A DNA stretch of 48,089 nucleotides from NCBI GenBank assembly GCA_944388805.1, contig CALXKE010000001.1, positions 1 to 48,089 of the forward strand, given 5' to 3'. Within the stretch, counting starts at the first letter, position 1; each line of letters begins with the position of its first letter. A program made the position numbers and the translations under genes. Below the pieces are notes generated by a model. That model saw only the letters and a list, made by a program, of their open reading frames with translations, made no database searches and had not been told where the DNA came from. Origin of the DNA: an uncultured Clostridia bacterium. Its GTDB lineage: Bacteria; Bacillota; Clostridia; TANB77; CAG-508. This document shows, in pieces, positions 1 through 48,089 of this stretch.

Positions 1-1
1 A

Positions 2-424
2 CTATTACTATTCCTACAAGAAGTATTTGAATTAGTTATGGAAATTAAATATCTTAATCAGCAAAAGAAAAAACAAGCAATAGAAGTGGAAGCAGAAGAA
101 GAGGATGAAGATTATGATGAGAATTACGACGAAGACGAAGAGGATGAGGAAGAAGAAAGAGTTGTAAGAGCAACTAGAACTACAAAAAAGGCAGGGACCA
201 AAACGGCTACAAGGTCAAGTACAATGGCAAGTGCTAGAAAAAAAGCAAGTACAAGTACAGGTGCAAGAACAGGTTCTAGAACAGCTTCAAGTTCTGGTGC
301 AAGAAAAGCTAATACAACGAAAAAAGCAGGTACAACAAGAAAAACAGCAACAAAATCATCAGCAAAAGCATCAACAGCTACTCGTAAACCAAGGGCAACA
401 AAATCAGCAAAAGAGGAAGAATAA
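2..424 (+). CDS. Partial protein with acidic then Lys/Ala/Thr/Ser-rich tail
   Basis: The frame is open to the left edge of the window, so the true start is probably upstream. The first in-frame ATG is at 38 and has no clear ribosome binding site. The visible part begins with a short hydrophobic and helical stretch. A run of Asp and Glu follows (about residues 18-40 from the ATG at 38), then about 85 residues of low-complexity Lys/Arg/Ala/Thr/Ser. The tail resembles histone H1-like or other disordered basic tails by composition only. Its stop touches the ATG of the next gene (TAA then ATG at 425), so it is part of the operon. Similar charged tails occur on the signal peptidases at 6191 and 10242. 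I do not recognise a function. Confidence 0.6.
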   Translation, partial: LLLFLQEVFELVMEIKYLNQQKKKQAIEVEAEEEDEDYDENYDEDEEDEEEERVVRATRTTKKAGTKTATRSSTMASARKKASTSTGARTGSRTASSSGARKANTTKKAGTTRKTATKSSAKASTATRKPRATKSAKEEE

Positions 425-1069
425 ATGAAAAAATTATTAAGAATTTTAGTATTAATAATGTTAATTATAACCTTATTCCAAATAGCAAATATGTATGCTC
501 TATATACAGACCAATTGCAAGGAGAATATACAAATTTGTTAGGTGTTTGGTCAATTAAAGTAAATGAAACAGACATATCTTCAGGAGATGAAAATTTGAC
601 TTTTAACATGACAGAAGACAATCTTATATATTTGGATTCTGAGCATGTTAAAAGCCAAACAATGGCACCAGGAACACAGGCATATTTTGAAATTGTGATT
701 GATCCAACCAATACAGATGTATCTGTTTTATACACGCTAAATATAAAATTAGATGCAGTCACAACTGCAAAATTAAAGTTGGTAAATGTGGAAAATTATT
801 TTCAAAAACCTGGAGAGACAGAACAACTTACAAATGATGATGTATACACAAACAACGAAACCAATGTGCATGAGGCCATTATTCCTCTTGCGAGAATAAA
901 TGATAAATATATAAATCATGTCAGATTATATTTTGAATGGGAAAATATAGAAGAAAATAATGCTTCTGATTCAGAATTAGGTCAAACAGAAGATGCAAAG
1001 ATATCAATACCATTAGAAATTAATTTAAAACAATATACAGGAGAAGTGATAGGCAATGAAAGCGGATAA
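425..1069 (+). CDS. TasA/camelysin-like secreted protein
   Basis: 214 residues. An N-terminal signal or anchor segment (about residues 4-22) is followed by a Tyr-Ala-Leu-Tyr stretch and a beta-rich ectodomain. The ectodomain carries a PGTQAYFEI motif near residue 82, typical of the TasA/CalY (camelysin) group, where a conserved Pro-Gly precedes a strand. These proteins are exported by Sec, processed by SipW-type signal peptidases and often assemble into extracellular fibres. Here the gene directly follows the preceding stop codon and overlaps the SipW-type peptidase gene at 1056 by 14 bp. The family is inferred from signal architecture, motif and neighbour; the role as a fibre subunit or minor component is inferred. 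Confidence 0.7.
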   Translation: MKKLLRILVLIMLIITLFQIANMYALYTDQLQGEYTNLLGVWSIKVNETDISSGDENLTFNMTEDNLIYLDSEHVKSQTMAPGTQAYFEIVIDPTNTDVSVLYTLNIKLDAVTTAKLKLVNVENYFQKPGETEQLTNDDVYTNNETNVHEAIIPLARINDKYINHVRLYFEWENIEENNASDSELGQTEDAKISIPLEINLKQYTGEVIGNESG

Positions 1070-1580
1070 AATATTAAAAATTATTAAAAAAGTAATCGTG
1101 AATCTAATAATTTTGGTATTAAGTATCATTGCTATTCTTGTCATATGGGGATTTATACAATTAAATGTACAAAATAAAGAATATATAGACATATTTGGAT
1201 ATTCCATACTTAGTACAGAAACTGGAAGTATGTCACCAACCATAGAGAGAGGTGATATTATAATCATTAAAATAGGTGATGAAATAAAGGAAAATGATAT
1301 TATAACATACAAACAGGATAATGTACTCATTACACATAGAATAGAACAAATAGATGGTGATACCATTATTACAAAAGGAGATTATAATAATGTTCAAGAT
1401 GAGCCGATAGAAAAAAATCAAGTGATAGGTAAAGCTGTGTACATTATTAATCATGTAGAGGTTTGGAAACAGGTATTTACAGATATGCATGTTATTATAC
1501 CACTAGTGATAACAATTATATTATTTATCGTGATGATAGCATATAAAGAAAAAATAGGTGAGAAAAAAGATGTTGGATAA
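1056..1580 (+). CDS. sipW: SipW-type signal peptidase I (S26B)
   Basis: 174 residues. A TM segment (about 12-33) is followed by the catalytic core with the nucleophile in TGSMSP (Ser58) and the basic residue as histidine in ITHR (His94). A Lys-Gly-Asp motif lies near 107-109. A Ser-His pair instead of Ser-Lys marks the ER/archaeal SipW branch, known to process TasA and related proteins. A second hydrophobic segment lies at about 145-165. It overlaps the upstream TasA-like gene by 14 bp and the downstream one by 11 bp, as expected for a translationally coupled peptidase and substrate set. It is the first of four such peptidases in the locus. Confidence 0.88.
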   Translation: MKADKILKIIKKVIVNLIILVLSIIAILVIWGFIQLNVQNKEYIDIFGYSILSTETGSMSPTIERGDIIIIKIGDEIKENDIITYKQDNVLITHRIEQIDGDTIITKGDYNNVQDEPIEKNQVIGKAVYIINHVEVWKQVFTDMHVIIPLVITIILFIVMIAYKEKIGEKKDVG

Positions 1581-2142
1581 GAAAAAGTTGAAAAAAAGTA
1601 TCATCATACTTTTTTTAATAGCAATTATCATAATCGCTATTATTTTTATAAGAAATACATTATCAAGATATGAAACAGTGGCGACATCAGAAAAAGATGT
1701 AGATGTTGCTTTTTGGATGCTTCATGATGATTTTCAGTCAGCAAATATCATTATAGAAGATATTTATCCATCAAATAATTCATTTGATTATTCTTTTTCT
1801 GTATCAAATTTTGAAGCAGAGGAAGATGGAACAATAAACAGAAGAGCAGAAACAGATTTGGAATATGAATTAACAGTAACAACAACAACCAACTTACCAC
1901 TAGAATATGTGATAGAAAAAAACGGTGAGATTTTAAGTACAGAACAAAATATAACGACCGATGAAGATGGAACCTATTACAGAGAAATCTTAATAGAACC
2001 TTCACAAATGGTACAAGGAGAAGACTTAACAGATAATTATGTGATTAAAGTAACATTTCCAAAAGAAAATGATACAAATGCAGAATATTCAGATTTGATT
2101 GAATATATCAAGTTAGATATAAATGCTAGACAAATCATTTAA
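1570..2142 (+). CDS. TasA/camelysin-like membrane-anchored protein
   Basis: 190 residues from the ATG at 1570. I prefer it to the GTG at 1558 because AGGTGAG at 1556-1562 is well spaced for the ATG and itself contains the GTG. A Lys-rich N-terminus leads into one long hydrophobic segment (about 10-29), then LSRYETVATSEKDVDVAFW, a typical start of a TasA-like ectodomain. The rest is beta-rich with acidic residues and no catalytic motif. It overlaps sipW by 11 bp. It is probably a SipW substrate and surface or fibre component; this is inferred from context and signal architecture. Confidence 0.65.
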   Translation: MLDKKKLKKSIIILFLIAIIIIAIIFIRNTLSRYETVATSEKDVDVAFWMLHDDFQSANIIIEDIYPSNNSFDYSFSVSNFEAEEDGTINRRAETDLEYELTVTTTTNLPLEYVIEKNGEILSTEQNITTDEDGTYYREILIEPSQMVQGEDLTDNYVIKVTFPKENDTNAEYSDLIEYIKLDINARQII

Positions 2143-2147
2143 GGCAA

Positions 2148-2189
2148 ATGTCGCATAGACAAACGAACTCAATGCGACACAGGAGGTAA
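2148..2189 (+). repeat. TGTCGCAT hairpin repeat, copy a (mini-ORF MSHRQTNSMRHRR)
   Basis: Inverted repeat with 8-bp arms TGTCGCAT and ATGCGACA around a 15-16 nt loop containing ACAAACGAACTC. Read from the ATG at 2148 it encodes a 13-residue peptide. Its last codons are the AGGAGG ribosome binding site of the next gene, and its TAA (2187-2189) lies 2 nt before that gene's ATG at 2192. Several related copies occur through the window. Confidence 0.85.
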
Positions 2190-2191
2190 AA

Positions 2192-3238
2192 ATGAATAAC
2201 TTAATGGATACATATATAACATTTACAGAAAAGAAAATAAAGAAATACATGAAAACATTATTAGCAAAACAATATGACGAAAATTTAGTGAATGAATATT
2301 TAAAAACATATATTAATGCCAGATATTATAATATTCAGAATGCAGAAAAGCCTGCAAGAGCATTTTATCTAAGAATATTAGATGAATTAGAATATAAAGA
2401 AGATATTTTAATGAAAAAATGTGAAGAAGAAGCGCAAAGCTTGGATGAAAAGCAAAATACATTAAATACGATTCACAATTTAAAAGAATTATTTGCTTAT
2501 ATTTTATTTTTTGATAATGTTAGAAATGTAGAAAATTTTAAGACAATTGACAATATAAAAGAGATTGTCAGTAAAATGGTACAAACAGCAAATGCATTAT
2601 TTCAGACAGAGATTTCACAAAGTGCAGAAAAAAAATTGTATGAAGAAATCAAAAATGATATGCTTGAAAAAGAAATATTTTTGGACAAATTTGATACAGA
2701 TGAATTTTCATTACAATTTGAAAATAGCAAATTTAAAGATGACATCTATTTTGCCACATTAGAGCAAAAAGTGAAAATGCCGATGCAATATAGTGAATCT
2801 GCCATAGAAAAGGTATATCATGAGGGAATTGTGGCAGAGGATAAATTACAAGTAGAATATATACTATTAAGTGTTGTCGTTATTTCAGATATTGTCAATG
2901 GAAATTTTAATGACAAATATATTGCAGAATTTACAAGTACATTATTTAAAAAGAAACAAAAATTAGATAGTATTTTATCTATTCTTGGAAATCAAGCATT
3001 ACAGGATAAAATCAGTTTAAATATCATGTATGCGGATTATATAAAAAATCAGAAAAGTGTATTAGAATATACAAAAAAAGGTTACAATTTCACCATTACA
3101 TTAGATAATGAAGCCAAAAGTATAGAAGATGTGGAACAATTAAAAATGTTTAAAATGGTTATTGTACCTCAAAAATTGTTGTTATACAAAGAAATAAAAA
3201 GCAATAAAGAACTATTTGATAATGTGATATTGAAATAA
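2192..3238 (+). CDS. Unknown helical protein in the SipW/AAA locus
   Basis: 348 residues, Lys/Glu/Asn-rich and apparently all-helical, with no signal peptide or TM segment, so probably cytoplasmic. The ATG has an AGGAGG at 2181-2186. I recognise no catalytic motif. It lies directly upstream of the membrane-tethered McrB-like AAA+ ATPase (3354). Together with the proteins at 5069 and 7915 it forms a set of cytoplasmic helical proteins interleaved with secreted proteins, so it may be an adaptor or scaffold of the ATPase. That role is inference from position only. Confidence 0.6.
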   Translation: MNNLMDTYITFTEKKIKKYMKTLLAKQYDENLVNEYLKTYINARYYNIQNAEKPARAFYLRILDELEYKEDILMKKCEEEAQSLDEKQNTLNTIHNLKELFAYILFFDNVRNVENFKTIDNIKEIVSKMVQTANALFQTEISQSAEKKLYEEIKNDMLEKEIFLDKFDTDEFSLQFENSKFKDDIYFATLEQKVKMPMQYSESAIEKVYHEGIVAEDKLQVEYILLSVVVISDIVNGNFNDKYIAEFTSTLFKKKQKLDSILSILGNQALQDKISLNIMYADYIKNQKSVLEYTKKGYNFTITLDNEAKSIEDVEQLKMFKMVIVPQKLLLYKEIKSNKELFDNVILK

Positions 3239-3334
3239 ATGTCGCACAGACAAACGAACTCTATGAGACAAGAAAGAATGTCGCATCAACAAACGAACCA
3301 AATGGGACAAAAGAACGCAATGCGACAAAAATAA
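3239..3334 (+). repeat. Three degenerate TGTCGCAT repeats forming one 31-codon frame
   Basis: Three adjacent, diverged copies of the 32-bp repeat lie between the genes at 2192 and 3354. The ATG at 3239 immediately follows the upstream TAA, and one frame stays open through all copies to TAA at 3332-3334. It reads as MSHRQTNSMRQ, MSHQQTNQMGQ and a partial copy. The hairpin arms are mismatched here (ATGAGACA, ATGGGACA), yet the reading frame persists. Confidence 0.75.
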
Positions 3335-3353
3335 AAAAACAGGAGAAATAAAC

Positions 3354-4907
3354 ATGGAAACATATGGAAGATTTTTATTTGAATTTTTAAGTCAATTTTT
3401 TTCTGGATTTGGAGACATATTAGGTGGTCTTTGGAATGGGATTGTAAATATATTTAATATACCAAGATATTGGAGCATTATCCAAAACTATGCCAATGAT
3501 TTTAAAGTGTCAGAATGGTTTTTAACAGGATTAGCCATTATTTGTATGCTTATCGTTATTGGCGGAATCATTGGAGTCTTAATCTTTTTCTTGAAAAGAC
3601 ATATGAAATGGAGAAAAAAGATTGTGGATCAAGAAGAATTATTAAAACAAATTGATACCTTGAATGGACAAGTAGAAGAACTAGTAGATGAAAAATTAAA
3701 ATTGTTAAATATGAAGTCACCAGAATTAGGTGTTAATCCAAACGGTATCAGTACAGGTATGGACAAAGCTGCACTTGCTGCTGCACAATCAGAAGCAAAT
3801 AATGAAGAACAAATTGATCCAAATAGCCAAAGCAGATTCTCTAAATTAACAATGATCGATGAAGATTTTGCAAAATATAAACAAAAAGATTATCACAATA
3901 GCTTTACTTTACCAGAGTTTTGCTATATGTTTAGAAATTTTGCTGCAAGTAAATTAAAATTATATTATAGTGAAAAAATGATAAGATTATTTGTATCAGC
4001 GATTGCATCAACCAAATTGGTTATCTTACAAGGTATTTCTGGTACAGGTAAAACATCTATATCTCTTGCATGGGGTAACTTTGTAAAACATCCATCATGT
4101 GTTGCATCTGTACAACCATCATGGAGAGATAGAACAGATATATTTGGATACTTAAATGAGTTCACCAAGAAATTTAATGAAACAGACTTCTTAGCATATT
4201 TATATGAAGCAGGATATACAGATGAAATCTATACAGTTATCCTTGACGAGATGAACTTAGCGCGTGTGGAATATTATTTTGCAGAAATGTTATCCATCCT
4301 AGAAATGCACAGTACAAAAGATTGGAAAATCGAAATAGTACAAAGTTCATGGCCAACAGATCCAAAGAAATTAATCAAAGGAAAATTGCAAATTCCACCT
4401 AATGCATGGTATATCGGAACCATCAACAATGACGACTCAACATTCATGGTAACAGATAAGGTATATGATAGAGCAATGCCTATTGATATTAACGAAAAAG
4501 GTGTTGCATTTGAAGCAGATGATGTTGACGCTCTTGATGTAAACTATTCATACTTAAATGGCTTATTTGATAAAGCGATGATAGATTATGCTATATCACC
4601 AGCAACATTAAAAAAGATAGAAGACATGGACAACTATACAATCAAACACTTCAGAGTTGCATTTGGTAACCGTATTGTAAAACACATGAAAAAATTCGTA
4701 CCAGTATATGTTGCTTGTGGAGGAGACGAAACAGAAGCCGTAGACTATTTCATGGCCAAAAAAGTATTAAGAAAATTTGAAGGATTAAACTTAACATTAA
4801 TTAGAGACGAAATAGATGGTTATATTGATTTCTTAGACAAAAACTTTGGAAAAGGCAAAATGAGCGAATGTATAGAATTCTTACTAAGACTTAAAAAGAT
4901 GTCTTAA
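3354..4907 (+). CDS. Membrane-tethered McrB-like AAA+ ATPase
   Basis: 517 residues; RBS AGGAG just upstream. The N-terminal part is hydrophobic and amphipathic, with one clear TM helix at about 56-80, then a short coiled coil (about 90-120) and a low-complexity linker. The AAA+ module shows Walker A GISGTGKTS (227-235), Walker B VILDEMNLA (295-303) followed by RVEYYFAEMLS, sensor-1 GTINND (355-360), and an Arg in YDRAMPID (373) as candidate arginine finger. The DEMNLARVEYYF signature is that of McrB-type ATPases of type IV restriction systems, but those are GTPases without a TM anchor. No endonuclease McrC is next to it. A DUF2357-like partner follows at 5069. The substrate is unknown; assembly or remodelling at the membrane in a SipW/TasA-type locus is inference. 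Confidence 0.85.
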   Translation: METYGRFLFEFLSQFFSGFGDILGGLWNGIVNIFNIPRYWSIIQNYANDFKVSEWFLTGLAIICMLIVIGGIIGVLIFFLKRHMKWRKKIVDQEELLKQIDTLNGQVEELVDEKLKLLNMKSPELGVNPNGISTGMDKAALAAAQSEANNEEQIDPNSQSRFSKLTMIDEDFAKYKQKDYHNSFTLPEFCYMFRNFAASKLKLYYSEKMIRLFVSAIASTKLVILQGISGTGKTSISLAWGNFVKHPSCVASVQPSWRDRTDIFGYLNEFTKKFNETDFLAYLYEAGYTDEIYTVILDEMNLARVEYYFAEMLSILEMHSTKDWKIEIVQSSWPTDPKKLIKGKLQIPPNAWYIGTINNDDSTFMVTDKVYDRAMPIDINEKGVAFEADDVDALDVNYSYLNGLFDKAMIDYAISPATLKKIEDMDNYTIKHFRVAFGNRIVKHMKKFVPVYVACGGDETEAVDYFMAKKVLRKFEGLNLTLIRDEIDGYIDFLDKNFGKGKMSECIEFLLRLKKMS

Positions 4908-4922
4908 TGGATATGCCCAGTT

Positions 4923-5046
4923 AGGGATTTTGAGGGATTTTGGGGACGGACTCATTTTTCCCTTTTTATGAAATTTATTATATTTTTAAAATTATTTAAG
5001 TAAAAAGGGAAAAATGAGTCCGTCCCCAAAATCCCTCAAAATCCCT
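4923..5046. repeat. Long GGGGACGG palindrome, complete copy
   Basis: Inverted repeat with 45-bp arms (4923-4967 and 5002-5046) around a 34-nt AT-rich centre. The arms contain AGGGATTTTGGGGACGGACT and its complement. It sits between the AAA+ gene and the DUF2357-like gene and could form a very stable hairpin in the transcript. Half copies occur at 19450, 21805 and 28980, and another full copy at 24916-25052. Confidence 0.85.
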
Positions 5047-5068
5047 CAGATGCTAAAAGGAGGAGAAA

Positions 5069-6190
5069 ATGGACTTAAATATTGTAAAGTTAGCAAATAT
5101 GGAAAAGGAAAAGTCAACCAAATTTCTTAGTAAAATTGATTCAAAGTTAATGATGGATGTAGATAGAAGTCACCTGGTTGAGAATGATGAATGGATTGAT
5201 ATGGTTTTATTTACCATTCCATATTTAGAAAAAGCACTGACAAAAGAAATTAAAAATATTGTAACAGAAGAAGAGATTATCAAGATAGAGTTAATTAAAA
5301 AAGTAACTGTTGAAAGTGTAAAACATTTATCAAAACATGTAAATCTTGTGGATAAATTTAATCAAAAAAGTGGTGAAGTAACACCTAAAAAGATTTTAAA
5401 TTCCTATAAAGAAGAAACTTTTCTTACTTATGAAAATCGATTTTTGTATACTTTGATAAAATTGATTGAAGATTATATGTATTTAAGAAAAAAAGCGGCT
5501 AATGAGGAATATAAAGGTAAAAATCATCAGAAAGCAAACTACGAAGCAGAGGTTAAATTAAATAGAGAAAAAATTAATGTGAATTTGGAATACCATTCTG
5601 AAAGAACAACAGAAATCACTAAGTCAGAAAAAACTTCGGAAAAAATAGCAGAGATAGAACAATCTATAAAAATGTTAAAACAAACTGAGGTTTATCAAAC
5701 GTTAGTTGCTAAAAAAGCCACTTATGTAAAAGCACCATTAAAAATGACAAATGTTTTGTTGAAAAATGTCAATTTTCAATATGCTGTAAAATTATGGAAC
5801 TATTTAAGTGATCAAATGGAATTAAATGATAAAACCATAAATGAAAGTAGTGAGTACGAGGAAAAAGGTATTGTAAAAGAATTAGTAGATGAAGATATAT
5901 TTTTACTATATTCTATTTTGAAGAAAACAGATAATGGAAATACATTACAAGGAAAAGCTAAATCAGCAATTGAAGACAAGAAGATGGCAAAACAACTAAC
6001 AGATGCTATGATAGAAAGGATTATAGAATTAAATCCTGAAATGACAGAAAAAGAGCTAAATAAATTGATTTCAGAGAAAATTTTAGTAATGAAAACGAAA
6101 AAATTAATTTCTTTAAAACCAATAGAAGATCGATTTAAGGATCGAATTGAAAAATATATGATACAAGCAAAAGAAATGAGGTTAAAATAA
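5069..6190 (+). CDS. DUF2357-like helical protein, partner of the McrB-like ATPase
   Basis: 373 residues, RBS AAGGAGG. The motif LTYENRFLYTLIKLIEDYM (about 131-149) and the later PLKMTNVLLKNVNFQYAVKLW (starting near 225, two overlapping parts) match the helical part of DUF2357, a family found next to McrB-like ATPases. Family members often carry a C-terminal PD-(D/E)XK nuclease; here the C-terminus is Lys/Glu-rich and I see no such motif, so this looks like a nuclease-free version. The gene follows the AAA+ gene after a palindromic repeat and touches the sipW-type gene at 6191 (TAA then ATG). The family call is by motif recall, not a search. Confidence 0.55.
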   Translation: MDLNIVKLANMEKEKSTKFLSKIDSKLMMDVDRSHLVENDEWIDMVLFTIPYLEKALTKEIKNIVTEEEIIKIELIKKVTVESVKHLSKHVNLVDKFNQKSGEVTPKKILNSYKEETFLTYENRFLYTLIKLIEDYMYLRKKAANEEYKGKNHQKANYEAEVKLNREKINVNLEYHSERTTEITKSEKTSEKIAEIEQSIKMLKQTEVYQTLVAKKATYVKAPLKMTNVLLKNVNFQYAVKLWNYLSDQMELNDKTINESSEYEEKGIVKELVDEDIFLLYSILKKTDNGNTLQGKAKSAIEDKKMAKQLTDAMIERIIELNPEMTEKELNKLISEKILVMKTKKLISLKPIEDRFKDRIEKYMIQAKEMRLK

Positions 6191-6928
6191 ATGGATAGCA
6201 AGAAAGACGAAAGAGAAGAAAATAGTACCCAAAATAGTCAAAAAAAAGCAAGCACAACAAAAACAGCTGAAACAAAAGCTGGAAAAAAGGCAACGAAAGC
6301 AAATGAACCAAAAGTGGAAAAGAAAATAGAGGAAAATACTGAAAAAGTAGAAAGAAACATTGGAAAAAATGTGGGGACAAGAGTTGCCAGCAAACCTCTT
6401 AGAATCATTTGGAATATATTTGTTAAAATTTTAACACTTATTATCATATTTATTTCTATTGTCATCGTTGTACAAAAAGTAACGAATAACCAAGAATCAT
6501 TTTTTGGATTTAGGATATTTAGAGTACAAACAGGAAGTATGATTCCGAAATATCAAATTGGTGATGTTATACTAGTAAGAGAAGTAGATTCAAATCAAAT
6601 TCAAATTGGTGATGATGTAACATATGAAGGCGAAACAGGCTCAATGAACGGATTGATTGTTACTCACAGGGTTATTGATATTGAAGAAGTCGATGGTGAG
6701 AAAGTTTTTCATACAAAAGGTATAGCCAATAATTTAGAGGATCCTGTTGTAAGTGCAGATCAAATAAATGGTGTTGTTCAAACCAAAATGTATATTTTAT
6801 CACTGATTTGTATGTTATTAAATAATAAATATGTTTTCTATTTCTGCGGAATATTGCCATTAACAATATATGTCGCTTTTAGAATTTTTAAAGGAAAAAA
6901 AGTGAAGAAAATTGAAAGGGAAAATTAA
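6191..6928 (+). CDS. sipW: SipW-type signal peptidase with Lys-rich N-terminal extension
   Basis: 245 residues. The first ~68 residues are Lys/Glu/Thr/Ala-rich and cytoplasmic, an unusual addition for SipW. TM segment at about 73-95, then the catalytic serine in QTGSMIP (Ser116) and histidine in VTHR (His159), and FHTKG near 173. A second TM segment (about 200-230) leads to a basic end. Ser-His usage places it in the SipW/S26B branch. It starts right after the stop of the DUF2357-like gene and overlaps the next TasA-like gene through TAATG at 6926-6930. Confidence 0.87.
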   Translation: MDSKKDEREENSTQNSQKKASTTKTAETKAGKKATKANEPKVEKKIEENTEKVERNIGKNVGTRVASKPLRIIWNIFVKILTLIIIFISIVIVVQKVTNNQESFFGFRIFRVQTGSMIPKYQIGDVILVREVDSNQIQIGDDVTYEGETGSMNGLIVTHRVIDIEEVDGEKVFHTKGIANNLEDPVVSADQINGVVQTKMYILSLICMLLNNKYVFYFCGILPLTIYVAFRIFKGKKVKKIEREN

Positions 6929-7644
6929 TGAAAGAAAAAAATAAGATTAGATTTATAGAAATACTATGTATCATTTCTTTAATCATCACCATTTTTTCAA
7001 TACAAAGGACATATGCGAGATATTTTGAACAGGTAGATACAACATATAACACCAATATAAAAAGATGGTTAATTAGAGTAAATGATATGATTGTACATGA
7101 TGCAGAAACGCTTAATGAAGTTATGGAACCCATCTTTACAGAAAATGAAAATATAAATGAAAATATTTTAGTACCTGGACAAACTGGATATTTTGAAATG
7201 TTGATAGATTATACAAATGTAGATTTGGCATTTGAATATGAATTTTCCATAGAACAATTAAATGAAACACCACTAGAAGATTTTGAGATTTATGGATATG
7301 AGGTCATTGATGGAGAGGATCATACAATTACAGAAACATCAGAAATAAAAGGTGTGATTGATCCAACAACAGAAGTAAATAGTGCAGGCGAAAAGAAACG
7401 AGAGATTAGAATCTTATTTAGATGGAATGATGGAGAAGGAAGCATCATGGATAATAAAGCAGATACACAATTTAGAGGAGAAGAAAATAATACAACAGAT
7501 GAGAACAATACAACAGGTCAAGACAATACGACAGATCAAGATGAAAGTAATACTTCTGAAAATGATTTACATACAGTATTAAGATATCAGGCAACAATGA
7601 AGTTTACGCAATATATCCCTCCAGAAGAGGAAACAACAACATAA
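6928..7644 (+). CDS. TasA/camelysin-like secreted protein with Asn/Thr/Asp-rich insert
   Basis: 238 residues. The signal or anchor segment (about 10-26) is followed by TYARYFEQ, a typical TasA-like junction, and a beta-rich domain with a PGQTGYFEM motif near 80. Residues about 185-213 are a low-complexity Asn-Thr-Asp-Gln repeat. It is coupled to the upstream sipW by TAATG overlap and is a probable substrate of that peptidase. It resembles the protein at 425 in layout and motif, so the two probably arose by duplication. Confidence 0.68.
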   Translation: MKEKNKIRFIEILCIISLIITIFSIQRTYARYFEQVDTTYNTNIKRWLIRVNDMIVHDAETLNEVMEPIFTENENINENILVPGQTGYFEMLIDYTNVDLAFEYEFSIEQLNETPLEDFEIYGYEVIDGEDHTITETSEIKGVIDPTTEVNSAGEKKREIRILFRWNDGEGSIMDNKADTQFRGEENNTTDENNTTGQDNTTDQDESNTSENDLHTVLRYQATMKFTQYIPPEEETTT

Positions 7645-7780
7645 ATTAAACTTACTTTGTTTGGTTGCTTACGAAGTATTGCAAAACAAGATAAATATAT
7701 TTTGACTCAATGACAATGGACGCGAGCCTTAAGTAAATTCGGTTTAAACAATTAAAAAAGATAAAAAAGAGGTGAGTTTT

Positions 7781-7918
7781 GTGGAATTAAAAAATGTGAA
7801 AACATCGAATTTGGAAAATGATGAATTACTAGATATCCAAAAACAAGTAGAAAGCTTTTTAAAGTTTTTAAATGGTGAATATGACACTGTTAAAAAGTTA
7901 GAGGAGGAAAATTCGTGA
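7781..7918 (+). CDS. Small 45-residue protein upstream of the coiled-coil gene
   Basis: GTG start at 7781 with GAGGTGAG at 7770-7776 as ribosome binding site; TGA at 7916-7918. The product is a 45-residue, charged, probably helical peptide (Glu/Lys/Leu/Asn-rich). Its stop overlaps the GTG of the next gene by 4 bp (GTGA at 7915), and its last codons hold that gene's GAGGAGG. Start signal, overlap and composition make it a likely real gene, perhaps an accessory to the 542-residue coiled-coil protein. No family is recognised. It is similar in size to exonuclease VII small subunits, but I see no supporting motif. Confidence 0.6.
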   Translation: MELKNVKTSNLENDELLDIQKQVESFLKFLNGEYDTVKKLEEENS

Positions 7919-9543
7919 AAGAGTTAGTAGAAAATATAGAAAAACAAATCACAACAGATAAAGAAGTCATTTCTGTATTACCAAGAAATGGTATAAAAGC
8001 AATCAAAACATTATTAAAAACAATTTCGGATATGACCGAAAAATACGAAAAGCTAAATGAAAAATTGTTAAAAGAAATCGAAACTAGATATTCTGAATTG
8101 ACGACAGTTGAAGAAAATACAGAGATTCCTCAAATTGAGCAAGAAGTACTAAAATATAACATTGCCGAAAAAAATACAGATATGCGATCTTCATTTGAAA
8201 AAATGGGGCTAGACCGTGTGATATATAACGTAAACGGGTATTATAAGAGCAATTTAGAAAGATTAAACAAAGAAATTATTTTTAGTGTGAAACAATTTGA
8301 GAAAGTGGGAATCAAATTAACAGCAGAGGATTTTTGCATTAGTGAATATGCCAAAAAATATATGGAAGTTCTATTAAGAGAAGCTTATGATGGAGATATT
8401 AATTCAGAAGCCGTAAAAAATCAGTTTGAAAAAGTATATTGGGAATGTTCAGAAGTGGTATCACATTTATATGTTAATATCAGGTATATTTATGACAAAT
8501 ATGAAAGTCAAATCGATAGATTTTACAATGAAAAAGCGCAAGAAATCCTAAAAGGTCTTTCTTTAACAGTAGAAGGCGTTGAAGAAAAAAAGGCAGAATT
8601 AATAAAAAAGAAAAATCAAATCGAAGAAACAGATAATAAAATCATTTTAGACAAATTCTATACAGGTAGTTTAAATATAAATGATTATAAAGAAGATAAC
8701 TATAAGAAAATATATTTAGAATTAACAGATAAAGATGTTACCCAATTATCAGATAGTGAAAAAAATGAGATAGATGAAAATATTGATAAATTGAACACAA
8801 ATTTAACAGAATATGCAAAATATTTGGAATATAAATTTTTAGTTGAACAAGTATTGGAAACTAGACAAGAACTATTAAAAACTGCAGAAGCAAATAAAAA
8901 CAAGAAGGATAAGAAAGTTAAGAAAACACAATATGAATTACTAAAAGAAGAAATTAAAAAGTTGCAATCAGAGATATTTAAATTAAATGCTAAAATTGAA
9001 AAACCAAATAGAGGATTTTTTGAAAGAAAAAAAGCAGAAGAAAAGAAAGACAGTATTGCCATTTTACAAAGAAACAATTTGATTTTAGATTTAAAAAAGA
9101 CATATATGCAATTAGATGAAGAAATTATTAATCAAAACATACTTCAAGATTTAGATGAAACATCATCATTATTTGATGTTCTAAAATTCGCAAGCAGTTA
9201 TTATGGATATATGGCGAAAGCAATGATTAAAAATAATGAAGATATAACAGACAAGGAAATTGGAGAAAAGGCTGAAACAATAAGAAAATTTATTAATTTT
9301 TCTAATTTTACAGTTATCAATCATGTAAATATCAGTGATACGAAGGATTTATCAATTATCATAAAAGATAAATATAAATTATTAGGAATGCAAATTTCAA
9401 AAGAGAATTTTGAAGAAGACAGTATAGAAGATTTAATCAGAAAAGTAAAAATTATCAACAATTATAATAATATTCAAAAGAGTAAATTTTCTATCAAAGA
9501 CTTAGAATTTATCATGAATGTAAAAGAAATGCTAAAGAAATAA
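7915..9543 (+). CDS. Unknown coiled-coil protein of the SipW/AAA locus
   Basis: 542 residues from a GTG preceded by GAGGAGG (7901-7907). Lys/Glu-rich and almost wholly helical, with heptad-like stretches at about 215-235 and 325-400. No signal peptide or TM segment, so cytoplasmic. It overlaps the 45-residue gene by 4 bp, and its stop overlaps the ATG of a mini-ORF repeat (TAATG at 9541-9545). Together with the genes at 2192 and 5069 it may form a complex with the AAA+ ATPase; this is inferred from co-location alone. Confidence 0.62.
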   Translation: MKELVENIEKQITTDKEVISVLPRNGIKAIKTLLKTISDMTEKYEKLNEKLLKEIETRYSELTTVEENTEIPQIEQEVLKYNIAEKNTDMRSSFEKMGLDRVIYNVNGYYKSNLERLNKEIIFSVKQFEKVGIKLTAEDFCISEYAKKYMEVLLREAYDGDINSEAVKNQFEKVYWECSEVVSHLYVNIRYIYDKYESQIDRFYNEKAQEILKGLSLTVEGVEEKKAELIKKKNQIEETDNKIILDKFYTGSLNINDYKEDNYKKIYLELTDKDVTQLSDSEKNEIDENIDKLNTNLTEYAKYLEYKFLVEQVLETRQELLKTAEANKNKKDKKVKKTQYELLKEEIKKLQSEIFKLNAKIEKPNRGFFERKKAEEKKDSIAILQRNNLILDLKKTYMQLDEEIINQNILQDLDETSSLFDVLKFASSYYGYMAKAMIKNNEDITDKEIGEKAETIRKFINFSNFTVINHVNISDTKDLSIIIKDKYKLLGMQISKENFEEDSIEDLIRKVKIINNYNNIQKSKFSIKDLEFIMNVKEMLKK

Positions 9544-9618
9544 TGTCACATAGACTTCGTTTGTCAATGAGACATGTCGCATAGACAAACGAACTCAATG
9601 AGACACAAAAGAAAATAA
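9543..9618 (+). repeat. Two TGTCGCAT repeats, the first with inverted loop
   Basis: Copy c1 (from 9543) has the loop in the opposite orientation (CTTCGTTTGTC), as if the element had flipped. Copy c2 (from 9574) is the usual form and reads MSHRQTNSMRHKRK. The c2 stop TAA (9616-9618) overlaps the ATG of the next signal peptidase gene by one base (TAATG), and that gene has no other evident ribosome binding site. Confidence 0.8.
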
Positions 9619-10238
9619 TGGAGCTGAGAACAAAATTGGAATATGATGTTAAAAAAATTTCTCATAAAATAAAAAATAAAAAAAGAACAAAAAAAATAAT
9701 AAAGTTTGTTATATTGATTAGTTTAATCATTCTTTTTATAGTAAATGTAATTTTATCATTAGAAGAAAAAAAACATATTTTTGGAATCTATATGTTTAAT
9801 ATTGTTTCTGAAAGTATGGAGCCAACATTTTATAAAGATGATTTAGCAATTGTCAAAAGTTGCAATTTAGAAGAACTAAAAAAGGGGGATATTATCACTT
9901 TTAAACAAGAAGATAGAATCATTTCACATAGAATATCAGAAATTACAAACGAAAAGGGAGAACGAACCATTATTACCAAAGGTGATAATAATGAAGTAGA
10001 AGATTTGGAACCAGTAAATACACAAAATATATATGGTAAGGTAGTATTTATTGTTCCTAAAATAGGGAAATTTGTAAATTACATACAAACGATAAGCGGA
10101 TTTGTGAATGTATGTATTTTGATAGTGATTATATGGATTCTAGTAAGTTTTAGAGAAAATGTGATAAACAATAGAAAAATCAAAAGAAAAAAATATGAAA
10201 TAAAAAAATTGAGAGATAATTATAAGATAGAGGGTTAA
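9618..10238 (+). CDS. sipW: SipW-type signal peptidase I
   Basis: 206 residues. Lys-rich N-terminus, TM segment about 28-47, catalytic serine in VSESMEP (Ser66), histidine in ISHR (His104), KGDNN near 121-125, second TM segment about 150-170 and a basic end. It belongs to the Ser-His SipW branch, with SESM instead of the usual TGSM. No Shine-Dalgarno is visible at its ATG. The stop of a repeat-encoded mini-ORF overlaps the start, so coupling by termination and reinitiation is plausible. It is followed 3 bp later by another SipW-type gene. Confidence 0.86.
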   Translation: MELRTKLEYDVKKISHKIKNKKRTKKIIKFVILISLIILFIVNVILSLEEKKHIFGIYMFNIVSESMEPTFYKDDLAIVKSCNLEELKKGDIITFKQEDRIISHRISEITNEKGERTIITKGDNNEVEDLEPVNTQNIYGKVVFIVPKIGKFVNYIQTISGFVNVCILIVIIWILVSFRENVINNRKIKRKKYEIKKLRDNYKIEG

Positions 10239-10241
10239 ACT

Positions 10242-11129
10242 ATGAAGAATGATAATAGACAAAAAAGCAATGCAAAGAAAATAATAAAAATTGTATTCAT
10301 AATTTTATATCAACTACTTGTCATAATGGCTTTAATCTTAACAATGGTAATTGTTTTACAAAGAGTAACCAATAGTAATGGCTCAATAGGTGGATATAAA
10401 ATATTTAGAGTTATTACTGGAAGTATGGAGCCTGAATATGAAGTTGGAGAAGTAGTTATCAGTAAGGAAATAGATCCTAAGGATATTGAAGTAGGAGATG
10501 ACATTGTATACTTAGGTAAAACTGGCGAATATGCTGGCAAAATTATCATGCATAATGTTGTAGGGATTGATACAAATCAAGATGGAAGATTGACTTTCCA
10601 TGCAAAAGGTTTACAAAGTAATAGTGTTGAAGATCCTCAAATTAGTGAGGAACAAATATATGGTGTTGTAAAGTACAGGGCTCATATTTTGACAATATTG
10701 TATAATTTGGCAACAAATATATATTCCATATTTTTTATCATTATCATTTTAGTATTAAATGTATTTATAGCCTTTAATACACCTAAAAAATCAAAAAAAT
10801 CTAAAAAACGTAAAGTAAAACAAATTGCTAATAATAGTGATGCATTTGATAATGTATCAGATGAAGATTTTGAAGAAGTAGTAGAGGAAGATATAGAAGA
10901 AACAGAAGATGAATTTGACGAAGAGGCAGATGATGAGGAAGAAACGTATGATGTTGCTGAGAGTGAAGAGGATATAGAAGAGAAAATTGAAAAGAATCAA
11001 GATGAGGACATCGAAAAGAAAGCACATGAAAAAATCATAAATGAAAAAATGCGAGAATATTATAACAAAACAATAAATCATACAAAAAATAATGCACAAG
11101 AGAAAAAGGGGAGAAATAAAAACAAATGA
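10242..11129 (+). CDS. sipW: SipW-type signal peptidase with long acidic C-terminal tail
   Basis: 295 residues. TM segment about 15-39, catalytic serine in ITGSMEP (Ser61), histidine in IMHNV (His104; the usual THR context is altered), FHAKG near 119-123, second TM segment about 145-170. After the membrane comes a cytoplasmic tail of ~120 residues: first Lys-rich, then Asp/Glu-rich, then Lys/Glu coil. Such a tail is not part of the normal enzyme and echoes the charged tails at 2-424 and 6191. It lies tandem to the sipW at 9618. The substrate is likely one of the TasA-like proteins downstream. Confidence 0.85.
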   Translation: MKNDNRQKSNAKKIIKIVFIILYQLLVIMALILTMVIVLQRVTNSNGSIGGYKIFRVITGSMEPEYEVGEVVISKEIDPKDIEVGDDIVYLGKTGEYAGKIIMHNVVGIDTNQDGRLTFHAKGLQSNSVEDPQISEEQIYGVVKYRAHILTILYNLATNIYSIFFIIIILVLNVFIAFNTPKKSKKSKKRKVKQIANNSDAFDNVSDEDFEEVVEEDIEETEDEFDEEADDEEETYDVAESEEDIEEKIEKNQDEDIEKKAHEKIINEKMREYYNKTINHTKNNAQEKKGRNKNK

Positions 11130-11144
11130 TAGAATGGAGGTATT

Positions 11145-11843
11145 ATGAATATATTACGTGAATTTAGACGAATAAAAAAGCGAAGTATGCCAGTTAGAAT
11201 TTTACTAATTTTGATATTTTCTGTAATATTAATAATAAATACCTATGCCTGGTTTAATGCAAATGAACCAGTTAATATGAGTGGATTAGAAGCAGATGTA
11301 ACACCTTGGGATGTTCGATACTATGTGGATGATAAAGAAGTGCTAGATGAGAGTGTTACATTTACAATAGATGAATTGTATCCAGGTATGCCTGATAGAG
11401 AAGACACTGTACGAATTTATAATATGGGTGCAACAAGTACTAGCATAACTTATGAATTAACCTCTGTAAAAATATTTGGTCAAGACATGTTAGACCAATT
11501 GAAGGAGAATGGCATTATTCAAACAGAAGGAAATACTACACATATATTTGCAGATGACACGAAATATCCTTTTGATATAAGCTATACTTACGATAAAACG
11601 AGATTAGATGGAGAATATGTAGATGATGAAACGACACCAAATGCTGGAGCAACCTTTCAGTTTCATGCTAGTTGGGAGTATCAAGGAAATGGAACAGACG
11701 AGGAAATTCTTGCCAGAGATATTTTAGATACTATGTTTGGACAAAATGCTTATGAGTATTATCAAAATGAAGAAAATGATTCTTCAAAAGCAATAGAAAT
11801 TACTGTAAAGATAACCAGCTCAATGATAAGGCCAAATACATAA
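11145..11843 (+). CDS. TasA-like secreted protein (TYAWF-type signal)
   Basis: 232 residues, RBS GGAGG. A basic N-terminus, hydrophobic segment about 17-34, then NTYAWFNANEPV. The TYAWF junction is typical of SipW-processed TasA-like proteins in clostridia. The ectodomain is beta-rich with a YPGMPDREDTV motif near 81 resembling the Pro-Gly strand motif of the family. No enzymatic motif. The gene ends the first gene group; a nested palindrome and a strong promoter follow before the next gene. Confidence 0.65.
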   Translation: MNILREFRRIKKRSMPVRILLILIFSVILIINTYAWFNANEPVNMSGLEADVTPWDVRYYVDDKEVLDESVTFTIDELYPGMPDREDTVRIYNMGATSTSITYELTSVKIFGQDMLDQLKENGIIQTEGNTTHIFADDTKYPFDISYTYDKTRLDGEYVDDETTPNAGATFQFHASWEYQGNGTDEEILARDILDTMFGQNAYEYYQNEENDSSKAIEITVKITSSMIRPNT

Positions 11844-11855
11844 ATTTTATTGTTT

Positions 11856-12046
11856 ACAGCTAACGCATTGTATATTTATTTGAATAAATTCCTCGGCTCA
11901 ATACATACTTTAGCCTTTCTAATGATAAATTAAACGAGCCTCTCGCTGTTCACGCTTCCTCATTTAATTTATCATAAGAAAGGCTACAAGTACTCCAATC
12001 GCATTCGTCATTTATTCAAATAAATATACAATGCGTTGGCTGATAA
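11856..12046. repeat. Nested palindromic element, long copy
   Basis: Outer arms (11857-11889 and about 12011-12044) are near-perfect inverted repeats containing GCATTGTATATTTATTTGAA and its complement. Inner arms GCCTTTCT and AGAAAGGC are separated by a region with AACGAGCCTCTCGC. The core (about 11890-12010) recurs at 36572-36700 with about 80% identity by eye. It has the look of a MITE-like or structured RNA repeat. It fills most of the 350-bp gap between 11843 and 12195. Confidence 0.75.
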
Positions 12047-12117
12047 ATAAGTAATAAAATAGTAAATCAATAGGAAAATTGTAACAGAAATGTAATAAAA
12101 ATGTAACACCAAATTTA

Positions 12118-12146
12118 TTGACAAAAAATAGAAGTCTGAGTATAAT
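12118..12146 (+). promoter_or_regulatory. Strong sigma-A promoter for the 12195 gene group
   Basis: Consensus -35 TTGACA (12118-12123), 17-nt spacer, consensus -10 TATAAT (12141-12146), about 49 bp before the ATG at 12195. It suggests that the membrane protein at 12195, and perhaps the major TasA-like gene at 13095, are transcribed separately from the upstream genes. Confidence 0.75.
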
Positions 12147-12194
12147 TTTTATAGAAAATGTAGAAAAACATATTTTGAAAAGCTAGGTGAGATT

Positions 12195-12995
12195 ATGGCA
12201 AATGAAGAAACAACAAATACGCAATTACAAGATGCACCAACACTGGAAGAGCAAATTGATGAAGCGACACTTGGTGAAAAATTAGAAAAAAAGGCAAAAA
12301 AGGAAAAACGAAAAAATAAAAGACGTATTGCTTTTGAAATATTTTTAGTACTTATTGTATTACTGTTAATTAATGTGTACATTGTATTATCCATATTTTA
12401 TAAAGGAGAAAATTTCACCGTCACACTAGATAGTGAATATGGAAGAGAAAGTGGATTAGTTATCTACGAAGATCCTGAAAACAAATATACTAGAACCTTT
12501 TTAAGATCAAAAGACATAGAATTTTTTACAGATATTTCTATAAATTGGTTGCCAGAAGATATAGATAATGAAGGAAATGGCTCACATAATGGTAGAAATT
12601 ACATAGCATATACATTTTATGCAGAAAATATGGGACAAGACACTATAAATTATTGGACAACCATAAAAATAGATGATGTTGTAAGAAATGTAGATGAAGC
12701 AATTAGAGTTATGGTATTTAAAAATGGCGAAAGAGTAGTTTATGCAAAAAATAATAGAGAAACAGGAGAACCAGAACCTGAGACAACACCTTTTAAAGAT
12801 GAAGACACTGTTATGTTAGATTTAACAGAAAATTTCGAAGTAGGCGATATAGACAAATGGACTGTTGTTGTCTGGGTAGAGGGAGATGATCCTGAATGCT
12901 TAGATGATTTAATCGGTGGAGAAATCAAAATGCATATGACACTTACAGAGGAACATATTTTACAAGAAGATGAAACTCCACAAGATGAAAGATAG
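12195..12995 (+). CDS. Single-pass membrane protein with TasA-like ectodomain
   Basis: 266 residues. A cytoplasmic, Glu/Lys-rich N-terminus (about 1-50) is followed by one TM segment (about 52-72) and a beta-rich extracellular domain. It lacks the TYAWF junction of its neighbours, so it may remain anchored rather than be released by SipW. No catalytic motif is recognised. It has its own strong promoter and lies 100 bp before the large TasA-like gene. A role as membrane anchor or assembly factor for the fibre would fit but is inference. Confidence 0.6.
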   Translation: MANEETTNTQLQDAPTLEEQIDEATLGEKLEKKAKKEKRKNKRRIAFEIFLVLIVLLLINVYIVLSIFYKGENFTVTLDSEYGRESGLVIYEDPENKYTRTFLRSKDIEFFTDISINWLPEDIDNEGNGSHNGRNYIAYTFYAENMGQDTINYWTTIKIDDVVRNVDEAIRVMVFKNGERVVYAKNNRETGEPEPETTPFKDEDTVMLDLTENFEVGDIDKWTVVVWVEGDDPECLDDLIGGEIKMHMTLTEEHILQEDETPQDER

Positions 12996-13002
12996 TCATA
13001 TC

Positions 13003-13057
13003 ATAAACTTTTGTGAACAAATCACACAAAAGATTAAAATGTTTATAAGTTTTTTTA
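13003..13057 (+). terminator. Possible attenuator or terminator before the major TasA-like gene
   Basis: Stem TTTTGTG/CACAAAA (within 13009-13031) extended by ATAAAC/GTTTAT, with an asymmetric bulge, then a run of seven T (13050-13056). It lies between 12995 and 13095 and could partly stop transcription, giving different levels of the two proteins. Confidence 0.4.
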
Positions 13058-13094
13058 TATATAATTTAATTTAAAGAAAGAAAGGGAGTAAAAA

Positions 13095-14375
13095 ATGAGA
13101 GAAGAAAACATTCAAAGAAACTCAAGAAAAAGATTAAATGCTTTAATTTTATTAGTAGCATTTACAGCAATCTTATTAATTGTATCAACTTATGCGTGGT
13201 TCTCTACGCAGAAAAACGTAACATTAGGTGGACTAGCAGGTAAAGTAAATGTAGCTGAAGGTCTACAAATTTCATTAGATGCTTTAAACTGGGCCAATGA
13301 AATTGATTTAACAAATGATGCAGAAGCATATTTTGCACAAACTAATACAGACTTAGGACTAGATGGAACTGCTGGAAAAGAAAAATTATCATTAAAAAAT
13401 CCTTGGAAAAAAGCAGCAGATTCTAGTTATGAAGCACGTAATAACTTAGTACCAAGTGAATTATTACCAGTTTCTACAACAGCACAAACAAATGAGGGAA
13501 TTGGATTAAATGATTTCAACATGTATAGAGGAGAAAATGAATCAGGAATTAAATTAACTGGAGTTGAAAAAGTAGCAGCTGAGAATGCATCAGGATATTA
13601 TGCAATTGACTTCTTCTTACAAAACTCTTCATCAGAAGAAGCAATGGAAGGAGATGGAGACTTACTTAGAATTGAGCCTGGTTCAGAAATCATATTAGAT
13701 ACAACATCAAAAGAATCAACAGGTTTACAAAATACTTTTAGAGTGGCTTTTGCTATATTTGATGATGACGGAGTTGAGGCAAATACATTAGTTAATAATA
13801 CACCAACTCAAGCTCAAATTTTAGCTTCAACTACAGGTGATGATCGTGAAATAACAGATGTTGCTATTTGGGAACCAAATGCAAGTGGTGCACAAGTTGG
13901 AGATAGCCCAGCAATAGAAACATATGCAGCACATGTTAATTACATATTACAAAACAATAATAAAGTAACATTTTCAGCAGCAGATAAAAGTGAATTTACA
14001 ATAGATTCATCAAATAAGTTCACAGCAGATAAAGCAATTCCTACATATGCTTTAACAGCTGCATCTGTTACAAAAGCAAATATAGATGATATATATAACT
14101 GGGATTCAGAAGCAACAACAAATGGATTAGTAAGACAATATACACTTCAAACACCAAATTCAGGAGTGGCAGATTCAACTCAATTAATTAGTGCTAAAGA
14201 TGCTACTAAAGCTCAATTTAAAATTGAACCAGGTAAATATGTGCATATGAGAATGTATGTATGGTTAGAAGGACAAGATGTTGACTGTATCAACTATGCT
14301 TCACTTGGAGGAAGCTTAACAATTGACGTTGGATTAAGCAAACCAGGTTCAGAAAACGATGAATTAGGTGGCTAA
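13095..14375 (+). CDS. TasA-like secreted protein, candidate major fibre subunit
   Basis: 426 residues, RBS AAGGGAG. Signal segment about 14-32 followed by STYAWFSTQKNVTLGGLAG, a classic TasA-type junction. The mature part is large, Ala/Thr/Asn/Ser-rich and low in Cys. The codon choice is more regular (many GCA, TTA, ACA), which together with its own RBS and terminator suggests high expression. Similar large TYAWF proteins in clostridia are annotated as secreted TasA-like or uncharacterised. I infer a structural surface or fibre subunit; no enzymatic motif is seen. Confidence 0.62.
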   Translation: MREENIQRNSRKRLNALILLVAFTAILLIVSTYAWFSTQKNVTLGGLAGKVNVAEGLQISLDALNWANEIDLTNDAEAYFAQTNTDLGLDGTAGKEKLSLKNPWKKAADSSYEARNNLVPSELLPVSTTAQTNEGIGLNDFNMYRGENESGIKLTGVEKVAAENASGYYAIDFFLQNSSSEEAMEGDGDLLRIEPGSEIILDTTSKESTGLQNTFRVAFAIFDDDGVEANTLVNNTPTQAQILASTTGDDREITDVAIWEPNASGAQVGDSPAIETYAAHVNYILQNNNKVTFSAADKSEFTIDSSNKFTADKAIPTYALTAASVTKANIDDIYNWDSEATTNGLVRQYTLQTPNSGVADSTQLISAKDATKAQFKIEPGKYVHMRMYVWLEGQDVDCINYASLGGSLTIDVGLSKPGSENDELGG

Positions 14376-14420
14376 TATCCAAAAATATGAAAATATAGAA
14401 TGAGATGATAAATATAATAA

Positions 14421-14470
14421 GAAGAACCATAATAATCAAGCGGATAGTTTGGTAATTATGGTTCTTTTTG
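14421..14470 (+). terminator. Rho-independent terminator after the 13095 gene
   Basis: Stem AGAACCATAAT (14423-14433) with ATTATGGTTCT (14455-14465), followed by TTTTT. The loop is about 21 nt. Confidence 0.8.
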
Positions 14471-14643
14471 TCCATTGGGAATGTTCATATATATACATAA
14501 GCTTTATATCAATATATCAAATTTTATCCAATAAAAAATCCACTATTATTTAGAACTGTAACCAAAAAGTCTTATAAAATTTCAAAAAATAGCAAGAAAG
14601 AGTTGAAGAAAAAAGAAAAATTTAGTAAAATAAAGGAGGAAAA

Positions 14644-14676
14644 ATGTCGCATTGACAAACGAACTCAATGCGACAC
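14644..14676 (+). repeat. TGTCGCAT hairpin repeat, copy d
   Basis: Perfect 8-bp arms. The usual frame is stopped at codon 4 (TGA), but a second ATG at 14668 opens a 16-codon frame. Its TGA (14716-14718) overlaps the ATG of the next gene (ATGA at 14715). Confidence 0.85.
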
Positions 14677-14714
14677 GACAGACACAAAAGAGAAAAGGAG
14701 GGTAAAAAATACAA

Positions 14715-16394
14715 ATGAGCAATATACTGCGTAAACATAGAAAATCAAACCAAAAGAATAAACTAAGAAAATCGTTATTATTGATTTTTACCCTTATATT
14801 GACAACTTTTGCATGGTTTGCATATACCAAAATATTAAATCCGAGTTTGGACATACATGTAGCAGCATGGGATATGGAGTATTATATAAATGGTGAAAAG
14901 AAGGAAAATCCGATTGGGATCGAGTTCCCAACATTATATCCTCAAATGGAAGACCAAGTGGTTACGGTTGACATTTTAAATAATGGAGAGGCATTAGTAG
15001 ACTTAAGCTATCATATACAGGAAATATCGATTGTTGGCGTCTCCTATGAATTGGTACAAGAGGGAGAACAACCTACAACTGAGAATTATATAATGATTGC
15101 AGAACCAGTATTAGAATCAGATCCAGAAACAGGAGAACTTATATCAAAAGGAATTATCATAAATGATCCTGAAAAATTTCCATTTACACTAGAAATTGAA
15201 CATTCTCTGCAGGTAGCAGCACTAGATGATGCCTATTTAAAGGTTACAGCAAAATGGCCGGGTGATAATGATGAATTAGACACAGAATGGGGATATATAG
15301 TAGGAAAATATTTTGAAGAAAACCCAGATGCTACAACAGCTATGGCAATCAATCTAAGTATAGATTCATATCAAGCAAATGACGAAATTATAGGTGGAAC
15401 AGGAAATCTACCAAATGGACCTGGTACTAGACCATATTTGCCAAGTTCTGATTTTACACAAGTAGAAGGAACAACATTAGATACAGGATTAATCATCCAA
15501 GATTCAGCTGGAAATGAATATGTTTGGGTAGAGGTACCAAAATTAGCAAGTGTATATCCAACAGCTGGTATTAGTATAACAGAGTTTACAGATGAAGAAT
15601 ATCAAAAAATTGAAAATGATTTACATACTTATGCTTCAACATATAGAAATGGAACTTCAGCAAGTGATACATATTATTCAGAAGACACAACAGGATTATC
15701 AAGTAGTGAATATACTGAGTTAAAGCAAAAAATGTTAAAGAGTGTATATCAACATGGAGGTTTCTATATATCAAGATATGAAGCAGGAACGAATGTAAGA
15801 AGAAATGGACATACATCTATTGCAGACTTAGTTCCAATGTCACAAGCAAATCAATATCCAATCAATTGGATAACCTGTAGTGAGGCGCAAGAATTGGCAA
15901 GTAAGGCAAGCACTAATGGATATTCAGGAAGTTTACTATTTGGTATTCAATGGGATTTAGTACAAAAATATATAGAATCAAAGGCAGTAAATCAAGGAAC
16001 AGCAATTGGAACCATTCAGTCACAATTAATCAATAATAGTTCATCTTGGGGAAATTATAGGACAAGTACATATAATATTGTAAATAGCAATGCACAATAT
16101 TCAACTAATAATGGTTCACAATGGTTACAAGCACCTTATAATAAAACTTCTGCAAGTTCTGTATTACTATCAACAGGAGCAAATAGTGATTTTGGAAAAC
16201 AAAGTATATTAGACTTAGCAGGAAATGTATGGGAATGGACTTTGGAAAATTCAAATGTAGATTCTCAACCATGTGTTATCAGAGGTGGATCTTACGAGAG
16301 TAGTGCTTCTTCTGAATTAACTGTAAATAGTAGAAGTAATAATACTACGACACAAACATATTGGAGTATTGGATTTAGAATGACGATATTCTAA
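14715..16394 (+). CDS. TasA-like secreted protein with C-terminal FGE/SUMF1-like domain
   Basis: 559 residues; GGAGG upstream at 14698-14702. Signal segment about 20-36 with TTFAWFAYT, then a TasA-like domain to about residue 225 containing PTLYPQMEDQVV. A Gly/Pro linker leads to a C-terminal domain with the hallmarks of the formylglycine-generating enzyme (SUMF1/EgtB) fold: GGFYISRYEAG near 350, PINWITCSEAQ near 380, DLAGNVWEWT near 497, RGGSY near 520, and terminal IGFRM. The two Cys that make FGE an oxidase are not apparent, so it is probably a binding or structural version of the fold. It is the last gene of the left locus and is followed by a terminator. Confidence 0.75.
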   Translation: MSNILRKHRKSNQKNKLRKSLLLIFTLILTTFAWFAYTKILNPSLDIHVAAWDMEYYINGEKKENPIGIEFPTLYPQMEDQVVTVDILNNGEALVDLSYHIQEISIVGVSYELVQEGEQPTTENYIMIAEPVLESDPETGELISKGIIINDPEKFPFTLEIEHSLQVAALDDAYLKVTAKWPGDNDELDTEWGYIVGKYFEENPDATTAMAINLSIDSYQANDEIIGGTGNLPNGPGTRPYLPSSDFTQVEGTTLDTGLIIQDSAGNEYVWVEVPKLASVYPTAGISITEFTDEEYQKIENDLHTYASTYRNGTSASDTYYSEDTTGLSSSEYTELKQKMLKSVYQHGGFYISRYEAGTNVRRNGHTSIADLVPMSQANQYPINWITCSEAQELASKASTNGYSGSLLFGIQWDLVQKYIESKAVNQGTAIGTIQSQLINNSSSWGNYRTSTYNIVNSNAQYSTNNGSQWLQAPYNKTSASSVLLSTGANSDFGKQSILDLAGNVWEWTLENSNVDSQPCVIRGGSYESSASSELTVNSRSNNTTTQTYWSIGFRMTIF

Positions 16395-16427
16395 AATGAA
16401 AGAAATATTTTAAGAACAATTATGATT

Positions 16428-16466
16428 AAGAAAAAACACATCTACAATATGGATGTGTTTTTTCTT
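16428..16466. terminator. Bidirectional terminator
   Basis: Stem AAAAAACACATC/GATGTGTTTTTT with an 8-9 nt loop. A and T tracts on both sides suit both the + gene ending at 16394 and the - gene ending at 16475. Confidence 0.85.
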
Positions 16467-16474
16467 TACATATC

Positions 16475-17014
16475 TTAATTTCCTTTAAATAAAATATTTA
16501 AAATATTGGGATATATCGTATTGGCATGATTTTTCCAATTTTCCACGATTTTTTTAGCTCTTTCTCTTGAACCAGCATAGGTTTTTACTTCAAAAATGGT
16601 TTCATTATTTTCTACAATTTTTAAAGTTACAGTATAATTGTTTTCATCTTTTGGGGTGAATTCAGCAATCACAGAAGAAGCTTCCTCAATATTAGAAAAC
16701 TCTTTTTTGAAAACACTATCTGCTTTTAATTTTAATATTCCAGGCATAACATCTTTGGTTAAAGCGTATGCATTTTTTCCTTCACTAGTAATTCTTAATA
16801 CTTGTTCATCATCTTTTGTATAAACACCTACTAGCTTTGAATCAATTAAATCTGTCAAGATTTGTTTAAAATAAAAATAATTTAAATTATTAATAGAAGA
16901 AATAATCTTAAACAATCCATCTTGAACAATATCACCATCAATTAGATTTAAAATATATAGGATTAAAACCTTATTTTCAGCCAAAGTAGTAGTATTATTT
17001 GAATTTGAACTCAT
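16475..17014 (-). CDS. DUF4364 family winged-helix protein
   Basis: 179 residues from the ATG at 17014, which has AGGAG about 8 nt upstream; the GTG nine bases further upstream lies in the spacer. The N-terminal half resembles a winged helix (LAENKVLILYILNLID through LRITSEGK), and the C-terminal half is an alpha/beta domain. Layout and length match DUF4364 proteins, common in clostridia and presumed to be transcriptional regulators. The gene is monocistronic, divergent from ldh and convergent with the surface-protein locus. A TATAAT lies about 35 bp upstream of the start. Confidence 0.78.
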   Translation of the reverse strand: MSSNSNNTTTLAENKVLILYILNLIDGDIVQDGLFKIISSINNLNYFYFKQILTDLIDSKLVGVYTKDDEQVLRITSEGKNAYALTKDVMPGILKLKADSVFKKEFSNIEEASSVIAEFTPKDENNYTVTLKIVENNETIFEVKTYAGSRERAKKIVENWKNHANTIYPNILNILFKGN

Positions 17015-17128
17015 AAATAGCACTCCTTACTTTGATTTATTTGCTAAATTATATCATAAGTGGAGAAAAAAGTAAAATAAATTATATAAAAAAACTTTTA
17101 ATTTCAAGAAAAAAGTAGTATACTATTA

Positions 17129-17179
17129 ATGTCGCATGGACAAACAATCTCAATGAGACACAACAAGATAAATTTATAG
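17129..17179 (+). repeat. TGTCGCAT repeat, copy e, upstream of ldh
   Basis: Diverged copy (ACA ATC in the loop, ATGAGACA right arm) with a 16-codon open frame from the ATG at 17129 to TAG at 17177. It ends 17 nt before the ldh start. Confidence 0.75.
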
Positions 17180-17196
17180 ATAAAGGAAGGATTAAT

Positions 17197-18150
17197 ATGA
17201 AAAAAGGAAAAGTTGTTTTAGTAGGGACAGGGTTTGTAGGAATGAGTATGGCATACTCAATGTTAAACAGAGGAGGAATTCAAGAACTTATCTTAATAGA
17301 TATTAATAAAGATAAAACAATTGGTGAAGAAATGGATTTAGCACATGGATTACCATATGCACCACAAAAAATGATTATCAGAGCAGGAGATTATGATGAA
17401 TGTAAAGATGCACAAGTTGTTGTTATCACAGCAGGTGTTGCACAAAAACCAGGACAAACAAGATTAGAGTTAGCAGAAGTAAATGCTAAAATCATGAAAG
17501 ATATCACAAAAAGCATTATGGCAAGCGGATTTAATGGAATTATCGTTGTAGCAAGTAACCCAGTAGATTTAATGACATATGTGGTTGCAAAAGTATCTGG
17601 ATTACCAAAAAATCAAGTTATTGGATCAGGAACAGTTTTAGATACAGCAAGACTAAGATATATTGTTGGACAATATTTAAAAATATCTAGTAAAAATATC
17701 CATGCATATATTATGGGAGAACATGGAGACTCTTCATTTGTACCATGGGAACATTGTTATGTAGGATGCAAAAAGATTACAGATGTTATGAAAGATAATC
17801 ATCATCCAATGGAAAAATTGAATAAAATGCATGAAGAGGTTGTTAATGCTGCATATGAAATTATTGAAAAGAAAAAAGCAACTTATTATGGAATTGGTAT
17901 GGCATTAAACAGATTGGTAAGAGCAATTTTAGATGATGAAAATTCAATTTTAACAGTATCTACTTATTTAGATAATCAATATGGACAAGATGATATATAT
18001 ATTGGTGTACCAGCTATCATAAATAAAAATGGTGTTAGAGAATTGGTAAATCTAGAATTAAATGAAAAAGACCAAGAAAAATTAAATAATAGTTGTCAAG
18101 TTATAAAAGATATGAGAAAACAATCAATAGATAAGATTATAAATGAATAA
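17197..18150 (+). CDS. ldh: L-lactate dehydrogenase
   Basis: 317 residues, the normal family length. NADH-dependent reduction of pyruvate to L-lactate in the cytoplasm, regenerating NAD+ in fermentation. Rossmann motif VGTGFVGMSMA near 9-19, Asp in LIDIN that selects NAD, the substrate-discriminating Gln in GVAQKPGQTRLEL (LDH has Gln where malate dehydrogenase has Arg), Asn in ASNPVD, and the catalytic His in GEHGDSSF near 178. RBS AAGGAAGG precedes the ATG. It appears monocistronic, preceded by a TGTCGCAT repeat and followed by a type III toxin-antitoxin locus. Confidence 0.93.
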   Translation: MKKGKVVLVGTGFVGMSMAYSMLNRGGIQELILIDINKDKTIGEEMDLAHGLPYAPQKMIIRAGDYDECKDAQVVVITAGVAQKPGQTRLELAEVNAKIMKDITKSIMASGFNGIIVVASNPVDLMTYVVAKVSGLPKNQVIGSGTVLDTARLRYIVGQYLKISSKNIHAYIMGEHGDSSFVPWEHCYVGCKKITDVMKDNHHPMEKLNKMHEEVVNAAYEIIEKKKATYYGIGMALNRLVRAILDDENSILTVSTYLDNQYGQDDIYIGVPAIINKNGVRELVNLELNEKDQEKLNNSCQVIKDMRKQSIDKIINE

Positions 18151-18268
18151 TAAGAATTTAAGTAAGCCTTTAAGAAAGACATTATAAAAAATATTTTTAT
18201 TTTCAGAAAATCTTATTTACACCAAACACGAAATACAAAGTATATTAAAAGTTTTTATGTTAAAAGTA

Positions 18269-18297
18269 TTGATTTTGTGAATAAAATAAAGTATAAT
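18269..18297 (+). promoter_or_regulatory. Promoter of the type III antitoxin RNA
   Basis: -35 TTGATT (18269-18274), 17-nt spacer, -10 TATAAT (18292-18297). The predicted start near 18304 is just upstream of a hairpin and the two antitoxin repeats. Confidence 0.75.
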
Positions 18298-18303
18298 GAA
18301 TAT

Positions 18304-18493
18304 ACTAGTAGGGGATATTTTATATCTCTACTATAATTAAAAATGTGAGTCGCAACCCTATTTGCGTCGAATAAATGGATAGGTGAAAAAATGTGAACCG
18401 CAACCCTGCTTGCGAGATATAAATGTGCAGGTGAAAAAATTTAATTATAGTAAAATGTGGGGTCTATAAATTATTTTAGACCTCACATTTTCT
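18304..18493 (+). ncRNA. cptI: CptI-type antitoxin RNA with two 48-nt pseudoknot repeats
   Basis: Two tandem 48-nt repeats (18344-18391 and 18392-18439) begin TGTGA and end in an A run. In each, a stem CGCAA/TTGCG encloses a loop CCCTAT or CCCTGC, and the loop pairs with a downstream ATAGG or GCAGG. The pairing bases change together between repeats, so the pseudoknot is supported by covariation. A 5' hairpin lies at 18307-18332. A perfect 13-bp inverted repeat (TACTATAATTAAA at 18329-18341, TTTAATTATAGTA at 18440-18452) brackets the repeats. Known type III systems have this order: promoter, repeats, terminator, toxin. The toxin endoribonuclease cuts the precursor into units that inhibit it. 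Confidence 0.85.
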
Positions 18494-18494
18494 T
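18452..18494 (+). terminator. Terminator between antitoxin RNA and toxin gene
   Basis: 14-bp stem AAAATGTGGGGTCT (18452-18465) with AGACCTCACATTTT (18478-18491), one G-T pair, 12-nt loop. In type III systems this leaky terminator sets the excess of antitoxin RNA over toxin mRNA. Confidence 0.85.
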
Positions 18495-18508
18495 AAAGGA
18501 GTATATTA

Positions 18509-18991
18509 ATGATAATAGAAGATGGAAAATTTTATTTTATAAAAGATGAATTTTTTGATATATTTAAAGGATATAAACTAATGTCAAATAAAGAAACTGG
18601 AACTAAACGACCTTGCTATTTTTGTTTTAGAGATAGAAGAAATAAAGAAATAATATGGTTTGTTCCTATCTCAACTAAATATGAAAAATATAAAAAAATT
18701 TATGACAACAAAAAGTTAAAAGTTGGAAATCGACCAGTATACAATTTTGTTTTTGGTAATGTGCTAGGGAAAAAAGCTGTATTTTTAATACAAAATATAT
18801 TTCCAACAACAGAAAAGTATATAGCAGAAAAATATAGAAATGCAAATATTGATGTAGTAATTCCAAAAGCAGTAAAAGATGATATTATAACTATTGCATT
18901 AAGAGTAGTAAGGCTTGCAGAAGAAGGAGTAAATATTCCGTTTTACAACATAATAGAAATGAAAGAAATATTATTAAAAGAACAGAATTAG
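18509..18991 (+). CDS. cptN: CptN-type type III toxin (endoribonuclease)
   Basis: 160 residues, RBS AGGAG (18497-18501). The protein begins IEDGKFYFIKDEFFDIFKGY, then KRPCYFCFRDR, and later FGNVLGKKAVFLIQNIFPTTE, features I recall from the CptIN family of ToxN/AbiQ-like toxins. These cut mRNA and their own antitoxin precursor and are held inactive by the repeats. The upstream promoter, two pseudoknot repeats and terminator make the assignment much firmer than the protein alone. Known roles of the class include phage abortive infection and plasmid or genome stabilisation; the role here is unknown. Confidence 0.88.
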   Translation: MIIEDGKFYFIKDEFFDIFKGYKLMSNKETGTKRPCYFCFRDRRNKEIIWFVPISTKYEKYKKIYDNKKLKVGNRPVYNFVFGNVLGKKAVFLIQNIFPTTEKYIAEKYRNANIDVVIPKAVKDDIITIALRVVRLAEEGVNIPFYNIIEMKEILLKEQN

Positions 18992-19065
18992 AGAGATATA
19001 CATTTTTGTTTTTTTAAATGATGAAATCACGAATCACGAAAAATTGAAGATTTATTCAAAAATAT

Positions 19066-19094
19066 TTGCATTTTAGAAAAATATATGTTAAAAT
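19066..19094 (+). promoter_or_regulatory. Promoter upstream of secG
   Basis: -35 TTGCAT (19066-19071), 17-nt spacer, -10 TAAAAT (19089-19094). The leader to the secG ATG is about 90 nt and includes a weak AAAATTTAATTTTC-type hairpin. Confidence 0.55.
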
Positions 19095-19189
19095 AGCAAA
19101 GTAAATTAGAGAGTCAAAAACCGTTAGGAGAATTGAAAAACAATTAAAATTTAATTTTCAGTTAGACTAGAGAAAGGAATGAGATAAAC

Positions 19190-19438
19190 ATGGAAATAGC
19201 AAAATGGATATTGGTTGTTATATATTTTATAGTAGCATTAGCATTAATCATATTAGCTTTATTGCAATCAAAAGAAGATTCAGGACTATCTTCAACAATT
19301 ACAGGTTCATCAACAAATAACTTCTTCGAAAAAAATAAAAGTAGAACAAAAGAAGGAAAACAAAAAAGATGGACAGTAATATTATCAATCGTATTTGCAA
19401 TATTGACGGTTGTATTAGGAATTATATATATGGCATAA
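19190..19438 (+). CDS. secG: Preprotein translocase subunit SecG
   Basis: 82 residues with two TM segments (about 3-23 and 59-80) and a short Ser/Gly/Lys-rich loop containing LLQSKEDSGLSS and TGSSTNNFFEK, the SecG signature. It is a small accessory subunit of the SecYEG channel in the membrane. RBS AAAGGA. It is followed by rnr, the usual order in Firmicutes (secG-rnr-smpB). The secretory role fits the large export load of the left locus, but the gene is housekeeping. Confidence 0.9.
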   Translation: MEIAKWILVVIYFIVALALIILALLQSKEDSGLSSTITGSSTNNFFEKNKSRTKEGKQKRWTVILSIVFAILTVVLGIIYMA

Positions 19439-19449
19439 AACAAAGAAAA

Positions 19450-19601
19450 GGGATTTTGGGGACGGACTCATTTTTCCCTTTTTTTGAATTTTGAGGTTGC
19501 CATTGGGGACGGGGCATTTTGGCAACTTTTTATGTCCAATTTGGGATGTTTTTAAGATTTATAGAGAAGTTGCCAAAATGCCCCGTCCCCAATGGCAACT
19601 T
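19450..19601. repeat. GGGGACGG repeats: half copy plus perfect 33-bp palindrome
   Basis: A half copy (19450-19487) is followed by a perfect inverted repeat with 33-bp arms (19496-19528, 19567-19599) containing CATTGGGGACGGGGCATTTT. The right arm ends 20 bp before the rnr start. The frame of rnr is open through part of it, which falsely extends the N-terminus. Confidence 0.85.
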
Positions 19602-19620
19602 TAAAAAGAAAGGAATGTTA

Positions 19621-21804
19621 ATGGAAGAACAGGAACTGAAAGTTTTAAATTTAATTAAAGATAAAGATTATGCACCGATGAAGGCAAAAGAAATTGCCAT
19701 GATAATGCATGTACCAAAAAGTGAATATAATGAGCTTTTAAGAATATTAGGAAAGCTAGAAATGGAAATGAAAATCCAAAAAAATAGAAAAAATCAATAT
19801 AGAACAGTAGATGCAGTCTATTATGATGGTATTTATAGGAAAAATCAAAAAGGTTTCGGCTTTGTCAAAATAGAGGACCAAGAAGATGAGATTTATATTG
19901 CAAAAGAAAATTCGAAGAATGCCTTAAATGGAGACAGAGTGTTAATTGAAATTATTGAAGAAAAAAATAAGGTAAAAAAAGCGGAAGGTAAAGTTGTAAA
20001 AATATTAAAACATGAAAAAGATACGATTGTTGGAAGATTTGAAAATAATAAAAATTTTGGATTTGTAGTACCAGATGATAAAAATTTTGGAACAGATATT
20101 TTCATTTCTAAAAAGAACTTTGGCAAAGCTAGAAATAACCACAAAGTATTGGTAAAAATAACCAAATATCCGGAAAAGGGAAAAAAGGCAGAGGGAAAAA
20201 TCATAGAGGTATTAGGAAATGTGAATGAAGCAGGGGTGGATATGTTATCTCTCATAAAAGAACATAAATTACCATCAACATTTCCAGAACCTGTTGTGGA
20301 AGAGGCAAAAAAATGTGGTAATCAGATTGATGAAAATGATATTGCAAATAGGAGAGATTTACGAAAAGATATCATTTTTACGATTGACGGAGAAGATGCC
20401 AAAGACTTAGATGATGCTGTGAAGGTAACGAAATTAGAAAATGGAAATTACAAGTTAGATGTCCATATTGCAGATGTTAGTTACTATGTAAAACCAAATA
20501 GTTTATTAGATCAAGAAGCATTATTAAGAGGAACGAGTATCTATATGTTAGGAAGAGTGATTCCAATGCTTCCAAGAGAATTATCAAATGGAATTTGTAG
20601 TTTGAATGCAGGGGAAGATAGATTCACATTATCATGTAGCATGGAAATCAACCCAAAAGGAGAGGTGATTTCCTCTGATGTCTATAAAGCAGTGATCAAT
20701 GTAACAGAAAGAATGACTTATACAAATGTGCAAAAAATATTAGATTATCTGAACACAGAGAAACAAGATGTATCAAACGATATAGAAAAAATGGAATTAA
20801 AGGCACAAGATAATGAAGATGAAGAAGTCATCAATCGATATAAACCATATTTTTCTGAATTTAAATTAATGGAAGAATTGGCATTGATTTTAAAACATAA
20901 ACGATTAGAACAAGGATATTTAAATTTAGATATTCCAGAAAGTAAAATTGAATTAGACATTGATGGAAGAGTTACCAATATCAAAAAATATGAAACGACG
21001 TTTGCAAACGAAATCATTGAGCAATTTATGCTAACGGCGAATGAAACCATTGCAGAAAAATTTTTCTGGCTAGATGCACCATTTATCTATAGAGTACATG
21101 AAAAACCAGATTATGAAAAGGTGCAAGAATTAAACAAATTTTTATTTAATTTTGGATTAAAGATTAAAGCAAATAAAGATAATATATACCCAAAAGAATT
21201 TGCCAAAATTTTAGAGGAAGTACAAGGAAAAGAAGAGGAAAAAGTAGTTTCTAATTTGGTATTGAGAACATTGAAAGTCGCAAGATATGAAGCAATTAAT
21301 GAAGGTCATTTTGGAATTGCTAGTAAATATTATTGCCACTTTACATCACCCATCAGAAGATATCCAGACTTATTTATCCATAGAATTATTTCAAAATATT
21401 TAGAAGATAATTATGATGTAGAAGAAACTTTTGTGGAAGAATATAAAAAACAAGCAGAAGAAAGAGCAAAACAATCTTCTGAAAGAGAAAGCATTGCAAC
21501 AAAAGTGGAAAGAGAAAGTGAAGATATCAAAAAGGCAGAATATATGGAAAGTAGAATTGGAGAAGAATATGAAGGGATTATTTCTTCAGTAACTTCTTTT
21601 GGTATTTTTGTAGAATTAGAAAATACAGTAGAAGGATTAATTCGATTTGATGACTTGGGAGATGAATATTTTATCTATGATGAAGATAGAAAAATGTTAA
21701 TTGGAGAACATACAAGAACAACTTATAAAATAGGAGACAAAATCAATATCAGAGTAAAAGATGCTAGTAAGTTAATGAGAACAGTTGATTTTGAGAAAAT
21801 TTAA
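19621..21804 (+). CDS. rnr: Ribonuclease R
   Basis: 727 residues from the ATG at 19621 (AAAGGA 7 nt upstream). The 34-residue in-frame extension from 19519 is translated repeat DNA and is rejected. 3'-5' exoribonuclease able to degrade structured RNA. Domain order: N-terminal winged-helix-like region (1-70), two cold-shock domains with GFGFVKIED and NFGFVVPDD motifs, RNB catalytic domain with the metal-binding DGEDAKDLDDAV near 258 and TSPIRRYPDLFIHR near 576, and a C-terminal S1 domain starting GEEYEGIISSVTSFGIFVE. It lacks a long Lys tail. Downstream is a GGGGACGG half repeat, not smpB. Confidence 0.93.
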   Translation: MEEQELKVLNLIKDKDYAPMKAKEIAMIMHVPKSEYNELLRILGKLEMEMKIQKNRKNQYRTVDAVYYDGIYRKNQKGFGFVKIEDQEDEIYIAKENSKNALNGDRVLIEIIEEKNKVKKAEGKVVKILKHEKDTIVGRFENNKNFGFVVPDDKNFGTDIFISKKNFGKARNNHKVLVKITKYPEKGKKAEGKIIEVLGNVNEAGVDMLSLIKEHKLPSTFPEPVVEEAKKCGNQIDENDIANRRDLRKDIIFTIDGEDAKDLDDAVKVTKLENGNYKLDVHIADVSYYVKPNSLLDQEALLRGTSIYMLGRVIPMLPRELSNGICSLNAGEDRFTLSCSMEINPKGEVISSDVYKAVINVTERMTYTNVQKILDYLNTEKQDVSNDIEKMELKAQDNEDEEVINRYKPYFSEFKLMEELALILKHKRLEQGYLNLDIPESKIELDIDGRVTNIKKYETTFANEIIEQFMLTANETIAEKFFWLDAPFIYRVHEKPDYEKVQELNKFLFNFGLKIKANKDNIYPKEFAKILEEVQGKEEEKVVSNLVLRTLKVARYEAINEGHFGIASKYYCHFTSPIRRYPDLFIHRIISKYLEDNYDVEETFVEEYKKQAEERAKQSSERESIATKVERESEDIKKAEYMESRIGEEYEGIISSVTSFGIFVELENTVEGLIRFDDLGDEYFIYDEDRKMLIGEHTRTTYKIGDKINIRVKDASKLMRTVDFEKI

Positions 21805-21940
21805 GGGATTTTGGGGACGGACTCATTTTTCCCTTTTTGAGTATGAACGATAGGTGAACGATAGGGGAAAGGCCAAATCGTTCATTTTTTTGTCGCATCA
21901 ACAAACGAATTCTATGCGACAAAAGAACTCTATGCGACAT
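21805..21940 (+). repeat. GGGGACGG half copy and TGTCGCAT repeats after rnr
   Basis: The GGGGACGG half copy (21805-21838) starts at the rnr stop. A small hairpin AACGAT...ATCGTT (about 21845-21882) follows, then a TGTCGCAT copy with an extra half unit (21891-21939). The frame begins with TTG instead of ATG here. Confidence 0.75.
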
Positions 21941-22116
21941 CAAGAAATACATAAAGCTACAATACTTAGTATGATAGAAAATAAGGAAAAGAAAATGACA
22001 AATATACCACCAAATTTATTTTCATTTTTATATTCATAAATCCCATAACTCATAGCCTCTTTAAAAACATATAGGCAAAATAAAATAAAAACAACAAATT
22101 CTAAAAAACTAATCAT
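21940..22116 (-). CDS. Small two-TM membrane protein
   Basis: 58 residues from an ATG at 22116 with GGAGG 10 nt upstream; a longer in-frame start at 22194 would read through repeat DNA and is less likely. TM segments at about 4-20 and 38-56 enclose a short loop with SYGIYEYKNENKFGG. This pattern recalls small membrane proteins of clostridia, but I know no function. It is alone between rnr and a repeat cluster. Confidence 0.55.
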   Translation of the reverse strand: MISFLEFVVFILFCLYVFKEAMSYGIYEYKNENKFGGIFVIFFSLFSIILSIVALCIS

Positions 22117-22151
22117 TTTATTTAAACCTCCATCATTTTCTACGTAAAATT

Positions 22152-22365
22152 GTTTTTTATTGTATAGGAAAAATGACTTTTTCCTATACCACAAAAAAAC
22201 GTTGCACAGAAAAATTGCTATGCAATTTTTCGCGTCGACAAATCTTTACGCTTCTTCGAGAACTTAAATATATATAGTTAAGTTAGAAAAGTAGAGAAAA
22301 GTTCTCGCGAAGCGAGATTTGTCCTTGTATAGGAAAAATCAAGTTTTTCCTATACAAGAACGTCG
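22152..22365. repeat. MITE-like composite repeat, copy 1
   Basis: A hairpin unit (arms around TATAGGAAAAA/TTTTTCCTATA) occurs on both sides (22152-22198 and 22323-22362) of a ~124-bp unit (22199-22322). The unit's ends GACAAATC and GATTTGTC, with CGAGAACTT and AAGTTCTCG, form an imperfect terminal inverted repeat. The ~124-bp unit is nearly identical to 40955-41078. No transposase is present, so it looks like a non-autonomous element. Confidence 0.8.
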
Positions 22366-22416
22366 CTTCGCTCTAGTGATTGCACACAAATTTTACTAGC
22401 GTAAAATTTGGCGCCG

Positions 22417-22484
22417 AACAATGACGCGGGCTTTGAAATGTTATGAACAGAAAAAATGTTTAAGATAGCCCGCTATTGTTCTTT
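22417..22484. repeat. Hairpin GAACAATGACGCGGGCT downstream of gerC
   Basis: Arms GAACAATgacGCGGGCT and AGCCCGCtATTGTTC around an AT-rich loop. It could act as a processing or termination structure for the minus-strand gerA operon, but it lacks a T run on the minus strand. The rest of the gap 22366-22543 holds nothing I recognise. Confidence 0.5.
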
Positions 22485-22543
22485 CACAAGATTTAAGATT
22501 TTTATGCAAGCAAATACAAATTTAGCAGATAAGGATTTTTAAG

Positions 22544-23770
22544 TTAACTTTCTGTCAATAATGAAGAAGAACGAATTGAAGAGTTAACGCTTACTTTAAA
22601 AAAGCTATCTTTATATTTTTCACTCCAATTATAATCATAAAATTCATCAAGCGTTAAAAAGTTAATTCTAGCAGTTTTTCCAAATCCATTGATATCAGAA
22701 TTTAATGCTTTTGATGTTTTATACAAATATTCTGTCAAAATGGATTCTAAATAACTATTACAAGAATTTGAAATCTGATCTAACATATTACTATCTAAAT
22801 AGTCAGCTCCATCTTCCATAGAATAAATTCTTCCTGTAAAACGGCAATCTACCGTAATATATGGTGTTCCATTTAAAATATCTACCTTTACTTTAGGGGT
22901 AACTAATGGTGTAACATGTAAATCAATATAAGAATTAGATTTGCCAGGATTTGGAACGGAGATTAAAAAACCATCCACTTGATTTCGAAGAATAGAAAAG
23001 CATAAGGTTTCTATAGAATTCAATTCGCCAACCAAAACATCATCTTTAAAGACGGCAAGACCTGTATTTTCTGCAGTAGATTGACCAGATAAAGAAGAGG
23101 CATTTGACTTTGTGGTGGAATCATTTTCTGAATTGGTACTTCCTGTATATTCTGTGGAGTTATTCGTAACGCCCCCTAATATAGCAAATGGCTCACAAGA
23201 ATGGCATATTAAGCTATCGAAAAAGTCACCGATGGTAGCATTTGCAGTATATCCTGTATAACTACCTGAGGCAGAAAAGACTTCATAATATTTGGTAATC
23301 AAGTTTTCAAATAACGGTTTTGAATGCTCTAAATAATATCTAGCAGAGGTTTTTGAAATCACAATATTGGTGGAAGGTCTAATTTGTGTATCATTAATTA
23401 AAGTATAGATTTCATCAGAAATTCCCTGACTTGCAACTTCTTCTGAAAATGTAATGACCTTACAATGTGAAAGATTAACAGATTTTCCTATATACGTATT
23501 AATTAAATTAATACCTGAGCTAATGGAAGAAGCATCAACAGAGTAAATAATAGAAGGGGCTTGTTCAGAAGTTCCCGACTCAGAAACAGAAGAAGGATTG
23601 GTAAATTGAAAACTAATCTGTAAATGATTTTTGTCAGAAACATCAATTCCCATAGCAACAACCACACTTAAATTATCAATATTTAAAGTAGAGTAAGACT
23701 TGGAAAAGGCAAGAAGAAGCATGATGATTAAAATAACAATAAAGATTTTTTTAAATAGATTTTTGTGCAT
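22544..23770 (-). CDS. gerC: Ger(x)C family spore germination protein
   Basis: 408 residues. N-terminal hydrophobic segment (about 8-24), then NIDNLSVVVAMGIDVSD, the typical start of the GerC fold. It is the third subunit of a GerA-type germinant receptor in the spore inner membrane. GerC proteins are usually lipoproteins with a lipobox Cys; here the expected position reads LLLAFSKSYSTLN, without Cys, so the protein may be anchored by its N-terminal helix instead. A Ser/Thr/Asn-rich stretch lies at about 205-240. It overlaps gerB by 20 bp and ends the operon gerA-gerB-gerC. Confidence 0.87.
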   Translation of the reverse strand: MHKNLFKKIFIVILIIMLLLAFSKSYSTLNIDNLSVVVAMGIDVSDKNHLQISFQFTNPSSVSESGTSEQAPSIIYSVDASSISSGINLINTYIGKSVNLSHCKVITFSEEVASQGISDEIYTLINDTQIRPSTNIVISKTSARYYLEHSKPLFENLITKYYEVFSASGSYTGYTANATIGDFFDSLICHSCEPFAILGGVTNNSTEYTGSTNSENDSTTKSNASSLSGQSTAENTGLAVFKDDVLVGELNSIETLCFSILRNQVDGFLISVPNPGKSNSYIDLHVTPLVTPKVKVDILNGTPYITVDCRFTGRIYSMEDGADYLDSNMLDQISNSCNSYLESILTEYLYKTSKALNSDINGFGKTARINFLTLDEFYDYNWSEKYKDSFFKVSVNSSIRSSSLLTES

Positions 23771-24866
23771 CTGCTTTCAACTCCTTTTTCTTTATTTTTT
23801 TGAAATATGCGAGGATTAGAAGAGAAATTCCTAAAAAGATAGAAACAATAATGACCATATAATGATAAATATAATCCTCAATAAATTTTGAAACTGCATA
23901 ATTTTTAGGTAGTAAACTAATTGCAAAAATTAATAATCCAAATACAAAAATCAAAGGTTTTTCATCGCGAATATTGGTGATTTTTTTAAATATTGAAAGA
24001 GATATTTTGGCAACAATCGTTAAGTAACAAACCATTTGTAAAATCCATATAAGTAAAAAAATGGATTCTAACCTTTGAAAAAAGTTTCCAAATTCGATAT
24101 ATCTTGCAGCAGAATATAGAGGCATGATTTGATTTGTATACATTAAGGAGATAAACATGAATAAGATAATAGAAACACATAGCAAGAAATATACAATTCC
24201 TAAAATAATAGAAGTTAGATAAATTTTCTTCATCTTTTGAGGTTCTTTTAAATAGGGAGGAAGAAAATATAATAAAGTAATACCACCAAAAGCTCCTAAA
24301 TTGCCTAATCCTGTTACAAATGTATTAAATAATCCATCTCCAAAAATCGGAAAGATATTATCCAAAGAAAAGTTTTTCATGTTTGCAATAAATAAGAAAA
24401 TAATACTAATAATGACCAAAGGAATAATCAAAAGATTTACTTTAGCAATTGAAGAAAAACGATGGTGCAATGTAAGACAAATGACAATAATAAAAGTTAA
24501 TATAATAAAGATTAGACTTGTCATAGGATAATATACAATTTTTAAACATTCACAAAAATTTCGAAGAAGAATACTGCTACTAAATAAAAAGTAAAAGATA
24601 AAGACAATACCAATAAATGTTTTCAATGATTTTCCGCCAAGATATTCTGCGATATCAACAATATCACTTCCAGGAAATTTAATAAGTAATTTATAAATTA
24701 AAAAAGTAATTAGTACTGCAATGATGCCTACATAAATCAGATTAATTAAAGTAGCTGTTTTTGTTGTTTCAAGCATACTTCTTGGAAGTGCAACTAACGT
24801 ATAAGCTACAAAAATTCCAAGTACAATGCTAATTGCTTCAGCAGCAGTTATTTTAGAGGTTTCCAT
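23751..24866 (-). CDS. gerB: GerB family spore germination permease
   Basis: 371 residues from the ATG at 24866, which has AAAGGAG 5 nt upstream; the start nine codons earlier is less likely. About ten TM segments of the APC/GerAB type (spore permease family), beginning KITAAEAISIVLGIFVAYTL. It is the subunit thought to bind the germinant in GerA-type receptors. It overlaps gerC at the 3' end, while a long GGGGACGG palindrome separates it from gerA. Confidence 0.9.
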   Translation of the reverse strand: METSKITAAEAISIVLGIFVAYTLVALPRSMLETTKTATLINLIYVGIIAVLITFLIYKLLIKFPGSDIVDIAEYLGGKSLKTFIGIVFIFYFLFSSSILLRNFCECLKIVYYPMTSLIFIILTFIIVICLTLHHRFSSIAKVNLLIIPLVIISIIFLFIANMKNFSLDNIFPIFGDGLFNTFVTGLGNLGAFGGITLLYFLPPYLKEPQKMKKIYLTSIILGIVYFLLCVSIILFMFISLMYTNQIMPLYSAARYIEFGNFFQRLESIFLLIWILQMVCYLTIVAKISLSIFKKITNIRDEKPLIFVFGLLIFAISLLPKNYAVSKFIEDYIYHYMVIIVSIFLGISLLILAYFKKIKKKELKADAQKSI

Positions 24867-24915
24867 ATAAACTCCTTTCTCATTTTTGTCCAATTGGGGA
24901 CGTTTCTGTTAGGGA

Positions 24916-25052
24916 CATTTTGAGGGATTTTGGGGACGGACTCATTTTTCCCTTTTTAAATTAAAGAAATATACAAAAAATATATTTTATGTTTTTAGGA
25001 TAATTCATGCAAAAAGGGAAAAATGAGTCCGTCCCCAAAATCCCTCAAAATG
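24916..25052. repeat. Long GGGGACGG palindrome between gerA and gerB
   Basis: Full copy with arms of about 41 bp (24917-24957, 25012-25051) containing GATTTTGGGGACGGACTCAT and its complement. Fragments of related repeats flank it (TCCAATTGGGGACG, GGCACGTCCCC). It could form a strong hairpin inside the ger mRNA. Confidence 0.85.
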
Positions 25053-25074
25053 GCACGTCCCCTTTGGCAACCAT

Positions 25075-26769
25075 TTATTTCCATTTCATTGAAATATGAC
25101 CTTGTTTGGTTTCTTTTTTCGAATTTAAGAAACCAGAACGATATTCTCTTTTTTCCATAGGTGGTAAGAAGTAAGCGCTTCCTTTTACTTTTTCAAGAGG
25201 AGAGGCACCTACTGTATAAGGAACACCAAAAGATTTTGAATCACACATAGCTATCATATAGACAAAAAGACCAAGTGCAATTCCTAAGAATCCACAAAGG
25301 TAGCCTAGAAAGATAAACACAAATCTGTAAACTCTTAGGTGGAATCCAAATGCATAATCTGGAATGGCAAAAGAGGCGGTTCCTGTAATGGCAACTACAA
25401 TAATTAAGATAGGACTGACAATTCCTGCACTGACAGCAGCTTGACCCATTACCAAGGCGCCAACAATTCCAATTGTAGGTCCAATAGGAGAAGGAACCCT
25501 TAAGCCAGCTTCACGAATTAATTCAAAGGATAGTTCTAATACTAATAATTCGAAAATAATGGGAAATGGAACATTGGCACGAGAGGCTAAAATGGAGAAT
25601 AATAGTTCAGTAGGTAATATTTCTTGATGAAAACTAGTAACGGCAATATAGAGTCCAGGTAGTAATAAGGTTATAAAGGCAGCAATTAATCTAATAAATT
25701 TGGTGAAATTAGAAAACAGTGCTTTTTGATTTTTGTCATCAGGCGAACTTAGAAAATCAGATAAAATACCAGGTGTGATAATCGCATAAGGAGAACCATT
25801 TACTAGAATAATCACTCTACCGTCTAGTAAGTAACTGGCAGCTTTATCAGGTCTTTCGGTGGAAATCAGTTGAGGTGTATTTAGATTACTAGAATCGGAA
25901 ATTAATTGTTCTAATTGTCCAGCAGAAAGTAAAGAATCAACATCTAAATTATTCATTCGAAATTTTACTTCTGCAATTAAATCTTCATTAGCAAGTCCTG
26001 AAACATAACAAATGCCACATTTTGTTTTTGTTATATTTCCGACACTTATATTTTCAATAACTAAATTTTCATTATTAACAAATCTTCTGACAAGTGAGGT
26101 ATTGGTTCTAATATTTTCGACAAATGCTTCATGAGGTCCTTTGATGACAATTTCATTGCTAGGTTTTTCAATTCCTCTTTGCTTAAATCCTTTTACCTCT
26201 ATATCAAAAGCAATATTTAAGGTATCCACAAATAAAGCACAATTTCCGGAATTAATACCTGAAATGGCTTCCTCAAAAGTAGAGACTTGTTTAATGGCGT
26301 TTTGAGGAACAAGACAACTAGAAATATAGTTTGCCAAATTAAATTTTTTGACTTTTCGAACGGTAATATGATTGGTAACAGATTCAGAAATGATTCTATT
26401 CTGAGAGCTATCATATAGATTATTGCGATTTCTCATCATCAGTGGTTCTAAAAGGAATTCATTCATGATTTCTGTATTAATCATTCCATCTATAAAGATG
26501 AGAAGTGCATGATATTGTTTACCTCTAGCGTTTAAAATAAAATCACGAAAAACAATATCGGAATTGATTAACAGATTATATTTTGTTTTCAAATAATCTA
26601 TATTGGCAGTAACACTTGGAAAAATTTTTGTTTTTTCGTTTCCTTCTTTTCCTAATGTGCTATCTGGATAGATTTTGGTATTTAAATCTTCTACTAAATT
26701 AAAATTGTAAGTTTCTTTATTATCAGGTGTATAAGTAAAAAGTGAAGAGAATAAATCTTTTAAATTCAT
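25075..26769 (-). CDS. gerA: GerA family spore germination protein
   Basis: 564 residues from the ATG at 26769 with AGGAG 8 nt upstream; the 10-codon longer frame has no better signal. A large N-terminal cytoplasmic domain (1 to about 310) is followed by four to five TM segments (about 320-500) and a short Lys-rich end. Conserved pieces include the YLLDGRVIILVNGSPYAIITP region near 335 and PSPIGPTIGIVGALVMGQAAV near 430. It is the first gene of the gerA-gerB-gerC operon. GerA subunits form the oligomeric germinant-gated channel of the spore inner membrane. Expression is expected in the forespore (sigma-G), but I could not fix a promoter. Confidence 0.92.
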   Translation of the reverse strand: MNLKDLFSSLFTYTPDNKETYNFNLVEDLNTKIYPDSTLGKEGNEKTKIFPSVTANIDYLKTKYNLLINSDIVFRDFILNARGKQYHALLIFIDGMINTEIMNEFLLEPLMMRNRNNLYDSSQNRIISESVTNHITVRKVKKFNLANYISSCLVPQNAIKQVSTFEEAISGINSGNCALFVDTLNIAFDIEVKGFKQRGIEKPSNEIVIKGPHEAFVENIRTNTSLVRRFVNNENLVIENISVGNITKTKCGICYVSGLANEDLIAEVKFRMNNLDVDSLLSAGQLEQLISDSSNLNTPQLISTERPDKAASYLLDGRVIILVNGSPYAIITPGILSDFLSSPDDKNQKALFSNFTKFIRLIAAFITLLLPGLYIAVTSFHQEILPTELLFSILASRANVPFPIIFELLVLELSFELIREAGLRVPSPIGPTIGIVGALVMGQAAVSAGIVSPILIIVVAITGTASFAIPDYAFGFHLRVYRFVFIFLGYLCGFLGIALGLFVYMIAMCDSKSFGVPYTVGASPLEKVKGSAYFLPPMEKREYRSGFLNSKKETKQGHISMKWK

Positions 26770-26922
26770 AATGAAAACTCCTAATTCATAATAATACATA
26801 TATTCGTATTAGAAATAATTGTCATTTATTTTAGTATTGCTAATTTTTTTAAATTTATACTAGTTTTTATATAACAAAAATGATATAATAAAAACATAGT
26901 GTTAAGAAAGGAAAACAATAAT

Positions 26923-28071
26923 ATGAAAGAAGACATAATCGATAAAATCACTTCAGTGATATTATTTTTACTAATTATAGGTATTTTCGCAGTTATCATT
27001 GTTTTTTCTATTATTGCAATCCAAGAATTTTCAGGAGAGAAAGAAGCATTAACATTTGTAGAAAATTCAGGAAATGTTGAGACTGCAACAAGTAATGAAA
27101 AAACAGTGGAAGATGATATAGAAGTACCGGAAATTGTTGAAAATCCAATTAATTCAATAGAAAAAACGAATAGTAATACAAGTAATAATTATGCAAATGT
27201 ACAAGTAGATAAATATTTCTATAATCAATTAGATGAAAAATCAAGAATTATATACAGAGCATTTGAAAGTAATAAAGAACAAATGAAAACAGGAACTTAC
27301 CAAATCGAATTGGGAACGAGTTTTTCAGATATATTATCTCAAAGCAATGGACAAGAAAAATTAGGGGAATATTATCAATCTGCAATAGAAGCCTATACAT
27401 ATGATAACCCAGAAATATTTTATTTAAGTCCTAAAAAAATGTATTTAAATATAGAAACAACAACGAGAGGCGAAAATTCAACATATAATGTATATATCAA
27501 CTCTGGAAATGAAGCCAATTATTTAGCAGAAGAATTTGATTCTAAAGAAGCAATTGACCAAGCAATTACACAGATTGAACAAGTAAAAAATCAAATTGTG
27601 CAAAATAAAACAGGAAATACCTATCAAGATATTAAAATGGTACATGACTATTTAGTAGATAATATTGGTTATGATAGTAGTTTATCAAAACAAAATATAT
27701 ATAATATTTACGGAGCATTGGTAAATCGAGAGTGTGTATGTGAAGGATATGCAAGAGCATTTAAATATCTATTAGATGAATTAAATATTCCTTGTGTTAT
27801 GGTGATTGGAACAGGAACAAACTCTCAAGGAGAAACAGAAAATCATGCTTGGAACTATGTCCAATTAAATGGAAATTGGTATGCAGTGGATACGACTTGG
27901 GATGATCCAGTGGTCATAGGTGGAGGCACTGCAAGTGAAGAATCTAGATATCAATATTTCTTAGTAGGAAGAGAAGTGATTGACCAAGACCATAATCCAA
28001 GTGGACAATTTACAGAAGGTGGAAAAATATTTAGTTATCCAAATCTAAGTTATGAAAGTTATTCAAATTAA
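26923..28071 (+). CDS. Membrane-anchored transglutaminase-like protein
   Basis: 382 residues from the ATG at 26923 (AAAGGA upstream). TM segment about 8-33, then an Asn/Ser/Glu-rich linker and a C-terminal transglutaminase-like core. Catalytic Cys in ECVCEGYARAF (near 276), His in ENHAWNYVQL (near 308), Asp in WYAVDTTWDDP (near 323). The Cys-His-Asp order matches the transglutaminase/protease fold of bacterial surface proteins, which may cross-link or cleave peptides of the envelope. It is divergent from gerA and precedes the P-loop gene at 28117. Substrate unknown. Confidence 0.85.
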   Translation: MKEDIIDKITSVILFLLIIGIFAVIIVFSIIAIQEFSGEKEALTFVENSGNVETATSNEKTVEDDIEVPEIVENPINSIEKTNSNTSNNYANVQVDKYFYNQLDEKSRIIYRAFESNKEQMKTGTYQIELGTSFSDILSQSNGQEKLGEYYQSAIEAYTYDNPEIFYLSPKKMYLNIETTTRGENSTYNVYINSGNEANYLAEEFDSKEAIDQAITQIEQVKNQIVQNKTGNTYQDIKMVHDYLVDNIGYDSSLSKQNIYNIYGALVNRECVCEGYARAFKYLLDELNIPCVMVIGTGTNSQGETENHAWNYVQLNGNWYAVDTTWDDPVVIGGGTASEESRYQYFLVGREVIDQDHNPSGQFTEGGKIFSYPNLSYESYSN

Positions 28072-28116
28072 AGAAAGGAGAAAGTTGTGTAGCACAAGGC
28101 GAACAACCAAACAAAT

Positions 28117-28974
28117 ATGATATTAGATGAACTATTTGGAAATAAAATAAAAGTATATGCATTTGTTGGACCATCAGGAACAGGAAAAAGTTATCGTGCA
28201 CAAATGGTAGCAAGTGAAAGAAACATAAACTATATTATTGATGATGGATTATTAATTAAAGATAATGAAGTATTAGCGGGAGAATCAGCAAAAAAAGCAC
28301 CTACCAAAGTAGGAACGGTAAAACATGCATTATTTTATGAAAAAGAAGAAAGAGAAAAAATTATAAAAGCCTTAAAAAAGGAAAGACCACAAAGTATTTT
28401 AATATTAGGAACATCAGATGGAATGGTACAAAAAATAGCAGCAAATTTAGGGTTACCAGAAATTAGTGAATATATTTATATAACTGATGTTGCAACAAAA
28501 CAAGAAATGGAAACGGCAAGAAGAATTCGTGTAACAGAAGGAAAACATGTTATACCAGTACCAACATTTCAAATAAAAAAAGACTTTTCTGGGTATTTAT
28601 TAGACCCATTACAAATCTTTAAATCAAAAGGAAAAGGACAAAAACCATATATATCAGAAAAGTCTATCATCAGACCAACCTTTAGTTATCTTGGAAAATT
28701 TACCATATCAGATTTAGTGTTTAGACAAATCTTAGAGTATATTGCTGTAAAAACACCAGCTATCTACAAAATATCAAGAACAAGGGTAGAAAACTATGGT
28801 GAAGGAGCTAAAATCTATGTAGAAGTGACAGTTATGTATGGATATAATGTCATAAACGGAATTAAAGATTTCAAGGATAGAGCAAAAAAAGAAATAGAAA
28901 AATTAACAGCCATGAATGTTGTAGAATTAGATGTGGTTGCAAAAAATATTTATGTGCCAGAAAAGCAGGATTAA
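28117..28974 (+). CDS. P-loop ATPase with C-terminal Asp23/Gls24-like domain
   Basis: 285 residues. Walker A FVGPSGTGKSYRAQM near 16-30, then a short NTPase-like domain with SILILGTSDGMV near 93 as a possible Walker B-like strand. From about 187 on (SIIRPTFSYLGKFTISDLVF) it resembles the Asp23/Gls24 alkaline-shock domain. This combination is known among clostridial proteins, with no firm function. A ribosome binding site is weak at this ATG: GGAG at 28077-28080 is too far, and no alternative in-frame start is available because of an upstream TAG. It follows the transglutaminase-like gene by 45 bp, so the two are probably cotranscribed. Confidence 0.7.
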   Translation: MILDELFGNKIKVYAFVGPSGTGKSYRAQMVASERNINYIIDDGLLIKDNEVLAGESAKKAPTKVGTVKHALFYEKEEREKIIKALKKERPQSILILGTSDGMVQKIAANLGLPEISEYIYITDVATKQEMETARRIRVTEGKHVIPVPTFQIKKDFSGYLLDPLQIFKSKGKGQKPYISEKSIIRPTFSYLGKFTISDLVFRQILEYIAVKTPAIYKISRTRVENYGEGAKIYVEVTVMYGYNVINGIKDFKDRAKKEIEKLTAMNVVELDVVAKNIYVPEKQD

Positions 28975-28979
28975 CAAAT

Positions 28980-29015
28980 CGGGATTTTGGGGACGGACTC
29001 ATTTTTCCCTTTTTG
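28980..29015 (+). repeat. GGGGACGG half copy before cmk
   Basis: Contains GGGATTTTGGGGACGGACTC followed by ATTTTTCCCTTTTT; no complementary arm nearby, so it is a half element. Confidence 0.8.
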
Positions 29016-29079
29016 AATGAGGGTATCACTCAGCATCAGAAAAAAGAAGTCATAAAAATATAAGAAAAGAGGAAAGAAT

Positions 29080-29733
29080 ATGTCATTTGTAGTTGCAATT
29101 GATGGACCTGCTGGAGCAGGAAAAGGAACGATAACCAAACTAGTAGGTGAGAAATTAGGATTAGTGAACATTGATACAGGAGCAACCTTTCGATGTGTTG
29201 CTCTAAATATGATTCAAGAACATATCAATATACAAGAAGAAGACAGAATAGAGGAAATGTTAAGTAAAATCAATATTGAAATGCATCCTGATGGAAAAAT
29301 ATTTTTAAATGGAGAAGATGTAACACACAGAATTAGAGAAAATGATGTGAACAATTTGGTTTCACCTGTATCTGTGTTACCAGTGGTAAGAAATAAACTA
29401 TTAGGAGTGCAAAGAAAAATTGCAGAAGGAAAAAATGTCATCATGGAAGGAAGAGATATTGGAACAGTCGTTTTTCCAGATGCAGATGTTAAAATTTATT
29501 TAGATGCAACAGCTGAGGAAAGAGCCAGAAGAAGAGTGTTGCAAAATCAAGAAAAAGGAATAGAATGTTCTTATGAAGAAGTACTAGAAGGAATCAAAGA
29601 TAGAGATAAAAGAGATTCTACTAGAGAAATTGCACCATTGAAAAAGGCGGAAGATGCTATATATGTGGACTCTACAAATTTGAATGTTGAACAAGCGGTA
29701 GAAAAAATTATAGAAATTATTAAAAAGAAATAG
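29080..29733 (+). CDS. cmk: Cytidylate kinase
   Basis: 217 residues, standard length. Phosphorylates CMP and dCMP with ATP. P-loop DGPAGAGKGT (8-17), NIDTGATFR (the usual Tyr of DTGAMYR is Thr-Phe here) near 31, EGRDIGTVVFPDA near 125 for CMP binding, and the LID-like RDKRDSTREIAPLK near 171. RBS AGAGGAAAG. It is followed by plsC, a common clostridial pair. Confidence 0.93.
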   Translation: MSFVVAIDGPAGAGKGTITKLVGEKLGLVNIDTGATFRCVALNMIQEHINIQEEDRIEEMLSKINIEMHPDGKIFLNGEDVTHRIRENDVNNLVSPVSVLPVVRNKLLGVQRKIAEGKNVIMEGRDIGTVVFPDADVKIYLDATAEERARRRVLQNQEKGIECSYEEVLEGIKDRDKRDSTREIAPLKKAEDAIYVDSTNLNVEQAVEKIIEIIKKK

Positions 29734-29825
29734 TAGCAGAACAAGAAAACAAATAAGGTCTGTCCCTTTTGTTTCAAAATGGAACGATTTGGCACGTCCC
29801 TAATGTTTCAGAAAAGGAGAAAAAA

Positions 29826-30422
29826 ATGAAAAAAGTATTAAAAGAAATTATAAAATGGATTGTAAGAGGTGCTTTATATATATGGTTTAAAATTGTATAT
29901 CAAGCAGAAATAAAAGGATTAGAAAATGTTCCAAAAGATGGACCAATTATATTTTGTGGAAACCACAGAAGCTACATGGATCCACCACTAATGGTGGCAA
30001 CTGCTAAGAGAGATATGAAGTTTTTAGCTAAAGAAGAGTTGTATAAAAATAAATTTTTAGCATTTTTAGGTTGGGCATTTGAAGCAATACCAGTAAAAAG
30101 AGATGAAAAAGATATTTCTGCGATTAAAGCATCTTTAAAAGATTTAAAAGAAGGAAAATGTATTGCTCTATTCCCAGAGGGAACTAGAAATGGATTAGAA
30201 AAAGGCGAAAAAGTAAAAGATGGTGTTGCCTTTTTTGCCATAAGAAGTGGTGCAAAAGTTGTTCCTTGTGGTATAAAAGGTGGAACAAAAGATCATCATA
30301 AAATTACCATTACTTATGGTGAGCCACTAGATTATAGTCAGTATAAAGGAAGCAAAGATAAAGAAGTGTTAGATAAAGTAACTGAAGAAATTATGAGCAA
30401 GATTATCGAACTTGCTAGTTAG
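29826..30422 (+). CDS. plsC: 1-acyl-sn-glycerol-3-phosphate acyltransferase
   Basis: 198 residues from the ATG at 29826 (AAAAGGAG just upstream); a longer frame from 29769 comes from GGGACG-type repeat DNA. Transfers an acyl group to lysophosphatidic acid to make phosphatidic acid at the membrane. Catalytic HX4D motif in NHRSYMDPP near 45, second motif FPEGTRNG near 118, and a single N-terminal hydrophobic segment. Located downstream of cmk and followed by a TGTCGCAT repeat and a terminator. Confidence 0.9.
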   Translation: MKKVLKEIIKWIVRGALYIWFKIVYQAEIKGLENVPKDGPIIFCGNHRSYMDPPLMVATAKRDMKFLAKEELYKNKFLAFLGWAFEAIPVKRDEKDISAIKASLKDLKEGKCIALFPEGTRNGLEKGEKVKDGVAFFAIRSGAKVVPCGIKGGTKDHHKITITYGEPLDYSQYKGSKDKEVLDKVTEEIMSKIIELAS

Positions 30423-30426
30423 GAGA

Positions 30427-30462
30427 ATGTCGCATAGACAAACGAACTCAATGCGACATTAA
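30427..30462 (+). repeat. TGTCGCAT hairpin repeat, copy g, in the plsC 3' region
   Basis: Perfect arms; AGGAG directly precedes its ATG (30427), and it reads MSHRQTNSMRH then TAA. It is followed at once by a terminator. Confidence 0.85.
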
Positions 30463-30465
30463 TAA

Positions 30466-30497
30466 AAAACAGATTGGTAAGCGAATCTGTTTTTTTC
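30466..30497. terminator. Terminator after plsC, shared with the minus-strand gene
   Basis: Stem AAACAGATT/AATCTGTTT with loop GGTAAGCG and T/A runs on both sides. Confidence 0.8.
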
Positions 30498-30691
30498 TAT
30501 TTTGAATTTTTCAAACAATCCTTTACAGCTTTTCTGAGAGCTTCTACTAATTCATCATTTGTTTTATCCATAAAATCTGCACTCCAGACTTCAACGGGGC
30601 TTCTTGTAAAATAGAATTGTTTTTTTGAACCGGGGATGTAAAACTTTTTTATAGGCGGTTTGGGTTTGGTTATTAATCCAATAGATTCCAT
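30497..30691 (-). CDS. Small 64-residue hypothetical protein
   Basis: ATG at 30691 with AAGGAG 6 nt upstream. The first part is Pro/Lys-rich (ITKPKPPIKKFYIPGSKKQF), and the second is a short helical region with DFMDKTNDELVEALRKAV. The strong start signal, orientation opposite to its neighbours and convergent terminator support a real gene. No TM segment and no family recognised. Confidence 0.6.
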   Translation of the reverse strand: MESIGLITKPKPPIKKFYIPGSKKQFYFTRSPVEVWSADFMDKTNDELVEALRKAVKDCLKNSK

Positions 30692-30826
30692 ATTTTTCTC
30701 CTTTTAATTACAAGAAAAAGTTTTAGCAAGCTTACCATTGCTAGTTACAAAATAATGCTTTATGCATTAAAAATAATATACCATAAAACGGGAATATAAG
30801 CAAATATTTGAGTAAACATAAATAAT

Positions 30827-30855
30827 TTGACAAATTGACTTAATAGGTGTATAAT
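30827..30855 (+). promoter_or_regulatory. Strong promoter of typA
   Basis: Consensus TTGACA (30827-30832), 17-nt spacer, consensus TATAAT (30850-30855). The leader of ~150 nt holds a hairpin (GCGTTTTTC/GGAAAACGT type, about 30884-30913) and two TGTCGCAT repeats. The rest of 30692-30826 shows nothing else recognisable. Confidence 0.75.
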
Positions 30856-30920
30856 TTTATAAGCTGATTTTTAGAGAATGGGGCGTTTTTCAAGAAAAAC
30901 TTTGGAAAACGTCTTAATAA

Positions 30921-31007
30921 ATGTCGCATCAACAAACAATCTCTATGCGACAAAAACAAATGTCGCATCAACAAACGAACTCAATGCGACAAAATGAAAG
31001 GGAGTAG
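30921..31007 (+). repeat. Two TGTCGCAT repeats in the typA leader, one 28-codon frame
   Basis: Two copies, 30921-30952 and 30960-30991, lie in the same frame from the ATG at 30921 to TAG at 31005. The frame reads MSHQQTISMRQ, MSHQQTNSMRQ, then NERE. The ribosome binding site of typA (AAGGGAG) is inside the frame's end, and its stop is 4 nt before the typA ATG. Confidence 0.85.
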
Positions 31008-31011
31008 TAAA

Positions 31012-32826
31012 ATGAACAACAAAAACATTAGAAATATCGCAATTATTGCACACGTAGACCATGGAAAAACGACATTGGTAGATGCCATGTTAAAACAAAG
31101 CCATGTGTTTAGAGAAAATGAACAAGTAGCAGAAAGAATCATGGATTCTAACGATTTGGAGAAAGAAAGAGGTATTACCATTCTTTCTAAAAATACATCT
31201 GTTATGTATCATGATATCAAAATAAATATTGTAGATACACCAGGACATGCTGATTTTGGTGGAGAAGTAGAAAGAGTACTAAAAACAGTTGATGGAGTAC
31301 TTTTATTAGTTGATGCTTTTGAAGGTGCCATGCCACAAACTAGAGAAGTGTTAAAAAAGTCATTAGCTTTAGGATTAAAACCAATTGTTGTAATTAATAA
31401 AATTGATAGACCAGGTGCAACTCCAGAAAAAGTTGTGGATCAAGTTATTGAATTATTTATTGAGTTAGATGCAAGTGATGAGCAATTAGATTTCCCAGTT
31501 GTCTATGCTTCAGCGAAAAATGGAATTGCCAAAATGAACTTAGAAGATGATGCAACAGATTTACATTGTCTATTTGAAACCATTGTTAATACCATTCAAC
31601 CACCAGATTGTGATGAAGATGGACCAGCACAAATGTTAGTATCTAACATTGATTATGATGATTATGTTGGAAGAATTGCTATAGGAAGAGTAGAAAGAGG
31701 AATTATAAAAGATGGAATGCCAGTTGCCATCTGTGGAAAAGAAGATAAAATTACACAAGGAAGAGTAGCAAAAGTATATACACATGTTGGATTAAATAAA
31801 GTAGAAGTAGAAGAGGGAAAAGCTGGAGATATTATTGAATTGGCAGGTTTACCAGATATCAACATTGGAGATACGATTTGTGATTTTAATCATCCAGAAA
31901 AAATACCATTTGTAGATATTGATGAACCAACTGTATCTATGACATTTAGTGTTAATAATGGACCATTTGCAGGAAAAGAAGGTCAATTTATTACATCTCG
32001 TCATATTCGTGATAGATTGTTTAAAGAACTAGAAAGAAATGTATCTTTAAGAGTAAAAGAAACAGATTCACCAGATTCTTTTGAAGTATCAGGAAGAGGA
32101 GAATTACATTTATCTGTATTAATTGAAACAATGAGAAGAGAAGGGTTCGAATTATTAGTATCTCGTCCAAAAGTTATCTTTAAAGAAATTGATGGTGTAA
32201 AGTGTGAACCAATTGAAGATTTAGTAGTTAATGTTCCAGATGACTGCGTAGGAAATGTAATTGAAAAATTAGGAAGAAGAAAAGCAGAAATGGTAAATAT
32301 GGAACCAGCTGAAGATGGACATACAAAAATTGAATTCAAAATTCCAGCAAGAGGCTTAATTGGATATAGAACAGAATTTTTAACAGACACCAAAGGTGAA
32401 GGAACCATGAATCATATATTTGATTCATACCAACCATATAAAGGAGATATCCAAGCGCGTGTTAGAGGAACCATTGTTGCATTTGAAGCAGGAAAATCTG
32501 TCACATATGGATTATACAATGCACAAGATAAAGGTGACTTATTCATCGGACCTGGTGTAGAAGTATATGAAGGAATGATTGTTGGATTAAACTCAAGAGG
32601 AGAAGATTTAGCAATCAATGTATGTAAAGAAAAACATTTAACAAATACAAGAGCTTCTGGTTCAGATGATGCATTACGTTTAGTACCACCAATTCAAATG
32701 TCACTAGAAAAAGCAATCGAATTTATTCAAGACGATGAATTGGTAGAAGTAACACCAAAATCAATTCGTTTAAGAAAGAAAATCTTAGATACCAAGGAAA
32801 GAGAAAGAGCCAATAGAAATAAATAA
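31012..32826 (+). CDS. typA: Ribosome-associated GTPase TypA/BipA
   Basis: 604 residues from the ATG at 31012 (AAGGGAG upstream); six extra codons from 30994 are unlikely because the ribosome binding site lies within them. Translational GTPase of the EF-G/LepA group that acts on ribosomes under stress or in 50S assembly. G1 AHVDHGKTT (13-21), G2 [10 protein letters not shown]3 [10 protein letters not shown]4 NKIDRPGA, then EF-G-like domains and the BipA-specific C-terminus with [20 protein letters not shown]. Its leader has a strong promoter and two repeats. Confidence 0.95.
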
Positions 32827-32954
32827 GAGAAAGAAAATTTCAGGAAGAATAATCATAGGATTAGCTATTGAAAATGCATATAAAACAGTGTATAACAAAT
32901 CTGGTTAAATCCTATACAAATAGTAGGAGAGTAAAAGGACAGGAAAGATAGAAA

Positions 32955-33530
32955 ATGAATCTAAAAGAACAAATAAAACAATTTGTACCATTTAATGAAC
33001 AAGAGCGAGCAGATAAAGAAATGATGCTAGAATATATAAATATTTTTAAAGATGTATTAACTAGAGAAAATAAAATGTGTCATTTTACAGCGTCTAATTG
33101 GATTGTAAATAAAGAAAGAACAAAGGTATTAATGATTTATCATAATATTTATCAATCTTGGGCATGGACAGGTGGGCATGCCGACGGAGATGAAAATTTG
33201 TTACATGTGGCATTAAAAGAAGCAGAAGAGGAAACAGGGATAAAAAATTTAAAAGTAGTAAGTGATGGCATATATGGTTTAGAAATTCTTACAGTAGATA
33301 GTCATATAAAAAGAGGAAAATTTGTACCATCTCACTTACATCTAGACTGTTGTTATTTACTTGAAGCAGATGAAAATGAACCACTTAAAATAAAAGAAGA
33401 TGAAAATAGTGGTGTGAAATGGATAGATATTGACAAGGTAACAGAAGTAACCAATGAACCGAAAATGGTACCAATTTATCAGAAATTGAATGATAAACTA
33501 GTAGAATTAGAGAAAGAACAAAATAAATAA
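32955..33530 (+). CDS. Nudix hydrolase
   Basis: 191 residues. The Nudix box begins GGHADGDENLLHVALKEA and ends EEETGI (about 74-97), fitting the GX5EX7REUXEEXGU pattern with Lys for Arg. The substrate is unknown; the N-terminal extension with NKMCHFTASNWIVN is typical of a clostridial/actinobacterial Nudix subgroup. RBS AGGAAAG. Followed by a terminator-like hairpin. Confidence 0.88.
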   Translation: MNLKEQIKQFVPFNEQERADKEMMLEYINIFKDVLTRENKMCHFTASNWIVNKERTKVLMIYHNIYQSWAWTGGHADGDENLLHVALKEAEEETGIKNLKVVSDGIYGLEILTVDSHIKRGKFVPSHLHLDCCYLLEADENEPLKIKEDENSGVKWIDIDKVTEVTNEPKMVPIYQKLNDKLVELEKEQNK

Positions 33531-33535
33531 CTGAA

Positions 33536-33566
33536 AAGAACTGTCAAAACTGACAGTTCTTAAAAA
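33536..33566 (+). terminator. Hairpin after the Nudix gene
   Basis: 11-bp perfect stem AAGAACTGTCA/TGACAGTTCTT with a 4-nt loop AAAC; weak T tract on the + strand. Confidence 0.65.
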
Positions 33567-33621
33567 TAGGTAGAAAACTTATAAAAATAATGGATTAGAA
33601 AACGAGATGGAGGAAATAAAA

Positions 33622-34209
33622 TTGAATATCATAGAATTAGAAAAAATAAAACAAAAAGCATTAGAAGAACATATTCCAATTATCATGGACGAAACATTAG
33701 AAGTCATTGAAAAGTATTTAAATAAAAACAAGCCTAATAGAATACTAGAAATCGGAACAGCAGTTGGATATTCTGCCATATGTTTTACACAATTTTTGGC
33801 AGAAAATGGTGTTATTGATACCATTGAAAGAGAAGCTGATAGAGTAGAAGAGGCAAAGAAAAATATTCAATTAGCAGAGGTAGAAGAAAAAATAAACATT
33901 TATGAGGGAGATGCCGTAGAAATTTTACCAACTTTAAATAACCAATATGATGTGGTATTTATCGATGCTGCAAAAGGAAAATATCCATTTTTCTTAAAAG
34001 AAGCCTTAAGAATGATAAATAAAGAGGGTATTATATTTGCAGATAACATTTTATATAAAGGCTATGTGATGAGTGATTATAACAAGCATAAACAAAGAAC
34101 AGCGGTTAGAAATTTAAGAGAATATATAAAAGAAGTTAGTGAAAATCCAAATCTTGAAACAGAAATTTTAGAAGTTGGAGATGGGCTAGCTGTTAGTAAG
34201 ATTAAATAA
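33622..34209 (+). CDS. trmR: O-methyltransferase, TrmR-like (tRNA mo5U34)
   Basis: 195 residues from the TTG at 33622, for which GGAGG (33609-33613) is ideally placed; the ATG at 33607 is in frame but lies at the edge of that GGAGG. Class I SAM-dependent fold: motif I RILEIGTAVGYSAI (near 38), acidic end of strand 2 in DTIERE, metal-ligand VFIDAAKGKY near 112 and DNILYKGYV near 138, as in the caffeoyl-CoA O-methyltransferase-like family. In Bacillus the close relative YrrM (TrmR) methylates 5-hydroxyuridine in tRNA. A U32 protein of the type that makes that hydroxyl is encoded at 36869, which supports this function. Confidence 0.75.
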   Translation: MNIIELEKIKQKALEEHIPIIMDETLEVIEKYLNKNKPNRILEIGTAVGYSAICFTQFLAENGVIDTIEREADRVEEAKKNIQLAEVEEKINIYEGDAVEILPTLNNQYDVVFIDAAKGKYPFFLKEALRMINKEGIIFADNILYKGYVMSDYNKHKQRTAVRNLREYIKEVSENPNLETEILEVGDGLAVSKIK

Positions 34210-34211
34210 GA

Positions 34212-34275
34212 ATCTGACCCGACATAGCAATTAAAGATTGCTGCAGCCCTAGTACCACAGAATCTAGTTGTCTAA
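34212..34275 (+). repeat. CCCGACATAGCAA element after trmR
   Basis: GC-richer stretch beginning AATCTGACCCGACATAGCAA and including GCAAT/ATTGC and, further on, CCACAGAATC and TTGTCT. A diverged relative follows sigK on the minus strand (about 39848-39915). In both cases it lies in the sense orientation between a gene end and its terminator. Confidence 0.5.
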
Positions 34276-34283
34276 GACAATAA

Positions 34284-34321
34284 GAAAAAAGCTGATATTG
34301 ATTAGAATATCAGCTTTTTTC
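34284..34321. terminator. Bidirectional terminator
   Basis: Stem AAAAAAGCTGATAT/ATATCAGCTTTTTT, 8-nt loop; serves the + gene trmR and the - gene ending at 34322. Confidence 0.9.
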
Positions 34322-36472
34322 TCATCTTTCTGAACCATCATGTTCTCCATGTGTATTTCCTGAGTTTGCATCAGAAGTATCCCAAAATTTTTCTTCTGGT
34401 GCATAATAACCATTTGTAGTATTTTCTACATAACTTAGAATTTCTTCCATAGAAAGTTGATTTGTATCTTTCACATTTAAGATTTCTTTTAACTTGTCAA
34501 TTAATAATTCTGAAAGATAAGTAATTTCATCTCCTTTTCGTAGGATTTCTGTGAAACTTTCTATTAAATCTTTCTTATTAATATGTGCCTCAGGAGCAGT
34601 AGCATGTGCAGAGCTGATAACTTTCATACTAGCAGGAGATAAATATTCTGCAAATATAGGAAGATATTGTTCGATTGGCATTTTCGTAACACGCTTATGT
34701 GTTTGTGTATTATATACTTTTATTGGACTACCATTTACATTTATAATTTCAGCATTTTCTTCGTTCTTGGTTTTATCCATATCAATCATATCATGTTCTT
34801 CGATATATTCATCTTTGATTTTAATATTAGCTCTTGCAGTTTCAATTGCATCAATCTTTTTTTGCAATCTTTGAATTTTAATCTTTGCGTTTCTTTTCTC
34901 TGCTGGTGTTGTTGTAGATAAAGACATGAATTCTTCTTCTTTTTTTAATTCCTTTTTTAAATCTTCTTCTTGTTTTTTTGAAGTTCTTCCCAATAATGAA
35001 AGATAATGGTTAAGAAGCTCAGAATCATTTCGATCATTTGTTAATTCAAAAAATGGTTTAATATCGACTTTTTTATTAGGCATGTCATTATGCGTAGAAA
35101 GTCCATTTTTTGTCTCTTTATATCGCATACTAGATTGAAGTTGTACTTCAGTTTTTCGACCAAAAGCATCAACCAATTCAAAATAAATTGCACAAAAACC
35201 ATTTTCTTTTTTGACAAATTTAACGAAATTTCCTTTTATTTTAAATTTGTCAGTAAGTATCGGGTCTTCTAGTACATGTGGAAAAGTAACTCTTAACATT
35301 TCGTTTTGCAATTTATCATATAATCTTCTTTTTAAACAATCAGTAAGATTGTGCAATTCCGCTATTTCAGCATCTGTTGCATTAGGAGCAAATGAATTTG
35401 CTTCCATATTTTTCTTATAATTGGCAATAGCATATTCTAATCTAGAAGAATAAGAACCTTCTTTTATTTCATGTGTACACTCCGGATAGGTACAATCTTG
35501 CAAATGCTGTAACAATTCTATATATACCTGAAAATATTCCTCTTGAGTCATAGTAAAATCATATGCTAGTAAGTAATTTTTTACACTATGTAAAAATCTT
35601 AAATTTTCAGTTGCTTGTTTCTTTAGTTTTAAAAGTTCTGCGTTTTCAGGGTCATTTTCATCAAGATGAAGGGCATCATCTATATGATTTAACACAATGG
35701 TAAAACCAGAAAAATCAGCATTTGTTTTATCTGTAAAATTATTAGGATTTTCTGAATTAGAAACAATATGGTTTTGCATATCAGAAAGTGTAATTCCTGT
35801 TTTTACGTTACTGGGAAGAATATTCCTAATACCTTTATTTAATTCTTTAGTGGCATTGTCATTAAAACTTTTTCTACCTTTTTCACGCCCTGAAATAGAA
35901 ATAGAAAGTTCTGGATTTAATTCTCGATAAATTAAATAGATAGCACTACTTAAATAATTTGAGTTCTGTTGAGCATGAGGAGAGGTTTGTTGATAATATT
36001 GTTCTAAAAGATTGGAAACAGCATCATTTACAAATTCTCTTTGCTTTTTAAAGTCCTCAGCACTAACAGGGGTCTCAATTAAATCCAAAAAGATTTCTGG
36101 ACATTGTTTATTGATAATCTGTTTTAGATGAGATTGTTCTTCTTCTGATAGATGATTTTGATTGTTAGATGTAACCATTGTAAGATATTCTTGCTTTAAC
36201 AGTTCTAATAATTGATTAATTTGAACACTAGTAATTGGATTATGCAATAAGTTAGAAACATTTTCTGAATAATTAGAAGAGACTTTATTAGCAAGAAAAT
36301 TGAATTGGGCAGTACTAAGAGGAACATCTTTTAATTTTAGAAAAAGTTCATATATATTAGCCAATCCAACAGGTACAAAATCTTCAATAAAATTTTCTGC
36401 TGGTGGTCTATTAATTTCTATATTTTTTAAAGAATTCAAAAATTCTTCTTTACTCTTTGGATTAAAAGCCAT
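34322..36472 (-). CDS. Large unknown protein with possible divergent RelA/SpoT-like core
   Basis: 716 residues from the ATG at 36472 (AGAGGTG upstream; the GTG three codons before is inside that site). Largely helical and cytoplasmic. Pieces in the order of a RelA/SpoT synthetase fold are visible (numbering from the GTG): SISGREKGRKSF (195-206), like the R-x-K-x-x-S ATP motif; ADFSGFTIVLNHIDDALH (255-272), like D-x-x-G-x-R; NGFCAIYFELVD (427-438), like GYRSIH; and EVQLQSSMRYKETKNGLSTH (445-464), like the E-x-Q motif with the following helix. The ~165-residue insertion between the second and third motifs and the missing Arg and His make this tentative. A coiled coil lies at about 495-560. The gene splits the trmR-U32 pair. 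Function unknown. Confidence 0.55.
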   Translation of the reverse strand: MAFNPKSKEEFLNSLKNIEINRPPAENFIEDFVPVGLANIYELFLKLKDVPLSTAQFNFLANKVSSNYSENVSNLLHNPITSVQINQLLELLKQEYLTMVTSNNQNHLSEEEQSHLKQIINKQCPEIFLDLIETPVSAEDFKKQREFVNDAVSNLLEQYYQQTSPHAQQNSNYLSSAIYLIYRELNPELSISISGREKGRKSFNDNATKELNKGIRNILPSNVKTGITLSDMQNHIVSNSENPNNFTDKTNADFSGFTIVLNHIDDALHLDENDPENAELLKLKKQATENLRFLHSVKNYLLAYDFTMTQEEYFQVYIELLQHLQDCTYPECTHEIKEGSYSSRLEYAIANYKKNMEANSFAPNATDAEIAELHNLTDCLKRRLYDKLQNEMLRVTFPHVLEDPILTDKFKIKGNFVKFVKKENGFCAIYFELVDAFGRKTEVQLQSSMRYKETKNGLSTHNDMPNKKVDIKPFFELTNDRNDSELLNHYLSLLGRTSKKQEEDLKKELKKEEEFMSLSTTTPAEKRNAKIKIQRLQKKIDAIETARANIKIKDEYIEEHDMIDMDKTKNEENAEIINVNGSPIKVYNTQTHKRVTKMPIEQYLPIFAEYLSPASMKVISSAHATAPEAHINKKDLIESFTEILRKGDEITYLSELLIDKLKEILNVKDTNQLSMEEILSYVENTTNGYYAPEEKFWDTSDANSGNTHGEHDGSER

Positions 36473-36571
36473 TTTATTCACCTCTTTAATATTATATCAC
36501 ATATTTATATAAAATAACTATTCAGTAGTATAAATTTTTTTAATAATGAGTTCTTAAACATTTATTTTTAA

Positions 36572-36700
36572 TAAATTTCTCGGTTCAATACGTGCTTTAG
36601 CCTTTCTAACTATAAAAGAAACGAGCCTCTCGCTATTCCCGCTTCCTCATTTGTTTTAAATTAAGAAAGGCTACAAGTACTCCAATCACATTCGAAATTC
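36572..36700. repeat. Nested palindromic element, short copy
   Basis: Second copy of the 11890-12010 core, with inner arms TAGCCTTTCT and AGAAAGGCTA and AACGAGCCTCTCGCTATTCC. The long outer arms of copy 1 are absent. Flanking gap sequence (36473-36571, 36701-36868) is AT-rich. An 8-bp inverted repeat ATTTATGA/TCATAAAT (36812-36836) lies just before the U32 gene and might be an operator. Confidence 0.7.
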
Positions 36701-36868
36701 ATTCAATCTAGAATAACATAACCTTTCCCTGTCTTTTATTGAGCTGTGAATTGTAACGAATAGTTACTATATAATAGAGAAGAATTTACAAAATTGTTGT
36801 AAAAAAGGTGAATTTATGATAAAATTTGTCATAAATAATTAAATTAAATAAGGAAAAGAGGCAAAAAA

Positions 36869-38098
36869 GTGAAAAAAGTAGAATTATTAGCACCAGCAGG
36901 TTCTTATGAAAAAGCAAAAATTGCATTCTTATATGGAGCAGATGCGGTATATTGTGGAACCTCATCATTATCTTTAAGAACAAGAGCAGATATGAAAGAT
37001 GATGATTTAGAAAAAACAATCAAATATGCACATAGTATTGGAAAAAAAGTATATGTAACTTTAAATATTTTTGCTTGGGATGAAAAATATGAAGAAATTA
37101 TAGAAATGGCAAAAAAATTAGAAGTATTAAATCCAGACGGAATCATTGCAGCAGATGGAGGGGTTATAGAAGTATTAAAACAATATGCACCAAGTGTAGC
37201 TATCAATGTTAGTACACAAGCCAATATTGTTAGTCTTCATGCAGCAAACTTTTGGTATCATAATGGAGCCAAAAGAATGATTATGGCAAGAGAAATGAAT
37301 AAAAAGCAATTAAAATATATTATGGAAAATAAACCAGAAGGTATGGAAGTTGAAATCTTTATTCATGGAGCCATTTGTTTTGCCTTTTCAGGAAGATGCT
37401 TCTTGAGTGATTTTATGGCATGTAGAAGTGCCAATTTAGGAGATTGTGCACAAAGTTGTAGATGGTCATATAATTTATATGCTGAAGAAAAGAACAATCC
37501 AGGAGAATTGATGCCAATTGAAACTAGTGAATATGGAACAAGTATTTTTTCTTCAAAAGACTTGTGCTTGATTAAAGAAATACCAGAAATCATTGATATG
37601 GGTGTGGATAGTTTAAAAATAGAAGGAAGATTAAAAACAGAATATTATTTAGCAAGTGTGATAGGTGCCTATAGAAATGCGATTGATGACTATGAAAAAG
37701 ATCCAGAACGTTATGATTATACAAAATATTTAAAAGAATTAGAAAAGGTAAAAACAAGAGGACTTACTACATTTTATTTTAATGATAGAAATAACAAAGA
37801 TATACAGGAATATGGAGGAAGACAATATAACGAAAAATATGAGTTTGGTGGAAAAGTAGTAGAATATGATGAAGAAAAATCTGTTATTGAAATAAAAAAT
37901 AAACTTCAAGTAGGAGATAAAATGGAAATTTTAATTCCATATCAATTAGAACCTGTACAATTTACAATTAATAATTTATGGGATTATGATACTAAAGAGG
38001 AAATACAAGCGGTTAGTCCAGGTGTGAAAGGACAAAAGGTGTTAATGAAATTACCAATGAAATGTGAAAAGGATTGGATTATAAGAAGAGAAAAATAA
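36869..38098 (+). CDS. trhP: Peptidase U32 family protein (TrhP-like, tRNA hydroxylation)
   Basis: 409 residues from a GTG with GAGG 8 nt upstream. The N-terminal TIM-barrel-like part starts ELLAPAGSYEKAKIAFLYGADAVY (about 4-27, U32 signature in two parts). A Cys-rich motif with GAICFAFSGRCFLSDFMACR (about 170-189) and NLGDCAQSCRW, then a C-terminal beta domain. Members such as YrrO/YegQ (TrhP) are needed for prephenate-dependent 5-hydroxylation of tRNA uridine 34; others were called collagenase-like. The presence of a TrmR-like methylase nearby makes the tRNA role the best reading, which is inference. Confidence 0.85.
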   Translation: MKKVELLAPAGSYEKAKIAFLYGADAVYCGTSSLSLRTRADMKDDDLEKTIKYAHSIGKKVYVTLNIFAWDEKYEEIIEMAKKLEVLNPDGIIAADGGVIEVLKQYAPSVAINVSTQANIVSLHAANFWYHNGAKRMIMAREMNKKQLKYIMENKPEGMEVEIFIHGAICFAFSGRCFLSDFMACRSANLGDCAQSCRWSYNLYAEEKNNPGELMPIETSEYGTSIFSSKDLCLIKEIPEIIDMGVDSLKIEGRLKTEYYLASVIGAYRNAIDDYEKDPERYDYTKYLKELEKVKTRGLTTFYFNDRNNKDIQEYGGRQYNEKYEFGGKVVEYDEEKSVIEIKNKLQVGDKMEILIPYQLEPVQFTINNLWDYDTKEEIQAVSPGVKGQKVLMKLPMKCEKDWIIRREK

Positions 38099-38154
38099 GA
38101 AACTGAATTTTGCTATATAGCAAAAAATCATATAATGGAAAGATAAAAGAAGAT

Positions 38155-38216
38155 TTTTCTGTGCAACGTTATTTTTTGTTGAATAGGAAAAAGCCATTTT
38201 TTCTATTCAATAAAAA
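38155..38216. repeat. Fragment of the MITE-like composite, inverted
   Basis: Matches the reverse complement of about 22146-22210, including TTTTTCTGTGCAACG and the hairpin TTGAATAGGAAAAA/TTTTTTCTATTCAA. The 124-bp unit is missing. Confidence 0.7.
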
Positions 38217-38244
38217 AGAGCCGTACAAATAGTACGGCTCTTTT
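38212..38244. terminator. Strong bidirectional terminator
   Basis: Perfect 9-bp GC-rich stem GAGCCGTAC/GTACGGCTC, 5-nt loop; six A on the left (six T for the minus strand) and four T on the right. It ends the minus-strand candidate RNA and may also stop the U32 transcript. Confidence 0.88.
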
Positions 38245-38490
38245 GCTGCATCTGCAGAATTTTGACTATGCGTTAGTATGTTACGTTGTCAGGTGTGTAC
38301 AGTTTGTGGTATGAGTAACGAGTTCTCGTTTTGAGTGTCCTTTTTTTGTGTTTATCTACCTTCTTTCTTTGGATGCTATTAATAGTTACAACTACAGATA
38401 CAGCATAATCACCAAGCCAGTGATCGAAAAATTTTTTGAATCAAAGGGTAGTGATGTTTACAAACAGAATCAGAATTTTCTGTTTGATAA
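38212..38490 (-). ncRNA. Candidate structured RNA, ~280 nt
   Basis: A minus-strand promoter (see 38498-38526) and a minus-strand terminator (38212-38244) define a ~280-nt transcript without a normal gene. It is clearly GC-richer than its AT-rich surroundings and has several hairpins: CAAACAGA/TCTGTTTG near its 5' end, ATCAC/GTGAT around 38420, AACGAG/CTCGTT around 38320, CTGCA/TGCAG near 38250. An open frame of 55 codons exists (38276-38440) but has no ATG, GTG or TTG. I could not match it to 6S, tmRNA, SRP or RNase P RNA. Confidence 0.5.
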
Positions 38491-38497
38491 CAACAAT

Positions 38498-38526
38498 ATT
38501 ATATAGTAAAAACGAGGAAAAGTCAA
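38498..38526 (-). promoter_or_regulatory. Promoter of the candidate minus-strand RNA
   Basis: On the minus strand: TTGACT (38526-38521), 17-nt spacer, TATAAT (38503-38498). It has no coding gene downstream on that strand before the terminator at 38212. Confidence 0.65.
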
Positions 38527-38703
38527 GAATAGCAAAGGAAATGCAAATTATATTAAAAATATTACTAATTATTTGCATGAAGTATAATCATATTAAAACA
38601 AGTATCCTAAAAATACTTTTCTGAATATAATACACAAAAGCAAGTAATACTATCATAAAATGAAAAGCACAAAGTGTATGCAAAGAAGAGAGGAGAAATG
38701 TTC

Positions 38704-39744
38704 ATGAATAATCGCACAGTTATTGGTAATACACCCATGATAAATATTACATATAGATACAAAGGAAAAGAAAACAATATATATGTAAAATTAGAAATGT
38801 TTAATGTAACAGGTAGTATAAAAGATAGAGTAGCTTATTACATCATAAAAAATGCGAAAGAAAAAAGTATATTAAAAGATAATATGCCAATTATAGAAGC
38901 AACAAGCGGAAATACAGGTATTTCTTTATCTGCCTTAGGCGCATATTATAAGCATCCTGTATATATTTTTATGCCAGATTGGGCAAGTAAAGAAAGAATG
39001 GAATTAATGAAACAATATGGTGCCAATATCACATTAATCTCAAAAGAAGAGGGAGGATTTATAAAATGTGTAGAAGAGGCTAAGAAATTAGCTCAAAAAT
39101 TAAATGGATTTCTGGCGAACCAATTTGAAAACGAAGACAATATATTGGCCCATTATGAAACAACAGGAAAAGAAATTTTAGAACAATTAGAAGGAAAGAA
39201 AATTGGAGGATTTGTTTCTGGTGTAGGAACAGGAGGAACATTAATAGGGATAGGAAAACGATTAAAAGAAGCAAATAATCAAACAAAAATATATGCATTA
39301 GAGCCAGAAAAAATGCCAATATTGTCAAATGGAAAAATAGTAGGCCAACATAAAATAGAAGGAATCGGAGATGATTTTGTACCAGATATATTTGAAAGGA
39401 ATAAAGATATTATAGAAAAAGACATTTTATTGATAAATGACGAGGATGCTATCAATATGGCAAGAAAATTAGCAAAAGAATTAGGATTAGGTGTTGGAAT
39501 CTCATCAGGAGCAAACTTGATAGGAGCTGTATTGGCACAAGAAAAATTGAAAGAAAATGTGGAAGAAAAATCAGAAGGGAATGTAGAGGAAATTTTAGAA
39601 GAAAATAAAGAAGGAAATATGGTTACCGTTTTTGCAGATGATAATAAAAAATATCTATCTACAGATTTAGGAAAAAATATGAATAACAATAAACATTTTA
39701 TCAGTAATCATTTAGAATTGCTGGGATATAAAGAGATTATATAA
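38704..39744 (+). CDS. cysK: Cysteine synthase family PLP enzyme
   Basis: 346 residues from the ATG at 38704 (AGAGGAG 8 nt upstream). Expected to convert O-acetylserine and sulfide to cysteine. PLP lysine in MFNVTGSIKDR (near 37), Asn loop in EATSGNTGISLSALG, phosphate-binding GVGTGGTLIGIGKRLKE (near 172), and SSGANLIGAVLA (near 268). The C-terminal part has a ~20-residue Glu/Lys insert just before VTVFADDNKKYLSTDL, making it longer than the usual ~305 residues. cysM-type activity or cystathionine beta-synthase-like use is possible. It is monocistronic and ends at a shared terminator with sigK. Confidence 0.85.
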   Translation: MNNRTVIGNTPMINITYRYKGKENNIYVKLEMFNVTGSIKDRVAYYIIKNAKEKSILKDNMPIIEATSGNTGISLSALGAYYKHPVYIFMPDWASKERMELMKQYGANITLISKEEGGFIKCVEEAKKLAQKLNGFLANQFENEDNILAHYETTGKEILEQLEGKKIGGFVSGVGTGGTLIGIGKRLKEANNQTKIYALEPEKMPILSNGKIVGQHKIEGIGDDFVPDIFERNKDIIEKDILLINDEDAINMARKLAKELGLGVGISSGANLIGAVLAQEKLKENVEEKSEGNVEEILEENKEGNMVTVFADDNKKYLSTDLGKNMNNNKHFISNHLELLGYKEII

Positions 39745-39798
39745 ATTTATTAAAGAGAAATGAAAGGTATACATTTGAGTAAAAATAAAAGTTCAATA

Positions 39799-39844
39799 AA
39801 ATCACGGTATTTATAAATATATAGAAATAATACCGTGATTTTTA
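39799..39844. terminator. Bidirectional terminator between cysK and sigK
   Basis: Stem AAATCACGGTAT/ATACCGTGATTT with an AT-rich loop and T/A runs on both flanks. Confidence 0.85.
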
Positions 39845-39943
39845 TTGATAAAGACAATAAGTTTCTGGAGCACTCGATTGTAATGTTTAGTTGCTATGTC
39901 GGGAAAGATTTTTATTATGCTTACTAAGAAAGGAAAACAAAAT

Positions 39944-40654
39944 TTAATTTTTAAACTCTTTAGACAATTTTCCAATCGCTTTCGTTTCGATTCTTGAAAC
40001 ATAGGAACGGGAGATACCCATTATTTTTGCAATTTCATGTTGCGTTTTTGGTTTATGACCGCCTAAACCAAAGCGAAGTTCCAAAATCGTTTTTTCTCTG
40101 TCTTTTAGAATAGATTTCATTTTTTCATATAATAATTTAATTTTCATCTTAATATCGACTGTATCTTCAATATTTCTTTCGTCATTCTCTAAAATCTCTT
40201 GTAGAGTAATCACATTATCATCTTTATCTTTCCCAATGGGTTCATTTAAATAGACTTCAGCACCTAATTTTTTGGTAGCTCTCAAATGCATTAAAATTTC
40301 ATTATCAATACATCTAGAAACATATGTAGAAAGTTTAGAACCTTTATCCATATTAAAGCTGTTAATTCCTTTAATTAAGCCAATGGTACCAATTGAAATT
40401 AAATCATCTTGTTCGACATTAGTGGTTGAATATTTTTTGCTAATATGGGCCACCAACCTTAGATTCCTTTCAATTAAAATGTTTCTGGCTTCTTCGTCAC
40501 CATTTTTCATTTGTGTTAAATACATTTTTTCTTCTTCTGATGTTAATGGTTCAGGAAATATATTACTGCTAGAAATATATCCTACTAAAAATACAGAGGA
40601 TTTTAGAAATTCAATAAATCCCAAAATACCAGACATACAAAGTGCAGAAAACAT
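39944..40654 (-). CDS. sigK: RNA polymerase sporulation sigma factor SigK (pro-sigma-K)
   Basis: 236 residues from the ATG at 40654, which has a full AGGAGGTG 5 nt upstream; the frame is open for another 56 codons but these are repeat DNA. Late mother-cell sigma factor. The first ~25 residues form the hydrophobic pro-sequence removed by SpoIVFB (GFIEFLKSSVFLVGY, cleavage expected just before the Tyr by comparison with Bacillus). Sigma-70 region 2 with LRLVAHISKKY and DLISIGTIGLIKGINSF; region 4 with RFGLGGHKPKTQHEIAKIMG and SRSYVSRIETKAIGKL. The gene is contiguous, with no skin prophage. It is preceded by two TGTCGCAT repeats, one in frame. Confidence 0.93.
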   Translation of the reverse strand: MFSALCMSGILGFIEFLKSSVFLVGYISSSNIFPEPLTSEEEKMYLTQMKNGDEEARNILIERNLRLVAHISKKYSTTNVEQDDLISIGTIGLIKGINSFNMDKGSKLSTYVSRCIDNEILMHLRATKKLGAEVYLNEPIGKDKDDNVITLQEILENDERNIEDTVDIKMKIKLLYEKMKSILKDREKTILELRFGLGGHKPKTQHEIAKIMGISRSYVSRIETKAIGKLSKEFKN

Positions 40655-40670
40655 ATAGGCACCTCCTAAT

Positions 40671-40745
40671 TGTCGCATTGAGTTCGTTTTTCTTTGCGAC
40701 ATTTTAATCGTGTCGCATTGAGTTCGTTTGTTTATGCGACATTTA
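40671..40745 (-). repeat. Two TGTCGCAT repeats upstream of sigK
   Basis: On the minus strand both have the standard orientation toward sigK. The distal copy (from 40745) reads MSHKQTNSMRHD then stop. The proximal copy (from 40703) reads MSQRKTNSMRQLGGAY in frame with sigK. Confidence 0.85.
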
Positions 40746-40904
40746 TACAAATCAATGTAAAGCTGTATTAAAAACTTGCATAACAAATTATATGTTTGAG
40801 AAAAATAAAAGTGCCTGACCATTATAAAATAATTATTTTAGGTCAATTGTAACCAGGTCTGTTTGAATTTCAATTGACAAAAATATGTTGTATTGAGAAC
40901 GTTT

Positions 40905-41079
40905 TTCTTTGTTGAATAGGAAAAATCGATTTTTCCTATTCAACAAAAAAACAACATTGTACAGAAAAATTGCTACGCAATTTTTCGCGTCGACAAATCT
41001 TTACGCTTCTTCGAGAACTTAAATACATGTAGTTAAATTAGAAAAGTAGAGAAAAGTTCTCGCGAAGCGAGATTTGTCT
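40905..41079. repeat. MITE-like composite repeat, copy 2
   Basis: Hairpin unit with TGAATAGGAAAAA/TTTTTCCTATTCA (40908-40948) followed by the ~124-bp unit (40955-41078), nearly identical to 22199-22322, with the same terminal inverted repeat GACAAATC/GATTTGTC. It lies just upstream of the toxin-antitoxin promoter. The remaining sequence from 40746 to 40904 holds nothing recognised. Confidence 0.8.
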
Positions 41080-41116
41080 AGACATTTACTAAAAAAATGA
41101 AATATTAGAAAAAGGA

Positions 41117-41145
41117 TTGCAAATATATCATAATTTTGATATAAT
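41117..41145 (+). promoter_or_regulatory. Promoter and possible operator of the toxin-antitoxin pair
   Basis: -35 TTGCAA (41117-41122), 17-nt spacer, -10 TATAAT (41140-41145). A 6-bp inverted repeat ATATCA/TGATAT (41125-41130, 41137-41142) lies within the spacer and overlaps the -10, a good place for autorepression by the antitoxin. Confidence 0.6.
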
Positions 41146-41172
41146 TTGCCTATATAAAAAGGAGGCGATTTT

Positions 41173-41532
41173 ATGGCATTCATTAGACCATGTGCAGATT
41201 TAAGAAATAATTATAATGAAATTTCAAAAATATGTCATGAAACAAAAGAACCAATGTATATCACAAAAAATGGAACTAATGATTTGGTCATTTTAAGTGA
41301 TGAAGCATATGAAGAGTTAACAAAACTTTTAGAAGAAACAGAAGAAGAGAGAATTGACAGATTGGTATCAGAACATTTTGATAAACAATATGCTAGTTTT
41401 GAGGAGTTTCAAAAAGATATTTTTAAGAAAATTGAAGAAGCAATGCAAGAAATTAAAGAGGGAAAAGGAATTTCGATGGAAGATATTGTAAGAGAAATGG
41501 AGGCGAAGTATCATCTTAGTGAAGATTTATAA
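41173..41532 (+). CDS. Phd/YefM-type antitoxin
   Basis: 119 residues; GGAGG upstream. The N-terminal part has IRPCADLRNNYNEISKICHETKEPMYITKNG and later DLVILSDEAYEEL, read in order over residues 4-60, the Phd/YefM DNA-binding fold. The C-terminal half is acidic and helical and should wrap the toxin. It is somewhat longer than usual (about 85-95). It represses its own promoter in related systems. The stop overlaps the toxin gene by 14 bp. Confidence 0.88.
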   Translation: MAFIRPCADLRNNYNEISKICHETKEPMYITKNGTNDLVILSDEAYEELTKLLEETEEERIDRLVSEHFDKQYASFEEFQKDIFKKIEEAMQEIKEGKGISMEDIVREMEAKYHLSEDL

Positions 41533-41827
41533 AATTATTTGGTCTCCAAAGGCTCGTAATGATTTGCAAAATATTCATTTTTATATAGAATATTATTTTA
41601 AAGAGAAAAGTACAGCAAATAAAATAGTAAATAAAATTTTAAATTCTATTTCAAATTTAAGCTATTTACCTGAAAAATATGTAAAGATAGAAGATTGGAA
41701 AGATAAGACAAAAAATGTAAGGAAAATGATAGTGAATCATTATATTATCATTTATGAAGTTGATAAAGAGAAACGGACAAGTCTTTATTTTACATATTTT
41801 TCATACTACACAAAATTATATGAATAA
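41519..41827 (+). CDS. RelE/ParE-family toxin
   Basis: 102 residues from a GTG inside the 3' end of the antitoxin gene; GGAGG at 41499-41503 is 15 nt away, so translation is probably coupled. IIWSPKARNDLQNIHFYIEYYF near 6-27 and VNHYIIIYEVDKEKRTSLYF near 72-91 are typical of the ParE/RelE fold. Members either poison gyrase (ParE) or cut mRNA on ribosomes (RelE); which one applies cannot be told. Confidence 0.88.
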   Translation: MKIYKIIWSPKARNDLQNIHFYIEYYFKEKSTANKIVNKILNSISNLSYLPEKYVKIEDWKDKTKNVRKMIVNHYIIIYEVDKEKRTSLYFTYFSYYTKLYE

Positions 41828-42129
41828 ATTTTAATCAAATAAAATAAATTTAGGTCAAGATAAGATTAGTCAAGATAACTTTAAATCTAAGTTTTAATTA
41901 AATTTTTTATTTAAAATTCATAAAAATTAAAATCTAAAAATTTCAAAATTATATATCTGTTGTGTCAAGAAGGCGCTATCGTTCCTGATATACCATATAA
42001 TAAGAAGTATAGCATTTGTTTAATTAATAAAAAGTATCAATTAAATGAATGAAATAGAAAGAAATTCATAAAATAAGAAGGGAAATGACGAGACTTTCTA
42101 GATGTATTTTTTATGAGGGAGTACTTTTT
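41828..42129. other. AT-rich intergenic stretch, nothing recognised
   Basis: About 300 bases of very AT-rich sequence between the toxin and the DUF368 gene. Only a short GC-richer piece (GTCAAGAAGGCGCTATCGTT, near 41964-41983) stands out. I see no ORF with a start signal, no clear terminator and no repeat of the families above. Confidence 0.5.
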
Positions 42130-43008
42130 ATGAATGGATTTTTAAATATGATAAAAGGCATTTTTATTGGAGCAGGAGCAATCGTGCCAGGTGTTAGCAG
42201 TGGCGTGCTATGTGTGATTTTTGGTATTTACGAAAAATTATTAGATGCTGTTTTGAACTTTTTTAAAGATATTAAACAGAATATAAAGTTTTTATTTCCG
42301 ATTGCTTTAGGTGTTGGGATTGGTGTTTTATTATTTAGTAATATATTAAATTATCTTTTATATGAGTTTCCTATACAAACAAAATCTATATTTATTGGCT
42401 TAATCATTGGAACAATTCCTTCTTTAATAAAAGAAGTCAATGAAAAAGAAACGTTTAAACCGCAAAATGTGATATATTTGTTGGTAGCATTAGCAATTGG
42501 AATGATAACAGTGGTGTTAGAAAATAGAATGCATATCATTACTAATGTAGATAATCTGAACATTATGTATTTGGTTATGTGTGGATTTATTATGTCTGTA
42601 GGAATTGTTGTACCAGGAGTTAGTAGTACGATTATTTTAATGTTACTAGGTGTATATTCTATTTATTTACAATCAGTTGCCAACCTATATTTACCAGTAT
42701 TAATTCCTATGGGAATTGGATTGATTTTAGGTAGTATCGTTGTGATGAAATTAACAAAAAAATTGTTAGAGAAGTATTATGCACAAACTTTTTATTGTAT
42801 TATTGGATTTACGATTGGTTCAATATTTGTCCTTTTACCACAAGGAATGACACTATTGGAAACAATTTTATGTGTCTTATGCGTTGCTTTAGGTGTATAT
42901 ATATCCCGTATACCAGAGGCTATTAAAAACTTTAGAAGTTCTAAAATGTTTAAAGCAGTTAAGGTATTAAATAAAATGCGTTCACAATCAAAAACGCAGA
43001 AAGATTAA
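42130..43008 (+). CDS. popT: DUF368 membrane protein (PopT-like undecaprenyl phosphate translocase)
   Basis: 292 residues from the ATG at 42130 (GAGGGAG upstream); a 15-codon longer start lacks a site. About eight TM segments with the duplicated motif GAGAIVPGVSSGVL (near 16) and GIVVPGVSSTIIL (near 161), hallmark of DUF368. Recent work on this family shows it returns undecaprenyl phosphate across the membrane for cell wall synthesis. The C-terminus is basic and cytoplasmic. Monocistronic, followed by a GGGACGG hairpin. Confidence 0.88.
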   Translation: MNGFLNMIKGIFIGAGAIVPGVSSGVLCVIFGIYEKLLDAVLNFFKDIKQNIKFLFPIALGVGIGVLLFSNILNYLLYEFPIQTKSIFIGLIIGTIPSLIKEVNEKETFKPQNVIYLLVALAIGMITVVLENRMHIITNVDNLNIMYLVMCGFIMSVGIVVPGVSSTIILMLLGVYSIYLQSVANLYLPVLIPMGIGLILGSIVVMKLTKKLLEKYYAQTFYCIIGFTIGSIFVLLPQGMTLLETILCVLCVALGVYISRIPEAIKNFRSSKMFKAVKVLNKMRSQSKTQKD

Positions 43009-43010
43009 GA

Positions 43011-43063
43011 GGGACGGAGAGATAATTTTTTTCTCCGTCCCCAAAATTATCTCCGTCTCTTTA
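43011..43063. repeat. GGGACGG hairpin after the DUF368 gene
   Basis: Nested inverted repeats: GACGGAGAGATAATTTT (43014-43030) with AAAATTATCTCCGTC (43043-43057), and GGGGACGGAGA-like complements in the centre. It is a variant of the GGGGACGG family and could serve as terminator. Confidence 0.65.
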
Positions 43064-43089
43064 TTTCCTCTAAAACTCAAGAAAAAGGC

Positions 43090-43118
43090 TTGTGAAATGT
43101 TTGAGAATGTAGTATAAT
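43090..43118 (+). promoter_or_regulatory. Promoter before the small gene and gltX
   Basis: TTGTGA (43090-43095), 17-nt spacer, TATAAT (43113-43118). The -10 overlaps the ATG at 43117, which argues against that ATG as the start of the next gene. Confidence 0.55.
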
Positions 43119-43176
43119 GTTTGACATAAAGAAACAATTTAATATAAAAAATAAAGAAAGGTTAGTGGTTAAAGAA

Positions 43177-43407
43177 ATGACAAAAGAAGAAGCGATTCAA
43201 ATTATTCTAAATAATCAACATAAATCACTAAATGAAATTAAAAGAATAATAAAAAGAAAAATGTCCATACAGCAAAGGACAAAGTTTACTAGTGAACATT
43301 TATTTTTATTGATATCAGAAGCGAATCAAAGAAAGGAAGAGGAAAAAAAGACATTAAAAAAAGGAAGAACTAAAAATATAAGAAAAATAGAAGGAGAGGA
43401 AAGATAA
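43177..43407 (+). CDS. Small basic protein upstream of gltX
   Basis: 76 residues from the ATG at 43177. AGAAAGG at 43155-43161 may serve it or the GTG at 43165; a 96-residue frame from 43117 overlaps a promoter -10. Helical, Lys/Arg/Gln-rich with TKEEAIQIILNNQHKSLNE and a Lys-rich end. It lies 2 bp before the gltX ATG, whose GGAGAGG is inside its last codons, so it is coupled to gltX. No family recognised. Confidence 0.55.
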   Translation: MTKEEAIQIILNNQHKSLNEIKRIIKRKMSIQQRTKFTSEHLFLLISEANQRKEEEKKTLKKGRTKNIRKIEGEER

Positions 43408-43409
43408 AA

Positions 43410-45059
43410 ATGGATTATAAAGATTTAGCAAATGCAATATTTCCAGAGGCAAAGGAGATAACATATTATGAGGAAAAATATCCAGAAAGAAATTTAAAAG
43501 AAGGAGCAATTGTAACAAGATTTGCGCCAAGCCCAACAGGGTTTGTACATATAGGAGGTTTATATCAATCTTTAATTGCTAGAAAATTAGCCAATCAAAC
43601 AGAAGGTGTATTTATTTTAAGAATTGAAGATACAGACCAAAAAAGGGAAGTAGAGAATGGAATAACAGATATTGTACAATCTTTGGATAGATTTGGAATA
43701 GACCCTGATGAAGGAATGATTTCAGAAACAGAAGGAAAAGGAAATTATGGTCCATACAAACAATCTATGAGAAAAGAAATTTATCAAAGTTATGCAAAAT
43801 ACCTAATTGAACAAGGAAAAGCATATCCATGTTTCTGTACACCAGAAGAACTAGAAGAAATGAGAGCAAAACAAGAAGCTGCTAAAATTCGACCAGGATA
43901 TTATGGTGTTTGGGCAAAATGCAGAAATATAACAGTAGAAGAAGCCATTGAAAAAATAAATAATGGAGAGAAGTATATCGTTCGTTTTAAATCACCTGGA
44001 CGTGAAGATAGAAAAATTAAACATCATGATATTATAAAAGGAAATGTAGATTTTCCAGAAAATGATCAAGATATTGTTATTATCAAAGCAGATGGATTAC
44101 CAACCTATCACTTTGCACATGCGGTAGATGATCATTTAATGAGAACAACACATGTTATTAGAGGAGATGAATGGTTATCATCAGTTCCATTGCATTTGCA
44201 ATTGTTCCATGAATTAGGATTCAAAGCTCCTAAATATGCACATATTGCGCCAATCATGAAAAATGATAATGGAAATAAGAGAAAATTAAGTAAAAGAAAA
44301 GATCCAGAAGCAGCAGTATCATATTATGATGAAATGGGAATTCCAAAAGAAGCAGTGAATGAATATTTATTAAATATAGCCAATTCTAATTTTGAAAACT
44401 GGAGAAGAGCCAATAAAGATAAATCTATTGATGAATTTGAATTACAATTAAACAAAATGAGTGTGAGTGGTGCTCTATTTGATATGGTAAAATTACTAGA
44501 TGTAGGAAAAACAGTTATTTCCAAATTTACTGCAGAGGAAGTATATGAAAATGCTTTCAACTGGGCAAAAGTGTATGACAAAGAATTAGAGGACATGTTA
44601 CAAGATAAAAAATATGCTTTAAAAATATTTGGAATTGAAAGAGGAAACAAAAAGCCTAGAAAAGATATTGCAAAATGGTCAGATGTCAAAGAAAACATAG
44701 AATATATGTATGATGATAAATTTTTGTCAAAAGAACAAGAATATCCATATCAAGTTATCAATGAAAAAGAAGATGTTAATAAAATATTAGATTTGTATAT
44801 AGAAAAATACTACGATGAAAATGATGATAAACAACAATGGTTTGACAAGATAAAAGAACTTGCAGGAGAACTTGGATATGCAAAAGAAGTAAAAGAATAT
44901 AAGGCAAATCCAGATGCATATAAAGCACATGTAGGTGATGTTAGTACAGTTTTAAGAGTAGCATTGACAGGAAGAACAAATACACCAGATATGTATGAAA
45001 TTATGCAAGTATTAGGAAAAGAGAGCATAGAGAAAAGATTTGAAGTAGCAAAGAAATAA
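43410..45059 (+). CDS. gltX: Glutamyl-tRNA synthetase
   Basis: 549 residues, longer than the common ~485 but typical of a clostridial subgroup. Class I synthetase that charges tRNA-Glu. HIGH-type motif RFAPSPTGFVHIGG (37-50), LRIEDTDQKREVENG near 70, DDHLMRTTHVIRGDEWLSS near 236 (tRNA and ATP site) and KLSKR-type motif (about 292-296), followed by a helical anticodon-binding part. The start is set by GGAGAGG. Whether it also charges tRNA-Gln (with GatCAB) cannot be told here. Confidence 0.93.
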   Translation: MDYKDLANAIFPEAKEITYYEEKYPERNLKEGAIVTRFAPSPTGFVHIGGLYQSLIARKLANQTEGVFILRIEDTDQKREVENGITDIVQSLDRFGIDPDEGMISETEGKGNYGPYKQSMRKEIYQSYAKYLIEQGKAYPCFCTPEELEEMRAKQEAAKIRPGYYGVWAKCRNITVEEAIEKINNGEKYIVRFKSPGREDRKIKHHDIIKGNVDFPENDQDIVIIKADGLPTYHFAHAVDDHLMRTTHVIRGDEWLSSVPLHLQLFHELGFKAPKYAHIAPIMKNDNGNKRKLSKRKDPEAAVSYYDEMGIPKEAVNEYLLNIANSNFENWRRANKDKSIDEFELQLNKMSVSGALFDMVKLLDVGKTVISKFTAEEVYENAFNWAKVYDKELEDMLQDKKYALKIFGIERGNKKPRKDIAKWSDVKENIEYMYDDKFLSKEQEYPYQVINEKEDVNKILDLYIEKYYDENDDKQQWFDKIKELAGELGYAKEVKEYKANPDAYKAHVGDVSTVLRVALTGRTNTPDMYEIMQVLGKESIEKRFEVAKK

Positions 45060-45065
45060 GACAAA

Positions 45066-45112
45066 GGTTGCCAAAGGGGACGGGCCAAAATGGCAACCTT
45101 TGGCAACTTTTG
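45066..45112. repeat. GTTGCCAAAGGGGACGGG repeat after gltX
   Basis: GGTTGCCAAAGGGGACGGGCC followed by GGCAACCTTTGGCAACTTTT, in part an inverted repeat (GGTTGCC/GGCAACC). Related to the palindrome at 19496-19599. Confidence 0.7.
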
Positions 45113-45137
45113 GTAATGAACAAAGAAGGAGATAAAA

Positions 45138-45326
45138 ATGGACTATAAAATAGGAGATATTGTAAGAACAAAAAAAGTACACCCTTGTGGAAGTAAATTG
45201 TGGGAAATTACAAGAGTAGGAGTCGACTTTAAATTAAAATGTGAAGGATGTGGACATGTCGTAATACTTCCAAGAGAAAAAGCTTTAAAGGTGATAACAA
45301 AACTAGAAAAAAGAAAAGAAGTGTAA
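45138..45326 (+). CDS. DUF951 domain protein
   Basis: 62 residues, RBS AAGGAG. Matches DUF951 (YyzM-like): IGDIVRTKKVHPCGSKLWEI, then KLKCEGCGHVVILPREKA, with three Cys that may bind zinc. Small cytoplasmic protein, often encoded near engB, ychF or rpsF-type genes in Firmicutes. Function unknown. Confidence 0.88.
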   Translation: MDYKIGDIVRTKKVHPCGSKLWEITRVGVDFKLKCEGCGHVVILPREKALKVITKLEKRKEV

Positions 45327-45402
45327 TGTTGTATTTAAAAATTATATAAATTAGAAATTATTTAAATTCAAATTTTGTATAAAAATAATTATAAATGATA
45401 TA

Positions 45403-45470
45403 AAAAGAGGGTATTCATTAATGAACTGTTACCTTAAAAGTGGAAAGTTCATAATAGAATATCCTCTTAA
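45403..45470. terminator. Long nested hairpin, candidate bidirectional terminator
   Basis: Outer stem AAGAGGGTATTC/GAATATCCTCTT and inner stem ATGAACT/AGTTCAT with loop GTTACCTTAAAAGTGGAA; flanks are A and T rich. It lies between DUF951 (+) and engB (-). Confidence 0.6.
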
Positions 45471-45524
45471 AAATAATTAGTAATTAAAATAGCTAGCAAT
45501 AAAAATAGATAGTTATTAAAATAA

Positions 45525-46116
45525 TCAATCATTGTTAAAATGATTATCAATAAAATTCCACACATCTTCTTTATATATTTTTCTTTCTGACGAAAATGGT
45601 AGAGTAGGGATATCGCCGATAGGATTTAATTCTTTTTGCAAGGCTTTTACAGTATCATCTACTTTTGTAATTGCAATTTTATCAGCCTTATTTGCAAGAA
45701 TTAAACAAGGTAATCCAGAAGAAATAATATAGTTATACATAAGTTTATCATTAGAAGTAGGGGAATGACGTATATCTATTAGAAAGATAATTAATGAGAT
45801 TTCTTTTCTATGAAATAGATATTGTTCAATAAATTTTCCTACTTGTTCTTGTTCTTTTTTAGACATTTTACTGTACCCATATCCAGGTAAATCTACAAAA
45901 TAGAAGAGATTATCCATATTGTAGAAATTAATTTGACGAGTTTTTCCGAGGTTCACTGCTTGTTCTAGCTAGTTTTTTCCTGTTTATCATGGTATTAATG
46001 AAACTAGATTTTCCAACATTGGATTTTCCAACTAAAACAATTTCAGGTAAATGGTTATTAGGATATTGTTTTGGACCAACTGCAGATATTTCAAATTGGG
46101 GATTGTGTATATTCAT
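45525..46116 (-). pseudogene. engB: Ribosome biogenesis GTPase EngB (YsxC/YihA), split by a frameshift
   Basis: Two frames together make a normal EngB of about 196 residues. The 5' part (46116 to about 45950) has [31 protein letters not shown] (read in pieces: G1 [10 protein letters not shown]2 start). The 3' part, in the next frame, continues [10 protein letters not shown]3 DLPGYGYSK, G4 ANKADK. The break is at CCTCGGAAAAACTCG on the minus strand (about 45950): one extra base turns Pro-Gly-Lys-Thr into Pro-Arg-Lys-Asn. EngB is needed for 50S assembly in most bacteria, so a sequencing or assembly error, or a programmed shift, is as likely as a true loss. Confidence 0.85.
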
Positions 46117-46186
46117 GATTTTTCTCCTTACTAATAATTTATATTTCTATATTCTAACATATTTTTCTATTTTTTTCAAATAAGAA

Positions 46187-46212
46187 AAAAGAGAGCATAG
46201 GCTCTCTAATAT
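46187..46212 (-). terminator. purA terminator
   Basis: On the minus strand AGAGAGC with GCTCTCT around loop CTAT, followed by TTTTTT, directly after the purA stop. Confidence 0.85.
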
Positions 46213-47565
46213 TTATATATCTGTTCTTACAATTAAATCATCACTAGCAGGACCAGTTCCGATATATTTTACAGGAATACCAGAAGCCCTTTCTACGATT
46301 TCAACAAATTTTCTTGCAAGCTCTGGAAGGTCTTCATATTTTTTACAAGAAGAATCTATTGTCCAACCACCTTCTAAAGTTTCATAAACTGGTTCAGGAA
46401 TTTCACCTGATACCATCATATCATCAGGATAATGATGAATTTTTTCACCTTTATACATATAACTTGTACAAATCTTAACATATCCTAGTTTTTTGCCAAT
46501 TTCTCCTAAAGTATCTAAATGATTCAAGCATAAATAATCAATACCAGAAGTATATTTAGCAGAACAAAGAATAGGGCAATCCATCCATCCACATCTACGA
46601 GGACGACCTGTTGTTGTACCATATTCATGTCCTAAGTCACGAACAATATCACCTTCTAGAGGTGTGGCATCTTTTATCACATTTCCATTTTCATCAATTG
46701 AAGCAGGTAATTCAGTAGGAAATGGACCATTACCAACTCTACTATTATACGCTTTATCAACACCAATTACTACATTTAAAGCTTGTGGTGGTAAAGCAGC
46801 TCCACAAAGTGTTCCTGAAACAACAGGGTGTGAACTTGTAACCATTGGATAATCTCCATGATCTAAATCTAAACGGAAAGCTTGCGCACCTTCTACAACG
46901 ATTTTTTCATTATTTTTAATACTATTGAAAATTAAAGGTTCAATATCAGCAATATAATTTTTTAAAGTTTCTCCATATTCATGATATTGTTTTCCTAGTT
47001 TTTGGCAATCTACAACACATTCTTCCATATGATTTGCCTTGAAAACTTGATTATGAACTTTTGTAGCTTCTTCAATTTTATGAATTAATTCATCTTCTGG
47101 AAGAAGTAAATCATACATTCTAATACCAATACGATTACTTTTGTCTGCATAAGTTGGACCAATTCCTCTTTTGGTTGTTCCAACAGGTTTATTTTTTAAA
47201 GATTCATATAAAGCATCTAAGTCTTTATGATAAGGAAGCGTAACATGTGTACGTCCGCTAATTTTTAATCTTGATTCGATATCTGGAATACCACATTTTT
47301 GTAAAAATGCAATTTCTTCAAATAATATTTCTAAGTCAAGTACAACTCCAGGTCCAATAATACAAGTGGTTTGAGGATAAGCAATTCCTCCAGGAATTAA
47401 GTGTAATGGTAATTTTTGTCCTTTATAAATGACAGTATGTCCAGCATTACTTCCACCAGTTGCTCTGATGACTAATTTTGCATTTTGTGCTTCTATTGCA
47501 GCTATTTTTCCTTTTCCTTCGTCGCCCCATTTGGTGCCAACAATTATTGTTATATTTTTATTCAT
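46213..47565 (-). CDS. purA: Adenylosuccinate synthetase
   Basis: 450 residues; RBS AAGGAG. GTP-dependent condensation of IMP and aspartate, first step to AMP. Catalytic Asp in GTKWGDEGKGKI (near 14) and His in GGSNAGHTVIYKG (near 42), GTTKRGIGPTYADKSNRIG near 128, and RVGNGPFPTELP near 286. Compared with canonical enzymes it has GAQAFRLDLDHGDYPMVTSSH where GQGTLLDIDHGTYP and SSN are usual, and is ~20 residues longer, so it belongs to a divergent branch. Key GDEGKGK, His and Arg residues are kept, so it should be active. Confidence 0.92.
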   Translation of the reverse strand: MNKNITIIVGTKWGDEGKGKIAAIEAQNAKLVIRATGGSNAGHTVIYKGQKLPLHLIPGGIAYPQTTCIIGPGVVLDLEILFEEIAFLQKCGIPDIESRLKISGRTHVTLPYHKDLDALYESLKNKPVGTTKRGIGPTYADKSNRIGIRMYDLLLPEDELIHKIEEATKVHNQVFKANHMEECVVDCQKLGKQYHEYGETLKNYIADIEPLIFNSIKNNEKIVVEGAQAFRLDLDHGDYPMVTSSHPVVSGTLCGAALPPQALNVVIGVDKAYNSRVGNGPFPTELPASIDENGNVIKDATPLEGDIVRDLGHEYGTTTGRPRRCGWMDCPILCSAKYTSGIDYLCLNHLDTLGEIGKKLGYVKICTSYMYKGEKIHHYPDDMMVSGEIPEPVYETLEGGWTIDSSCKKYEDLPELARKFVEIVERASGIPVKYIGTGPASDDLIVRTDI

Positions 47566-47716
47566 TTCATTCTTCTCCTTTTAGAACATTTATATAAATT
47601 TTTATAATATATATTATAAAATTAAAAACATAAAACATATAATATACAATTTAAAATTATAAGAATTATATATAAAATTATTAAATTTTCTTTAAATAGT
47701 ATTGATTAAATAGTAT

Positions 47717-48089
47717 CTATTTTTTCTTAGGTTCGATTTTTTCAAGTCCACCCATATATGGTCTTAATACTTCTGGAACAATCACACTACCATCTGGCCT
47801 ATAGTTGTTTTCCATAATTGCAATTAGCATACGAGGTGGAGCAACAACCGTATTGTTTAAAGTATGTGCAAAATAATTTCCTTTTTCACCTTTAATACGA
47901 ATACCTAAACGTCTTGCTTGTGCATCTGTTAAGTTTGAACAACTTCCTACTTCAAAATATTTCTTTTGTCTAGGAGACCAGGCTTCTACATCACAAGATT
48001 TTGCTTTTAAATCTGCTAAATCTCCACTACAACATTCTAAGGTTCTTACTGGAATATTCATACTTCTGAAGAATTCAACAGTATATGAC
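47717..48089 (-). CDS. serS: Seryl-tRNA synthetase, C-terminal part
   Basis: Cut by the right window edge; the frame is open to 48088, so the gene begins outside. The visible ~124 residues cover the end of the class II catalytic core: CCSGDLADLKAKSCDVEAW, the motif-2/3 region GSCSNLTDAQARRLGIR, FAHTLNNTVVAPPRMLIAIM (motif 3 with Arg) and VIVPEVLRPYMGGLEKI, the usual C-terminal end. Charges tRNA-Ser. The gap to purA (47566-47716) is AT-rich with no visible feature. Confidence 0.93.
   Translation of the reverse strand, partial: SYTVEFFRSMNIPVRTLECCSGDLADLKAKSCDVEAWSPRQKKYFEVGSCSNLTDAQARRLGIRIKGEKGNYFAHTLNNTVVAPPRMLIAIMENNYRPDGSVIVPEVLRPYMGGLEKIEPKKK

What the first reader, a model, noticed from the sequence alone, without database searches (positions are those of the whole stretch)
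425..16394. Surface-protein locus with four SipW-type peptidases, seven TasA-like proteins and an McrB-like membrane AAA+ ATPase
Seen: four Ser-His signal peptidases, seven proteins that are TasA-like or have a single anchor and beta-rich ectodomain, a TM-anchored AAA+ with McrB-type Walker B, a DUF2357-like protein and three helical cytoplasmic proteins on one strand, with overlaps or short gaps. Known: SipW processes TasA/CalY; McrB and DUF2357 belong to restriction systems. Inference: the AAA+ module has been recruited to assembly, quality control or defence linked to a secreted fibre. I know of no described system with this combination.
Basis: partly seen in the sequence, partly recalled or inferred. 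Interest (0 to 1): 0.8.

Follow-up and report, generated by a model that had tools for sequence, protein, structure and literature searches.

The report
McrB-like ATPase in surface-fibre locus
A gut-type bacterium carries a conserved gene cluster in which a membrane-bound relative of a DNA-restriction motor, whose partner protein lacks the usual nuclease, sits among genes that export and probably assemble TasA-like surface fibres; the combination has a name in print (CoCoPALM) but its function is untested.

Summary
Window 425-16394 encodes four SipW-type proteins, seven single-anchor surface proteins, a membrane McrB-like AAA+ (3354-4907), a DUF2357/McrC-like partner without detectable nuclease (5069-6190) and two cytosolic helical proteins. 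ORF 38-424 is the tail of a fifth SipW-like protein; its body ends contig C67 of the same genome, downstream of a 10,210-residue giant surface protein. The combination is not undescribed: Bell et al. 2024 named such systems CoCoPALM, in one short passage, without function. The locus meets the stated features except FtsB homology, which was not detectable. Added here: among 50 well-flanked relatives, DUF2357 is the next gene in 50, SipW-like genes occur in 48 and TasA-like genes in 50. PD-(D/E)XK was not seen in 69 close partners but in 4 of 4 soluble-outgroup partners. One subunit's predicted fold best, though weakly, matches the TasA fibre. SipW-like proteins fall into Ser-His-Asp, Ser-His-without-Asp and pseudo-peptidase classes. 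Against a strict SipW link: six more distant loci with the membrane ATPase have no SipW gene in the 14-20 kb held. Best explanation: an NTP-driven membrane machine that assembles or regulates surface fibres, not a restriction system. No bench evidence exists.

The parts
1..424 (+). C-terminal part (last TM and acidic/Lys-Thr-rich tail; ATG ORF 38-424) of a fifth SipW-like protein (sip0); its body is at C67 1-529 (-)
   Evidence: exact 77-base overlap of contig ends; full-length homologue L008 17814-18713; His column reads Asn, third column a gap
425..1069 (+). TasA-like anchored protein (tas1), candidate SipW-type site NMYA|LY
   Evidence: same cluster as tas3 (122 members in 74 of 81 loci)
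1056..1580 (+). SipW-type signal peptidase A, Ser-His-Asp
   Evidence: TIGR02228 E 2.1e-19; columns SHD
1558..2142 (+). anchored beta-rich protein (tas2), weak TapA-like match; candidate site NTLS|RY
   Evidence: TIGR04087 TapA E 0.084, below cut-off; cluster in 58 of 81 loci
2192..3238 (+). cytosolic helical protein hel348, directly before the ATPase
   Evidence: directly before AAA in 48 of 50 loci; no recurrent Pfam family in 64 members
3354..4907 (+). membrane-anchored McrB-like AAA+ NTPase: about 60 N-terminal residues, TM about 62-80, coiled coil about 90-123, AAA domain; motif NNDD
5069..6190 (+). DUF2357 (McrC N-terminal-domain) protein, no PD-(D/E)XK nuclease detected
   Evidence: PF09823 E 1.4e-8 and no other family at E up to 1; homologues; model C-terminus helical
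6191..6928 (+). SipW-type protein B, Ser and His present, Asp column Ile
   Evidence: TIGR02228 E 1.6e-23; 73 of 75 first downstream homologues lack Asp there
6928..7644 (+). TasA-like anchored protein (tas3), candidate site RTYA|RY
7915..9543 (+). cytosolic helical protein coil542
   Evidence: cluster in 22 of 81 loci
9618..10238 (+). SipW-type signal peptidase C, Ser-His-Asp
   Evidence: TIGR02228 E 1.7e-32; SHD
10242..11129 (+). SipW-type protein D, Ser and His present, Asp column Leu, acidic tail
   Evidence: TIGR02228 E 9.9e-18; SHL
11145..11843 (+). TasA-like fibre-subunit candidate (tas4), candidate site NTYA|WF
   Evidence: AF2 model pLDDT 87; best PDB match 8aur TasA fibre, prob 0.90, E 8.8e-3
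12118..12146 (+). sigma-70-type promoter match, 12 of 12 (TTGACA-17-TATAAT), possible start of a second transcript
   Evidence: promoter-like matches overall (117) are near the shuffle mean (108.9)
12195..12995 (+). anchored protein anch266, strongly conserved
   Evidence: cluster in 40 of 81 loci; 21 invariant columns in 32 sequences
13095..14375 (+). TasA-like anchored protein (tas5), candidate site STYA|WF; weak SipW-cognate signal
   Evidence: TIGR04088 E 0.058, below cut-off
14715..16394 (+). TasA-like N-terminus (TTFA|WF) fused to a C-terminal FGE-sulfatase-like domain
   Evidence: PF03781 E 1.2e-5

Best explanation
This is a CoCoPALM-type locus that builds a protein fibre or coat on the cell surface. 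Shown by sequence: TasA-like subunits carry A/S|x-aromatic motifs at the end of their anchors; two canonical SipW-type enzymes (A, C) could cut them; SipW-like proteins with altered active sites stand beside them here and in most close relatives; and a membrane McrB-like NTPase is followed by a DUF2357 protein without detectable nuclease. Inferred mechanism: SipW cleavage frees a subunit N-terminus that serves as donor strand for the next subunit, as in TasA. The catalytically altered SipW-like proteins hold subunits at the membrane, as proposed for S. pyogenes SipA in sortase pili. The NTPase forms a hexamer on the cytosolic face, stimulated by the DUF2357 protein as McrB is by McrC, and passes its cycle through the TM to its outer N-terminus, so loading, gating or clearing the assembly site. 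A restriction-type module would thus have been turned to working a membrane assembly platform. Which step consumes NTP, and whether it is GTP or ATP, is not known.
For: Layout: in 50 of 80 close loci (those with 5 kb held on both sides) DUF2357 is next to the ATPase in 50, hel before it in 48, a SipW-like gene right after DUF2357 in 47, some TasA-like gene in 50. Motif NNDD in 83 of 83 group A, 9 of 9 B and 10 of 11 C rows (the other NTDD); group D rows read NMDD, NIDQ, NMDE, NMDE, NIDE. TM before Walker A in 82 of 83, 9 of 9 and 11 of 11 of A, B, C and 0 of 5 of D; more Lys/Arg on the C side in 101 of 102. Nuclease: PDDEXK_7 in 4 of 4 group D partners scanned (L141 below the curated cut-off), 0 of 6 group B/C partners scanned, not listed for 69 group A partners. 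tas4 fold: best PDB match the TasA fibre; its profile puts archaeal bundling protein AbpX first in the PDB, not significant, E 0.71. A/S/G-x-aromatic at the anchor end: 111/120, 72/77, 55/57, 46/47, 69/69 in five families against 66.1, 48.4, 30.2, 28.0, 35.5 from shuffled segments. Precedents: SipA PMC4049620 (abstract); TasA donor strand PMC9674648 (passages); TapA PMC10151520 (abstract and opening); aromatic P2' of TasA PMC10269814 (abstract).
Against: No expression, fibre or NTPase data. The TasA match is weak by global score (TM-score 0.29; no PDB match below E 1e-3), and only one of seven surface proteins was modelled. The DUF2357 model has pTM 0.56 and no convincing PDB match; McrC was not among the 50 rows shown. 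Two of 50 close loci have no detectable SipW-like gene, and six more distant loci (group C) have none in the 14-20 kb held. The cleavage-site control is lenient: anch266 relatives, whose motifs look unlike SipW sites, also score 37 of 39 against 17.8. hel and coil proteins have no known fold.
Confidence: 0.6

Rival explanations
1. Quality control or shut-off: the membrane NTPase does not build the fibre but extracts or unfolds stalled SipW substrates or stubs, or gates secretion, in the manner of MoxR-type or membrane-extracting AAA+ proteins.
For: Same gene linkage; outer N-terminus, TM and cytosolic AAA fit an extractor; anchored substrates of several families; five group C loci pair the module with large anchored proteins without SipW.
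Against: Weak: none of the recurrent clusters that were identified is a protease or chaperone, but clusters 13, 14 and 16 were not family-scanned. McrB relatives are stimulated by McrC-type stalks rather than by substrate adaptors (Bell et al. passages).
Confidence: 0.23
2. Defence: the module is a membrane-sited anti-phage system of the CoCoNuT kind, and surface proteins act as sensors or barriers.
For: McrB/McrC ancestry; PADLOC candidate-defence hit PDC-M26A; Bell et al. place CoCoPALM among CoCoNuT-like NxD systems.
Against: No nuclease seen in 69 partners, in hel of 64 loci or in the window locus; in CoCoNuTs a missing McrC nuclease always comes with another nuclease. No phage record (2 matched) or plasmid record (263 matched) covers 80% of the ATPase. 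Recurrent neighbours are peptidase-like and anchored proteins. Neighbour genes of other loci were not all scanned for nucleases.
Confidence: 0.1
3. Adjacent but functionally unrelated modules: a fibre operon and a resident McrB-like pair.
For: Group C shows that the pair can occur without SipW.
Against: In close relatives the pair lies inside the fibre genes, with hel before in 48, DUF2357 after in 50 and a SipW-like gene next in 47 of 50 loci.
Confidence: 0.03

Closest known systems
CoCoPALM systems (Bell et al. 2024, eLife, PMC11090510; sections 6 and 7 and search passages read)
   Same: NxD-motif McrB-like GTPase with TM and coiled coil; McrC homologue (DUF2357); association with signal-peptidase-family proteins proposed as pilus assembly factors
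   Different: The paper gives one short passage and defers the rest; its supplementary file could not be read here. The TasA-like subunits, SipW classes, pseudo-peptidase, nuclease absence in this clade and giant surface proteins come from our calls. FtsB homology was not detected, and the topology is inferred as N-out/C-in.
tapA-sipW-tasA operon of Bacillus subtilis (PMC9674648 passages; PMC10151520 abstract)
   Same: SipW-type peptidase beside TasA-like substrates; A/S|x-aromatic sites; best fold match of tas4 is the TasA fibre
   Different: Three-gene operon with one peptidase; here five SipW-like proteins, an NTPase/DUF2357 pair, cytosolic partners and a giant surface protein
McrBC Type IV restriction (E. 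coli McrB 6hz4)
   Same: AAA+ domain with LDEMN-type Walker B; DUF2357 partner
   Different: TM-anchored, NxD instead of NxxD, no recognised DNA-binding domain, no PD-(D/E)XK detected in the partner
S. pyogenes SipA (PMC4049620, abstract)
   Same: Signal-peptidase fold without catalytic residues, encoded with surface-fibre genes
   Different: SipA belongs to the Ser-Lys bacterial type and works in sortase pili; the proteins here are of the SipW (Ser-His) type. Sortases were not searched for in these loci.

Membership tests
CoCoPALM | McrB-like AAA+ with NxD (not NxxD) signature motif | tested here: met
   NNDD in 83 of 83 group A rows; outgroup D reads NMDD/NIDQ/NMDE/NIDE. In the alignment with E. 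coli McrB there is no gap, so NNDD alone could also be read as NxxD; the homologues favour NxD.
CoCoPALM | GTPase fused to a membrane and coiled-coil domain | tested here: met
   TM before Walker A in 82 of 83 A, 9 of 9 B, 11 of 11 C, 0 of 5 D; hydrophobic heptad positions 96, 100, 103, 107, 110, 117; 33 of 2000 shuffles reach the 3.5-residue signal
CoCoPALM | that domain is homologous to FtsB | tested here: inconclusive
   No FtsB/DivIC family among Pfam hits at E up to 1 for the window protein; inferred cytosolic coil, whereas FtsB has its coil outside (recalled)
CoCoPALM | association with signal-peptidase-family proteins | tested here: met
   Window; 48 of 50 well-flanked close loci; 9 of 9 group B and 0 of 6 group C loci
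CoCoPALM | McrC homologue (DUF2357), usually with coiled coil | tested here: met
   PF09823 in 69 of 69 group A members; long C-terminal helices in the model; coiled coil of this protein not scored
McrBC Type IV restriction | PD-(D/E)XK nuclease on McrC | tested here: not met
   Window protein: only DUF2357 at E up to 1. Group A: PDDEXK_7 not among the 25 of 36 families listed; the 11 unlisted are single-member hits of E 0.064 or weaker. No nearly invariant position after residue 243
McrBC Type IV restriction | DNA specificity domain on McrB | tested here: inconclusive
   N-terminal region is about 60 residues, a TM and a coil, without a Pfam domain; a DNA-binding function was not tested
CoCoNuT | when the McrC nuclease is missing, an associated HEPN or other nuclease gene | tested here: not met
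   No nuclease family for the window locus proteins or listed for hel in 64 loci; other neighbours in related loci not all scanned
TasA/camelysin (PF12389) | sequence match to the family model | tested here: not met
   Not among hits of the seven window proteins at E up to 1; 1 of 40 members of A9 at E 0.022
TasA/camelysin (PF12389) | TasA fibre fold | tested here: inconclusive
   Best PDB match 8aur, prob 0.90, but E 8.8e-3 and TM-score 0.29; one of seven proteins modelled
SipW-type signal peptidase | Ser-His-Asp catalytic residues (role of Asp recalled) | tested here: met
   Met for 1056-1580 and 9618-10238 only; 6191-6928 SHI, 10242-11129 SHL, sip0 SN-

The most novel reading that the evidence does not exclude
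A restriction-type McrB/McrC motor has lost its nuclease, moved into the membrane and become the energy source of a Gram-positive fibre-assembly machine: NTP hydrolysis in the cytosol drives donor-strand assembly of TasA-like subunits outside, with SipW-fold pseudo-peptidases acting as subunit holders. It would give TasA-type fibres a dedicated motor and would explain what CoCoPALM systems do.
Probability: 0.4. Interest if true: 0.85.

Novelty: new member of a known kind. Interest (0 to 1): 0.62.

Why it matters
CoCoPALM was named as a large, uncharacterised clade of the McrBC family. The anatomy here gives it a concrete, testable job at the cell surface rather than in restriction, in gut and rumen Bacillota. 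It also shows SipW-type proteins split into active, altered and inactive classes within one locus type, a parallel to SipA of sortase pili, and ties the module to surface proteins of thousands of residues.

Tried and rejected
Plain restriction or CoCoNuT membership was considered and set aside, because no nuclease was found. Phage or plasmid cargo: 2 phage records and 263 plasmid records matched, all under 60% identity and none covering 80% of the protein. Profile searches of DUF2357 (A2), anch266 (A8), tas1/3 (A10), tas2 (A11) and hel (A6) against solved structures gave nothing significant. Foldseek of the DUF2357 model gave no E below 1e-3; the top hits, TolC and actin-capping protein, were taken as helix-pair noise. 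hel against DUF2357, profile-profile: probability 0.52%, no relation shown. Two whole or partial giants and one part of a third gave no Pfam family. Promoter and terminator counts do not exceed shuffles. The careful tree did not finish; only the quick tree was used, with long branches in group D. Literature searches on SipW with McrB, DUF2357, TasA/SipW/AAA/Tenericutes, CoCoPALM, SipW with pseudo/signal peptidase/catalytic terms and TasA/archaeal bundling showed, in the listings seen, no paper on this locus type beyond Bell et al. and its preprint. That rests on an open-licence library without supplementary files; searches list 8 of 12 and 10 of 63 papers.

Rows dropped before counts: one search uses 50 of the 80 genome-contig loci (those with at least 5 kb held on both sides). 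leave out the 20 short genome-search loci and two duplicates (L008, L017). One search leaves out those and L016, L018. One search scanned 6 of the 15 group B/C partners and 4 of group D (the partner of L144 was not scanned). Alignments for modelling were thinned by similarity and length. One search gave motif counts over rows that include duplicates and one misaligned row, and showed only the commonest; one search replaces it.

Full report
What is in the window. The four peptidase-like proteins exceed the TIGR02228 cut-off. The protein at 5069-6190 carries DUF2357 (PF09823, E 1.4e-8). The ATPase at 3354-4907 has no convincing Pfam hit (best PhoH, E 0.11) but hits PADLOC PDC-M26A (E 1.1e-36) and, as a profile of five homologues, E. 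coli McrB in the PDB (E 1.6e-4). The window starts at base 1 of contig C1 of a 71-contig draft genome. ORF 38-424 is the tail of a fifth SipW-like protein: the end of contig C67 carries its body, the two contig ends share an exact 77-base overlap, and a full-length homologue of 299 residues lies in G034.

Upstream on C67. The order continues into a 145-residue anchored protein, a split homologue of the family called ext315 here, and a single open frame of 10,210 residues (C67 32776 to 2144, minus strand). DUF285 (PF03382) matches in the two parts scanned (8,257 of 10,210 residues; 2 and 11 stretches). The G034 homologue has 6,578 residues. In 44 of 81 other loci there are giants of a second kind, or pieces of them cut by stretch ends, 216 to 2,768 residues in the rows shown, many with YGG-type repeats or a shared GTY-type C-terminus; the C-terminal pieces of the window-type giant fall in the same cluster (L016, L017).

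Related loci. Their record titles name Clostridia, Bacilli, Erysipelotrichaceae, Tenericutes/Mollicutes and similar, and one Actinomycetes. Local iterated profiles mapped neighbours in 105 loci, some short or near-duplicate: DUF2357 in 102, SipW-like in 94, hel in 83, ext315 in 75, each of five overlapping TasA-like profiles in 71 to 84. Among the 50 of 80 loci with at least 5 kb on both sides: DUF2357 next gene 50, hel directly before 48, ext315 48, SipW-like 48, SipW-like right after DUF2357 47, any TasA-like 50, anch 30, coil 17; medians 3 SipW-like and 4 TasA-like genes. The commonest order is sip-T-sip-T-ext315-hel-AAA-DUF2357-sip-T-(T on the other strand)-anch-T-coil or giant.

Prevalence. 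In the first sample, full-length relatives (E below 1e-200) were found in 3 of 34 other genomes of the same genus (G026, G029, and G034 with two copies); 6 of 55 genomes matched at E 1e-3 in all, own included. In an even draw of the class, 45 of 391 genomes match at E 1e-3 and 21, own included, have a best E below 1e-90. In the phylum draw 58 of 398 match, but apart from the window's genome all are at 3.8e-34 or weaker, mostly aligned from about position 130 on.

Four groups. A: window-like loci. B (L125-L133, 9 loci): the SipW-like gene usually stands directly before the ATPase, and the DUF2357 partner is mostly longer; a SipW-like gene was detected in 9 of 9. C (L134-L139, 6 loci): five have AAA-DUF2357-AAA and nearby large anchored proteins, one (L139) has AAA-DUF2357 among metabolic genes; no SipW-like gene was detected in the 14-20 kb held. 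In L136, genes that look like rpoA and rplQ (recognised by eye) stand just before the pair. D (L140-L144, 5 loci): soluble McrB-like proteins. The quick tree of 106 AAA domains separates D from A+B+C (SH-aLRT 99) and A from the rest (99); B and C are not single clades on it, L139 falls among B rows on a long branch, and long branches in D make deeper order unsure.

Nuclease. PDDEXK_7 follows DUF2357 in 4 of 4 group D partners scanned (L141 below the curated cut-off) and in 0 of 6 group B/C partners scanned. In group A, DUF2357 is hit in 69 of 69; PDDEXK_7 is not among the 25 of 36 families listed, and by the list's order the other 11 are single-member hits of E 0.064 or weaker. Nearly invariant positions of the partner all lie at or before residue 243. 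The AlphaFold model (pLDDT 79.7, pTM 0.56) ends in long helices. Foldseek found no convincing match, and McrC is not among the 50 rows shown, so the McrC-like fold itself is not confirmed by structure.

The NTPase. After removing duplicates, the motif reads NNDD in 83 of 83 group A, 9 of 9 B and 10 of 11 C rows (one NTDD) and NMDD, NIDQ, NMDE (twice) and NIDE in D. This fits the NxD signature described by Bell et al.. A TM precedes Walker A in 82 of 83 A, 9 of 9 B, 11 of 11 C and 0 of 5 D, and the C side has more Lys/Arg in 101 of 102, so the AAA domain is inferred inside and an N-terminus of about 60 residues outside. After the TM, hydrophobic residues at 96, 100, 103, 107, 110 and 117 are present in nearly every group A row; 33 of 2000 shuffles reach the observed 3.5-residue periodicity.

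The surface proteins. No library model identifies them as TasA-like above cut-off. The model of 11145-11843 (pLDDT 87) has the cryo-EM TasA fibre 8aur as best PDB match (prob 0.90, E 8.8e-3, TM-score 0.29). The sequence profile of the same family puts the archaeal bundling protein AbpX first, at a non-significant E of 0.71. Two methods thus point the same way, weakly; the other six proteins were not modelled. A/S/G-x-aromatic motifs at the end of the anchor occur in 111 of 120 (tas1/3), 72 of 77 (tas4-like), 55 of 57 (tas2), 46 of 47 (tas5) and 69 of 69 (ext315), against 66.1, 48.4, 30.2, 28.0 and 35.5 from shuffled segments; the anch family (37 of 39 against 17.8) and the giants with an N-terminal TM (14 of 18 against 9.0) score too, so the motif alone is not specific. 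TasA itself has a Phe at P2' (PMC10269814, abstract).

Kinds of SipW-like protein. On one alignment, the first SipW-like protein downstream of the ATPase keeps Ser and His but lacks Asp at the third column in 73 of 75 (Ile 41, one of them with a gap at Ser; Val 15, Leu 10, Thr 6, Asn 1); the second downstream class is Ser-His-Asp in 7 of 7 and the third Ser-His-Leu in 4 of 4. A further cluster (61 proteins in 60 loci, typically the first upstream gene) keeps a Ser-[MLI]-x-Pro motif in only 6 of 61 and a His-[RKN] type motif in 13 of 61; it is best read as a pseudo-peptidase. For the upstream genes the joint alignment was poor (29 of 61 U1 rows read SHD), so the split there rests. The window genome's sip0 keeps Ser but has Asn for His. 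S. pyogenes SipA is the precedent for a signal-peptidase fold without catalytic residues that is essential for pilus assembly (PMC4049620, abstract).

How it probably works. Shown: gene content, order, conservation, motif states, absence of a detectable nuclease, predicted membrane anchoring. Inferred: SipW cleavage frees donor-strand N-termini (TasA precedent, PMC9674648 passages); a TapA-like starter, perhaps tas2 (weak match), initiates (PMC10151520 abstract); pseudo-peptidases hold subunits; the NTPase/DUF2357 pair powers or gates the platform. Group C suggests that the module's more constant partner is large anchored proteins, with SipW an accessory for one class of substrate; one group C locus (L139) shows neither.

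Comparison with the known. The locus meets the stated features of CoCoPALM (Bell et al. 2024, section 7) except that FtsB homology was not detectable, and is filed as a member of that named but functionally undescribed kind. It lacks the nuclease that defines McrBC restriction.

Noticed in passing
L176/L177 (G000 contig C67, 2144-32776, minus strand): A single open reading frame of 10,210 residues with an N-terminal anchor and DUF285 repeats lies upstream of the locus; the relative in G034 has 6,578 residues.
   Followed up: partly
L174 1186-2065 (C67); G034 at the L008/L014 border; L016 about 3.6-4.5 kb: The ext315 homologue is split by a frame break at the same site in three genomes; the downstream part stays open in the +1 frame and is constrained (dN/dS 0.079 and 0.105 against two relatives; upstream part 0.169 and 0.241). 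Programmed frameshifting is a candidate; re-initiation or shared decay is not excluded.
   Followed up: partly
L134-L138: AAA-DUF2357-AAA arrangement: two membrane ATPases around one partner, near large anchored proteins; L136 stands behind rpoA/rplQ-like genes.
   Followed up: partly
L175 (G000 contig C3, 2500-8500): The one TIGR02228 place of the genome outside this locus, with two TAG inside the matched stretch, beside anchored proteins and proteins with DUF285-like repeats.
   Followed up: no
L008 and L011 (G034); L018 and L048 (one bin, CAMLUB): Two different copies of the locus coexist in one genome; their ATPases are 96-97% and 58-60% identical to the window's.
   Followed up: no
window 22544-26799, minus strand: Three genes that look like a spore-germinant receptor operon (recognised by eye, not tested).
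   Followed up: no
window 34322-36481, minus strand: 719-residue protein without a convincing Pfam family.
   Followed up: no
L009, L010, L011, L020, L021 and others: A gene of about 300 residues or longer on the other strand (reg305 profile, 16 of 105 loci) often lies just before the first SipW-like gene; not family-scanned.
   Followed up: no
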